In this document: positions 1-64,000 of the stretch, piece after piece
How the letters are laid out: each line of letters begins with the position of its first letter
Position numbering within the stretch: the stretch's first letter is position 1
Source of the DNA: Spinacia oleracea
Lineage: Eukaryota > Streptophyta > Magnoliopsida > Caryophyllales > Amaranthaceae
Length of the DNA: 64,000 nucleotides
Direction: 5' to 3'
NCBI RefSeq assembly: GCF_020520425.1
Contig: NC_079491.1
Coordinates: 44,630,027 to 44,694,026, forward strand
Made by a program: the position numbers and the translations under genes
Notes under the pieces: generated by a model
Database searches by the model: none
Told to the model about the DNA's origin: nothing
What the model saw: the letters and a program-made list of their open reading frames with translations, nothing else

Positions 1-476
1 TGCCTTAAGCTCAATTGAAATCGTTGCCATAAAGTCAAATAAAAGTGTTGCCATAAACTCAATTGTAAGTGTTGCCATAAACTCGATAGAAAGTGTTGTC
101 ATAGATACAATTGGATGTGTTACCATAAGTGTAAGAAAGTGTTGCATTAGCTTTAAACTTCAACCAACAACAACCTAATAAGTGTTGCCTTATGTTGGCG
201 AAAAATGTTGCCTTAAGTGTGTAAATGTTGGTTTAAGTTGTTGAATAACTGTTGCCATAGGTTAAAAGTGTTGCCTATAAAAAGTGTTGCCATAGTTATT
301 TATGGCAACAGTTTATCATAACTGTTGCCTAAATCCGACAAACTGTTGCCATAAACGTATAGCAACGCCCCCTATTGGTAACGGTTTTTAAACTGTTGCT
401 ATAGGCCTATTGCAACAGTTAATTGATCTATAGTAACATTTTGTTGTCGTTGCTATAAGCCTATTTTGTAGTAGTG
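1..476 (+). mobile_element. 3' terminal part of a CACTA-type DNA transposon
   Basis: The stretch ends in GTAGTAGTG at 468-476, the reverse complement of the CACTACTAC terminus typical of plant CACTA (En/Spm) elements. It is packed with short repeats in both orientations around GTTGCCATA and AACTGTTGC, as expected of subterminal transposase-binding repeats. The 5' end lies outside the window, so no target duplication can be checked. The terminus matches that of the large element at 37556-58835, but the subterminal motif is unrelated to it, so this is a different family. No coding sequence is visible. Confidence 0.65.
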
Positions 477-635
477 TAATGCACATAAGGTATGCCATTT
501 ATGTAGTACACATCCTCATTTAGCTCTTTGATTTTAGCCATGTAAGAATCATGACAATGCTATACACATTTAACAAACAAAAACAAGTATGACATCAACA
601 AACAATAACAAATTGCAATGAAATAACCTATGTTA

Positions 636-1160
636 ATCTGATTTGGGTACATGTCCAAGTCCCGACCCGGGTACGTGTCTAAGCACCGACTTGGGTACGT
701 TTCTAAGTCCAGACTCGGGTACATATTTGTAGGGCTATTTGAGTGTTTTGGATTTGTTTCATTCGTATTTTGCATACTTGAATTTCGGATTTTGTAAATG
801 CAAGTTTTGGGACATGTCAATGTCTCAATTAGAACATGCCAATAACACAAACTTGGTCAATAGAAATTGACACGCTAAAGTCGTATCACCTAGTCAAAGA
901 TAAACCTAAATCACTAGCTACATAGCAAGGGAAGTCAGGATCGAATCTACAGGAAAACATCGTTCCTTCTACTACTAAATATAAGGTCTAGACTACTGGG
1001 AAACAAAAATATGGGTTGATTTGTAGATTAGAACTAAAACGATAATAAAAACGGAATAAATCAAATATTAAAAGATCTAGGGCATAGGTTCACCAATGTG
1101 AATCGGGTATGTGTCCAAGTTCCGACTCGGGTACGTGTCCAAGTGTCCAACTTGGTTACA
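636..1160. repeat. Scattered ~21-bp repeats around an inverted LTR fragment
   Basis: Copies of a motif like CGACTCGGGTACGTGTCCAAG occur at about 640-725 and again at 1103-1160. Between them, 868-1100 is a reverse-orientation match to the last ~230 bp of the solo LTR at 1267-2779; it begins TGACACGCTAAAGTCG, the reverse complement of that LTR's end. This is a truncated inverted LTR fragment. Nothing here looks coding. The stretch from 477 to 635 shows nothing recognisable. Confidence 0.5.
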
Positions 1161-1266
1161 TAACACGAACAAAAAGGAACCACGTGGAATCACTGTAAAC
1201 TAATAAACTTATCAGTCAAGTATACTAATCTACTTTTTCCATTAATAAAAAATAATTTCACAACAC

Positions 1267-2779
1267 TGATATGTTCATATTTTATAGTGTTTTTGCCCCC
1301 GTCCCTTAGTACTTTTTGATCTCAAATGAGCTCTTCGGAGCGATTTTTAGTACTAATGTGCTCCTTGTAATGTATTTGTAGTTTCAGGTTCATCATTGTA
1401 GGAAATAGCATATTTTTGTGTATTTCCTATCCATTTGAATCAATACAAGAGATTATGTACTTTCGAGAGCACAAACATTGAGTTGGAAGAGTTTTCGAGC
1501 AAAGCGAATAGTGGAAGAAGTAGAAAACCGACGCCCGTCTACTCTTTTGATCATAAATTAAGTTATACAACTCGAAATGAAGTGATTTTAATTGGGTTGG
1601 ATTCTAGACTTCAAGAGATTTCCAACGAGTGGTCACTCGCCTAATTCCAACGAATAACGAAGGAGATATGGTGTTTTAAAGATAGAGGATCGTGCAGTTT
1701 GTACGCGCGCCCGACGGGCGAATGGCGTTTTAAAGATATGGCTGCCCGGCGGGCGATGGCTGCCCGGCGGGCGATGGATGCCCGGCGGGCGAATGGCTGC
1801 CCGGCGGACGAATGTCGATGAAATTGGAAGTTTGTAAATTTGCCCGGCGGGCAGTCCTGCGCCCGGCGGGCGGGTTACGAGCTGCTCGCCCGGCGGGCGG
1901 ATGTCTGCCCGACCGGGCGACGACAACCCTAGGCCCTTTTTCGCGGATTTGTTTTCGGTTCTTTAATGTTATTTTGGGCAAACTATAAATACTAAGCCCT
2001 ATTATTTTAGTTGGACATCTTAATTTTGAGTATTAGCCCCTTAGTTTATCTCTCTTAGTTTAATTTTCTCTCAAAACTTATGCAAAAACTTAGTTTCAAT
2101 TTCTATAAAAATTCAAGCTTTCAATTTCCATTGCTCTTCAATTAGGTATTTCTTCTTATTTTAATTCGTTGTCTTGCTTTAATAATGCTTTCAATTATGT
2201 TAATTGCCTTGTTTATTGCTAATATGCTTGAGTAGTCTAATTTCTAGGGTTTGGGGATGATTGAATAATTGTGATTGTTGGTATTGTAATTGATTCCTAT
2301 TGATTGGTTTATTTTACTATACAATTAGATTTGCGCAGGTTTAATTGTGATAGTCTAGCAATATCAAGTTAAGATTCGAGAGATGTAATTTGATGTTTAG
2401 GCTTGTGTCAATAGGTGGAATTAGGATTAATAGTAGCGAGAGCCCGTTAATTCTAAGTCTATGATTAGTATCGATTCGAGAGAGCATGCAAGTCTAATTA
2501 ATTACTTTATTTATTATTGTCGATTGTCTATCATCCTGGATTGTTATTTGATGGTGAACCTAAGCCCTAGATTCTTTAATATCTGAATTCTTAATTGTTT
2601 AATTATCGTCGTAGTCTTAGCATACAAACCAACCAACTCTTGTTTTCCAATAGTCTAGATTAGTTGATTAATAGTAGAAAGAACATTGTTTCCCTGTGGA
2701 TTCGATCCTGACTTCCCTTGCTACCTAGCTAGTGGACTTAGGTTTATTTTTGATAAGGGGATACGACTTTAGCCTGTCA
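1267..2779 (+). mobile_element. Solo LTR (copy A) with 5-bp target duplication
   Basis: The sequence runs from TG to CA and is flanked on both sides by AACAC (1262-1266 and 2780-2784), a perfect 5-bp target-site duplication. It is similar over its length to a second solo LTR at 3769-5127. There is no internal region, so it is the product of LTR-LTR recombination. A TATA-like box (TATAAATA, 1984-1991) fits the plus-strand promoter. A GC-rich cluster of near-palindromes lies just upstream of it. The lineage cannot be named without internal coding sequence. Confidence 0.88.
1696..1920. repeat. Cluster of GCCCGGCGGGC near-palindromes in LTR A
   Basis: About eight copies of GCCCGGCGGGC or one-base variants occur in roughly 220 bp, separated by short spacers such as GATG and GAATG. 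This GC-rich block stands out in an otherwise AT-rich LTR. It ends about 65 bp before the TATA-like box, in the position of an upstream promoter element. Confidence 0.85.
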
Positions 2780-3004
2780 AACACTAAACCAGAAACCTAG
2801 ACATTAAAAAATTAGGGGTTTTTCAATTAAACAATCAATTAATTAATCATTTTTTCACATTAAACAATCATATTAGGGTTTTCAACCACATTAAACAATG
2901 AATTCGTGGATTTCAATGACAATAAAAATTAGGGTTTTTAATTGAGAATTTCAAAGTGACATTAAAATTAGGGATTTATAATTAAACAATTAATTAACCA
3001 ATAA

Positions 3005-3582
3005 TCTAATATTATACTACTTAAAGCGCATAGTTTTAACAACTTAATACCTGAGTTGGGCTCTTCCTTGTCGTTGCACTGTCATTATCCCCTTTCCTTT
3101 ATCTTTTGGACCATTGCTTGTCATTGTCATCTTTCTAAAATACCCTTTTGTGCGTAAGAGAGAGATGAATCTCATGTGTTGAAGATGACTCGGAGGTACA
3201 ACATCATCATTAATGGATTGAATTTGTGGTTGAGAGTGAAGGAGAAGAAATAGACGAAAATAAGGCGAACATAGTTAACCGGAGGTTGGAGAGGCGGCAT
3301 GCTGTGATGTGTGAGCAAACACATCACTACGCCAAACATGCACCATTTCTTTTCAAAAGAGTACCATTCATTAAAAAAAGAGTACCATTTAGTTAAACAG
3401 AGTACTATTTCGATAAAAAACATGTACCATTTCATTAAAAAGAGTACCATTTCATTAAAAACAAAGTACCATTTCGATTAAAACATGTACCATTTCGATT
3501 AAAACATATACCATTTCATTGGATTTTTTTACTGTTATGTTTTTACAAAAACATAACAGACCGCGATTTTTACTTCTTCTAG
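3005..3582 (+). mobile_element. Short non-autonomous Helitron (candidate)
   Basis: The 5' end reads A|TCTAATATTATACTACTT, resembling plant Helitron 5' termini. The 3' end is CTAG|T at 3579-3583. It is preceded by a perfect 13-bp-stem hairpin at 3532-3559 (CTGTTATGTTTTT / AAAAACATAACAG), 19 bp before CTAG. The internal 3340-3525 segment holds about nine tandem copies of an AGTACCATTTCATTAAAA-like unit. No Rep/helicase sequence is present. Helitrons leave no target duplication, so the call rests on the ends and hairpin only. Confidence 0.5.
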
Positions 3583-3639
3583 TTAACCGAGCATGCAATT
3601 TCAAACAATTGAAAATCTTAGCGTTCCTAGCGTTTTGGG

Positions 3640-3745
3640 ATTTGGAAGTAGGGGTATTCATTACCGGGTACCCAGCTAAACGGGTACCCGAAAATGCGGG
3701 AAGTCGTTTTGTCGGCCCATGGGTCACAGGGTACCCGATTTCTTA
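3640..3745. repeat. GGGTACCC-rich repeat fragment
   Basis: Several GGGTACCC / ACCGGGTACCC motifs are clustered here. Similar sequence recurs at about 6575-6750. It resembles the ends of small non-autonomous elements, but no ends or target duplication could be defined. The solo LTR at 3769 may have inserted next to or into it. Confidence 0.35.
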
Positions 3746-3768
3746 TATATTAATAACTCACATACTAG

Positions 3769-5127
3769 TGATATGTGTGTTTTATATAGTGTTTTTCCCA
3801 TGTCCCTTAGTACTTTTATGCGTCGAATGAGGTCTTAGGGGCCATTTTTAGTACTAATATGTGTTATTGAGTGTGCCTTGAGTTTCAGGTTTGATTAGTG
3901 AGAAATTGGTCTTTTTAGACCCGTTTCATGATGATTTAGGCCACTACACGAGCCCGAGGAAGTTCGGGACCATTATCGTCGACTTCCGGGAGCCTTAGAT
4001 GCTTATGGTTGAGCCCCGGGAGTTAGACTTGGTGATATGGGCGAAAGATGATGATGATTGCAAATCGCCCTATGAGATGAGGGCGAAACGCGAAGATCGG
4101 GCGAAATAAAAGAGATTTGAAGCTTTATGTTCGCGCCCGATCGGGCGCCCATCAGAGTGCAGCTATGGACCTTTCGCAAACCGCCCGATCGGGCGGAATT
4201 CGGCCCGATCGGGCCGACTATCGAGCACATCGCCCGATCGGGCGACGCCAACCTCCAGCAGCTTTTCGCGTGATTTATTTCCGTTTTTTAGTGTTATTTT
4301 GGGCAAACTATATATACTTAGCCTTTTTATTTTTAGTGACATCTTTTATTCTAGTTTTCAATACTTAGTTTATTTCTAGTTTCTCTCTAATTTGTTCAAA
4401 CACTTAGTTTTTAATTCCAAGTAAAAATTCAAGCTTTATTATTTCGTTGTTCTTCAATTCGGTATTGTTTCTTACTTTAGTTCATTTTATTGCTTTAATC
4501 ATGTTTTCCATTATGTTAATAGCGTTGTTATTTATTACCATGAGTGAGTAGTTTAATTTCTAGGGTTTAGGGGATCCATGAATGCATGATTGGGATTATA
4601 TGTGGACATGATATTTGATTGATTGATTATAATTTCTATAGCTTATTATTATTGCTCGTCAATTCTGTTCGGCCGGACTATTTTGATTTGAGTTTGATTA
4701 ACCTTAGATTATGCGCCGAGAGGTATAAATCTGATGTTTTTGGTCTGTGGCTATTAGATAGGAATTATTTCTAGTACATAGCGAGAGCCTGCTAGTTGTT
4801 TTATCCTAAGGAATTCATAAGATTCGAGAGATGCATGTTTTCCTAGTTATGATTGTTAATTGATTGTTATTGTCCGTTGTCCAATCCCGGTCTGCATCTA
4901 TGGTGAACCGCTGCCCTAGATTCCCTTAATATTGTTATATTCCAATTTGATTATTGCCCTAGTTTAGTATACAAACCAATCCAACCTTTTGTTACCGGTA
5001 GTCTAGATTAGTTAATTAATAATAGAAAGAACACTGTTTCCCTGTGGATTCGACCTTGACTTCCCTTGCTACCCAGCTAGTGGACTTAGGTTTATTTTTG
5101 ATAAGGTGATACGACTTAAGCCTGTCA
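3769..5127 (+). mobile_element. Solo LTR (copy B) with 5-bp target duplication
   Basis: It runs TG...CA with ACTAG on both sides (3764-3768 and 5128-5132). It belongs to the same family as the LTR at 1267-2779: shared start (TGATATG), shared end (AGCCTGTCA), and the same order of internal segments. The TATA-like stretch is at 4309-4316. It is about 150 bp shorter than copy A, mostly because of the GC-rich palindrome block. Confidence 0.88.
4134..4245. repeat. Cluster of GCCCGATCGGGC palindromes in LTR B
   Basis: Four copies of the perfect palindrome GCCCGATCGGGC lie here, with partial copies upstream (about 4045-4110). The position in the LTR matches the GCCCGGCGGGC cluster of copy A, about 65 bp before the TATA-like box. 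The palindrome core differs between the two LTRs (GATC against a single G). Confidence 0.85.
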
Positions 5128-5132
5128 ACTAG

Positions 5133-5367
5133 CTTCCCCCACTCTTGTCGACGTAATCGTTCCCAATACAGCAATATATGTAAATCAAAGTTATAACATA
5201 TAGTTTCATGCTTTGTGCCTAATTAGTTTGATAACAAGAGCATCTGCCGACTGCCGCAATACAAAAGTAAATCAAAGTTAACAAACTAATTAATTTCACA
5301 TGCCCCAAAACCTTGAATCTTGATGGCTAATTAATCGAAACTCTCCCTCTTTCAGTCACACACACTG
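5133..5367. other. Unassigned sequence between LTR B and hAT MITE I
   Basis: AT-rich sequence with no open frame, repeat or site that I can support. Confidence 0.5.
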
Positions 5368-5375
5368 CTGCACAC

Positions 5376-5966
5376 TAGAGCCGGTAATTTTAACCGAATC
5401 CGATGAATATCCATCCATCCGATCCAGATTATACGGACGAAAACTCGAAAATAAGCGGATGGTTGACGGATGATGGATGGATCGGATGACGGGTGGGTCG
5501 GATATGGATGAAGGTGTATCCAACCCACCACCCGGTCCATCAACCTATTACATTAGTTGTATGCTTTAATTTATCATAATTTACTTTCATAATATATTTA
5601 TTATTGTAAATAAAGCTATACTAGACATAAGTGTAACATAAAATATTGCGTTCCCTTACCAGGATAACACAAAGATAAATCTAAAGATTTGTAAAAGTTA
5701 CGCAATGGTTTTTCAAAAAGAAAAATAGTCATGTGGACTATATGTGGACTAATTATTCCTAATTATAATATGTGTCACTTTAATTTGTTTTTATATATCT
5801 TCAAATTTATTTCACCCGATTCTCACCCGACTCACCCGAATCACCCGTGAATGATGGATGGGTCGGATGTGGATGAAGAATTTTACGGATGATGGATGGG
5901 TTGGATGACGGATGACATGTCAGGATGGATGCGGATTGAGCTTCACCCGATCCATTGCCACCCCTA
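5376..5966. mobile_element. hAT-type MITE I, interrupted at its right target site
   Basis: Imperfect ends TAGAGCCGGTAAT and, reversed, TAGGGGTGGCAAT enclose GGATGGATCGGATG-type repeats and no coding sequence. The left 8-bp flank is CTGCACAC (5368-5375). The right copy is split: CTGC (5967-5970) is followed by a second element, and an intact CTGCACAC reappears at 6521-6528. An 8-bp duplication is the hAT signature. Confidence 0.75.
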
Positions 5967-5970
5967 CTGC

Positions 5971-6516
5971 TAGACCTGTCAAACGGGTCGGTCGGGTCGG
6001 GTTGTAAAAAATTACTTTCGGGTTCGGGTTGAATCGGGTCGGTCACTTTCGGGTTCGGGTTTGCAAATGCTTGTTCGGGACCCAGAACTTTCGGGTTCGG
6101 GTTGGTCCAACGGGTTGAGAGATTTTAAAACGCGCATTATATTTTCATTAATTTAGGTTAAATATACAAAATATTGGCACAAATTAACAAATTTTCCTAC
6201 GAAAGTTTATATTTAGTCAAATTCAACCATAAAATGGCGTATAATTCAAATTAAAATCATATTACACACAACAATAGTAAAAACAACGTGTCTATTATGC
6301 TTAAATTTTCTCATAATCTCATTTATTACTATAAATACAATGATTTTCAATCGGTCGGGTCCAAAACGGGTTCGGTCGGGTTTTGACCCATTCCTTTTCG
6401 GGTTGCTCGGGTTCGGATAAAATCGGGTTACGGGTCACAAAATCTTGTTCATGACCCAGTATTTTCGGGTCGGGTTCGGGTCGGTTTTCGGGTCGGGTCA
6501 ATTTTTGACAGCTCTA
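5971..6516. mobile_element. hAT-type MITE II nested at the edge of MITE I
   Basis: Ends are TAGACCTGTCAAA and, reversed, TAGAGCTGTCAAA (12 of 13 matches). The element is flanked by perfect 8-bp duplications CCTACTGC (5963-5970 and 6517-6524). The interior is dominated by CGGGTCGGGTT-like repeats and has no coding potential. Its target straddled the right border of MITE I. Confidence 0.85.
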
Positions 6517-6528
6517 CCTACTGCACAC

Positions 6529-6780
6529 ACAAACACACATAATTTTTTTTTTTTTTATATTATTTTTGTTGTTTTTAACGGATATTCAGGTACCCGTTTA
6601 ATCAAAAGAGAGGCCCATGCTTCGACCCTATACCCGGTAAATCTTCCGGGTTAGGTACCCGATCCATTTATTTTACAAAAAACAGAAAATTACCCGCTTT
6701 ATTTGTGTCGGATCAGCGGATCGGATAATACGGGTCGGGTAAGACTCTATTCGTAGAGTCGTAGCGACGTAGTGTACTCC
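6529..6780. other. Spacer with GGTACCCG-type repeat remnant
   Basis: It holds a T-run (6543-6556) and a fragment related to 3640-3745 (CAGGTACCCG and CCGGGTTAGGTACCCG). It lies directly upstream of the CLPB3 promoter region. No gene is seen. Confidence 0.4.
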
Positions 6781-6803
6781 ATAATTCTTGTACACATCCT
6801 ACT

Positions 6804-6866
6804 TTCTTGAACACTCTCTCTCTCTCCTCTCCTTCCTCATCCCACCTCAGCCTCCCTAGAACCTTC
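6804..6866 (+). promoter_or_regulatory. Probable heat-shock elements and pyrimidine patch upstream of CLPB3
   Basis: Two perfect two-unit heat-shock-factor sites lie 177-239 bp before the ATG: TTCTTGAA (6804-6811) and GAACCTTC (6859-6866). They flank a CT-rich pyrimidine patch (6812-6840), common at plant core promoters. No clear TATA box was found. Functional HSEs usually need three or more units; at 6814-6816 a third unit is present only as a one-mismatch match. The regulatory role is inferred from the known heat induction of ClpB genes. Confidence 0.5.
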
Positions 6867-7042
6867 TGTAAAACACTGCAAAAATTCCAATTCATCTCAC
6901 ATTTCAATAAAAAGCGCAAATACCCACATCACATTTTCCCAATCTTCCTTTGATCAATTCCTACGAAAATCATCACCTTTTCTCATAAATCTTCAATTTA
7001 ATCCACTCTTTTGAGCTCAATAATCCAACCATCCCTTCAGTA

Positions 7043-10000
7043 ATGGCTACCGCAACGACGTCGTTTCTTGGAGCCTATCTTCGTGTTCCACCCAACAATG
7101 GCGTTCGGAATGCGTTGTTTTCTCAACCCTTTCTCTCTCTTCGGATCAAGTCGAAGAGAACCAAGTCGCTAAATTCATTGAAATTTACTGGGGATTCCAG
7201 TAAAATTTTGTTGTTCAAGTGTTCTAGGCCATTTGAGAAAGGCTTGAAATCTGGGTCATTTGTTGTACGATGTGATGCTGCAGGTGGTAGCAGGGTAAGG
7301 TTTTTCACAATTCAATTGTTATCATTTTAGTTTTAAGATTATAACAACCTTGTGATATATGAATTGTATAATGAATTGGATTGTGTAATGAAGCAAAGCA
7401 GATATAGTTATATATATATTATACCAAGTACAAAGTAATAATCATGTTTGTTGTGAAAACTTACAAATTAAAACTAAACATAAAACAAAAAATGATAACG
7501 AATGGGTCTTATGAACTTGTTTTTCTGTAGTTTGGAGTTGTCTGTTTACTGAATTCAAATTGTGGGTATTCTATTTTTTATTTTTATTTTTGTTGAGATA
7601 ATGGGTTTAGTTCAATCTTCAAGTTAAGAGTTGTTTGTTTATTGAAATAAGTTCATGAATCATGATCAATGTCTTCTTTACAAGTAAGAAATGTTAGGGT
7701 GAAATATAGGAGATTGATTATAAGTATATTCGACTTTTATGGGAAATTCGGAGTGGCTACTGAGATAGTAGTACCTAATGATATCATTTGGGCCTTATTG
7801 AGAGCGGTGAATTTGTGAAATGTGGATACAAGTTATGGGAGAGAAGATAGGGAAAGAGAGCATGGGACAAACCAAGAGCTTTTTTTTTTTTTTTGAGGAA
7901 GACAAACCAAGAGTTTTTGTCTTGTGGTTCGCAGCAAGGAAATGAACCCTTTGCCAGCATGGTTTGAGATCCTTGCCTCTCCGTAAAGCTTAATTCATCA
8001 CCTTAGTGGTGAAGCTGATTTCTCTATCTTTGTCCACCTTAATTTTGATATATCACTGTTGATGAATTGCTCCTCCAATCCCTGATATAACCTTCTGAGG
8101 TTGCCTATTTTAATGTTTTTCTTTGTTACATTAACACGAGGAATTTATGAAACTTAGAACATTTATGGTGTGATTGGGTAGCAAATATAGAAGGGAAAGG
8201 AAGGGGAAGGTGAGCTCCGTTTCTCCTCCAATTTAGAGAATGTTTATTAAAGTGGGAGGGAAAATGGATCTTCCCCTTTCCCTCCTTACCTTCTCCCAAC
8301 CTTTTATCCAAATAAAGGACATCTCCCTTTCCCTTCGCTGCCTTTCTCTCATTTCCTCTTATCCGAACAATGTGTTAATATTACTTTGTTTTAAACTATG
8401 AAGATAACTGCTTCAGAAATGCCACCTATCAATGTTTGAATGTTCGCATAATCAATTATGACCGGGAGAAGACTCCCACCTACACCTCTTGGAATAAGTG
8501 TGAGTGTGATCTGTTTTTGAAATATTGATAGTATCCTTCCTCCCCGAACCCAACCAAAACAAGTATTACTCTCCAGAATGAGTGTGTTGTTCAGTATTTC
8601 TGGTTTCCACAGTACAATAATATGTGAAGATTAAAGTTCCTGGACAATTTATTTAACTTTCAGTACGAAGAAGCAAACACATTTTATGGAAATTTCTGTT
8701 GTGCCCTCCTACTTGTGACAATTTTGAAGAAAGACCTTGGAATTTAGTACCCGTGTACTTTGACAAATTTATGGGGTGACCTCTGCTTAAACTTTTCATT
8801 GATTTCTCTCTTCTATTCTTCCACCTAACTTGTCATGTTAATCACCCCATGCATCACGAAGCTATTCGTACCCCTATTTTATCTGTGTCCTTGTAGCGCA
8901 TTCAGCGTCTCTTTGAATCCTATATTAAAAGAATCATATGACCCTCAACCATTTTAAACTATTCAAAGAAATCCCAAACTTGATCATACATGAGGGATAG
9001 ACGGGAAAGGGTGTCTGCCATACTGTGTTAGATGGAAACATCATGTTATAAAATTTTGAAAAGTCATGATGTGAACTCGCACTCTTATTTTATTATATTT
9101 AGATAGTGTTTGAAGTATAACTAACTGAAACGGCCATAATTGCTGTACATTAAAAGAGGCCCCATATAAAATTCAAAACTTTTTTGGTGTACCATATATA
9201 ATTGTCAAAAATAGGACAGTATTGTATCCCAGTTCGAATAATAAAATTATAATTTTATTGTCCTATATCCCCACCCACCCCCCCCCCCCCCCCCCCCCCT
9301 TCTTTAGTCTTTAGGTCAAGGGAGCTGGGGCAGTTCTAATCTTTTTCTTGGATCACTATGTCATATTTCGTTATTAAAGGAGGTTATCTTATCTAGTGAT
9401 TATTTTATTGTTGCAGATTACTCAACAAGACTTCACTGAAATGGCATGGCAAGCAATTGTTTCTTGCCCAGAAGTGGCAAAAGAGAACAAACACCAGATA
9501 GTGGAGACAGAGCATTTACTGAAGGCTCTTTTAGAGCAAAAGAATGGACTTGCTCGCCGCATTTTCTCTAAAGCTGGAGTTGACAATACGCGTTTGCTTG
9601 AAGCAACTGACAAATTTATACAACGTCAACCAAAGGTTTGATGTAATCCTATGTAACTCATGATGTGTTTATTTACCGTTCATATACATTATAGTGAATT
9701 GAATAACAATGTAAATCAGGTAGCACAAAATGTTTTAATACTATAATTGGGTGGAATTTTAGTGGTAATACACTTATTTCTGTATGTTGCTTTATTCTCT
9801 CTCCCCCTGCTTATTCCCTCTATTTAAACCGTGATATCTCAGTGAAAGAATTTCACCAATAGAGCCTGATGACTAATTTACATGTATGGTAACATTTATG
9901 GTAATATGAAGTGCTATTATTTACCAATAGAAACCATATATGCATCCTTTTTCTCAAGAATTAAATTGGTTATGCATTCCCTTTCTTTGTGGTATTAGGC

Positions 10001-13000
10001 ATTGATTCTTGCTGATAGCCATTTGACAGACTGAATGTGTTACAAATAGATAAGTTGGTTTATATTTTTGTCAGGTTTTGGGTGAATCTGCTGGTTCTAT
10101 GTTGGGACGAGATCTTGAAGCCCTAATTCAAAGAGGCAGGGATTTTAGGAAAGAGTATGGAGACTCATTTGTCTCTGTGGAGCATTTGGTTCTTGCTTTT
10201 GCACAAGACAAAAGATTTGGGAAACAGTTGTTCGGTGATTTTCGGCTTTCTGAAAAATCATTACGATCTGCTATTCAAGCTGTAAGGGGACGGCAATCAG
10301 TCATTGACCAAGGTAGTAGTTATGCCTAATTAATAGAATGTTTGCCGAATTAATGTGGAAGTAATGGCTTATTTAGGAATTCACATGACAGCAATATCTT
10401 GAGTTTTTATTAGTAAGGGGAGGTTGTGGCAGAGAGAGATGAAAGATGAAGTATATGAGTCTTCCATGCCGTCATCAAGTGCCCTTAATTGATAGGGAGT
10501 AACTGTTTGCGTATTGTTCTAATATAGGATCTCTGACATTATTTTCCTTTGCTTTAATAAATATACCATCAACTAGTAAGACCCATATGACAATGCCTTA
10601 TTTCTGCCTTTGCTAACCATTGTAACAGTTGGTGTATTTCTGACATGTTTCTTTATCTTGCTTGTTGTGCTTGAATACTTTTGTAAAAGAGATGATGATA
10701 TTCTTTTTTATTTTGCTTTTCCGAAGACCCAGAGGGTAAATATGAAGCTCTGGAAAAGTATGGAAAAGATTTGACTGCTATGGCAAGGGAAGGAAAACTT
10801 GACCCTGTAATCGGAAGAGATGATGAGATTCGTAGATGCATCCAGATTTTGTCAAGGAGAACCAAAAATAACCCAGTTCTTATCGGTGAACCTGGTGTAG
10901 GAAAAACTGCGATTGCTGAGGGGTAAGTGAATAGTACTGCATTTTATTGTGTGAGATGCAATGGAAACTACTAAGGGGTTCTTTGTGTATTGCATTCTTT
11001 CTAATTTTCCTATTCGTCGGAATTTCTATTAAATGTTTCAAATCTTCTGTCTTGTTATTTAATCTGTCATTTATCTACAAACAATGCTTGACAGAATTTG
11101 ATGCGCTGAATGTGCATTCATTGCATTCCCTGGACTTCCCTCACCCTTGTGGACCAACCTTTTCCTAAAGGGTTTAGCATAAGTGTTCATTAATAGTTGT
11201 TTTGTTCACCTTCGTTGTATTACCACGTGGGTGTTGGTGGTTGGGGGGGGGGGGGTTAAAGGGAGGTAAAAACAGTACAAATGTATGGTTTAAAAATGTG
11301 TGATAACCTTCCATTTTTGTGCGTAAGAGATGCATAATACTGATTTTTGTCCATTACATTGTGTTTTACTGACAAATTGTGTTTTCATATTCTTTATAGG
11401 CTTGCTCAAAGAATTGTTGAGGGGGATGTTCCTCAAGCTTTGATGAACCGTAAGGTAAAATACTATGTTTTATTTTCCTCACATTCTTCCTTATCCATTT
11501 CTTTTGTTCCGTTTTCCATGCTGTTCCTCTGGACCTCCCCCCCCCCCCCCCCCCCCCAACTCTTCCTATAATACCTTTGAGCGTTCAGGCTTGTATAAGA
11601 TGCAAGGATACCTCGTTCTAGAATTCAACGTGCAGTGAAAAATGCTGTAAATTGATGAATTTTAATATTGGTTACAGCTAATTTCCCTGGACATGGGAGC
11701 TCTCATTGCTGGAGCTAAATATCGTGGCGAATTTGAGGATCGGCTGAAGGCTGTACTCAAGGAGGTGACAGATGCTGATGGTCAAACTATTCTTTTCATT
11801 GATGAGATTCATACAGTAGTTGGAGCAGGTGAGTTGTTTATGTTCTCTTACTTTCTGAGGATTTTTCTCTTCAAGGCAATCGGCTTGAGCACGTTTACCC
11901 TTGTTGTTCAAATGTTTTTTTTATGCCATCCATATAATGGCCGATTTGTTACAAGATTCCTGTGCCGAAGTGTTTTATATACTGTGCAATTTCAAAGAAT
12001 TGCTGGTAACCAGAGGAGTTGTCCTAAGGCTATCTACTTGTGGTATTATCTGTTTACGTCAATTACTGATATTTTATCTGAAGAATTGAAGCAAAATTTG
12101 GTGAATTTTTTCTGCAGGTGCCACAAATGGTGCTATGGATGCTGGCAATCTGTTAAAGCCTATGCTTGGTCGTGGGGAGTTGCGTTGCATTGGTGCTACT
12201 ACCCTTGATGAATATCGTAAATACATAGAGAAAGATCCAGCATTGGAGCGACGTTTTCAACAGGTTTATGTTGACCAACCAAGTGTTGAAGATACTATCT
12301 CAATACTTCGTGGGCTGCGTGAGAGATATGAGTTGCATCACGGAGTTAGGATTTCTGATGGTGCTCTTGTAGAGGCCGCTATGCTTTCAGATCGCTACAT
12401 TAGTGGACGGTTTTTACCTGACAAAGGTAACTCATATTTTAAATGCATATCATATTATATTCTTATTGCAGATTTGTTAAAGAGATTATAATGCTTAATA
12501 CACTAGGCCTCTAGCAAATTTTCATTTTGTTATGTGATTACATAGGCCCTTGAAGTAGTTTGAAGTTATATATAGTACTGAGTTTATTGATTCCCCGATG
12601 GAAATTCTCTTTCTCCATCATTGAAATTTTCAAGTTCCTCTAAGGGAAGTTACTACTTTCTTTGTTGGCCATTAAACTTCTTATGTCGATTGGTCATAAC
12701 TGGGTACAAGTAGGTGAGAAATTGTAGTGGGGTTTTGTTGATTAAATGGTGAATAAACAAAAGGTAGTCGGTATAGTCTAATGTTTTTATGCGAGGTGAG
12801 AAAAGTTGTTCTGTAAGAGGATTTAAAACAGTATTGTATTATGTGGACCTAATCCAAAATTAGAAATGAGAAATTTATTAGTGGTGGACGGGTGGAGTAT
12901 TATATAACCTTGGCTCTGTTGTGATATTGTGCTCCCAAGTCTAGTTAATGAGGAAATACCGTATTATAAGCTATCTATTTGCTCACCTTTAGTGTTAGCA

Positions 13001-15937
13001 TAATTAAATTTGGGCTAAAGATGATCTGCAAGAACCTGTGCGCTTCTCGAGAGCCTGGGTTCTTTTGTCTTTGGTGGTGCTGAAGTTTTGGATTGGCTGA
13101 TCCAACATAGGTTTGTTAAATGAAACACTAGTTCTTTAAAAATCTTTGACATTGCTGATCAGTTGGTAACTTACAGTTAGCATAACATAGGAGAAAAATA
13201 TTACTTCCTCCGTCTTTTAATACTCGCAACGTTTGTTAGTTTCACGCATGCCAATGCACAACTTTGATCATTTATATCTTAAATTCTCTTTATGAAAAAA
13301 TTATAAAAAGTTGATATTTTGAAAATACATATTGAGACGAATCTAACAAGATCCCACATGACTATGTTTTATCTTATACAAAAAACACTACGAATAGTCA
13401 AAGTAGATTATATGAATAGTGGCAAAAGTTCAAACGTTGCGAGTATTAAAAGACGGAGGAAGTATAATTCTATAAAAATATCATGTATCTGCTTGAGCCT
13501 CTGAAGCAGTTGCTGTTTTCTTGTATTGCTTCTTAAGAGAGAGCATGGAGAGATGACTATCAATGACGCTAACTAAGGTGAAGAGGGAGTATAGCCATTT
13601 AAGTCACAGAGTTCTTCACATTTTATCTTTACTTAATCAATTAAAAACTGTGAAAAAAGCCTATAGCTTCATTTCTTTTAAATATAAGGTGATTAAGATC
13701 TTAAGGAGAGTAGATTCATGTATTCCTTTGATAGACATCCCTTTGTTGAAGCTCATTTATGTAATGAAATTGAAGAAAAGGGGTATAGATGTCAAAAGGC
13801 CATATCAATAGAAATACTGTCGTCCATAGAAAAAAAGGGTCTTTCCCATACTATTAATACAAACCAAGAAGAGCAACAAATGAGGATATTATAGTTGCAA
13901 GAGCATGACATAATATGGTGCTATGGAGTAGGTTGTCCTTGTCATGCTACTTGGTGTTCCTTGAAGTTGGAGTAATTTCAAACTGAGAATATCGGCCAAA
14001 ATAAATATGATCACATCTTTCTCCTTTCTATAGTGAGGATCTTGAAATAACTTTTAACCTAAACAGATGTCCACTACGAAAGTAGTCGTTTGGATGCGTC
14101 ATCGTAATCACTGCTTTTACTGAGTTGATTCTTTTACTGCAGCTATTGACTTAGTTGATGAAGCCGCTGCTAAACTAAAGATGGAGATTACATCGAAACC
14201 TACTGCTCTAGATGAGATCAACCGTTCTGTATTGAAGTTTGAGATGGAAAGACTCTCACTTACAAATGATACTGACAAAGCATCAAAAGAGAGGCTTAGC
14301 CGGCTTGATACAGAACTTTCCCTACTAAAGGAAAAGCAAGCTGAATTGACTGAACAATGGGAGCATGAAAAATCTGTTATGACACGCATACAGTCAATCA
14401 AAGAGGAGGTACATGTTTTTTTTATTGTTTTTGTTTTTGTTATTGTATTAGATCTGGCTTTGTTACTATGTTACTCGGACTTGGGTACTAGTGCCGGACA
14501 AGGGTACCTGTGTATGACTCGGCTAAATTGTAGAACTTTGTTGGTACTAAAAATCTGAGTCGACTTTGTTGGTCTATTTCAGATAGACAGGGTGAATATT
14601 GAGATCCAGCAGGCGGAGCGAGAGTATGATCTTAATCGTGCTGCTGAACTGAAGTATGGTAGCCTTAACTCTCTGCAACGACAATTAGAAAGTGCGGAAA
14701 AAGAGTTGGATGAGTATATGAAATCAGGGAAGTCAATGCTACGTGAAGAAGTAACTGGGAACGATATTGCTGAAATAGTTAGCAAGTGGACTGGAATTCC
14801 TGTTTCAAAGCTACAACAGTCAGAGAGAGAGAAATTATTGAATTTGGAAGAAGAGCTACACAAACGTGTTGTGGGCCAAGATCCTGCGGTGACGGCTATA
14901 GCTGAGGCTATTCAGCGATCTAGAGCTGGGCTTTCAGATCCACATCGTCCCATTGCTAGCTTTATGTTCATGGGTCCCACAGGTGTGGGGAAGACAGAGC
15001 TGGCAAAGGCCCTTGCCTCTTACCTGTTCAACACTGAAGATGCCCTTGTCAGAATAGATATGAGTGAATATATGGAAAAATTTGCCGTGTCAAGACTGAC
15101 AGGTGCCCCGCCTGGTTATGTGGGTTATGAGGAAGGAGGCCAATTAACAGAGGTAGTTAGAAGGAGGCCTTATGCAGTGATCCTATTTGACGAGATAGAA
15201 AAAGCTCATGCTGATGTTTTCAACGTTTTTCTTCAAATTTTGGATGATGGAAGGGTGACAGACTCACAAGGACGAACAGTGAGCTTCACCAATACTGTCA
15301 TCATTATGACTTCAAATGTTGGATCACAGTTGATCCTTAATGCTGCTGATGATGATGAGACATCATCAAAAGAGGCAACATACGAAATAATAAAGCAGAG
15401 AGTGATGGATGCAGCAAGATCAATCTTCCGTCCTGAGTTCATGAACAGAGTAGATGAATACATAGTTTTCCAGCCTCTTGATCGTGATCAGATTAATAGT
15501 ATTGTTCGATTACAGGTTTGTCTCATTATATCTGTTACTTTAGTAGTATGCTTAATCTCTTGTTTTGTTTACTAATTTATTTATTTATTTATTTATTTAT
15601 TTGTTTATAGCTGCAAAGAGTACAGACGAGGATTGCAGATCGTAAGATGACAATAAAAGTGACGGACGCTGCAGTTGAGCTTCTTGGGAGCCTTGGATAT
15701 GATCCTAACTACGGTGCTAGGCCAGTTAAGCGTGTCATACAACAGCATGTTGAGAATGAGATTGCTAAAGGCATACTAAGAGGGGATTTCAAAGAAGATG
15801 ATTGCATTCTTGTTGATACTGAGCTCACAGCATTTTCAAATGGCCAACTACCTCAACAGAAGCTCATGTTTCGCAAACTTGACCTTCAATCTGGCTCTTC
15901 CTCACAAGAACCCAAGGAAGCTGTTTCTCCTTTCTAG
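7043..15937 (+). CDS. CLPB3: Chloroplast ClpB-type HSP100 disaggregase, 10 exons
   Basis: AAA+ unfoldase of the plastid stroma that re-solubilises aggregated proteins together with the Hsp70 system. Exons: 7043-7294, 9417-9635, 10075-10312, 10727-10922, 11400-11454, 11678-11828, 12118-12426, 14143-14408, 14583-15515, 15611-15937. All have GT/AG borders and matching phases, giving 981 codons, close to the ~968 aa of Arabidopsis ClpB3. The order is: Ser/Arg-rich, acid-poor transit peptide (about 1-75), Clp N-domain, NBD1 with Walker A GEPGVGKT (290-297), pore loop AKYRG (333-337) and Walker B ILFIDEIH (358-365), coiled-coil M-domain (about 470-600), NBD2 with Walker A GPTGVGKT (693-700), pore loop GYVG (740-743) and Walker [11 protein letters not shown] (762-771), then the C-terminal small domain. 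The transit peptide separates it from cytosolic ClpB1. One oddity is [10 protein letters not shown] near 727-736, where EKHxVSRLI/VG is usual. The gene appears intact. Confidence 0.96.
8126..8390. repeat. Purine/pyrimidine-rich inverted segment in CLPB3 intron 1
   Basis: A GGGAAAGGAAGGGGAAGG-like block (about 8190) faces a CCTTCTCCC/CCTTTCCC block (about 8280-8335) in opposite orientation, bounded by TGTGATTGGGTAGC and GGATAAG-type ends. It could be a small MITE, but ends and target duplication are not clear. Confidence 0.3.
9278..9299. repeat. C22 homopolymer in CLPB3 intron 1
   Basis: An uninterrupted run of 22 C, preceded by CCACCCA. It lies 117 bp before the exon 2 acceptor. Two further runs in the same gene are G13 at 11243-11255 (intron 4) and C21 at 11537-11557 (intron 5). 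Confidence 0.95.
11243..11255. repeat. G13 homopolymer in CLPB3 intron 4
   Basis: Thirteen consecutive G following GTGTTGGTGGTT. The run is on the RNA-sense strand, so the pre-mRNA itself carries it. Confidence 0.95.
11537..11557. repeat. C21 homopolymer in CLPB3 intron 5
   Basis: Twenty-one consecutive C, 120 bp before the exon 6 acceptor. Confidence 0.95.
13204..13462. mobile_element. Stowaway-type MITE in CLPB3 intron 7
   Basis: A 259-bp element with near-perfect ~30-bp terminal inverted repeats beginning CTTCCTCCGTCTTTTAATAC, flanked by TA on both sides (13202-13203 and 13463-13464). The CTYCCTCCGT start and TA target duplication are the signature of Stowaway (Tc1/mariner) MITEs. It has no coding content. 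It lies in the largest downstream intron (12427-14142), well away from the splice sites. Confidence 0.88.
15575..15605. repeat. (ATTT)n microsatellite abutting the exon 10 acceptor of CLPB3
   Basis: About seven ATTT units immediately precede TTGTTTATAG, so the repeat supplies the U-rich tract of the last intron's acceptor. Confidence 0.85.
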
Positions 15938-16540
15938 GTTGCCAAACACATTGCATATAGATTTCTGCCCAACGTTGTTTAGATGACGGTATATAATCAT
16001 AGCAGTGTCTTTTTACACTTGAAAGATTTTGTACACACTTGCACAATATTATTTCTTTACTTCCCACAAGTCAATCATATTTTCTCCCGTTTGATATCAA
16101 ACTTTACATGGAGATCCCTGAAGTTGTAAAAAAAAAAAACGGTCCCATGCTTTTCCGATGTAAATTTAGCATAAACACAAACCAAGACTCTGTAACGAAA
16201 AGCATGTGTGTAGATGAATTGAACAAAAGAAGTGATGTTCAAGTATACGAAGAACTTGAGCGTGAGGGGGAATTTGGGAAACAAAGGAGCGAACCCATGG
16301 CAATATTCTGTATCAGCGTTCCCAATCTTTGCGTAAACTTGAGATTTCGAACTTCCTGTACTCTCGATTATGTACATCATAAACGAACAAAAACCTTCAA
16401 AGGATCCCCCTATACTAATACATCTATATATACACATAGTATTATAATGGAAGCAAGAAAGACAATAAAGAATGTAAATAAAAAACATAAAAATTTAACG
16501 TGTTTCACTAACAATGTGTTAACTACGTCCACGTGCAAAT
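15938..16540. other. CLPB3 3' flank, no further gene seen
   Basis: This stretch should contain the CLPB3 3' UTR. Open frames exist on both strands but none has recognisable composition or domains. No convincing poly(A) signal could be chosen. Confidence 0.4.
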
Positions 16541-16559
16541 AGAGGAAAGTTTTATTAAT

Positions 16560-17575
16560 CTTGAGGAACACAAATTACAAACATTTAGATGTTGGAACTT
16601 GCTATGTGGAACCGAGTTGGTGAACATATCAGTTGGGTTGCCAGGACTATCCACTTTGTTCACCTTAATTAATTTATTACTTCTTAGAAAATGATACCTT
16701 ACATCAATGTGCTTAGTCCTGTAATGATCGACTTGATCCTTAGTTAAACAGATTGCACTGAGATTGTCACATTACAATATTACACTATAACCTGGTCATG
16801 ATGTTTAGACCAAGGTTGTCAGGATCGGGATCCTACTTTGGATCGATGAAAGGGGTTAGAATCGGATCGGTAGAATCGGATCGTAGGATCGTAAGATCCT
16901 ACTAAATAGTAAAAATAATGGTTATATTATTAAAATGAAATGTACAATCATGTATTCATGTAATCTTAATACTTAAATATCAATTTTTGCTCACATAAGA
17001 TTAATACTTGTGTAGATACAAGAGCAATTAATAAGATATGCGCAAGGTTATTGAAATTATATGAATTTCTGTACTTTTAAGTGAGTTAGATACTTTTTTA
17101 TAACCAATTTATTGATAGAAAAGTATGATATTTCTAATGATATGTGATTATGAACTATTTAGTAATAAATTTTTGTTACGGAGTATCTTGAAATATTGTA
17201 TGTTGGATCGGATCGTAGAATCGTAGGATTGTATTAAAATCCCACCACTCAAATTTCTTATCGAGGTAGGATCGTAAGATCCTTCACACATTAAGATCCT
17301 ACCTAAGATCCGGATCGGTGGCGTGTTTTTGGATCGTAGAATCGTAGGATCGTAAGACCCGAATCGGGAGTTTAACAACCATGGTTTAGACTGACCAATC
17401 CTTTCAACTAGATTCTCTCTTTGGTTGCTTATGTCAATGCTATGTACCCTGCTTCCGTAGTAGACAAAGTCACGGCTGCAAAGTAGCTTTTCAACTGACA
17501 ACTGAAGCACAAAGAGTGTAAGCATAACCAGTCATAGATCTTCTAATGTCAACATCTCCAGCATGATCAGAGTCT
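16560..17575 (-). pseudogene. Decayed Ty1/Copia pol fragment (RNase H end), split by a MITE
   Basis: Read on the minus strand, 17575-17392 and 16802-16560 encode fragments of the Copia RNase H region. Recognisable stretches are SDHAGDVDIRRSMTGY, CDNLSAICLTKDQ, RTKHIDVRYHFLR and a PGNPTDMFTNSVP-like tail (family: NPADMLTKPLP). Several in-frame stops are present. The fragment lacks integrase, the bulk of RT and any recognisable LTR. A hAT MITE (16811-17383) divides it. Confidence 0.8.
16811..17383. mobile_element. hAT-type MITE III inside the Copia remnant
   Basis: A 573-bp element with short ends CAAGGTTGT and, reversed, CATGGTTGT, flanked by the perfect 8-bp duplication GTTTAGAC (16803-16810 and 17384-17391). 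The interior is rich in GGATCGTAGGATCGTAAG-type repeats in both orientations. No coding sequence. Confidence 0.82.
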
Positions 17576-17608
17576 GAAATTCTTGTCACCAAACACTCTA
17601 TCACCGTG

Positions 17609-17878
17609 TTCCTTCTGTTCTTGAATGTTAGTCATCTTTCCTTATTGAGCTGTTTTTGGAAATTTTTCTTATTTGTCCAACATTTATCTCATTTATACCC
17701 TATAATGTCCAAATTGTTACTTGTTTACTCTCAAGTAAAATCTCATTCACATTAAACCCCTTAATTATTTCTCTCCCGCCCACATGAGTTATATTCTATT
17801 GAAATTTATGTGACAATTGCTCTTTTTTTAAATTGTCTTAAATTCCAAAAGAGACTAACATTTAAGAACAGAGGGAAA
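17609..17878. mobile_element. Stowaway-like MITE
   Basis: Terminal inverted repeats TTCCTTCTGTTCTTGAATG and, reversed, TTTCCCTCTGTTCTTAAATG. TA follows the right end (17879-17880), but the left flank reads TG, so the duplication is imperfect. No coding sequence. Confidence 0.65.
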
Positions 17879-17880
17879 TA

Positions 17881-18536
17881 TATAGGATGATGGAGGGAAG
17901 TATTACTAGTACATTCATTATGCGGGCATGTGTGTGCTTTGAGGCTTTCAATTTCCTCACGCCAAGTACACTTGCAAACACATTTGCAAAGGAGGACTTC
18001 TACCAAAAGCCTCAAGTGGATGTCACATTCCAACACAAAAGGGAAGACGTCCAAGTGAAAATACAAAAAATCTTGCACGTATAAGTTGTACATTAAATTT
18101 GTTGTACATTAAGATAATTTTTACCTAGTTTTTTATTGTAATTTTAAATATATTTTGATTGTTTTTATATTATATAAAAAAAAGTTGATATATACAAATT
18201 TTAAAGGGTTAAATGATTAATTTTATACATTATTGTGATTTTGAAAAAATAATGTTTATTAAAATGAAAACAAATCAGTAAAAGATAGATAACTTTTACA
18301 TATATAATAATAATTTTTAAACATGTTAAGTTAACTTTACTCTGGTATACAATATTTATTATATACCACATGTAATATGTAAATATAAATTTGCGGTGAA
18401 CATATTTCCGCTGTCTTTCCGGTGGAATGGAATTAGACTGGGGGCTAGGGGGTGTCAAATTGTCAATGGCCTCATGGCCTCCCCTGTCAGCCAAAATATT
18501 AATACATTATGTAAGGAAAAATACAATCTAATAAAG
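17881..18536. other. AT-rich spacer, no gene recognised
   Basis: The stretch is AT-rich, particularly 18100-18380. Short open frames lack recognisable features. Nothing further could be supported. Confidence 0.5.
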
Positions 18537-18538
18537 TA

Positions 18539-18794
18539 CTTCCTCTGATTCAAAATAGTTGCAACACTTTATTTTTTGCACTATTCACATAATCTACTTT
18601 GTTTATTTTTTATGATATATAATTTAGGAAAAACATATTCATGCGGGATCTTTTTAGTTTTGTGTTGATGTATATTTGTGAAAATTAATTTTTTATAATT
18701 TTTACTTATCGGTAATTAAATATATTAATTGTTCAAGATGTGCATTGGCAAGCGTGAAAGGCAAAGTGTTGCAACTAAAAAGAATCGAAGAAAG
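18539..18794. mobile_element. Stowaway-type MITE
   Basis: A 256-bp element beginning CTTCCTCTGATTC and ending in the imperfect inverse, with matched inner arms (TAGTTGCAACACTTT / AAAGTGTTGCAACTA) and TA on both sides (18537-18538, 18795-18796). No coding sequence. Confidence 0.85.
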
Positions 18795-18796
18795 TA

Positions 18797-19327
18797 GCTT
18801 ATTTGTCAAATACAACCTCTTTCAAATTCGTAATGATAACCAAAAACTTACATCTCCTCTTTAACTTTCAACCCTAGGTCATTTTCCCGTGAAATCAGTC
18901 GTAATATGATGTCAGTAATCCTATTAAAACACAATTACTAAGAAAATAATAAAAAAACCGAATAATATTATAATTTTTTTTTGTTTTTTTTTTAAATTAC
19001 TTAATTTCTCTCTGGAGCTTTTTTTTAAAACTTTCTTGTCTGGATTATTATATTAATGAAATCATATTCCGATGATTTTTGTAGGAAAATGATTGGGGTT
19101 TGTAATTTAAAGCGAGGTATAAAGTTTAAGGTTGTAATATGCAAATATGAAATTTAATGTTGTCATATGCAAAGAGACAATTTTATTGGGTTGTTTTTGA
19201 CATTTTTACTTATACAGGCAAAAAAAATTATTAAAAAAACAAAAGCCAAGTTGGTCAACATAGTAGGAAGAGTAGAGATAGTCGCTGGTTTAAGTCCCCA
19301 GGGTCTGAATTTTATATTTTTGATATA
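18797..19327. other. Spacer with a possible SINE-like segment at its end
   Basis: Mostly AT-rich. At 19250-19310 there is TTGGTCAACATAGTAGGAAG followed by GGTTTAAGTCCC, loosely like the A and B boxes of a tRNA-derived promoter, then a T-rich tail. The match is too weak for a firm call. Confidence 0.25.
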
Positions 19328-19328
19328 A

Positions 19329-19366
19329 CTAGTTGTTGGATCGTGCGCTAGCGCGCACGATCCCCC
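19329..19366 (-). mobile_element. Helitron 3' terminus (minus strand)
   Basis: On the minus strand the sequence reads hairpin, AACAA, CTAG|T. The hairpin has 10-bp perfect arms GGATCGTGCG and CGCACGATCC around a CTAGCG core (19338-19363), ending 5 bp from CTAG. That is the canonical arrangement of a Helitron 3' end. The 5' end, expected at higher coordinates, was not found. A second, weaker ACTAGTT end lies near 20188. Confidence 0.65.
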
Positions 19367-20824
19367 AAGGTATACAAAATTATTTTTGTAAAAATGTTAC
19401 TTAAAAGCTAGGAACTTACAATTTATGGTAAATGCTAGAAATGATATGTTAAAGTTAGATGTTGGATTTACATGTAACAGGAAATAGAAACCATATGCGT
19501 TTTAATTGATAGTTCGAAGGTACAATATATAGGAAATTATGCCCAAAGAAAACAATGCATTTTGTATAACAATGGAAGGGTGAAACCGTAAATGCTCTAT
19601 TGTTAAGAATAAGACAACATAAAACAAAGAAGGAAATGAGGGGCATGCACGTAAATGCACTATTGGGTGAATAGTAATCAGAGTATGAAGCTTTATAAGT
19701 GTTAGGATATACTGAAATTTTTATGATTGAAGGAAGAAAATTGGAGATTTGAATTTTCAAGTATGTGGTTAACCCTAATTGGTACTTTCCCCTATTTTAT
19801 TAGGAGTCACATGTTGACCGGCACACGTATTAAGGAAAGAGAGTTGAATCTTATAAAATTAATAAAGCAAGTGGCGGAGAAAGTAATAATCAAATAGAAA
19901 AAAGATGATGGGAAAGGTATTTTAATCAAAGTAAAGAGGGAGTTTATTGTAGTGGTGGTCCCTACAGTAAATTAAGATATAGGCGCTGTTTGGAAATTGG
20001 ATGTTGGTTGTCGGCTAGTTTACTTGGCTGGTTTGACTGGCTTTTTAAGTTGGCTGCTTTTTTTGCCTGTTTGACTATTAATTATTTATAAATATATTTG
20101 GTAAATCAATTGTTGGCTGTTGGATGTAGCTATGTAAAATGACATTTGAGGACATTTTGTGCCTTTTATTCATTTTCTAATAAACTAGTTAAGAGCATGT
20201 GCGTTGTACATTGAGTAAGATACTGGAATTTGTATATATGCAAAATATTATTAGGATATTTACATACATTTCGTTATTGTTACATTCAACAAAAGTAGTT
20301 GCATGTCTAATTAAAGAGAGATTGGTTTTATATACATCAAAAAGTTGAACTCATGCCTTAGCAAATAGCTACATATTCAAAAAGAAGTTAGTTGAATTTG
20401 TACATAGTCAAATGAAACTTGGTGAACCTGTACATAGTCAAAAGCAGCTGAGTGAAGCTTGTTTAAGTTGTACGCTGTCAAAAAATGGCTTACGTCTACT
20501 TAGCATTGAAGTGGTAGGTCGAACAAAGTCCATAAAATCCTGTTGAGTCCTCCTTCAAGCATTCATTGTTTTAGTTCCCTTCAATCATCCTACAAAATAG
20601 TAAAATTTAAAAAGTAAATAAGAAGATCCTCGGAATAGTAAAATGTAAAAAGTAAATCAATAATTTTGTCCCCTGTCTCTCAAGGAGATGAAACAACCCT
20701 TATGTCATTTTTATTGAGCTGTGATCCAAAAATCATTTCCTAAGGGGTACAATTGACTCTCAGACCTAAAATGCGTCTACGGATGTATGGAATGGAGGGA
20801 GTACATAATAGCAAGACTGATATT
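19367..20824. other. Non-coding spacer before the young LTR element
   Basis: It contains TTGGCTG/TTGGATG-type repeats (about 19990-20130), an ACTAGTTAAGAGCATGTGCG motif like a degenerate Helitron end (about 20188), a repeated TACATAGTCAAA segment (about 20400-20450), and a GGAATGGAGGGAGTA motif like one end of a Stowaway MITE (20788-20802). No gene recognised. Confidence 0.4.
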
Positions 20825-20829
20825 AGTCC

Positions 20830-21248
20830 TGTTCCGGTGTTGTAAATATGGAAACAATGGGCTTCGAATGAAGGCCCTTTTGTATGTGTTGAAGATCTTG
20901 CTTGTTTGAATGAGTAGAGTCCGAATTCACCTGCACAAGAGCAAAGTCACTAGCCTCGGGGGTGTTTTCGAGGAAAGCCCCTCCGATGCCTAAGTAAGAA
21001 CGATGCTCGGATTCTAGAGAGAAGTTCTCTAGAAGAGTAGTCTTAAGGCGATAAATTGGACGTACCTTGAGGTGTGAGCCTTGGCGGCCTATTTATAGTG
21101 TTTGCATAATAAATGCCCATAGGTCATTTATTGCTTTTGGGCCTTAATGGATGGCTGACTAGCCATTGGCAGGTTTGATGCTGTTTGTTTAGAGCCATTG
21201 GGCTTTGGACTTAGTGGCCCAATTGAGAATCAATTGGGAGCCCAAACA
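20830..21248 (-). repeat. Left (3') LTR of the gypsy element
   Basis: 419 bp, TG...CA. By eye it differs from the right LTR at one position only (GTTTTCGAGG against GTTTCCGAGG). Confidence 0.93.
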
Positions 21249-21426
21249 ACATGCCCCCCAGACCCGGTCCATTTAGAATTAAATGGGTGGGTTTCCAGCT
21301 GTCAGAAGTCCGAAAGTTCCCTCTCTTTTTTGAAAAGGGATGATTTGCATTGATGACAAGTGTTGGGAGTTGTATTGTGTCGTGGAGATCGTGGGTTGAG
21401 GAAGTTGATGCGCCCCTTTTCTTTTC

Positions 21427-21434
21427 TATAAATA
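21427..21434 (+). promoter_or_regulatory. TATA box of the antisense gene
   Basis: TATAAATA on the plus strand, 179 bp inside the left LTR border and 255 bp upstream of the ATG at 21689. It lies outside the LTR, so the antisense gene seems to have its own promoter. GACAAAG|GTAATTTG at about 21601-21614 could be a 5' UTR donor site. Confidence 0.55.
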
Positions 21435-21688
21435 CTGGGTGCTTTGCTCTTTTCGAACTTTTTACTCCTTCTTTCAAACCCATTCTCTCTCTAAATTCCG
21501 GCGATCGCAGTGCAATTTGCTTCTTCAGATCTACGAAATTCGGCCAACTTTAGACTTCGGGAACTTGTGTTGTTCGTTTTATCGGCGAATTCCGCTTCGG
21601 ACAAAGGTAATTTGTTTCTGAGTTCTCCTTTTTTCTTCGTTCTTCCTTCTACCCCTCAATCTAAACCCTAGATCGAGATTTCGCGACC

Positions 21689-24600
21689 ATGGCAAAGAAT
21701 AGGGGCAAAAGCAAGTTCGTCGTTGGCTCCTCTAGTGAGAGGGAGAACGTGCCTTCGGGGAGGTTGCCGAAAACTTCGAGGGGTCGGCCTTCGGCGAGGC
21801 CGTTGGAGAAGCGTTCGATTGGTTGGGATGCTTCCGAAGATGATGTAGTTGGTGGGTCTGGCGTGTCTGAACGCGCAACCTCTGGTGAGAGAGCTGGCTT
21901 TTCGGGTGCTCGTCGTCGTTACCCCGAGTTTCCAGTTCATTGGACGGAAGCTGATCCGAAGGGCAGGTATGCCTCAATTTTGCACGAGACCACTAAGATC
22001 GACGGTCCGTTGGAGAAATCGGTCAGCGGTGACTGGTTGGTGGAAGCGAAGTTGGGGAATTATCATCGGAAGGCCGAGGAGCTATACGGAATTCAGCATG
22101 CCTTGGGGTACTGGTGCGAGCTTCCTGAACAAGAGCGTCCTCGGGTGACTCATCCACCGAGGGGGTTCATTTCCGTGTACACTCATCATTTGGAGAATGG
22201 TCTCCGCTTTCCTTTGGATCCGTTCGTATCCGAGCTTTTGGTGTCGTACAACATTAGTTTGGCCCAGCTCACACCCAAATCTATGAGGCACATAATCGGA
22301 TTTAGATGGGTGTGTGACTTCGTCAATTTCCCTTGCTCTGTCGCTATTTTTCGGGATCTTCACGATCTGGTTCTCAACCATGCTTCCAAGGGTGATGGGT
22401 ATGGTTGGTGGACCATTGTCAACAAGAAGTCCCGAAAGAGGGGGGAGCCGAACTACATCACGGCGTACCCTTACCTTAGCTCTGACCACAATTGGAAGAC
22501 GGAGTGGTTGCTCGTTCGTGTGCCGACGGATCCGAAGCATCCCAACTTTTATCGTCCTCCGAAGTGGTTCGTGGCTCCTGATCCTAATATGTGGGGTGTG
22601 GCAGCTCCAGATCGGAATCATCGCCACTATGTGGACCTCCTCCAGTGGTTCTTGGCTCAAGAGGATAACTATCGACTGCCGTCTAGCTGGCTCCCGAATC
22701 TCAATTACATTTTGCGGGAGGACATTCTTGCTGTTGCCGGTCTCAGCAGGATTTTTGACAGGGGTAGGTGTCTTTCGGCTGAGACCGTTTTTTCAGTGAG
22801 TTTGTCCTTCTCTTTCCTGCTTTGTTTTGCTGACATATTTTGTGCTTTGTTTTTGCAGAGTACGGCTTTAGCTGCATTGATCCTAAGAAGTTGGGCATTT
22901 CTTTGGATTTGAAGACTATTCACGACCCGGCTCCCGAGTACAAGTTCGGAAAAGATAACCCTCGTAATCCTCGCCTGAAGGATTACGTGTTGTCTCCTTC
23001 GGGGGTTGCTCGGATATCCGAAGTTCGAGCTGATCCGTGGGATTCTGCCTCCTCTGTTGAAGCTGTTCCTGTGAAGGTTGTGCTTCCTGCGTTGAAGACA
23101 ACTTCGGACCCGGTGAGTGTTCATTTGTAGGCTCGATTTTCTGTTTGTCTTCTTCTTTTCGGTTGGCCGTCGGCTGACGTCTTGGTCCTGGACCATCTTT
23201 TTAGGGTCCTGGGACTGACGCTGTGCCGCGTGCCGTTCCTTCGGTTTCATCTCCGGCTCGGATAGATATCTCTTTATCTAGGAACCGGGTACTTCACGCT
23301 TTTTTTTTTTTTTTTTTTTTTTTTTCTCTATTTCTTACTTTTTCTTCTTTTGCATTTGTTGACCCTTGGTCTCCTCTTTTTAGGATCAGCGCAAAAGGAA
23401 GGGTAGCACTCTTTTGAGGCCTTCCACGCATCCGAAGAAAGCAAAGGCTTCTCAGCCCTCGGAGAAGGTATTTGTTCTGACTTGGAGTTTTTTGTAGTCC
23501 GTTCTCCCTTTTTCCGAAACTGATCTTTGAACACTTGCTATGTAGGAAGCGGTTTCGGAAGTCATGCCTCCTCCTAAGAATCTTCTTCACTTCATGCCCT
23601 TGCCAGGGCAGAAGTTAAAGAGCGTGGTGGTTGCTGAACCGCCGCCCGTGGACCAGCCGCTGATCGAGGAAGATATCATCCCCTCTCCACTGAAGCCATC
23701 TGCTGCTTTGGGGATCGAAATCCAGGATATCACCGAGGTGATGGAGGCGATTGAAGCCGATTTTGTTCCTGGTTCGGCTGTCCCTGAGGTAGCTGAGGAG
23801 AAAAAGGAGTCTGCTGATCTTCCCTTCGAGAGAGAGAAGAGTCCAGACAAGGAGATGGTAGATCTCTCGGGCCCCGAAGCTGCGGTTCCCGAGGTTCAGA
23901 AGGAGGTTCCCTCTGCTAGAGAGGAGGAGCAGCCCGAGCAAGGTCTGACGAGGAAGAGGCGCCACTCAACTTTGGGTTCTACTTCTACCTCGGCCCTGGA
24001 TAGGCTGATCCATGCTGATCCCTGTTCGGATGTTCCGCTAAAACGGATCCCCGAAGAAGTAAGGGAGGCGATGGCTCGGTATGCCAGGGCTCCGATTTTG
24101 GGAGAGGACCCCTTGGCTCACGTGGGATCCTTGGTGGGTCCCGAAGCTGCTAGGGAGAATCTGCTTCGTGCTAACCCGCAGTGGAGGGTTCCTGGGGCTG
24201 AAGAGAGAAATCCGGCGATGATGGCCCAGTACTATCTGAACGAGGTAATTGCTAGATTTTTCTCTTTGAGTTGTGTTTTTGTTTTATGCTTTTCCTATTT
24301 TTGCTCATCTTTCTTTCGTTCCCAGGCTGTTTTCTGGTCCTCGTTCGCTTCCGAGTGTAGCTCGGTTGAGGAGAAACAATTGAGGAAATATCGTGAGGCT
24401 TATGCTCGTGATATTCCCATTTTGGACCAGAAGGCTGGGCAACTCCTCTCCGAGCTTACGGAAGTCAAGCAGCTATACCTTCAGTATAGTCGCGAGGCTA
24501 GAGAGTCTGCTGAGAAGATTGGGGCCGAGGTTGGCCAGCTCATCTTCCGAGTTGAAGAGGATGCTGAGAAGATCGCTTCCTTTGCTGAGGAAAAGAAGGA

Positions 24601-25126
24601 TATGGCCGCTAAGTTCGCTAGCGAACTTGAGGAAAAAGATAGACTCTTCCAGGAGATGAAGTCTAAATTTGAAGCGGCCGATAAGGAGCATAAAGAGGCA
24701 GAGTTGAGGCTTTGCCATTTTGTCCAGCATCGGGAGCTGATCCAGCAGCAAGCTGATAAGGTGCCTGTCCTTCGGCTGAAGCTTCGGGAAAAGGATGACT
24801 ATATTCGGAAGTTGGAGCAGGAGCGAGTCGACCTCTACACTGCTGATCAGTGTAGAGAGCAGTACTGGAACGGCATCCTGGGTGCTCGGCGCATGTTTGC
24901 GAAGCACATGCCTCACTTCCCTTGGAACGAGAAAGTTCCCCTATGGATGCAGGCCGAGGACCACTTGGTGGAATGCCAAGCTGATCGAGATGAAGCTGAA
25001 GCTGAACGCCAAGCTGCTCTTGCAGAGGCTCGGGCTCAGAAGGCAACTTCCGAGGGTGATACTACTGCTGGGGGTTCTTCGAAGGATGCTCCCCTAGGGG
25101 CCGCTCCTGAGACTCCCAAGAGTTAG
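21689..25126 (+). CDS. Spliced antisense gene in LTR element; Transposase_28-like protein with coiled coil
   Basis: Six exons with GT/AG borders and consistent phases: 21689-22763, 22859-23112, 23205-23288, 23384-23467, 23546-24244, 24326-25126, giving 998 codons without a stop. Residues about 70-300 (PEFPVHWTEAD, FISVYTHHLENGLRFPLDPF, MRHIIGFRW) resemble the family named putative gypsy-type transposon (Transposase_28, PF04195). The middle is basic, then acidic and Pro/Glu-rich. The last exon is a long charged coiled coil (about 745-915), followed by an Ala/Glu-rich tail. Exons 3 and 4 are both 84 bp. Intron 3 contains a T26 run. The gene ends at 25126, overlapping the end of the opposite gag-pol frame (25123) by 4 bp. 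The function of this family is unknown; a structural or regulatory role for the element is inference. Confidence 0.85.
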
Positions 25127-28100
25127 GGATTCGGACAGTCGTCTTCTTCAGAGTCGGTCGGTTCCAGTTGAGGACTTCCGAATATGTGCTTGCTTTTCCC
25201 CCTTTTGCCTCGGCGCTGCGTTGTACTCATTTCTTTTTGCTTTCTTAGTACTTCGGTAGGCCGGTATTGTCTGTTGATGGCTGCCGATTTTAACTGTTTC
25301 ATTTTGTAGTTGAACACTCCTGCGCTTGTGATGAACGCTGTCTTTGCTCTGTCATCGGGGTGCATGAATACTTGGTGGTAGCCTGAAAAGGCATCCATGA
25401 AGCTGAGCAGTGCATGGCCGCTGGTGGAGTCAACCAATTGATCTATCCTTGGCAGGGGATAGCAGTCTTTGGGGCAGGCTCGGTTCAGATCTGTGAAATC
25501 CACGCACATTCGCCAGGAGCTGTTCGCTTTTTTGACCATCACCACGTTGGCCAGCCATTTCGGATACATGCATGGTTCAATGAATCCGGCCTCCTGCAAC
25601 TTTTTCACCTCCTCGGCGATGGCTTTGTTTTTCTCCGAGGAGTAGTTCCACTTCTTTTGCTTGACTGGCCGAGCTTCAGCGTTGACGTCCAGCTTGTGAC
25701 AAATCAGCTTCGGATTTATCCCTGGCATATCTGTTGCTGACCATGCAAAGATGTCTTTGTGATCCCTGAGTAATCGGATCAAATCGATTCGGAGCCCCGA
25801 GCTTAGGCCCTTGCCTATTCGGACGCTCCTGTCTGAATCCTCTTCGAGGAAGATATCCTCCATTTCTTGATCTGGTTCGGGAGATAGGGTTTCGGGGCGG
25901 GCATCAACTTCTGCGGGAGACAAGCTGCTCGTGCTTGCTCTTCTCCTTTTTGCCTCGCTTTCCTCTCCCGTAGCTCCTTTTTCTTCCTCGGGGCCGTCCC
26001 CTAGTTTGGGCTTTCGGACAGCAGTGTGGCAGGTTCTTCTCGCCACTTCTTGATCACTTCTGATTCGTTCGGCGAATCCTGCATCCGAGACGTATATCAT
26101 CAGCTGATGGTATGTGGAGGGGACTGCTTGCATCTTGTGAATCATGGTTCTTCCCATGATTACGTTGTATACGGAGTCGCAGTCCATCACCAGAAATTTG
26201 TCCCGAAGGGTTTTTGCTGCCTGGCCTTCTCCCACTGTGACTGGCAGGGTGATCTTTCCTCGAGGGATAGCTGCGGATCCGTTGAATCCGATCAGAGGAT
26301 AACTGACTTTCGTCAGTGCTTCCTCTGGTTCTTCGAGGATCAGCTGCTCGAAGCAGTTCCTGAAGATGATATTGACGGCACTTCCTCCGTCGACTAGCAC
26401 TCGATGTACGTTGTGGTTATTGAGGTCCATGGAAATGACTAGAGGATCGTCATGTTTGTACTGGACTCCGAAACAATCATCAGCAGTGAAGGTCATGTTC
26501 GGGGGGTGTGGCTGGTTGTCTCCCACCGCGCTGAAGTTGACCCGATGGGAGAGGGCTCTTAGGTGTTTCTTGCTGGCCTGGCCAGACTTCTGCCCCCCGA
26601 ACACCACCAGGATGTCGTTTTTCTTGTGTTCCGTTGCTTCGTAGACCCTCTTCTGGGGTTGCTCATGTTGTTTGCCACTGGCGGCCTTTTCTTTTTCCTC
26701 CCTTCGGTCTAACAAGTACTGTTTCAGGTAGCCTCGGCGAACGAGGTCCTCAATGTTGTCTTTCAGCGAGTTGCATTCTTCGGTGTGGTGACCGAAGTCA
26801 TCATGAAACTCGCACCACTTGTTCTTGTTTCTCCGAGCTGGGTTGGACTTGAGCTTCCCCGGTAGTTTCCACTTTTCATCATTTCTGTTGAGGCTAAAGA
26901 TCTCTTTTTGGGGCAGAGCTAGTGGAGTGTAGTTAGTGTATTTGGGTTGAAGTTCACCCCTTCTCCCGTCTTTCTTCGGGCTCATCTCTCTAGCTCCTAC
27001 TTTCTCCTTCCCTTTCCTTGAGTCGCCCTCGGGCTTGCTCTGGGTATTCTTTGTGTCTCTCGGATCCGATGATCCCTTCAATCTTGCAGCGGCTTTGTTG
27101 AACTCTTCGGTTCTGATGAACGCATCAGCCATTTGGAGCACGTCAGCTATTCTGGAGGGGTTCTTCATTGAGAGTTCGTCACGGAACTTCCCTTCCTGGA
27201 GCGCGTGCTTCAAGGCGAAGATGGCCACGTCTGGCTGCAAGTTTGGTATGTTTGTTGATTCCTTCATGAATCTGGCCATGAATTCTCTCAGACTTTCGTC
27301 TCTTTCTTGTTGGATTGAGGTCAGTTCTGCTGTGGTTCGCTCGGGGCGATTGTTGCTCACGAACTGTGTGCAGAATCTCTTTTTCAGCTTTTTCCAGCCC
27401 TTGATCGATCCCTTCGGCAGCGATCTAAACCACTCTCCCGCCACTCCGGTTAGCGTGGTTGGGAAATATTTACACCAACATGCTTCGGAGTAGGGACTCA
27501 AGAACATTTGCTGCTCGTAGGAGATGACATGATCCCTCGGATCTGTGATTCCGCTGTAGGTTAGATGCGCTGGCAGTCTTACCTTCGGTATTTCTTCCAT
27601 GATCAGCTCGTCCGAGAAAGGGGATGACGTGGGAGTCATGATTCTTTTCCCGAGTCTAGCCCTGATGCCTTCGTTTGCCGAGGTTCTATGATTAGAACGT
27701 TCGGGCGTACGATGGGGGCTAGGGGTTCGATCATGCCTCCTGTCTCTTCTTCTCTCTCGGCTACTGACCTCGGGTCGTTCGCCAGATCTGCTTGGCTCGC
27801 CCACCCCGAGTCTCGTATGGATCGAGGGTCTTAACCTTGAGTGGACCGAGGGCCTCAACCTGCTGAGCACCGAGCTTCGGACCCGAGTGTTACGAGTAGT
27901 CGATTCGCTTTGGAGAGCTGTTGGAGTAGGCGATGGTCTCGCAAACCAATCTGGTTGCTGTTGTGCCCTTTTTTGGGTGTCCCACGTGCTTTCCATCCAC
28001 CTCGACGTCAAGTGTGTACCTGTCAAGGGAAGGAGTTCTCGTTCGGGTCTGGACACTTCTGCACTGGGTGGCTCGTTCAGCCTTCGCCTGGTCCTCCTCT

Positions 28101-28251
28101 CTTCTCTGCGGTCATTTGCCAGTCCTTGCTGCTTCTCATTGAAGAGGAAGTTTTGCATGATGGTCATGGCCGCAGTGAGCTCTTCCCTAGTTGGAATCGG
28201 AGGTCCTGCATTTGTGGCGGTCGTAGCTCTGCTTGGCTGTGACCTCGCCAT
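25123..28251 (-). CDS. Gag-protease-truncated reverse transcriptase polyprotein
   Basis: Single 1042-aa frame. The N-terminal ~210 residues are Arg/Ser-rich. The retrotransposon gag domain follows (around 257, CWCKYFPTTLTGVAGEWF). A variant zinc knuckle is near 480 (CEFHDDFGHHTEEC, with His at the second ligand). The aspartic protease has VDGGSAVNIIF near 617. The RT N-terminus is at about 875-970, including the first catalytic Asp block LLSFMDAFSGYHQ near 951. Homology stops at FNYKM (about 25304). The last ~55 residues are unrelated and read opposite the end of the antisense gene. The YxDD active site, RNase H and integrase are missing, so this protein cannot reverse-transcribe. Gag and protease look intact, so particle formation could remain possible. 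Confidence 0.9.
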   Translation of the reverse strand: MARSQPSRATTATNAGPPIPTREELTAAMTIMQNFLFNEKQQGLANDRREERRTRRRLNEPPSAEVSRPERELLPLTGTHLTSRWMESTWDTQKRAQQQPDWFARPSPTPTALQSESTTRNTRVRSSVLSRLRPSVHSRLRPSIHTRLGVGEPSRSGERPEVSSRERRRDRRHDRTPSPHRTPERSNHRTSANEGIRARLGKRIMTPTSSPFSDELIMEEIPKVRLPAHLTYSGITDPRDHVISYEQQMFLSPYSEACWCKYFPTTLTGVAGEWFRSLPKGSIKGWKKLKKRFCTQFVSNNRPERTTAELTSIQQERDESLREFMARFMKESTNIPNLQPDVAIFALKHALQEGKFRDELSMKNPSRIADVLQMADAFIRTEEFNKAAARLKGSSDPRDTKNTQSKPEGDSRKGKEKVGAREMSPKKDGRRGELQPKYTNYTPLALPQKEIFSLNRNDEKWKLPGKLKSNPARRNKNKWCEFHDDFGHHTEECNSLKDNIEDLVRRGYLKQYLLDRREEKEKAASGKQHEQPQKRVYEATEHKKNDILVVFGGQKSGQASKKHLRALSHRVNFSAVGDNQPHPPNMTFTADDCFGVQYKHDDPLVISMDLNNHNVHRVLVDGGSAVNIIFRNCFEQLILEEPEEALTKVSYPLIGFNGSAAIPRGKITLPVTVGEGQAAKTLRDKFLVMDCDSVYNVIMGRTMIHKMQAVPSTYHQLMIYVSDAGFAERIRSDQEVARRTCHTAVRKPKLGDGPEEEKGATGEESEAKRRRASTSSLSPAEVDARPETLSPEPDQEMEDIFLEEDSDRSVRIGKGLSSGLRIDLIRLLRDHKDIFAWSATDMPGINPKLICHKLDVNAEARPVKQKKWNYSSEKNKAIAEEVKKLQEAGFIEPCMYPKWLANVVMVKKANSSWRMCVDFTDLNRACPKDCYPLPRIDQLVDSTSGHALLSFMDAFSGYHQVFMHPDDRAKTAFITSAGVFNYKMKQLKSAAINRQYRPTEVLRKQKEMSTTQRRGKRGKSKHIFGSPQLEPTDSEEDDCPNP

Positions 28252-28386
28252 CGATTGAGGGTTCCTCTTGGTCAGATTCTGAATCTGACCGCACCATCAT
28301 ATCGTCATCATTGTTGTTAATAACATCATTTACCCTTTTCGCGGAAAGAGGTGATTGATGTCTTTCAAAGGCTTTGAAGTGTTCTT

Positions 28387-28406
28387 CCCCACAGACGGCG
28401 CCAAAT
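28387..28406 (-). other. Primer-binding-site-like sequence
   Basis: Directly inside the right (5') LTR the minus strand reads ATTTGGCGCCGTCTGTGGGG. TGGCGCC-starting sites complementary to tRNA 3' ends are usual in plant Ty3/gypsy elements. The exact tRNA was not determined. Confidence 0.65.
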
Positions 28407-28825
28407 TGTTCCGGTGTTGTAAATATGGAAACAATGGGCTTCGAATGAAGGCCCTTTTGTATGTGTTGAAGATCTTGCTTGTTTGAATGAGTAGAGTCCG
28501 AATTCACCTGCACAAGAGCAAAGTCACTAGCCTCGGGGGTGTTTCCGAGGAAAGCCCCTCCGATGCCTAAGTAAGAACGATGCTCGGATTCTAGAGAGAA
28601 GTTCTCTAGAAGAGTAGTCTTAAGGCGATAAATTGGACGTACCTTGAGGTGTGAGCCTTGGCGGCCTATTTATAGTGTTTGCATAATAAATGCCCATAGG
28701 TCATTTATTGCTTTTGGGCCTTAATGGATGGCTGACTAGCCATTGGCAGGTTTGATGCTGTTTGTTTAGAGCCATTGGGCTTTGGACTTAGTGGCCCAAT
28801 TGAGAATCAATTGGGAGCCCAAACA
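28407..28825 (-). repeat. Right (5') LTR of the gypsy element
   Basis: 419 bp. On the minus strand it contains TATAAATAGG (28665-28674), a good LTR promoter TATA box driving gag. Confidence 0.93.
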
Positions 28826-28830
28826 AGTCC

Positions 28831-31290
28831 TAAACAATGATAATATTTAAACATTCGTAAAATTCTAATTAAATGCATGTTTAAGCAACATCGTATACAT
28901 TTCCATTATTAATTTCGTTAGGTGACCCAGCCCTCTCATATATGCGAATGCATGTTTAAGCAACATCGTCAACATTTCCATTATTAATTTCAATTTGCTC
29001 TGTTTTTTCTTTTTATAATTGGAAAATATACTAAAAGGTATTCACAAGATTACCTGTCAAATTAAATGTAGAAATTTAATTATTATTTTTCTGTGAAATA
29101 ATATAAGAAAAAGGACTTATATTAGTACGCTAATTAAACTAACCTGTCTCAAAGATGCTGAAATATGTCACTTGGGTCTTCCCGTTAGTTTTTTCAGTTT
29201 CAACAATATCTTCAGGTCTTAATGTTTTAGACCGACCTATGTTGTAGACGCTTTTTTTTAACACCGGTTATTTGAGAATCATTTATGTTCTCATCATTTA
29301 TTATAACTTGGATTTTAGAATTTTTCTTATGATAAACTTCTCGTCGTCTTTTCCTAATGTCCATTTTTCTTTCCTCAGGCAAATCGGCATATCATTTCTC
29401 TTATATTCATTTAATTTCAATCCTTTCTCTAAAGGAGTCAACATACCCAATTTCTTTTCTGGATAGATAGTGATACTTTTAAAGTGAAGTTATATGTATA
29501 TATGTCTACTATATAACAAGAACAATTAGTAAATAGAAATCAAAAACTTAATATCATGTATAAATTCACAATAATAGTACAGTTTGATGCAATATTGTTC
29601 CTCTACTCAAAAGTCACAATATTAATTAGTAAAGTAGTCTGAAAATGAGACTTCAAGATTGACTCCTTATTCAAGCCTAATAACCTTGGAAAACCATTAA
29701 ATTTTAAATCAATAAAGCAAAATATCATGCAACCAACAATCACATTCCAATAAAAATGGTGAGGAAAACCGAAATAAACTACCGAACACAAAACTATATA
29801 TGACTTATTAAACAAGCTGGAAATTAAATTAAAACTCCAGAAATGTGAAATCACTTGATACCTGTTATTCGCGAGATTTTTAACACCAATGACAAGACCA
29901 GTATACTCTACAACAAAGCTCCAAACCTCGATCTTAAAATCTTATCGTTTTCACCTCTGGCGTGTGTTATTTGACCTACATACATGCACTTGTAATGGAA
30001 AATCTGACAGTAACGTCATTTTTATAGGGAAAAATAAAAAAATAAGTTTTGGAACCTCAAATAATGTGGTAAAAACATCAAATATAATTTTGGATTTTGG
30101 ATCAAATATCCATCCAGGTGTTAGATGTGCCCAAACAAGAATAATTGGAACTTTAAACTTGTAACAGATTCATGTGCAAGAAGAGTATATAATTTGAGCA
30201 AACACGTGAAAATACGTGTCAATATTAAACTTTATAAGCAGAAGAAATGATGAACAATGTACGAACATGAAAGATCAAAATATATATTAGACTTTAGTAA
30301 GGTACCACCAAAAAACTGAGTAAAAGCACCAAACATTTAAAATCACACACAAAGTTTAACCCTTTTCTTAAGTTAAACCGTGATCTCTGCAGAACCTACT
30401 AACTAATGCCCCTTTGTAAAACCCTCACGGGCCGTCTGGTAGGCTGGTAGCCGTTAATAAATGGTAGGAATGGAAATAAATTTAAGTGTTATTTGGCAAG
30501 AAAATAGCATCATAGTGTCCATGGTAATGAAACTTTATCTCAAACTTGGTGTTTTTCTTCATAAATTTGCAGTCCCAACCAACACCACTCCCCAAATGGT
30601 TATGGATGGTAATGAAATATTATGAAGAAAAAAATATATAATTTTGATTGAACTAGCATTACCTCAGGAATAAATATTGATTTTCCTTACAAATTTACAT
30701 ACAAATTCATTCTCATTGACACCATTTATGACCGGCTACCAAACGGGTTGTCAAAGTTCAACTTCAGCTATAAGGTATAAGGTATAAGGCACGGTACAAT
30801 ATGTTCAACTAGTATTTAAACATTGACCAAAAAGGTGAGTTGACTGCTAGTAGTTCATAAAGAACATCCAAGTAATCAATGTTTGAAAATTGGAGAATTA
30901 TGTTAGCCAAAAAAAAGCAACATATGAAGTATATACTGAAAAAGCCTACCACTTTTCCTTTTGAATTGAAGATTCAAACCAGAGAAGTGAAAGATGACAA
31001 TTAAAACACATCCCACCTAGAATTTGGAGAACATAAAATTGGCACTTCCAACTGCCAACCGAAGTGAAAAGCAAAACATCTTTTCTCACACAGCCAACCA
31101 CAATTTAATAACAGTGGAAATTTTCATTAGTTTGCTAACTCTAAAAAAAATTAGAGTGAGTGAGAAAGGTGAGTACCTCGTTGCCATACTAAGAGCAGCT
31201 GACTCACTCGTCAATGATGTGGGTTAGAGTAGGTTTGGTCCAAACTCAAGGCCAAGATCATATCAGTCAGAGATTCAGACTTCAGAGTAT
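28831..31290. other. Intergenic stretch with a small direct repeat
   Basis: AT-rich sequence with no recognisable gene. A ~48-bp segment beginning AATGCATGTTTAAGCAACAT is repeated at about 28872 and 28946. A MITE candidate at 30428-30755 is listed separately. Short open frames show no domain. Confidence 0.5.
30428..30755. mobile_element. MITE candidate
   Basis: Facing ends GGGCCGTCTGGTAGGCTGG...AATAAATGG and, reversed, ACAACCCGTTTGGTAGCCGG...ATAAATGG enclose AT-rich non-coding sequence. Ends are imperfect and no target duplication could be fixed, so the superfamily is open. Confidence 0.45.
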
Positions 31291-31299
31291 TCACCACTT

Positions 31300-32311
31300 T
31301 CTGGTGCTCGAGTCAAGTAAATAGCTTTGTGAATTTTGACAACAAAGAATAATCCAGGTCTTCACCTACTAGAACATCACCATCAACTTTCTGAAAAAAC
31401 AAGTTCATTAATTTAAGAAAATAGAAATTAATTCTTGATTCAAACTTGTGCAGCAATTTTGGATTACTACTTCCTGCCAAGAATCATTATCTTAAGTGCA
31501 TAAGGAGGACACCATTAGCTACCCCTTTGCTAGGGATAGGTAGGGATAGTCTCACTTGGGGTACAAAGGGAGGGCCGTCCATCTATAAGGCCACTTCTTG
31601 CTAGCAACAAGGGCACGTATTTATTGAACTGAACTATCCTTCACTTTTATAAGGATCCAGGAAACATGAATGACAGAAATAGGAAGTTGTCATAAGTAAA
31701 AAGATTAAGGTGAGTCGAAGGAATAGTAAAAAGTACTACCTTTGTCAGCATACTATGCATGATAGGATAAAAGAGAGGCATAAGGAAACAAATATAGAAG
31801 GGAGGGATCAAGCAATACGCAAAAGAATATGCAGATAAGCACTTGGACCAACAATCTCATACCTATAGACTTCTGCATTCTTTTCTGAAGAAACCTGCAG
31901 CTCACAAGCTACCACTTCATACCATACAACCTTCATTTGAAGACACCCTTCATTAACTACTTCGATCAGTTTCACTCATTGGCTGTTTCTTCTAGTTTCT
32001 CCTTCCCCTTCGTTGTCTTTTTGTGAGTACCGCAGGCCTTTAAAGCAGCGATTTATTAATAAATTGAAAGCATTGAAATTTGCAATCTGAAAGCACAAGT
32101 ATTTCTATCAACCACATATTCCCAAAGGAGCAGCGGCAGGACCCATCTGATGGCAATGGAATCAAGAGAGGTGTACAATGGGGGACATTTTTGGTACTAT
32201 ATAGCTAGAATTCAGTAATATTTTAAAGATATTGTTTTGGGATATCCCAAGATGATATATATGAATGTTATTTCTGGAACGAGAGGGCAGATTATTAAAT
32301 AACAAGGTTTG
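31300..32311 (-). other. PPR gene 3' flank with a possible extra exon
   Basis: On the minus strand a strong acceptor (TTGTTTTTTCAG) near 31372 precedes a short open segment encoding KVDGDVLVGEDLDYSLLSKF up to a stop. Exon 2 of the PPR gene ends in AGCAG|GTAGC, so the TAG could be spliced out, but the phases do not join this segment in its best frame. It may be 3' UTR or an alternative last exon. Confidence 0.3.
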
Positions 32312-34448
32312 CTACCTGCTCTTTTCTAACAGTCTCGAGTTGACACGTTGCATATATTGAAGCATCAATGCCCTTGTCTTTCCATCAGGTACAAGGCCAG
32401 TGTCTCGCATTTTCATGTATATCCTCTTGGCTGAATCAATCCTCCCTCTAAGACACATTCCATGAATTGCAGCATTATAAAGAGACACATTAGGAGATGC
32501 CTTCTGCCAAAGAAAACAACATGGATTTTAGTCAAACAACAAAAATTAAAAGGAAGCAAAAACTTACATAAAACAAGATGAGAGAGATTTAATAGGTCAA
32601 GGTTCCGACGCATTTAACATGAACCACCTCTAAAGATTGTTTACGTAGTTCAGTTGAAAGAAACAACGTGTTTAACAGTTAACTCGGTTGGGTTTTGCAT
32701 GATATTTAAGATTCTTTATTAAATTACATGAAAATATTAAAGATGCAGAATCTTAAGCAAAAGGAAACAGTCTTGAAAACCATGCCAAAGATATAACAAA
32801 GGCTTTGAACTGAAAATATGAATGTGTAGCCAACTTCAGAAAATTTTGAACTTACATCCAGAATGTCCTCCACCTCATCCCACAGATCCCCCCAAATGCA
32901 GCTTCTGATTAGTGACAGACGAGTGAAGGTGTCTGGGGCACACAGCACACTCTTCTGATGAACCATGTGCTCATAAACTTGTAACGCAATTTTTGGCTTT
33001 CTAGCAACCTCACAAGCACCAATAACTATATTGTACGATGAAGTGGAAACCAATATTCCGGAATTTTCCATTTTCCAAAGAAACCGGAGAGCTTTATCCC
33101 AAAATCCAAGCCTCTGGCAACACATTAAAGCAGTGTTGTATAACTGTAAATTTGGTTCAAAACTCAAATCCTTTTGTATGCTAGCAAAGAACCGAAGAGC
33201 ATTTGCATATTGGTTGGCTCTATAGAAAGCAGCAAGCATGGCATTCCATGTGTAGGAATCAGGTGTATGACCCAAGGATTTTATATGCTTATAAACGTTG
33301 AACGCTTCTGTTAGCTTACCAGCTTTCCCTAGTGAGTTTATCAAGGAATTACAAGCAATTAAATTTGGCTTCAATCCACACTTGAACATACTTTGGAAAA
33401 CACTGAAAGCTAAATCCCACTTGTCCTCTTTTGAGTAAGCACCTATGATGGCATGCATTACATCACAACAAGGTTTTAATCCATTCCGAAGCATTTCAGC
33501 ATAGGCTTCCATAGCCATCTCATACTGACCACAGCGAACAAAGGTGCAAACAAGTATACGATAAGTAACTGCAGTCCCAATATCCCCATTTTCCTTGCTA
33601 GTTTTCCATATCCTTTCCATTTGAACCCATTTATTCTCCTTGCCACAAATAGAAATCATAGTATTATAAACAATTGAATCAAAACATATGTTCATCTGAT
33701 TATCATACTCCCATTCTTTAAACATTTGCAAGGCTTTATCAGTACCATGACAATTTGCAACTGCTTTCAAAACTAAGCTACAAGAATGCCCCGAAATTAT
33801 ATTGTCACGCCTCATGACTGCAAACACTCTCAGCATATCATCAAACATATAAGTCCTCGAAAAACAAGCTAATAGAGAATTACACGCATGTATTTCAGGA
33901 AGTAGTCCAGCAAACTCCATCGACCTAAACAATTGCAAAGCACCCTTTCGTTTATTGGTCCGGCAAAGAACCAAAATCCGTTTAGACAATTCCCCTTTAT
34001 CCCTTTCCTCTAGGTAATACAATTTCATTTCGTCCCCTTCCGAACCCAATGGATTACCATCAGAACTCCTACAATCCACATTTCGACAAGACTGCGTTTG
34101 CCCTTTGCCTTCATCCTCACTAAATTCAATCCCTCCTTGTTGAGAAACCAACCCGTGTTCAATACTAGCAACCATAACCTCAAAATTGACGGATTTTCGC
34201 CGTTTCACGAACCCATTAAGCAAACTAGTATCACACAAACTTGCTCCTATCTCCTTAAAATTAGCCTTACTATATGCAATTCTACTATTAATTTCATGCA
34301 ATTTACTCCGCTTTTTAAAATTACAACTACTTGAATTCATAAATACACAACATTCAACTCTATTATCCTGGTTCTGTATACATGAACGACAAGATAACCC
34401 ATTCAAGACTACAAATTTTCCGGCAAAATTCGATATAATATCGGCCAT
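32312..34448 (-). CDS. P-type pentatricopeptide repeat protein, 2 exons
   Basis: Exon 1 runs 34448-32856 and exon 2 runs 32503-32312, phase 0, 594 codons. PPR proteins bind organelle RNA, one nucleotide per repeat, and support processing, editing or translation. About ten 35-residue repeats run from roughly residue 165 to the end, for example ILVLCRTNKRKGALQLF, NSLINSLGKAGKLTEAFNVY and YNAAIHGMCLRGRIDSAKRI. No E or DYW domain is seen, so it is P-class. The N-terminal ~70 residues are acid-poor and Ser/Asn-rich, fitting a plastid or mitochondrial targeting peptide. An in-frame ATG 42 bp upstream (34490) is possible; I chose 34448 because MADIISNFAGK is a better presequence start. A conserved-looking acceptor at about 31371 may mark an extra 3' exon. 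The exact Arabidopsis orthologue was not identified. Confidence 0.85.
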
Positions 34449-34781
34449 GATACTATTTTGCAACAGAAAAACAAAGGCAAATTGAAACACTAACCTTCAG
34501 TGATTACCCGTAAATACCATGAATACAAAAAAGAGAAAATCAAACTGATTTTTGGTTATATACTTATATTCACACGATTGCGAGGAACGGAGAGATAGAT
34601 AGAGCAGGAGATGATGGATGTGTCGTTAATAATGAATTGGAACGGTCAAATCGGGTGCGTATGCGCTGGTCGGGTTTGTACCGCATCATTTTTGGTCCGG
34701 TTTGTGGCGGGGTCGTTTTTAGTCGGGTCGAAACAAGTCAATTTGGCAGTCTGGATAGATCTACGTTGGGTCGTGTCAAAT

Positions 34782-34783
<2 letters not shown>

Positions 34784-34816
<33 letters not shown>

Positions 34817-36278
34817 TGACAGCTACAACAAACACACCAACTAAACGCTAAATCCCTTTCTCTCTTGCTGGGCAAGATTATGGGCTTTAGCCACAGAATC
34901 CCTACTTACCTTAATACAAACATAGTAATCTAATTTCCTTGCTTCCTGTTTTATTTGCTGGATGATGGTGAGAATGTTTGCAGCGACTGTTGTTTCGTCT
35001 TTCAGGGCAACAACTGCTTCCTTGCAATCTGTCTTCACCACAACATTCTTCGAAATATTGGCAGCCATCTTTGTTCCCTCCAATATGGCGTAGCATTCAG
35101 CTTGAAGGGAGTCATGAGCAAAAATCTTTTTTGACCCTGAACAAGAAGTTGATTGATTACAGTCTTCCGCCCATCCTATGGCCGCTTCCCATTCTTTTTG
35201 CTTGACTTTTTTCTTTCGTTTCCAAGCTGCATCAACCACAATAGAGAAGTAATCCGTGGTAGTACAGGCACCTGCTCTCCAAATTGAGATTTGTAGGTGC
35301 GTATTTTTGCCGTTCGTAGGGGTCTTCGCGGCCTGCCTGGCCTTCACCTCCTTCGTTTGCTTCCAGCGAAGGGCATGTGACTGTGCAAGCTCAAGAATTC
35401 TTTCCGGGTTCGCACTCATGCCTCTAAAGATAATTTCATTGCGGTGTAGCCAAATCCCCCACAAAGTGGAGATCAGTTGAACTACTCTTTCCTCATTCTT
35501 CCCATCTTGGTTGTAGAAGTAGTGTAGAAAATTGACCAGCCATTCTTGTATAGGCACCGAAGCTTGGGAGTCCGAGTTGATACCCAATTGACTTGACCTC
35601 CAAACCATTCGTGCTAGAGGGCAAAGCCTGAAGATATGTGCCTCCGTTTCCGGCGCTTGGTTGCAGAAAGGGCATGCTACATCAGTGGTGACACCTCTTT
35701 TTTGAAGGTTTATCTTTGTAGGGAGGATACGGTGGATGATTTTCCAGCAGAAATGTTTCCATTTTGGGAAAATATTGAGTTTCCATAAGGCTTTCCAGAA
35801 CTTCTCATTATCATAGGAGGACGTCAAAACACCCCTATTTTGGTACCAATAGCCGGATTTGAAAGAGTACTTCCCACTTCGTGTTCCTCCCCATCTTAGT
35901 AAATCAGGTTCATCATCATCCGGAATATGAGTAGCTAGAATCTTCTTCGCGACATGTTGATCAAAGTTCCTCCATATAAGGGAAGCATTCCACCGCCTTT
36001 GGCTTGTCATAAGGTCAGCCACAAGAAGAAGAGGCGGTTGCTCGGGCATAATAGAGCTCTTAGGGACTACCTTATCTTGACCAACCCACGTATCTAGAGC
36101 AATGCGGGTTTGTTGGCCACTGTGAATTTGGAAAATAACACCCTCCTTGAGGGTAGTAGAAGCCTTGATTAAGCTTCTTGCAGCCCACGAACACAACTTA
36201 GGGGGCTCCCCTGAGTATCCAAGTGAGATAGGGTCCTTCCCATATTGGCGAATGAAGTTGTTCAAACTCGTCCGCGGC
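34784..36278 (-). mobile_element. 5'-truncated LINE with poly(A) tail
   Basis: The plus-strand T32 run at 34784-34815 is a minus-strand A32 tail, 25 bp after the stop codon of the ORF. The homology to plant L1-type LINEs covers only the region after the RT core, so the 5' end is lost, as is typical of target-primed insertion. No target duplication could be matched. The 5' side abuts a 96-bp tandem duplication (36279-36470). Confidence 0.8.
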
Positions 36279-36382
36279 GTAATCAACCTTCTGGTATGTT
36301 TTTGAAGTGATTTCAGTGGTTTTTTTGAGCGATTTGATTTGCATGTTGTTTTGCTAAAATTAGGTTTTGTTTTCGTAATCAA
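34841..36382 (-). CDS. LINE C-terminal ORF: zinc-binding RT tail plus RNase H, fused to flank
   Basis: 513-aa uninterrupted frame. Residues about 1-35 derive from the duplicated flanking sequence, not the LINE. The zf-RVT domain is near 190-265 (ALWKLNIFPKWKHFCWKIIH, then CPFCNQAPETEAHIFRLCP). An RNase H (RVT_3-like) domain occupies about 370-510, with acidic residues in VVDAAW, LQAECYAI and VKTDCKEAV and the closing SVAKAHNLAQQ. The endonuclease and polymerase core are absent. The initiating ATG lies in the 96-bp duplication, so a translated product is doubtful. The open frame more likely reflects recent insertion than selection. Confidence 0.7.
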   Translation of the reverse strand: MITKTKPNFSKTTCKSNRSKKPLKSLQKHTRRLITPRTSLNNFIRQYGKDPISLGYSGEPPKLCSWAARSLIKASTTLKEGVIFQIHSGQQTRIALDTWVGQDKVVPKSSIMPEQPPLLLVADLMTSQRRWNASLIWRNFDQHVAKKILATHIPDDDEPDLLRWGGTRSGKYSFKSGYWYQNRGVLTSSYDNEKFWKALWKLNIFPKWKHFCWKIIHRILPTKINLQKRGVTTDVACPFCNQAPETEAHIFRLCPLARMVWRSSQLGINSDSQASVPIQEWLVNFLHYFYNQDGKNEERVVQLISTLWGIWLHRNEIIFRGMSANPERILELAQSHALRWKQTKEVKARQAAKTPTNGKNTHLQISIWRAGACTTTDYFSIVVDAAWKRKKKVKQKEWEAAIGWAEDCNQSTSCSGSKKIFAHDSLQAECYAILEGTKMAANISKNVVVKTDCKEAVVALKDETTVAANILTIIQQIKQEARKLDYYVCIKVSRDSVAKAHNLAQQERKGFSV

Positions 36383-36470
36383 CCTTCTGGTATGTTTTTG
36401 AAGTGATTTCAGTGGTTTATTTTTTGAGCGATTTGATTTTCATGTTGTTTTGTTGAAATTAGGGTTTGTG
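36279..36470. repeat. 96-bp direct tandem duplication
   Basis: Two copies (36279-36374 and 36375-36470) start GTAATCAACCTTCTGGTATG and differ at a few positions. Each contains CTTCTG|GTATGT, a good plant splice donor. The duplication sits exactly at the LINE border and may be the truncated end of the first exon of the downstream Ulp1-like gene. Confidence 0.8.
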
Positions 36471-36493
36471 TTTAATATAGTTAGTATATGAAT

Positions 36494-37070
36494 GATATAG
36501 TTACCTTTATTTTATTTTTTGAAGTGTTTTTATAGTTACCTTAATGTTCGTTGTGGTTATTTTAGTAGTAGTTTTTACATTAATTATATTTTTAACAACA
36601 GTTACTATTATTTTAAAATAGTAACTATGTGTTTAAAATAGTTACTATGTGTTTAAAGTTGTTACTATGTGTTTACAATAGTTACTATGTCTAAAATAGT
36701 TACTTTGTTATAAATAGTTACTATGTCTAATTAACAGTTACTATGTCTAAGAAATAGTTACTATGTACTCAATGATTTAAACAGTTACTATATATCTACA
36801 ATAGTTACTATATGTTATAAATAGTTACTATGTCTAATAAATAGTTACTTCGTTACAAATAGTTACTATGTCTAATAAACAGTTACTATGTCTAATAAAT
36901 AGTTACTATGTGTTATAAATAGTTACTCTATGATTTCAAAGGTTACTATATGTTTGTAATAGTTACTATATCATTCAAATGGTTACTATATTCTATTATG
37001 GTTGCTATATGATTTTAATTGTTACTATATGATTGTAAGGTTACTATATAGTAATATTTTGTCTTATAAT
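36494..37070 (+). repeat. 20-bp tandem repeat array, first visible intron of the Ulp1-like gene
   Basis: Degenerate array with a 20-bp period. Typical units are GTTACTATGTGTTTAAAATA and GTTACTATGTCTAATAAATA. It ends shortly before the acceptor at 37084. Confidence 0.88.
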
Positions 37071-37319
37071 TGTTTTGTTTTCAGTTGCTAAGGATTATGT
37101 GGGCATAAAAAAGAACAAAAAGGTTGACAAGCGCAAAACAAAAGATATTGAGCTTCAACCTGAAATCGAACCAATTGAAGAACCAGAATCTAATCAACTA
37201 GCTTTACAAAATTCTGCTTTGGTTGACGTTGCACATCCTGAATCTTATCAACTTCATTCTCAAGTTCTGAAAGAAGTTGGTGCTGATGGCTTGCCAATTG
37301 TGTAAGTGTTAATTTAATT

Positions 37320-37555
37320 TATATATAGTTACTATATGTTTTAAGTAGTTACTATATCTTTGTAATAAGTACATACTATCTTTATTTTGTAAACAGTTAC
37401 TATATGTTCTAAATAGTTACTATATGTTTTTAAATAGTTACTGTATGTTTAAACATGTACTATATGTTCTAAATAGTAACTATATGTTTTAAATAGTTAC
37501 TATATGTTTTAAACATTTACTATTATGATTCCAAAGGTTACTATATGTTGTTACT
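37320..37555 (+). repeat. 20-bp array, left of the CACTA insertion
   Basis: Units such as GTTACTATATGTTTTAAATA. The last bases GTTACT are the left half of a unit cut by the CACTA element. The array resumes at 58836. Confidence 0.88.
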
Positions 37556-37574
37556 CTACTACAAATCCCGCCTT

Positions 37575-38035
37575 TTGAAGACGCTTTTTGGACCGTTTTT
37601 CGACGCTAAATAGCGTCGATAAATTAGCCCTCGACGCTTTAAGGAAGCGTCGAGAATATTCTCGACGCTTTATGGCGTCGTGCACGGGGACGCTTTTTGG
37701 CGTCCACTTTCATCCTTCAGCGTCGACAACCTCGACGCTTTTCGCCGTCCACAAGATTTTCCCGCTTTGCCCCACCCTTTTCCTAATCATTGTCCTCGAC
37801 GCTTTTTGGCGTCCATAATTTCATCAGCCTAGACGCTTATATGCGTCCACAGGTCTTTTCCTAATCAATGTCCTAGACGCTTTTTGTCGTCCATGTTTTC
37901 TTCAGCCTATCTTTTCTTAATCAATGTCCTCGACGCTTTTTCGCGTCATGTTTTCTTCAGCTTAGACGCCACAAGATTTTTTCCTGTTTTAACATTTTCC
38001 TATTTAATGTCCTCGACACCTACAGGCGTCCAGAA
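37575..38035. repeat. Left subterminal GACGCTTT repeats of the CACTA element
   Basis: About a dozen CGACGCTTTTTGGCGTCC-like motifs occur in direct and inverted orientation within 460 bp. In En/Spm such subterminal repeats are the binding sites of the TNPA protein; the role here is inferred. The matching right-end motifs include the 18-bp palindrome CGACGCTTTAAAGCGTCG. Confidence 0.85.
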
Positions 38036-38153
38036 ATTTATTTTGGCGGGATATTTAATTCAAAATGAGCACGATAATACGACCCCAAAAAAACGTCCAA
38101 ATTATTTGTATGATTAACCTTTTTTTTCCACGTACCTATATATTAATTCCTAT

Positions 38154-38186
<33 letters not shown>

Positions 38187-40405
38187 CATTATTCATCACG
38201 TACAATTATAAATTTAAAATTAAAGTGCAACGTAACACAACATCGATCAATTAATTAACCTGAATTGTGAATACTTGGCCTTCGATTAACAATAAAATTA
38301 ACTTATAATTCATAGTACGTACACGTATGTTACTAACCAGAATCCAAACATAAACGCATATATATCACTAATCGAAATCCTAACCAAATAGTCCAAAACA
38401 ACATGATATCATAAATCAAACCAGCTAGGCCAAGAAAAACTAAAACTTAGAAAAACTAACTAGCTAAGATGTACTACGTACATATATATACTATATGTAG
38501 ATGATCGATGGTAGTAGCTCATATGAAGCTCAAGTGTCTTGGCCTTCATTTTGCTTTTGCACATTATCACGTTGGACGACCTTCAAAGAAAAATACAAAA
38601 TGTAATAAGTACATAATAAGTCGGAAACTTGAACTACGAAGGAAATTAAATACAACATTCAATTCTAGTTTGTTCTATATCATTCACAGAATGTCTATTA
38701 TAAATGAGCAAAAGCATAGCAGAGCCAAGAACATGTCAAAGACCCAGGGGTATAAATACTACAGCTGAACACACACACAGCAGAACACACACACAACATG
38801 CAGGGAGTGATCATGTCAATGACCAGGTGTATAAAACACACATTTTGTAACTGATGATGATACATCATGTTCATACTATCTTTTCTAGCATCATGCATAT
38901 ATATTATCTTTCACTTTTCTGATATTTGGTTGTCTACTAACTTCAGGAACCCGTGAAGCGCGTTGTTTCATTTCAAGATGTTGGAAGAACCCTTGGAGGC
39001 AACAATTCTGCAGTATCTGAGCAAACTGTTCCTGCTCAGATGTTATCATAGTTGCATCAGTTCTACAGTTCTGAGCAAACAGATCTGATGTTATCATACT
39101 GCAGAACTGGTATGATCGCACCCATAAGTCCATAACCCTCAACAAACAGATCCCAATTAAGCTAAACAAGTAAAATGGGGAATTTTACAGTCAGACGGCT
39201 GATATTATTAAGCTAAACAAGTTGTACTTGATCCAACAGGTTCGAACAATGTGCAGCAATTAAGAAACCTAGTCTGATATCATATGAAAGAGTTTAGGGC
39301 AGCAATTAAGAAACCTAGGCTAAATTCAGGAAGCGGCATCATGTGCACAATTTAAACATCAAGATGTTGGATTCTGAGATTTCTGTTTTTCTTTTGTCAT
39401 GATGACGGTGATATGCTAATGAATTTCTCATGCTAGTCAGTAAGCTGAGTTGATTTTAAAAAACTTATAGAAAGCAAGAAATAAAACTCATAAACGAAAT
39501 TGAGCATTCAAATTAGCAGATTATGAACAACTGCCTAATATTCCCATGTGACCTAAGCAATGGTCCAAACCAACTATCACATTTTTAATTGGAAGTTTGG
39601 CATGAACAGTTGGTTTGACATTTCATTCAAGTCAACTGTCAATCAAAATGATGGTGGAATTGTGCAGTTAATACTACTTGACAAAATAACAACACACATA
39701 AACAAATATCGAATGAGTATTTGGTTTCTATTAATTAGGCTATTAACATATTTGAGTGTGAGCTATATACTATGAATCTATATGAGAATTGACAGGTATT
39801 CTGAAAACGGGTGCAAAATATATTGTTTCCCCTCATACGTTACAAATAGTCCTTCTTGGAATCTTGGTACCATCTAATCAACCACCACAAACATGAAAAT
39901 CAAATGAGTATATAGTTACACCCAAGAGAGGAGCATTGATGTAGAAATTAATATCCAGATTCACATTCCACAAGGAGCATTGATGTAGAAATTAATATCC
40001 AGATTTACACATGATTTTCACATGGTTCATTCAATTTTCTACAACTACAATCACACTAGGGTTGAGTTGCTGTAGATATTTTATCTCTTGAATTGGGTAA
40101 TTTGAATAGATATTTTATAATGTGAAAGTCTAGAGCTGGTATTTGTCTACAGTCTAAAGCGCACTTCTTTTAGAATGCTAAAGCGCACTTCATATACTAC
40201 CTTTTCAGTTCCCTGCATTAACTATCAATAAAACTTGGTTTTCAAGCTTTGTTCTGATCAGTTTTAGACAAATCAGTTCTGATCAGTTTCAAGCATCTGT
40301 TTTTGTTTTCAGCTATGTTTATCTGTTTTTGTTTTCAGCTGTGTTTATCTGTTTTGAACACACACACAGCAGAACACACACACAACAGGGAACATGATCA
40401 TGACA
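38036..40405. other. CACTA non-coding region with small duplications
   Basis: It contains an (AT)n microsatellite (38157-38185). A ~48-bp tandem duplication (GGAGCATTGATGTAGAAATT) lies at about 39934-40013. GAACACACACACAGCAG repeats at 38767 and 40357, and GTTTTTGTTTTCAGCT repeats near 40300-40340. No gene recognised; transposase 3' UTR may extend into its right part. Confidence 0.5.
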
Positions 40406-40407
40406 AC

Positions 40408-43400
40408 CTAGAAACAACCTGGATTGTTATGGCTTATACAGATATCAAGTACAGAAGGTAGATGCAGACAAGATGCTCCAAGACAATTCAGATATTCGAA
40501 GTAACCAAATGCAAAAAGAGTTAAATGAGATGAAATTAGAATAATTACCCTTTTGTGTGCCATTCCCAAGACTTCTTGTGCACAATCAAGAGCTTTTGTT
40601 GAAGCAGTTCCTGTACGAACTTGACCTACTAGTTGAGCAAATTGTCCAATAAGAGTTTTAAGCAGCCAATTATTCTCTTTCACTTGCTCTTGCAGCTTTC
40701 CATTTTCCTTCTCAAGTGTTTCGTTTTTCTTGTTGATAGCTGACACTTCTTCTTTTACATTTTCCATCACCACGGTCCTATGTCGAACTTTTCCATACCC
40801 ATTCTTCCTTAGCACACCCTGCACTCCATAAACGTCGCTCGTTCGAACTCCAAGTCCGTAACCAACTGGACGTTCTGGTACCTTTCCACCATGCATAGTG
40901 TCCTCAAAGGCAATATTCTCGAGTTCTTGTTGAGACTTAGAAGGGTCTACATTCTTCAGCGATTCAACCATGGCCTTTGCATCATCCTGCACAAAAAAAA
41001 TAGGATAACAATGCAAGATTAATTTCAGAAACTGTTTTGGACACATTTAGTGTAGTGTGGACTGCAAGTATTTAAATCAAATAGCTTAATAATATGGACT
41101 CATACAACAAAATCTTCAGTGAGTGTGTTTGGAAGAAAGGTCCCGTCCTTGCCCGTATGAGTCTTTATCCAAAGGGCTAATAAGCTCATTTTTACTCCAT
41201 GCTCGTCTTCCTATACATGAGTAGCAATGTAAGAAGTATTAAAGAAAATCTAGAAAGATGACACCATCATGAAATAAATAAAAGAATTAATGATTTGTAC
41301 ATAATCAGCTTGTTGGTTCGCATAGCTATTAGAACCAGATCTATGAAATTGAGTTTGGGAGGCTCGTGCTTCTTTTCCACAGTCTGACAATTTCTGCACT
41401 CACATTCAAAGAGATTTATTAAGAAAACAATAAACAAAGATTAATCAAACTTCAATTAAAAACATGGTACTTACTTGCCCTTCATCTGAATACCAAAATC
41501 TAACCAACTTTATCCACTCCTTACTGCTAATTCCATGTTGCGGAACTGCTTCTGTGGTCATCTCTGTTTCTGTTTTCTCCTCTGGTTTGTAGTAATCTTT
41601 CTTGAGAGAGTATTTATACTGCTTCCAGCTTTTATTGGCACGCTTGAGAATTTGTGTGACGTATATTGGACCATCAGGAATAACAAAGCGATCCTGCAAA
41701 AAATGATTTGCCACAATCAGCATAGGAATCAAGTCAGACTGCTGGTTTTCAATCATATTTCAGATTTCCAACCATATTTCAGGTGCTACTGATTTCCAAT
41801 AATACTTGGTATTTACTTTTTGTGGGTGAATGATGCATTTCAACATTGAATAATCTGATGATTTATTGACGTTTATAGGTCTAATTAAGTAAAACGAAAC
41901 AGATGCATTTCATGGGAGTATCAATACAGTTTATGTGATGGACCGTACAGGCCGTACCACCAAGCCACCTACTCACATAGTCTATCACAGAAGAAACAAG
42001 AGGGGACAACATATAACAGCAGACCTGCAGAACAACAGCCATAACAAAGGGCAGCAAGAGGCACAGGAAATAGAGGAAGAAAGAAGAGAGCAGTAGTTAA
42101 GGAGTTTGCAGTACAATTAAGAGACTTGTAACCTAAAGTTACTAACTTGGAGAATAGTGGCCTCAAGCTACTGATTTATGTATGAACCTTTATCAATTAA
42201 ATCAATCAAGCTCTCTTTCCTAGTTGCTGTGTCCTTTTCATTCTGTTTCTGCAGGTGGTTCTTGCAAGTTTATTTCAGTTTATAGGTCTCTTTTAAGTAA
42301 ATTGAAGCAGATGATTTCCTAAGATTATACTTACATCTATCTCTTGTAACAATTTAGATTTTAGAGCCGCATCGACCTTTTTCCAGTTCTTGTATCCAAC
42401 TGGACAGTATGCCTCCATCTTTGCAAGGCTCCCAATGAATCTGACCAAGATCTGTCCACCTTTCCTAAGCGGTTGACACAAGTCATTGAATTCAACAAAG
42501 TACTTGATGCCATTGTTACTCCAGACATCGATTGTCTGAATAGGACCACTGGCCACTCCATAATTACCCTTAGCATCTGCATAAAAAGAGTTCAGACATC
42601 TTTAAACAGCCCACGATTAAAGCAATCATATAAATTGATGATAGTCTATGTATTCAATGATAATCTCTGCTTGCATTTAACGCGAGAGGTATAATCAGTT
42701 TGCTTGTTTGCTATCTGACAAGTAAACTGTCGTCTTATTTAAGTTAGCATATAAGATACACTTGAAGAACGGTTGCAATGTTTTGATACCTAATACTAAA
42801 CTTAGTTTTCTGTAATTTTATTTCTTCTTATTCACCAACAGGTCGTTTTTCTGAAATCGGTTGAGCTTAAAACAAAAATCAGGAAATCAGGAAATCAGGA
42901 AATCATTTAATATGGACTATTATTAACTTCTAAAAACATTACGATTATCATGAGATGCTTTTATTAAACTTTAAGATATAAGGACAAGGGAAACTATATC
43001 TAATGGTTAAAAATTGAACTTACCGATGGTCATAACCTCTTCCTTGTCATCAAAATCTACATTATCACGCCATTCTGGATATTGCCGTAAGGACTTCGAT
43101 TTTTTTGAGTTCCCTTTTGGTTCTTGAACACCTTCTGCAGGGTATTTCGGTGGTTTTGAAGGTGGGATACTAGGTTGAATATTAGGTGTGTTCTGACCGG
43201 AGGAAGGAGAAGGGTATTTCGGTGGTTTTGAAGGTGGGATACTAGATTGAATATTAGGTGTGTTCTGACCGGAGGAAGGAGAAGGGTATTTCATTGGTTT
43301 TGAAGGAGGGATACTAGGTTGAATTGAAATCTTGGAAGTAATCTTAGGTGGAATTTTATTTCCAGTTGATGCCTCGAGTGAATTTGATGTTGATCCAGTA

Positions 43401-43666
43401 GGTGGTGTTTTCCATATAGCTTGCTGTGCACTTTTAGCAGTACTCGGACATGGAGGTGCAACCATCGATGCAGTGGTACCTGGTGGAGAGAATGGTCCAA
43501 ATCTAACAGACTTAGGAACCTCAGATGGTTGTGATTGAGTAGCATGCTTTTTGGTTGGCTGTGATGCATCTTCACTCAAAGATGAGGTACGTGATGGTAG
43601 CGAATTTGATGCTAATCCAGTAGCATCTGTTTCAATTTTGACTCTAACCCTCTTGCGATAAGTCAT
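40408..43666 (-). CDS. TNPA-like CACTA protein (Transposase_24 family)
   Basis: Visible exons on the minus strand: 43666-43024, 42576-42335, 41693-41475, about 41394-41303, about 41213-41107, and about 40987-40548 with the end uncertain. Exon 1 (from MTYRKRVRVKIE) is Ser/Pro-rich, with tandem PSIPPSKPPKYPSPSSGQN repeats. Exons 2-5 carry the Ptta/En/Spm family (PF03004) hallmarks: FVEFNDLCQPLRKGGQILVR, SWKQYKYSLKKDYYK, ISSKEWIKLVRFW, and a GTFLPNTLTEDF-type segment. Exon 6 has a coiled coil (NKKNETLEKENGKLQEQVKE). In En/Spm this protein binds subterminal repeats. No stop interrupts the visible exons. Some splice borders are by eye, and the last exon was not settled. Confidence 0.8.
43105..43320 (-). 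repeat. In-frame tandem repeats in TNPA-like exon 1
   Basis: Three units of about 63 bp encode PSIPPSKPxKYPSPSSGQN-like peptides. Units 2 and 3 are almost identical at DNA level, pointing to recent in-frame expansion. Confidence 0.85.
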
Positions 43667-43868
43667 CCTTACTATGTAGCAACTGCAAGACAAGTCACAA
43701 AAAAACAGAATATTAGCAAGCAAGGCAACTGAACTAATGAAAACAACTGAAATGGACAAATGAACAACTGAACTAATGGAAACAACTAAAATGAACAAAT
43801 CAGAACAACGGAAATAATGAAAACAAATTATATGGAAGTGAGCCTTTGAGTGACCAGCTGTTCAGAAT

Positions 43869-43996
43869 AGATTAGCAACAAAGGACAGACTACTGAAGTG
43901 GAATTTGAGTATTGTTGGCAACTGTGGCTTATGTCAGTTGGCCGATGAAACTCTTTCCCACCTGTTCTTCTCATGCCAGTTCTCACAGGAAGTTTA
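43869..43996 (+). pseudogene. LINE zinc-binding (zf-RVT) fragment inside the CACTA
   Basis: The plus strand encodes RLATKDRLLKWNLSIVGNCG then LCQLADETLSHLFFSCQFSQ, with the C-x2-C...H-x4-C pattern of the plant LINE zf-RVT domain, followed by a stop where Trp is usual. Only about 43 residues remain. It lies just upstream of the TNPA-like start, on the opposite strand. Confidence 0.7.
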
Positions 43997-44129
43997 GAGT
44001 CTGGTTTTGCAGTGTTTGGGTGTTAGTAGAAGCATTTGGTAGAAGTGCAAAGAGCTGTGAAGAAAAGTAGAAGAAGCAGGAGTGCAGACTGTAGATACAA
44101 CATTGCATTTCTAGAAACAATCTATAGTA

Positions 44130-44222
44130 TGACTCTATATTGATTTGAAGGAGTATTTTGTAAGTAATCAAATTATATTGCATTATATTGATTTGAAGGA
44201 GTATTTTGTAAGTAATCAAATT
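44130..44222. repeat. ~43-bp direct tandem duplication in CACTA
   Basis: Two near-perfect copies starting TATATTGATTTGAAGGAGTA lie head to tail. Confidence 0.85.
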
Positions 44223-44339
44223 ATCAATTGCATTATCTGGATGATGAAACCGGCAAAGAGAAAGGAGAGGTATTTTTCTAATATGGTTGCTGCAGGTATA
44301 GGAGCTCAGAAGAGAATATGTATATAGCTAGCATGATTG

Positions 44340-46250
44340 ACAAGATAATTGGTTGTACTACTCACAGCTAGTCGAGAACCAGCTCTTACACATGCAATCC
44401 CACCCCAGTTCAACTTCATTTTTTTAGGCCTATAGCTGGTATTATATTCTAATTTGCCTGATATGATGACGGCTACCATAGCCACAATATTCTACCTCTT
44501 TGTTCAAGAACTCTAAACTGACAGTTAGAACTCATGAAATTCTGCATAACTATCAGGAATTAAAACCAATTACATAAACAACAGGCAGAAACTTAACAAA
44601 TGTTTACTTCTAATCAGATAAAATATAGCAGGTCTAACAGAACCATCAACCAGGGCAAAACAGGGCAAAAGAATCAATGAAAACAAGGGGGCACCCTTGG
44701 AGGAAGTGCTGTGTATGGCATATAATGAAGTTCAACATTTAATTTGAGCATATAAACTCTTCAACACACAATATAAACAGTTAACGTTGAAATAAACAGC
44801 AATGACCTATATGCAAAATCAAGCTCAATGCACCATGCAATGACACTGGCCATGTAAGAATCTATTGATCATTTCACTATCCAACAGAAGCAAAAGAGCT
44901 TAAGAGAAAAGAAGAACGAAATATGCAAGAAGCACATGTAATTTCAACCTCGTTGCCAAAAAGAAATGAATGAATTAGTTATTAGTTATTCCACAATCAA
45001 GAATGCAGATAAGATTCCTCTATTGTGATTCCGGATTTAAACATAAAGAACATGTATTAATCTGCCCCTAGAAAGTCTCGGGAAGCTTCTGCAAACATCA
45101 TAATAATCCACATTCAATACAGAAACTATTATCCAGATCAAAGCAAGTGAATGGCTTCTTTACTGAATTGGATGCTTGCAAGTAACTTTCTGACAAACTT
45201 ACTCCACGACTCAAACCTGGAGCTTTAAACAGAGTTACTAAACACAAACTAGCAACAAATCTTGTTGATCGTCCAGAATATGATTTCAGTATTTCAGCAA
45301 ATACATCCAAATCATAAGAAAATCTAGGCTTACTGCCAGTCCCATCACTATAATATTTTGATCACTTCAATCACAGTAGTTGATTACTTCAATCAAATTT
45401 GATGTCAAATCACTTTAAAATTGCCAGTCCCAGGACTCCTAAGTCCTAACTCATATATTATACTCAAGTTAACAAACAGAAATGGAGATTGGCTTATAAA
45501 TGACTCCAACACATCCAGTTTCTCATCAAAGTTTGATATGTCAGCGATAAAAAACCAATACACTCAACTGATAGCAGCTCACTAAAGCCCACACTATAGA
45601 ACACCAGTTATTACTCAATGGAGATTGGCTTTATAAATGACTCCAACGCATCCAATTTCTCATCCAAATTTGATTTCTCAGCGATAAAACAATCAAAAAT
45701 ACACTCAACTGATAGAAGTCACTAAAGCCCACACAACAGGACACTAGTGGTTACTCAAAAGTAGACTGTGCGCATCAGAAAACCATTATGGAGGAGGCTT
45801 AACCCTAGTTTTTCTAGGGCGTTGACTTGTAAAATACAGAAACTATTATCCAGATCAAAGCAAGTGTTATAAAGTTGGCAACACAGCAAGGCAGCAGCAA
45901 GAATCTGTTGAAAGACTTACTTCTAGATTTAGAGTTGATCAGGTACTACAAGTTCATCCCCAAAACTAAAAGCACTTCTTTGTGTTCTGCATAAGCCAAA
46001 AAAAAACATGTCAGCTATAAGTCAAGTTTTGTGTTAAATAAAGAGTTGTAGCAGTTAAGCAGGATACGAAATAGAAAAGGAAATCTCATAAAACAAATAA
46101 GCAAAACACCATTCAATAAGTAATATAAATATAATGACAACGTTTAACTGAAATTAGTATAACTAAATGAAATATCATTTTACACGGTGAAAAAGAAGTT
46201 CATAACTCGAATCCAAAAGAAAAATAATGAACTCTATAAACTATGACAAA
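44340..46250. other. Region between the two CACTA genes
   Basis: Non-coding. A ~135-bp tandem duplication lies at about 45482-45755 (units start AATGGAGATTGGCTTATAAA and AATGGAGATTGGCTTTATAA). AGAAACTATTATCCAGATCA occurs at 45121 and again at 45838. The TNPD-like gene ends at 46256 and the TNPA-like gene starts at 43666, so this span probably holds the TNPA promoter and TNPD 3' UTR. Confidence 0.5.
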
Positions 46251-46255
46251 GAATT

Positions 46256-49200
46256 CTATAAATCCAAAACACTATCATTTAGAAGCTCATCATCATCGTC
46301 ATCATCAGGAATATCAAACAAGTCCCTAGGCTTAGTCTTAATAACATGAAGCCATCCTTTTTGTATCTCATCCTCAATGTAAAAAACTTGTTTTGCTTGA
46401 GAAGAGAAAATAAATGGATCATCATCCAAATTTTGACCAGTGTGCATCAACTTTGAGAAATTGACACGAACTCTATCGTTCGTGTATGTTTTGACACCCC
46501 TCCGTACATCAACCCAGTCACATCGGAACATTAGAACCTTGAAAGAACCATAATAATCCAGTTCTAATATTTCATTAAGTTTCCCGTAATACTCTTGGCC
46601 ATCAGCTTCTACCATAATTCCGGAATTTTGAGTCTTTCGAGATCGCTCACGGTCCACGGTGTCAAACTTATAGCCATTGATAATAACACTTTTCATCCTT
46701 TTGCCGCGATTGCTTAAACCATAGGCCAAGGCTTTTCTTAATTTTCCTTCTTTTGTGCTATCATCTAGGTCATTGGCCTATAATTCGAAAAACATAAGTT
46801 TTAGATTGGTAAATATAAAAAATAAATAAGGAAATCCCAAATTTAAAAGCATATGACCTTGTTTAGCAACCAATCGGAAAATTCATTGATTATCCACCGA
46901 CTTTCTTGAACTTCTTCAACTTGATTCTCTTGCCGTTTTTCTTGTAGGAAGGCCCTTTAGAAATAAAAAAATTCGAATTACTAACAGTAATGACCGATAC
47001 GCTCTAAAATAACCCATGACACTACTTACTCAAGCACCGGTTTCATCTCATCTGAATGAAGCAAAACATAACGATGTGCTTGCTTTAAACTTTTGTCATC
47101 AACACGGACATTCTTTTTCATCCCCACTACACGACCAGCAGAGTCATATAAATAGTTGTTGATGTCTGGAACACCATCTTCATTCCTTTTCGGTCTGTTG
47201 AATATGGTCTCGACACTTTCTAAATATCTCGAACAAAAAGCAATTGTTTCCCATAAAAGGTACCCTTCAGCTATGGATCCTTCTGGTTGCGCTTTATTGC
47301 TTACATGAGATTTCAAAAAGGCCAAATACCTTGAAATATAATGAACAGGATTGTGAACGTGAAAGAATAAGACAAGTATTGCGATGTATTCTTATTTTAA
47401 AATGATTAAAAAAATATTGAAGTTTAAGATATTGACCTCTCAATGGGATACATCCACCTATAATGAACAGGTCCACCGAGTTTGACCTCCTCCACTAGAT
47501 GAATTAGTAGATGCACCATGATTGTGAAAAAAGTTGGCATAAACTCTTTCTCCATCTTACAAAGAGTCAACACAAGCTTCGACTGAATGGTATCTAATTC
47601 ACTTCTTTCAATAGCAGCTGAACATATCTTCTTGAAAAAGTACGACAATTCATCGAGCAAATCAATTACTTTTGTAGCATTAGATGCTCTTAAAGCAACA
47701 GGAAGGACATCTTGCATGAGCATATGATTGTCGTGGCTTTTCAGATTAATAAGTTTTCGTTGCTTCAAATTCACACACCTTTGCAAATTAGATCCATACC
47801 CATTAGGAACTTTAAGATTTTGTAGGACTGTAAGAAATCTTTCTTTCTCTTCTTTAGACATAGTGTACGCAGCCGGAGGCAAATAGTCGTTAACACGACT
47901 TGGATGAGATTGAGGCCAAAGATGAGATTTTATGTTCAGTTTTTTAAGGGCCAATCTAGCATTCTTATCATCTCTACTCTTGCTCATATCTAAAAGAGTT
48001 CCTAAGAAATTGTCACATACATTCTTCTCAATGTGCATAACATCTAAGTTGTGTCTAAGAGGATTATGTTCCCAATATTCTAATTCAAAAAGCTTACTTT
48101 TCTTTTTCCACAGAACACGATTAGACTCATCCTGGTCATTATCATCATTATCATCATCATCATCATCAAGTTCATCATCTTCTAGTCTCCCTCTTTTTTT
48201 CTGAACAACTTTTGACTTTCCATACACATACTTAACTTTTTCTTGTTGCTTCAAAACTTCTGTCCCGCTTACACGAACCGGAGCAAGACCATGTTCCTCT
48301 GTCCCATCAAATTCATTTGTTTGAGAACGATAAGGATGGTCAACTGTAACCATTTTCGACACCCAGGGTAGACAATTTTACCACCAAAACTATAAGAATG
48401 AGTAGAATCAACACACGAAGGGCAAGCTTTATAACCTCTTGTACTCCAACCCGACAACATAGCATATGCTGGAAAGTCATTTATAGTGGAGTGTAAGGCT
48501 GCTCGCATCTTGAAATTTTTTCCGCTATAAGCATCAAAGGCATCTACACCTTCCCACAACAATTTTAACTCATGGATTAATGGTTGCAAGTACACATCAA
48601 TATCCATACCAGGACCCTGTTTCCCCGGAATAAGCACAGACAAAATAAATGATGTCGACTTCATACAAAGCCACGGTGGCAAATTATAAGGAATCAGGAT
48701 CACCGGCCATGTACTATAACTAGTATTCATCAAACGATATGGATTAAAGCCATCACTTGCTAGACCCAATCTAACATTACGAGGATCTTTGGCGAATTCC
48801 TCATATCTTTTATCAAACATTTTCCAAGCTTCACCATCCGCCGGGTGACTTATGATATTTCCATCCTTGCGGTCAAAATGCCATCTCATGTCCTCTGCTG
48901 TTTTAGATGACATGTAAAGTCTCTTTAGTCTAGGGATCAGAGGAAAGTACCGCATCACTTTAGCTGGAACACCCTTCTTACATGTTCCTTTGTCTTTCAC
49001 ACTACTCTCACCCTCCTTTTCTTTCACATTCTTCCACCTTGATCTGTGGCAGATATGACACTCACTTTTTCCTGCAAATTCGCCCCAATATAACATGCAA
49101 TCATTCGGACATGCATGGATTTTCTCGTAACCCAATCCCAAATCATTCATTATCTTCATGCCTTCATAATACGACGATGGAAACCCCTTAATATAAGGAA

Positions 49201-49834
49201 ATGCGTCTAATAGAAGCTCAAGCAACTTATTAAATGATGCGGCAGACCAATGGAACATACACTTGAGGTGAAACAAGTGCAATAGAAACGACAGCTTTGA
49301 GAAAGTTGTACACCCCTCATATAGACCCTCATCAGAAGCTTCCCTAAGTCGTTTATACTTCGCTTCTTCTTCATTGGTGTTGGTTGATGGAAATTCATCA
49401 TCTTCCTCACATTCAAAATTTAACTCTTCATGCATGTCATACGAATATTCATCTTCAAAATTAGCTTCACTTAATGATGGGTCTTGGGGTTCGTTGGTGG
49501 GTTGTGGACTATTGTCAACCTTAAAAGCTGCTCTTAGTAACCCATTCATATCATCTCGACCAACTACATTTTCTTGATCATTAGGGATCTCTAAGGTATT
49601 ACTCTCTTCAACTCTACGATGGAAAATCCATTGCCTATAGTTCTTATAAAAACCGTTAAATAAAATGTGTCCTCCTACCTCGCCTAAGTCAAACCATTTA
49701 TTTAACTTGCATTTATTACACGGGCATCGAGTTTTTCCCTTTAGAAGAGTCTCCTTTGCAACCTCTAAAAATTCCATGCAACCGTTATAATAACGGGTAT
49801 CCCCTTTTTGTAAGTCAATCCAACTAGTATCCAT
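46256..49834 (-). CDS. TNPD-like CACTA transposase (tnp2), one frameshift
   Basis: Exons on the minus strand: 49834-47437, 47329-47030, 46954-46858, 46777-46256, phases consistent. Domains in order: Transpos_assoc zinc-finger domain (MDTSWIDLQKGD, CPCNKCKLNKW); tnp2 transposase core (SYYEGMKIMNDLGLGYEKI, WPVILIPYNLPPWLCMK, GYKACPSC, RHNLDVMHIEKNVCDN); DUF4218 (KVIDLLDELSYFFKKIC, PVHYRWMYPIER); DUF4216 near the end (DYYGSFKVLMFRCDWVD, QVFYIEDEIQKGW). Near 48344 one base is missing, shifting the frame between YPGCRKWL and VDHPYRSQ. No other break was seen. The product would be truncated within the tnp2 core unless this is a sequencing error. In the family this is the catalytic transposase subunit. 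Confidence 0.87.
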
Positions 49835-51847
49835 GTCTAAGAAAAAAAAAATTATAATTATAAATAAACACACTTATAGAAAACAAAGAACGATTAAACC
49901 ACATTAATCTGCAAATAATTAACATCGCATTCTCGTTTAGTTTTTTGGGTGATCTGTACATAATATTTCTCTTATTTTCTCATAACATATAAAGAACATA
50001 CAAAACAAAAGTTATTGACCATGGTTTATAATTTGCAACTATAATCTCTACATTTTTTTAAGTATTTTTCCCATGAGATGGGTTAACAAGTTGATATCAT
50101 GATCATTAAGTATAAATTGTTTAGCAAATTTTCACAAAACCAACAAAAACGACTAGTTAAACACCACAATTGAATCAACAAAACAAAAATAAATTAAATA
50201 CGCAACGAACTGAAAATCAAGACACAAAATTATCCATAAGATATATTGCAAGCAAATAAAAATAAATTCACAAAGAAAATATTATTGCAAGCAGGAAGCA
50301 GCTACCAAATAAAAATCATACTACAGGCATGTACTGAAATCTGGATTCCAGGTTACTGCAATTGGACCACCAACTGTCCCTCCTAATTCATTCAAGTTTT
50401 CTGTTTTTTTCCTTATTACTGACATTCTACATTCCACCATAAAAGAACCTCCCATATGGATTCCGCAATATAGTCACCTGCACTTCCATGGCCATATTTT
50501 TGTAACTTCAAATTCAGGATCATCATATCAGCTCTGTCCATATACAATGAAAAAGAAACCCTGCTGCTGTTTTAGGATATGATTGCAGGAAACCGAAGAA
50601 CTTGACAAGGGATATCTATACCCGTGCTATCTAATAAAAAGGCCAGCTAATAATACCACATCCAACCAAATTATGGTAACAGAGATAAAGATTTCTACCA
50701 TCTTACTTAGATTACAGGGGGTCAAAGAGAGTAAAGTCTGAACTGACGAAAATTAAAAGATGCAAAGTGTAACACAGAAGTCCATTCAGCTTCTCCCCCT
50801 TCCCCTAATTACCTCCTAGAGAAAGTATGAAAGTAACAGAATTGATTAAAGCCCGAGTTTATTAGGATCTTTATTATTCTTTTTCGTTGCCTAACTACCG
50901 AGAATTATTACTACAGAATCTCCAAAGCTCTAAAACTATACTTTGTATGTATCAAATATACAATGAATCTTGCTCACGTCCTACAATTGTAACCATACAC
51001 CTGACCAATTGATTATCCAATTCTCCTGAAAGCTATGGGAAACATCAGACCAGGGGTTAACGGTGCTTGTCAGAAAATCGAATCATATCTACAAATTTCA
51101 AGTAGAATTATGAAGAGAGCAGAGACTAATTAGACCTAAAATAACACCAAAACAAACCCTAACTTAATATATTTAACAGTTTGAAACCCATCATTCCCTT
51201 GTTCACACTTCACAACTGTTCAAATCACTACAAATGGCAAGGATCAAGCACAACAATGTATGCCTCAAAAACAACTTTCAAGGAACAAGCACCAAACAAG
51301 AGGAGGGAAGAAAAGTAAGAACCTAGCAACAAATTGATACAAACAACCAACATATAAGTAAAAAATAAAATAAATTAAAATCAGGAAACACGAATGTAGT
51401 ACTAAAATATTAAAGTATTAAACTATTATATAAGTACATTCACGCAATGCATGCTGAGAATCAGGCAAGAACGTTTGGTACAGCTCACAGTCCCACCTTC
51501 CATCCATGAGGTTGGGAGTTCAATTCTCATTGAACCTAACATCATGGATAGGAGTCATAAGACTCATAGGAGGGTGATTAGATTAGTGGTCGTTTCTCTA
51601 GCCACGTGAATAGGGTTCTCAATATCAAAATTGTGTTCCTCCTATGACTATCTGTCTATCCTTACCCTACCTCCACAAGGATGGATGAATGGTCCTCTAG
51701 TCAATAAAATAATTAAAAGATCAGAAAATTCACAATTAAGCAACACAAACTTAAAGATTATTGCAACACCAAGCAACATTATGTCCACCATAGCAGACAG
51801 AATCACACTAAATGCAAAAAAACTACGCTGCAGAAAACATAGTTAAA
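49835..51847. other. CACTA non-coding region between TNPD-like gene and the triplication
   Basis: AT-rich, without recognisable domains. It probably includes the TNPD-like promoter. At 51470-51540, TGGTACAGCTCACAGTCCCACCTTCC-like sequence and GGTTGGGAGTTCAATTCTC (B-box-like) hint at a decayed tRNA-derived SINE, unproven. Confidence 0.4.
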
Positions 51848-54075
51848 AAAATGGCACCCACGCGTTCTATAAAAGAACAGCCAACAAACACAACACTAAA
51901 AAGGGAATTCCCGGAGTGCAAAGCATAACAAACAAAAAGAGTGAGAAATAGATAAAGTACCTTAGTGAAAACCCGAAGCAGCAAGGGACAAGTCTGCAAC
52001 CAGGACAAGAAATGTATTACCAACATTAGTAGATACTTCGTATAGAACAAAACCATTCCCCTGATAAGTAACAACTAGAACATGAACAATTGAGCATATC
52101 AAATATCACTAGCACACTAAGTAAACAGTTTTGAAAATGCACCCTTTAAATAAACAGCATCCCATCCAGAACCAACAACATTGAATGTTTCGAGAACTCG
52201 TGAAATCAGATGTCAAACACGCTCAAGTAAATCCGCATTATTCTGGTAAGAAAATCACCCTAATAAAGAGACTATTATGAAGACAAGTCCCTTTTAATCA
52301 GGAGACACAATATTACTCCAATAAAGGGACAATTGTCAATTTACCACCTCAATTTCACATCGTAAAGCAAGAAAACCCTAAAAAACCTCCAAAAAAATCA
52401 AAAAGCCAGAAGATTAACATTAATTAGTGTTGACAGATACTTATTCAGGTTTTCAGCAAAATCAGGAGCTATTAGGCCTGATATTGAATACTCCTTGAGA
52501 ATTTGTTTGACGCATGTTAATCCATGTCAGAATTTTCTTATAAACACCATATATGCATAGATAGATGCCATCATTACTTTGGGGAAGGCAAACATATAGC
52601 TAAACTAATAGCATACTCAGGCCTAAAACAAAGTTTAGAAGACGTTTGTGTTTTAGTTGTGGCCTAACAATCTCCAATAGAAATACAACAATCAATGGTA
52701 AAGCAAACCAAAGACGAAATGTAAACTCTGAGATGTATTGTAAATCATTAACCTTTAATCAAAGAGAAGTCACCTCTTTATGGGTGCGAAAGTGAATACA
52801 AAGGTGAGTGATAAGAACTCGATTTAAGCAATAAACAAGCACAAAGGATAAAATCAATCACACTTTTCATGAATCAAAGCACAAAAAACAACAACAGATT
52901 AATAGTGTACGTATATATACTGTCATTTAACAACTAAAAAAATAATCATGCTTCGCATTCAAAAGATAACCAACATCTATTTTACGCAATTTCAAGACAA
53001 AAGCTCCAACTTGCATAAAACCAAATTGAAACGAACAGGCTATACTTTGAAGTTTGAAGTCTTGAACTCCCAAACTTTGCATCAATATACATTAGGCTGT
53101 GTTTGTTATTAGTGGATCCCAATGGCAAGAAACCGAGGACAACTTTTGGCAATGTAAACTGTTGCTACTGCTATAATTCCCACTCCCCGCATTTTGAAAT
53201 CGATTATACACAGAAAATAAAAATACTCTGCAATTCAGCATATCTAACCAAATATAACACACTAACACAATTTCAGCCCAAGCCAAACAACCAATCTCAA
53301 ATTGGAATATACCTAAATATAAACAAGCCCTGCGAAACTCTCAGCAAATTGGAAATTGAAAGAAAATTGAAAAATAATACAACAATCATAATTATACAAC
53401 AATCATATTGAAAAGAAAATTGAAAAATAATACAACAATCATAATTATACAACAATCATATTGAAATTTTCAAAGAAATTTGAAAGAAAGATAAAATTTG
53501 ATGAAGAACAGGGTACATACCTTGGAAATTCAAGCCCACAACACGCAAAAACTGATTATTAACAACGCGATTTTCCACCACTGTGACTCGTGAGAGGATG
53601 AAGATGAATAAATTAGCAAGAAATTAAATATTACACTAAATTGACAAAAACGAAAAATAAAAAACATAGCAGATTAATGGCGTCCTTCTGATTAAAGGTG
53701 GACGAACCTGAAGAAAAGGGCGAGAGGATTAATGGCGAGAGGATTGGAGATTATCAGATCGAGAAGAAGAAGATGACTAGCTTTAGGGTTTGAAAGTCGT
53801 GGGCTGGGAGGATGAGTCGTGGAGTTAGGCAATGTTAGGCGGTTTCAAAAATAAATTTCTGTTTTAGCGCGATTTGATTTTCACAAAATTCTGAGTATTA
53901 TTCGCAGCACGTGCTTCTCACGTGGATTAGGTACGGTTTCTTCGACGCTTTAAAGCGTCGACAACGTTGTGGACTGTTATTAGCGTCGTGGCCACACGGG
54001 ATTTTCCCCCCCGCAAAATCAATGCCTTTGGCGTCCAAGACCAAGCGTCCAAAAAGGGTATGTTTTGTAGTAGTG
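51848..54075. repeat. CACTA right-end unit, copy 1
   Basis: First of three near-identical right-end units, about 2,228 bp, ending with subterminal GACGCTTT motifs and TTTTGTAGTAGTG. It lacks the ~147-bp linker that leads copies 2 and 3. It differs from them at scattered single bases. Confidence 0.92.
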
Positions 54076-56455
54076 ATCTAAGTACGGACTAAAAGATTTT
54101 CCATGAATGCAACATGACCAACCATGAAAATACCCAAATCGGCATACCGTAAGGCTACCATTGGGGTAAAGCAATACACGCTAAGAGGGAAGCCGCACTA
54201 ATGATTTTAGTCTCGCAAAAATAAAAATGGCACCAATTCACGCGTTCTATAAAAGAACAGCCAACAAACACAACACTAAAAAGGGAATTCCCGGAGTGCA
54301 AAGCATAACAAACAAAAAGAGTGAGAAATAGATAAAGTACCTTAGTGAAAACCCGGAGCAGCAAGGGACAAGTCTGTAACCAGGACAAGAAATGTATTAC
54401 CAACATTAGTAGATACTTCGTATAGAACAAAACCATTCCCCTGATAAGTAACAACTAGAACATGAACAATTGAGCATATCAAATATCACTAGCACACTAA
54501 GTAAACAGTTTTGAAAATGCACCCTTTAAATAAATAGCATCCCATCCAGAACCAACAACATTGAATGTTTCGAGAACTCGTGAAATCAGATGTCAAACAC
54601 GCTCAAGTAAATCCGCATTATTCTGGTAAGAAAATCACCCTAATAAAGAGACTATAATGAATACAAGTCCCTTTTAATCAGGAGACACAATATTACTCCA
54701 ATAAAGGGACAATTGTCAATTTACCACCTCAATTTCACATCGTAAAGCAAGAAAACCCTAAAAAACCTCCAAAAAAATCAAAAAGCCAGAAGATTAACAT
54801 TAATTAGTGTTGACAGATACTTATTCAGGTTTTCAGCAAAATCAGGAGCTATTAGGCCTGATATTGAATACTCCTTGAGAATTTGTTTGACGCATGTTAA
54901 TCCATGTCAGAATTTTCTTATAAACACCATATATGCATAGATAGATGCCATCATTACTTTGGGGAAGGCAAACATATAGCTAAACTAATAGCATACTCAG
55001 GCCTAAAATAAAGTTTAGAAGACGTTTGTGTTTTAGTTGTGGCCTAACAATCTCCAATATAAATACAACAATCAATGGTAAAGCAAATCAAAGACGAAAT
55101 GTAAACTCTGAGATGTATTGTAAATCATTAACCTTTAATCAAAGAGAAGTCACCTCTTTATGGGTGCGAAAGTGAATACAAAGGTGAGTGATAAGAACTC
55201 GATTTAAGCAATAAACAAGCACAAAGGATAAAATCAATCACACTTTTCATGAATCAAAGCACAAAAAACAACAACAGATTAATAGTGTACGTATATATAC
55301 TGTCATTTAACAACTAAAAAAATAATCATGCTTCGCATTCAAAAGATAACCAACATCTATTTTACGCGATTTCAAGACAAAAGCTCCAACTTGCATAAAA
55401 CCAAATTGAAACGAACAGGCTATACTTTGAAGTTTGAAGTCTTGAACTCCCAAACTTTGCATCAATATACATTAGGCTGTGTTTGTTATTAGTGGATCCC
55501 AATGGCAAGAAACCGAGGACAACTTTTGGCAATGTAAACTGTTGCTACTGCTATAATTCCCACTCCCCGCATTTTGAAATCGATTATACACAGAAAATAA
55601 AAATACTCTGCAATCCAGCATATCTAACCAAATATAACACACTAACACAATTTCAGCCCAAGCCAAACAACCAATCTCAAATTGAAATATACCTAAATAT
55701 AAACAAGCCCTGCGAAACTCTCAGCAAATTGGAAATTGAAAGAAAATTGAAAAATAATACAACAATCATAATTATACAACAATCATATTGAAAAGAAAAT
55801 TGAAAAATAATACAACAATCATAATTATACAACAATCATATTGAAATTTTCAAAGAAATTTGAAAGAAAGATAAATTTTGATGAAGAACAGGGTACATAC
55901 CTTGGAAATTCAAGCCCACAACACGCAAAAACTGATTATTAACAACGCGATTTTCCACCACTGTGACTCGTGAGAGGATGAAGATGAATAAATTAGCAAG
56001 AAATTAAATATTACACTAAATTGACAATAACGAAAAATAAAAAACAGAGCAGATTAATGGCGTCCTTCTGATTAAAGGTGGACGAACCTGAAGAAAAGGG
56101 CGAGAGGATTAATGGCGAGAGGATTGGAGATTATCAGATCGAGAAGAAGAAGATGACTATCTTTAGGGTTTGAAAGTCGTGGGCTGGGAGGATGAGTCGT
56201 GGAGTTAGGCAATGTTAGGCGGTTTCAAAAATAAATTTCTGTTTTAGCGCGATTTGATTTTCACAAAATTCTGAGTATTATTCGCAGCACGTGCTTCTCA
56301 CGTGGATTAGGTACGGTTTCTTCGACGCTTTAAAGCGCCGACAACGTTGTGGACTGTTATTAGCGTCGTGGCCACACGAGATTTTTCCCCCCGCAAAATC
56401 AATGCCTTTGGCGTCCAAGACCAAGCGTCCAAAAAGGGTATGTTTTGTAGTAGTG
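54076..56455. repeat. CACTA right-end unit, copy 2 with linker
   Basis: 2,380 bp: linker 54076-54222, then a copy of the right end. It ends in TTTTGTAGTAGTG. Private changes include GCGCCGACAAC in the subterminal palindrome. Changes shared with copy 3 (for example CCCGGAGCAG, GTCTGTAACC, TACGCGATTT) place copies 2 and 3 closest to each other. Confidence 0.93.
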
Positions 56456-58835
56456 ATCTAAGTACGGACTAAAAGATTTTCCATGAATGCAACATGACCA
56501 ACCATGAAAATACCCAAATCGGCATACCGTAAGGCTACCATTGGGGTAAAGCAATACACGCTAAGAGGGAAGCCGCACTAATGATTTTAGTCTCGCAAAA
56601 ATAAAAATGGCACCAATTCACGCGTTCTATAAAAGAACAGCCAACAAACACAACACTAAAAAGGGAATTCCCGGAGTGCAAAGCATAACAAACAAAAAGA
56701 GTGAGAAATAGATAAAGTACCTTAGTGAAAACCCGGAGCAGCAAGGGACAAGTCTGTAACCAGGACAAGAAATGTATTACCAACATTAGTAGATACTTCG
56801 TATAGAACAAAACCATTCCCCTGATAAGTAACAACTAGAACATGAACAATTGAGCATATCAAATATCACTAGCACACTAAGTAAACAGTTTTGAAAATGC
56901 ACCCTTTAAATAAACAGCATCCCATCCAGAACCAACAACATTGAATGTTTCGAGAACTCGTGAAATCAGATGTCAAACACGCTCAAGTAAATCCGCATTA
57001 TTCTGGTAAGAAAATCACCCTAATAAAGAGACTATTATGAATACAAGTCCCTTTTAATCAGGAGACACAATATTACTCCAATAAAGGGACAATTGTCAAT
57101 TTACCACCTCAATTTCACATCGTAAAGCAAGAAAACCCTAAAAAACCTCCAAAAAAATCAAAAAGCCAGAAGATTAACATTAATTAGTGTTGACAGATAC
57201 TTATTCAGGTTTTCAGCAAAATCAGGAGCTATTAGGCCTGATATTGAATACTCCTTGAGAATTTGTTTGACGCATGTTAATCCATGTCAGAATTTTCTTA
57301 TAAACACCATATATGCATAGATAGATGCCATCATTACTTTGGGGAAGGCAAACATATAGCTAAACTAATAGCATACTCAGGCCTAAAATAAAGTTTAGAA
57401 GACGTTTGTGTTTTAGTTGTGGCCTAACAATCTCCAATATAAATACAACAATCAATGGTAAAGCAAATCAAAGACGAAATGTAAACTCTGAGATGTATTG
57501 TAAATCATTAACCTTTAATCAAAGAGAAGTCACCTCTTTATGGGTGCGAAAGTGAATACAAAGGTGAGTGATAAGAACTCGATTTAAGCAATAAACAAGC
57601 ACAAAGGATAAAATCAATCACACTTTTCATGAATCAAAGCACAAAAAACAACAACAGATTAATAGTGTACGTATATATACTGTCATTTAACAACTAAAAA
57701 AATAATCATGCTTCGCATTCAAAAGATAACCAACATCTATTTTACGCGATTTCAAGACAAAAGTTCCAACTTGCATAAAACCAAATTGAAACGAACAGGC
57801 TATACTTTGAAGTTTGAAGTCTTGAACTCCCAAACTTTGCATCAATATACATTAGGCTGTGTTTGTTATTAGTGGATCCCAATGGCAAGAAATCGAGGAC
57901 AACTTTTAGCAATGTAAACTGTTGCTACTGCTATAATTCCCACTCCCCGCATTTTGAAATCGATTATACACAGAAAATAAAAATACTCTGCAATTCAGCA
58001 TATCTAACCAAATATAACACACTAACACAATTTCAGCCCAAGCCAAACAACCAATCTCAAATTGAAATATACCTAAATATAAACAAGCCCTGCGAAACTC
58101 TCAGCAAATTGGAAATTGAAAGAAAATTGAAAAATAATACAACAATCATAATTATACAACAATCATATTGAAAAGAAAATTGAAAAATAATACAACAATC
58201 ATAATTATACAACAATCATATTGAAATTTTCAAAGAAATTTGAAAGAAAGATAAAATTTGATGAAGAACAGGGTACATACCTTGGAAATTCAAGCCCACA
58301 ACACGCAAAAACTGATTATTAACAACGCGATTTTCCACCACTGTGACTCGTGAGAGGATGAAGATGAATAAATTAGCAAGAAATTAAATATTACACTAAA
58401 TTGACAAAAACGAAAAATAAAAAACAGAGCAGATTAATGGCGTCCTTCTGATTAAAGGTGGACGAACCTGAAGAAAAGGGCGAGAGGATTAATGGCGAGA
58501 GGATTGGAGATTATCAGATCGAGAAGAAGAAGATGACTAGCTTTAGGGTTTGAAAGTCGTGGGCTGGGAGGATGAGTCGTGGAGTTAGGCAATGTTAGGC
58601 GGTTTCAAAAATAAATTTCTGTTTTAGCGCGATTTGATTTTCATAAAATTCTGAGTATTATTCGCAGCACGTGCTTCTCACGTGGATTAGGTACGGTTTC
58701 TTCGACGCTTTAAAGCGTCGACAACGTTGTGGACTGTTATTAGCGTCGTGGCCACACGGGATTTTTCCCCCCGCAAAATCAATGCCTTTGGCGTCCAAGA
58801 CCAAGCGTCCAAAAAGGGTATGTTTTGTAGTAGTC
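56456..58835. repeat. CACTA right-end unit, copy 3 with linker
   Basis: 2,380 bp, same structure as copy 2. Its end is the functional right end of the whole element; the last base is C where copies 1 and 2 have G. Confidence 0.93.
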
Positions 58836-59330
58836 ACTATATGTTCTAAACAGTTACTATATCTTCTAAATAGTTACTATATGTTCTAAATAGTTACTAT
58901 ATGTTATAAATAGGTTCTATGTGTACTATGTGTACTATAGTAACTATATTATTTGAAAGGTTACTATATGTTTTAAACAGTTACTATATCTTCTAAATAG
59001 TTACTATATGTTTCTAAATAGTTACTATATGTTATAAATATGTTCTATGTGTACTATAGTTACTATATTATTTGAAAGGTTACTATATGTTCTAAACAGT
59101 TACTATATCTTCTAAATAGTTACTATATGTTCTAAATAGTTACTATATGTTATAAATAGGTTCTATGTGTACTATGTGTACTATAGTTACTATATTATTT
59201 GAAAGGTTACTATATGTTTTAAACAGTTACTATATCTTCTAAATAGTTACTATATGTTTCTAATAGTTACTGTATGTTTTAAACAGTTACTATGTGTTCT
59301 AAATAGTTACTATATGATATATAAAGCTGA
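58836..59330 (+). repeat. 20-bp array, right of the CACTA insertion
   Basis: Continuation of the array at 37320-37555, with units such as GTTACTATATGTTCTAAATA. It contains a higher-order repeat of about 120-150 bp (about 58850-59270), marked by TATTATTTGAAAG. It ends just before the acceptor at 59357. Confidence 0.9.
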
Positions 59331-60414
59331 CTTACTTTCATTATTCATTTTTTTCAGGTTTAATTTTGATACACAATGTTCAGGAGGATCATTGTGTAAA
59401 TTAATTAAAGACTTCTCTCCTGATCAAAAGGCAGCTGTTCAAGAGATAGGGTTTGGAGGATTGTTAGGCCTTTAATTAAGTCGAAAAAACACTCAGATGA
59501 TGTACTGGTGCATCAAGTGCTTTGATGGTGTGAGTTCTCTGTTTACAATCAGTGATTCCAAGCAATTTGAAATCACTGATTATGATGTGTACGATTTGTT
59601 TATGCTCCACCTTTCTGAGCTGGAGGTTGAAAGGGTTAAACGTGGGCGCAATTCCACTAATCCTGATTTTGATTTGAAGATCAAGTGGAGAAAAGAGTTC
59701 GATTTTGAAGAGGTCAATGCTCAAATTTCTCTAAGGTTGCTTGAGGACAGGATTAAATTGTTGACAGATGGCGGTGATCTGTTTAAACAATTATTTATTT
59801 TTGTTGCTTTCTCTACATTTTTTACTCCAACAGCCAATAGGACTGTAGATTTGAGATTGGCTAAGGCTTTGGAAGATCCTAAAATGATTCCCAAATACAA
59901 TTGGTGTAAATACGTTCTTGACGTATTATGTGAGGAAACAGTGAAATTTAAAAATTGTTTATTGAAAGGCAAAGATTAAAAGACATTTGGAGGATGTGTT
60001 GTGTTTTTGCAACTTGTGTATTTTCAGAGGATTAAGTTTAGGAATTCCAGTGATATACCTGATCAATTACCTCTTATTCAGCATTGGACATCGAAGATGG
60101 TAACCGATCGGATTCATGCTGAAAGTGCCAATATGAGTGCATTATATGGTTCTGGTATTTTGGAGAAGGAGAAGTATCCAATTTCCAAAAAGTTTGTTTT
60201 TGTTGATGGTCAAATAGATTTGACACAAATCAAATCTATTTCGAAAGAAAATGAAGCTGGCAGCAGTGGGGGAAGAGCTGAACGGCCCTATGTTGGCTGT
60301 CGAATTCCAAGTCGGCGTCCTAGGATTCTTCAGTTTGAAATCCTTGAATCTCATCCTACTGATGAAGAAATTTTCTCTAAAGCCACTGATGTAAGTTTAC
60401 TTTATTATTGATAT

Positions 60415-60840
60415 ATTTGTCAATATATAGTATAGTTATTTTTTATATGCTATAGTTATCTTTTATACACTATTGTTATCATTATCTTTGGTTTAGTAAA
60501 TGTAGGTATATATAGTTATCTTTTATATTCTATAGTTATCTTTTATGTACTATAGTTATCTTTCATACACTAAGTTACCATTACTTTGTTTTAATAAACA
60601 GTAACTATATGTTTTAAACAGTTACTATATGGTATAAATAGTTACTATATGTTTTATATTACTATAGTTATCTTGTGTATACTATAGATATCTTTTATAT
60701 ACTATAGTTACCTTTTATTTACTATAGTTATCTTTTATTTTCTATAGTTATCTTTTATATTCTATAGTTACCTTTCATATACTATAGGTAACTTTTATAT
60801 AGTTATCTTTATATACTATAGATACCTTTTCTTATAATAT
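60415..60840 (+). repeat. 20-bp array in the intron after the second exon
   Basis: The dominant unit is GTTATCTTTTATATACTATA, a variant largely confined to this intron, with a few GTTACTATATG units in the middle. Confidence 0.88.
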
Positions 60841-61574
60841 TTTTTGTAGTTTTAATTAAATTTTCATATTATGTTCCATATTTAAATTTATGTATTTTGT
60901 TTTTTAGGATTTTCATGGTCAGTGGTTGTTGATGAAGAGAGATCTGGATGTAGTTTCAGCCATCCATGCTGAAGAGCTGTTCAAATTAAAGGCTTCAATG
61001 CCTTCGCAGAACCATGGCGATGATATTTTGGAAAATTCCACTTATCAAAAGATGGTTGATGAGTTGGTGGAGATTCATCAATTGGTGAAGAATCTACCAA
61101 ATGGTAGGGATGATATTTTTGGTTCAAGTAACAATCTAGTTGTTACCGTTGCCCCTCGACCTTCTGCCGTTGTTCCAACTGAGCCTGCAAGTTTGTGTAC
61201 TACTGCTATTGTTGATGCAACAACATCTACCCAAGCATTTATTCGAGAAGTTGATCCTGACACTCAAATACATGAAGTTCTTGATTCTTTGAAAAGCAAA
61301 GCTAAAGAAACTACGGAGGATGATGATGAAGAAATGGAAGAATATGAGCGCGTGTGGGCTGCATTTCAAAAATGCATCATTAACAACCATGCTATATCAA
61401 GAGTGAATGTCAGTGTCTATGGCATAGAGGAAAATGTGATGTTTATGTCTCCATTTATGATAGCATTTGAAGATTTAATGAGGCATCTTCCAGCATTTGT
61501 TCAAGAAGTTGTGGACTTTGCTGCTTTGACTGATGGAGAGGGTATTTTGAATGAGTAAGTAGAAGTTTTTTCAT

Positions 61575-61925
61575 TTAATAATTTATAGTTACCTTTCATA
61601 TAATATAGTTACCATTCATATATTATAGTTACCTTTCATATAAAATAGTTACCTTTCATATATTATAGTTACCTTTCATATATTATAGTTACCTTTCATA
61701 TAATATAGTTACCTTTCATAATTTATAGTAACCCTTCATATAATATAGTTACCTTTCATATAATATAGTTACCTTTCTTAAAAGTGAAGTTGCTGCCTTA
61801 ACTTTATAGTAACCTTTCATATAATATAGTTACTATTTGTATACTATAGTATCCTTTTGTTTACTATATTTACCTTTTATATTCTATTGTTATTTTTATT
61901 TATTATAGTAACCTTTATAATTCTT
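61575..61925 (+). repeat. 20-bp array in the intron after the third exon
   Basis: The dominant unit is GTTACCTTTCATATAATATA, repeated about fifteen times with few changes. It starts within 30 bp of the donor at 61555. Confidence 0.9.
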
Positions 61926-62599
61926 CTGACATATTTATTGTTTCTTTTTTATGTTTTTCAGTGATAAAGTTGTAGAATACAATCATTTTATTGCGGTAGC
62001 AAGAAATGACATGTGGACACTTCCTTCTACATTTGATATTCTTTTGATTCATATTGAATCTTGGGCTTTCTTATTGAATGAAAATGAAAGGAATCCTGCC
62101 GGTTCTCCTCAGAAGCTGTTTTTAGGTGGCACATATTGTGTAAGTTATATTTTTAATAATATAGAATGTTAATTATTTTAAATTTTTTTGGCCTTTGTTT
62201 AATTTTTCTTTTAATATTGATTTGCAGAAATATGTTGCTGATTTGATTGAGAAACCAGACAATGAAAAAGTCTTGTCTGAATTGTGTGTTTGTCTTAATT
62301 ATGGTGTGAAAGATATAAATGGAGTTCAATCGTTGAAAGATTGTAATATGGTATGATTTATATTTTCTTTATATAACCATATTATCTTCTTTTTTTCTGT
62401 CTCCTTTCTTGTAGTTGTAATATGTTGTTTTTCTTTTTTATATAGATTTTTGCTCCTGTTCTGATTGAAGACACGAAGCATTATTACCTGTTTGTCCTTA
62501 GTATGAAAGACAAGAGTGTCTATTTCGTTGATAATATGCTTCTGGAACCAAAAGAGATGGAACAAAGGAAGAAATCTTATTCTGTCTTGGTAAGTTTTT

Positions 62600-63207
62600 T
62601 TTATAGTTACCTTTTTTTTTTGTAGTTACTCTATAAATGTATAGTTACCCTTATATTAGTCTTTCTTTGACAAGGTTACTATTTGTTTAAAACAGTAACT
62701 ATGTTTTTAAAATAGTTACTATCTTTTCTAGAAAGTAATTTAACTTTAAAGCAGTAATTATGTTTTATAAATAGTTACTGAGTGATTTAATAGGTTAGTA
62801 CTATAGTTACTATATTATCTGAAAGGTTACTATATGTTATGCAATAGTTACTATACTGTTTTAGAAATAATTATGTGTACAAAGAGTTACTCTTTATAAA
62901 ATATAGTAACTCTTTATACAATAGTTACTATATGATTCCAAAGGTTACTATATGTTGGTAATGGTTACTATATGATTTTAATGGTTCCTATATGATTCTA
63001 ATAGTCACTATATGATTTTAATAGTTACTATATGATTTTAATGGTTACTATATGATTTTAATAGTTACTACATGATTTTAACCAACTGGTAATAGTTACT
63101 ATATGATTTTAATAGTTACTATATGATTTTAACGGTTACTATATGTTGGTAATAGTTACTATATGATTCCAAAGGTTACTAATGTTGGTAATAGTTACTA
63201 TATGTTT
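62600..63207 (+). repeat. 20-bp array in the intron before the Cys exon
   Basis: The dominant unit is GTTACTATATGATTTTAATA in the right half, with more diverged units on the left. It almost fills the intron 62590-63214. A short stretch of similar units is also present at 63480-63541 in the last intron. Confidence 0.9.
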
Positions 63208-64000
63208 TGTACAGTGTTCTTCATTGGAAAAACTACTGAAAGATATGGATAACATTCATCATGAAGATATTAGAAGCTTCAAATTTATCCTGGTCGGTGG
63301 TAATTGGAAGCGAGGTGCTTATGACAAAGACTGTTGTGTCTATTTGATGATGTTTATGATGGTCTTTCATGGTGTTGAAACGGTACAAGATGGTGTTTGA
63401 ATTTTTGACTTTGATCCCTTGGAAGATGTAAGTTTTTGTGTTAAAAATAATTATTGTTATTCATATTTTCTTTTCATTCTTTATAGTTATTGTTTTGTTA
63501 TCATAGTTACTGTTTTTATTATATATAATAGTTACTGTTCAAATATTTGCAGGAGGATTTCAGGAAGTTTCTCAGGGCTTGTATGTGTGGCACCATTGTG
63601 TTGTCAGATTTGAATTGTTGCAGAGATGAATTTCTGAAACGAATGGTTGCATTCAGGAAAAACATGAAACAAGATGTTTTGGATGCCCTAATTAAACAAA
63701 GGGAAGAGTTGGTGCAGAAATACATGAATGACGCTTCAAAAATTGAAATTGTTGCAAGAAATAATTCAGCAAGGAAATCCAAACATGTTGAAACAGAAGA
63801 TGAAGCTGAGACAGATGTCAATGTTGAAGAGAAAGGACGTGGCAAAGGCGGGAGACGCGCCAGAGGAGGCAGACGCAGTAAGGGACGTGGACGAGGTTCT
63901 TCACGTGGTTAATAATCATTGGTGAAAAAACAATTTAATTTTTTGTGTTAGTATGTAGTCAAATTACTGTTTAGAAAGTACAATTAATTCTAATTTTGAT

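Follow-up and report, generated by a model that had tools for sequence, protein, structure and literature searches.

Within a 64,000-bp stretch of the spinach (Spinacia oleracea) contig NC_079491.1, hereafter the window, we recognised a single plus-strand gene whose eight exons join in one phase, with three exon borders set by reading. All eight exons mapped in each of the ten copies that we fetched, and eight of these copies have AG/GT borders throughout. The first recognised exon of this companion (VANC-like) gene (37085-37301; 82-85% DNA identity in 10/10 copies) is preceded by sequence in which the true 5' end was not seen. Exon 2 (59358-60390) encodes a weak DUF1985/PMD-like region and contains stops at 59473 and 59977, as found by frame and domain searches. 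Exons 3 (60908-61554) and 4 (61962-62139) and the last exon (63553-63912), which encodes an Arg/Gly-rich C-terminus, were placed by phase joining and by their mapping in the copies. Phase joining also placed exon 5 (62228-62350), whose two neighbouring introns, 88 and 95 bp long, hold no array (lag test), and exon 6 (62446-62589), which a domain search assigned to a C48-like region that includes exon 7 (63215-63427, with a stop at 63398). With three in-frame stops and its left end lost, the window copy is a dead, decayed remnant of the companion gene.

Tandem Repeats Finder detected period-20 arrays at 36591-36989/36897-37049, 37325-37549, 58831-59316, 60424-60830, 61584-61916 and 62920-63208. 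For each of the six introns or intron parts, lag 20 was the strongest (identity 0.58-0.68), with maxima of 0.40-0.47 in 200 dinucleotide shuffles. Combining these two analyses with array consensuses, we delimited array A (36474-37084, unit AAATAGTTACTATGTGTTTA), which starts at ~36474 in the intron that precedes the first recognised exon, and arrays B (37302-37557, AAATAGTTACTATATGTTTT) and C (58834-59357, AAATAGTTACTATATGTTCT), the left and right parts of a split intron. Arrays D (60391-60907, CTATAGTTATCTTTTATATA), E (61555-61961, ATATAGTTACCTTTCATATA) and F (62590-63214, TAATAGTTACTATATGATTT) were delimited in the same way with unit comparisons, and all six were read on the plus strand. Allowing at most one mismatch, AGTTACTATATG matched 56 times in the window, every time within 36479-63204 (0.29 expected; 56 reached in 0/100 shuffles), and GTTACCTTTCATATAATATA from array E had 101 exact matches genome-wide (reversed control, 0). 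The heptamer ATAGTTA occurs 65 times on the plus and five times on the minus strand in 2,940 bp of arrays and is absent from 2,915 bp of exons. In the lag test the 88- and 95-bp introns gave no lag-20 signal and no array, and in the 125-bp last intron (63428-63552), which holds a few units only, lag 20 did not rise above the intron's own shuffles.

Most of the gene span is taken up by a 21.3-kb CACTA transposon inserted within an array (37558-58833), which was defined by a domain search and its junctions and carries tnp2, Transpos_assoc, DUF4218 and DUF4216 on the minus strand. As this insert is nearly free of the repeat (ATAGTTA: two plus and two minus in 21,276 bp), we conclude that arrays B and C are one array split by the insertion. 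The initial annotation was correct in proposing one gene, a constant 20-bp period on per-intron analysis and the avoidance of exons. Its claim of a repeat in all introns stands for the six arrays and fails for the 88- and 95-bp introns, and its description of long introns filled by the repeat applies to the arrays and not to the CACTA segment.

The window gene belongs, as its companion gene, to a ~12-kb non-TIR Mutator-like transposon (MULE); it is encoded on the strand opposite the transposase, and the element runs 5.4 kb past the window. Of 10 copies examined, both ends were located in seven, all of which have identical 9-bp direct repeats, and we observed no terminal inverted repeats in the one copy compared (c4_38: 23/60 end letters alike, no end-anchored match). 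The transposase contains FAR1 (8.9e-15), MULE (9e-16) and SWIM (1.7e-4) domains, the PF10551 match in copy c4_145 (9e-16) scoring 58.6 bits against a cut-off of 27.6. Exon 2 had 52 near-complete matches at identities of at least 86%. The repeat fills the introns and, elsewhere in the MULE, the DNA between its genes, the spacers that separate the transposase ORFs and the subterminal regions. In five complete copies, [AT]TAGTTAC occurred 88-111 times in 6.2-7.1 kb of non-coding DNA, 0 times in 2.9 kb of companion exons, 1-2 times in 2.4-2.5 kb of transposase ORFs and 0-1 times in 7.5-8.5 kb outside the element; the arrays are mostly co-oriented and occur on both strands. The gene with repeat-filled introns described from the window alone is not a host gene but part of a multicopy MULE, and its repeat, correctly placed in introns, also lies outside it.

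All arrays share a core, ATAGTTA(C), and their flank letters differ by intron. ATAGTTA was the top 7-mer when heptamers were ranked by their lowest density across the six arrays, and among 20 possible 8-letter blocks, the one at ATAGTTAC diverged least between arrays in three of four copies and ranked second in the remaining copy. Units that had been anchored on the core were set aside as evidence for that core. An alignment of array consensuses that weighted all letters equally yielded no significant core (5,614/20,000 permutations as low) and placed array D out of register. For the block-divergence and unit-variant comparisons we set the register of array D by hand on GTTA, a choice that favours the core; the 7-mer density and a genome-wide count of ATAGTTAC-N12-ATAGTTAC (3,327 places; reversed control, 4) are independent of this register. 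The unit variants were intron-specific, as initially claimed: in a permutation test covering four introns, with array A left out, between-array exceeded within-array mismatches by 2.38 of 20 letters, the largest of 2,000 label permutations giving 0.66.

The nearest unit belonged to the same intron for 82/102, 79/102 and 80/102 window units in the close copies c4_38, c3_65 and c6_15 (77-80%; chance 27%), and for 53/102 in an 80%-identical paralogue (chance 25%), in which arrays with the core are still present. As the nearest units in other copies mostly match the same intron, the variants must be old and have been passed on position by position, and the proposed local homogenisation did not create them in the window copy alone. 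Six distant paralogues (42-48% identical) were fetched in stretches of 6.5-10 kb. L030, L032, L033 and L036 contained no such array, L031 had merely 18-bp repeats near two ends, and L034 (42%) carried 22-bp arrays with another core, both in an intron and beside its own diverged transposase. Because four of the six are without an array, the companion gene is not always accompanied by arrays. Among the 100 of 3,327 genome-wide places that were listed, all on contig C1, 70 fall in six clusters near a companion gene or transposase; for the other 11 of the 17 clusters formed by these listed places, neither gene is matched within 15 kb, and such unassigned clusters lie at about 5.62 and 14.74 Mb. 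The alternative named in the initial annotation, ordinary dispersed microsatellites with no tie to this gene family, was not borne out, although clusters lacking the gene nearby do exist. A scan of viral contigs for the repeat unit returned 0 matches, and the titles and abstract openings of the literature searched made no mention of the present element or motif.

The companion protein contains a C48/Ulp1-like domain (Peptidase_C48, PF02902). Against a cut-off of 20.7 bits, this domain scored 27.3 in full intact c4_38 and 26.8 in the C-terminal exons of the window copy; the domain scan did not report C48 when all exons of the window copy were joined into a 970-aa protein in which X replaced each stop. 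At E ≤ 0.1, DUF1985 was found in seven of eight family members (best 5e-4) and PMD in four of eight (best 6.7e-9), the DUF1985 match in the intact copy lying below the Pfam cut-off (16.7 vs 35.1 bits). None of the DUF1985 places coincided with companion-family places among 101 of 149 listed matches, namely those on C1, C2, C3, C5 and C6. The frame is open in three of ten copies, and constraint shows in a dN/dS of 0.13 between c4_38 and c3_65 (683 codons), against 0.73 between the window copy and c4_38. Structure models of exon 2 were unusable (mean pLDDT 37.7 alone, 37.3 with an 8-row alignment). One PDB sequence search gave 0 matches and another a single match (E 0.41), taken as chance.

From the architecture of the element, we propose that the arrays are probably target sites of the VANC-like companion protein, a reading in keeping with the earlier remark that protein binding is conceivable. 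The protein would bind the core ATAGTTA(C/T), spaced by about two helical turns, and would strip silent chromatin from its own element, in the manner of the VANC proteins of Arabidopsis VANDAL elements. Arrays in introns, between genes, between transposase ORFs and in subterminal DNA would then serve as dense target sites. Outside the core, the flanks would drift and become fixed in each intron by repeat turnover before being inherited in the observed position-matched pattern. Adjacent AGTTAY motifs were spaced by 20 bp 34 times and by 40 bp nine times (best period 20.7), and as this spacing coincides with the repeat unit itself, helical phasing is indistinguishable from it. Similar cases may already be covered by a 2022 EMBO J paper that deals with eudicot anti-silencing and whose abstract reportedly mentions helical periodicity.

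A neutral minisatellite, spread through non-coding DNA by slippage and unequal exchange and kept from exons where insertions would be lethal to the gene, is an unlikely explanation of the arrays, albeit one with several points in its favour. By within-array mismatch the core block ranks just 5th to 7th of 20, one alignment found no core, arrays are missing from the 88- and 95-bp introns, and arrays are still present in the dead window copy. Neutral spread sits poorly with one core throughout the non-coding parts of the element that is nearly absent outside it, is common to arrays with differing flanks and is retained in the 80%-identical paralogue. We consider it improbable that the 20-bp units are subterminal repeats recognised by the FAR1-type transposase. 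CACTA/Spm elements have transposase-binding subterminal repeats, FAR1 is a DNA-binding domain, and motifs are densest next to the transposase gene, close to the right end, where 1 kb of c4_145 holds 31 of them; however, the arrays are not confined to the ends and fill introns deep in the companion gene. A role in the transcript or on nucleosomes, as splicing enhancers or phased nucleosome positioning in introns, is suggested by the 20-bp period and by arrays that come close to splice sites, but is very improbable given arrays that are also intergenic and subterminal and on both strands, and two introns without them.

Reading the arrays as companion-protein targets places the spinach element beside VANDAL21/VANC21 (Hiun) of Arabidopsis. 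According to published accounts, both have 9-bp duplications, degenerate or absent inverted repeats, and companion genes besides the transposase, as well as dense, co-oriented motif repeats that occupy introns and the non-coding DNA between genes and at the ends, avoid exons and evolve together (PMC5735166, PMC10398659, PMC6446971). VANC motifs are described there as tandemly repeated in the same orientation in introns and other non-coding parts; VANC21 binds YAGTATTAY and VANC6 targets AGTTGTCC/AGTTGTAC (PMC5735166). VANDAL6/VANC6 likewise has tandem repeats in non-coding DNA, and its motif opens AGTT, as does AGTTAC in the spinach core, a likeness that may be due to chance (PMC5735166). The VANDAL21 motif differs from ATAGTTA(C), and neither YAGTATTAY nor AGTTGTMC occurs in the 2,940 bp of arrays. 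VANC21 is reported to carry DUF1985 and DUF287, whereas the spinach companion has weak DUF1985/PMD and C48, and the spinach transposase, unlike that of VANDAL21, has FAR1. Anti-silencing has been demonstrated for VANDAL21/VANC21 and is predicted for the spinach element. The KIU/Kaonashi Ulp1-carrying VANC genes resemble the spinach companion in having a C48/Ulp1 domain and residing in a non-TIR MULE (PMC13317346). Jittery/FAR1-type MULEs (group 36) share the N-terminal FAR1 and C-terminal SWIM of the spinach transposase, but their duplications are 8 bp or not indicated and they have one ORF, whereas the spinach element has 9-bp duplications and, antisense to its transposase, a large array-bearing companion gene; the excerpted MULE table gives FAR1 for Jittery and some other groups and not in its VANDAL entry (PMC6446971). 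Given its different motif, a DUF1985 match below cut-off and a transposase with FAR1, we do not file the spinach element as a VANDAL member.

More tentatively, we suggest, at somewhat less than even confidence, that FAR1-type MULEs of a lineage separate from the VANDAL clade, in which VANC systems were described, possess a sequence-specific anti-silencing system of their own, composed of a C48/PMD-like protein and 20-bp ATAGTTAC arrays. The protein and motif would change together, as in the sister lineage with 22-bp arrays and another core, and other elements with the core in the same genome may share or exploit the protection. Odd intron repeats can mark a transposon companion gene. In Arabidopsis, an anti-silencing protein is already known to co-evolve with its repeat. 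If the arrays are target sites, a single genome holds transposon lineages graded by the identity of their companion proteins (~95, 90, 80 and 42-48%): some retain the core, one differs in both core and period, and some lack arrays. Protein-repeat co-evolution would then be testable outside Arabidopsis and with another transposase type.

We found with TRF that period-20 arrays lie in the long introns of a single + strand gene, as the initial annotation had proposed, and the dominant unit that it had read for each intron matches the TRF consensus. In a per-intron lag analysis, lag 20 was the strongest lag in all six arrays and in every case lay above the highest value from 200 shuffles; the 88-bp and 95-bp introns contained no array by this test, and the lag signal of the last intron (125 bp) was not above that of its own shuffles. 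In the 2,940 bp of arrays, ATAGTTA has 65 occurrences on the + strand and 5 on the - strand, and it is absent from 2,915 bp of exons, in agreement with the proposed avoidance of exons. The proposed 27-kb span (36494-63541) holds in that its arrays are in the introns of this gene, but about 21.3 kb of it is unrelated to the repeats, since a CACTA transposon on the - strand (domain matches to tnp2, DUF4218 and DUF4216) fills 37558-58833. This insertion cut one intron array into two parts. The last 2.38 kb of the CACTA element is a tandem triplication (copy ends at about 54073, 56453 and 58833), in which copies 2 and 3 are 99.5% alike and copy 1 is 94% alike to both by ungapped comparison; the same letters follow copies 1 and 2, and the repeat array follows copy 3.

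To the left, an apparent 5'-truncated LINE on the - strand (34784-36277; zf-RVT and RVT_3, with a 32-T run at 34784-34815 by TRF) adjoins the gene span, beside a 99-bp tandem duplication at 36278-36469. Parts of a Gypsy-type retrotransposon are found at 21665-28296, with a Transposase_28 ORF on the + strand and gag and reverse transcriptase on the - strand.

When 7-mers were ranked by minimum density over the six arrays in an alignment-free count, ATAGTTA was at the top. Of the 20 possible blocks of the unit, ATAGTTAC had the least between-array divergence in the window and in the genomic copies c4_38 and c3_65, and the second least in copy c6_15, with the register of one array (D) set by hand. 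The same block ranked only 5th to 7th for within-array mismatch, and an equal-weight alignment of all letters, which placed array D out of register, gave no significant core. Neutral repeat turnover as the origin of the arrays is a main rival to the protein target sites considered below, and we regard it as unlikely. The proposed intron-specific variants were borne out: between-array minus within-array divergence was 2.38 mismatches, compared to 0.66 for the largest of 2,000 permutations. We selected units with the four consensuses of the window serving as templates, and observed that the nearest unit to each of 102 window units came from the same intron in 82 (c4_38), 79 (c3_65) and 80 (c6_15) cases, and in 75 and 53 cases for paralogues of 90% and 80% identity (chance: 25-27%). 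We conclude that the array flanks are intron-specific and have been passed on by position across copies.

We searched the genome (894,210,420 bases, 242 contigs; window: C5:44630027-44694026) and found at least 119 matches to exon 2 (117 of 1,320 candidates scored). At least 52, including the window copy, are near full length at 86% identity or more (36 listed at 92% or more, 16 at 86-91%); distant matches have 42-48% identity. In ten copies, examined over 20 kb each, all eight exons were present, with AG/GT borders throughout in eight and a frame open to its end in three. Both element ends were located in seven of these copies, each with nine identical flanking letters, at a length of 11.5-12.5 kb in six and 14.3 kb in one. 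The ends lacked inverted repeats in the one copy tested. Exact matches to the right end number 58 across the genome, against 0 for the reversed control. The strand opposite this companion gene encodes a transposase, in which FAR1, MULE and SWIM domains were detected. From these tested features, the element is a Mutator-like transposon (MULE). The window copy retains the right end, 5.4 kb past the window edge; its left end is missing near the apparent LINE, and none was found from 34001 on at up to 4 mismatches.

The window's companion gene has eight exons in one joined frame that ends at 63912 and contains three stops. Peptidase_C48 was detected in its C-terminal exons (5.5e-6, 26.8 bits, cut-off 20.7) and was not reported when all its exons were scanned as one joined protein with the stops written as X; it was detected in full intact c4_38 (27.3 bits) and in the C-terminal parts of c4_38 (30.6 bits) and c3_65 (27.3 bits). 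Exon 2 matched DUF1985 weakly (0.011 in the window, 0.0075 in the intact copy). Among eight family members, seven had DUF1985 at E<=0.1 and four a plant mobile domain (6.7e-9 at best). Calculated on 683 codons from six exons, dN/dS was 0.13 (c4_38 vs c3_65) and 0.15 (c4_145 vs c3_65), and for the window copy 0.73 vs c4_38 and 0.29 vs c3_65; closer pairs, with few changes, gave 0.45 and 0.66, and 219-codon comparisons with copy c4_20 gave 0.43-0.56. These values indicate past constraint on the companion protein between subgroups, and ongoing decay of the window copy.

Each of five complete copies contains 88 to 111 occurrences of [AT]TAGTTAC in its 6.2-7.1 kb of non-coding DNA, none in companion exons, 1-2 in transposase ORFs and 0-1 in the adjoining 7.5-8.5 kb outside the element. 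Array sites in c4_145 occupy the left region, companion introns, the DNA between the genes, gaps between transposase ORFs and, most densely, the right subterminal kilobase. Binding of the arrays by the transposase, the other main rival, we consider less probable still than neutral turnover. Genome-wide, ATAGTTAC pairs at 20-bp spacing occur at 3,327 places (reversed pattern: 4). The 100 such places listed, all on contig C1, form 17 clusters; 70 places in 6 clusters have a listed match to the companion gene or the transposase no more than 15 kb away, and the other 11 clusters have none within that distance, these protein lists being lower bounds. Because those 11 clusters also contain no exact right end, another element family probably carries the same core there. 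Pair clusters at C1:5620693-5624002 and C1:14736445-14739901 have other flanks in mutually mirrored order, with no listed companion or transposase match nearby.

Among more diverged paralogues, the two of 90% and 80% identity (L035 and L037) carry the same core and arrays; four of six distant ones (L030-L034 and L036, 6.5-10 kb each) have no arrays. L034 (C5:62823500-62833499), in which companion gene and transposase are both diverged, has 22-bp arrays, one in an intron and one next to the transposase, with core CTTATATGATA. L031 (C3:152327000-152336999) has 18-bp repeats at roughly 217-452 and 7601-7835 when the locus is reversed; their CCGGAAACGG/CCGTTTCCGG letters are oppositely oriented. 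When eight distant companion matches were compared with eleven diverged transposase matches, leaving out two 47% places full of stops, five of the eight had such a transposase match less than 50 kb away, at distances of 5.4-47 kb. DUF1985 itself has at least 149 genome places (scoring covered 150 of 893 candidates), and most of them exceed the cut-off. Of the 101 places on C1, C2, C3, C5 and C6, none coincides with the companion-gene family; the DUF1985 places represent another large group of genes with this domain.

VANC21 has been described to bind YAGTATTAY, which in VANDAL21 is densely repeated in tandem and in one orientation, both in introns and in intergenic and terminal DNA; VANC6 motifs are AGTTGTCC/AGTTGTAC, and DUF1985 and DUF287 are present in VANC proteins (Hosaka et al., PMC5735166). 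A review (PMC13317346) describes a Ulp1 domain in some VANC genes and motif recognition in the same manner for KIU-carrying elements. The spinach element is alike in architecture and differs in motif. We do not file it as a VANDAL member, because its transposase has a FAR1 domain and its DUF1985 match is below cut-off; by analogy, it probably works like a VANDAL/VANC element nonetheless. As the architecture is the same and the motif another, we read the arrays as probable target sites of the element's own companion protein, which would bind 20-bp arrays within the element that encodes it.
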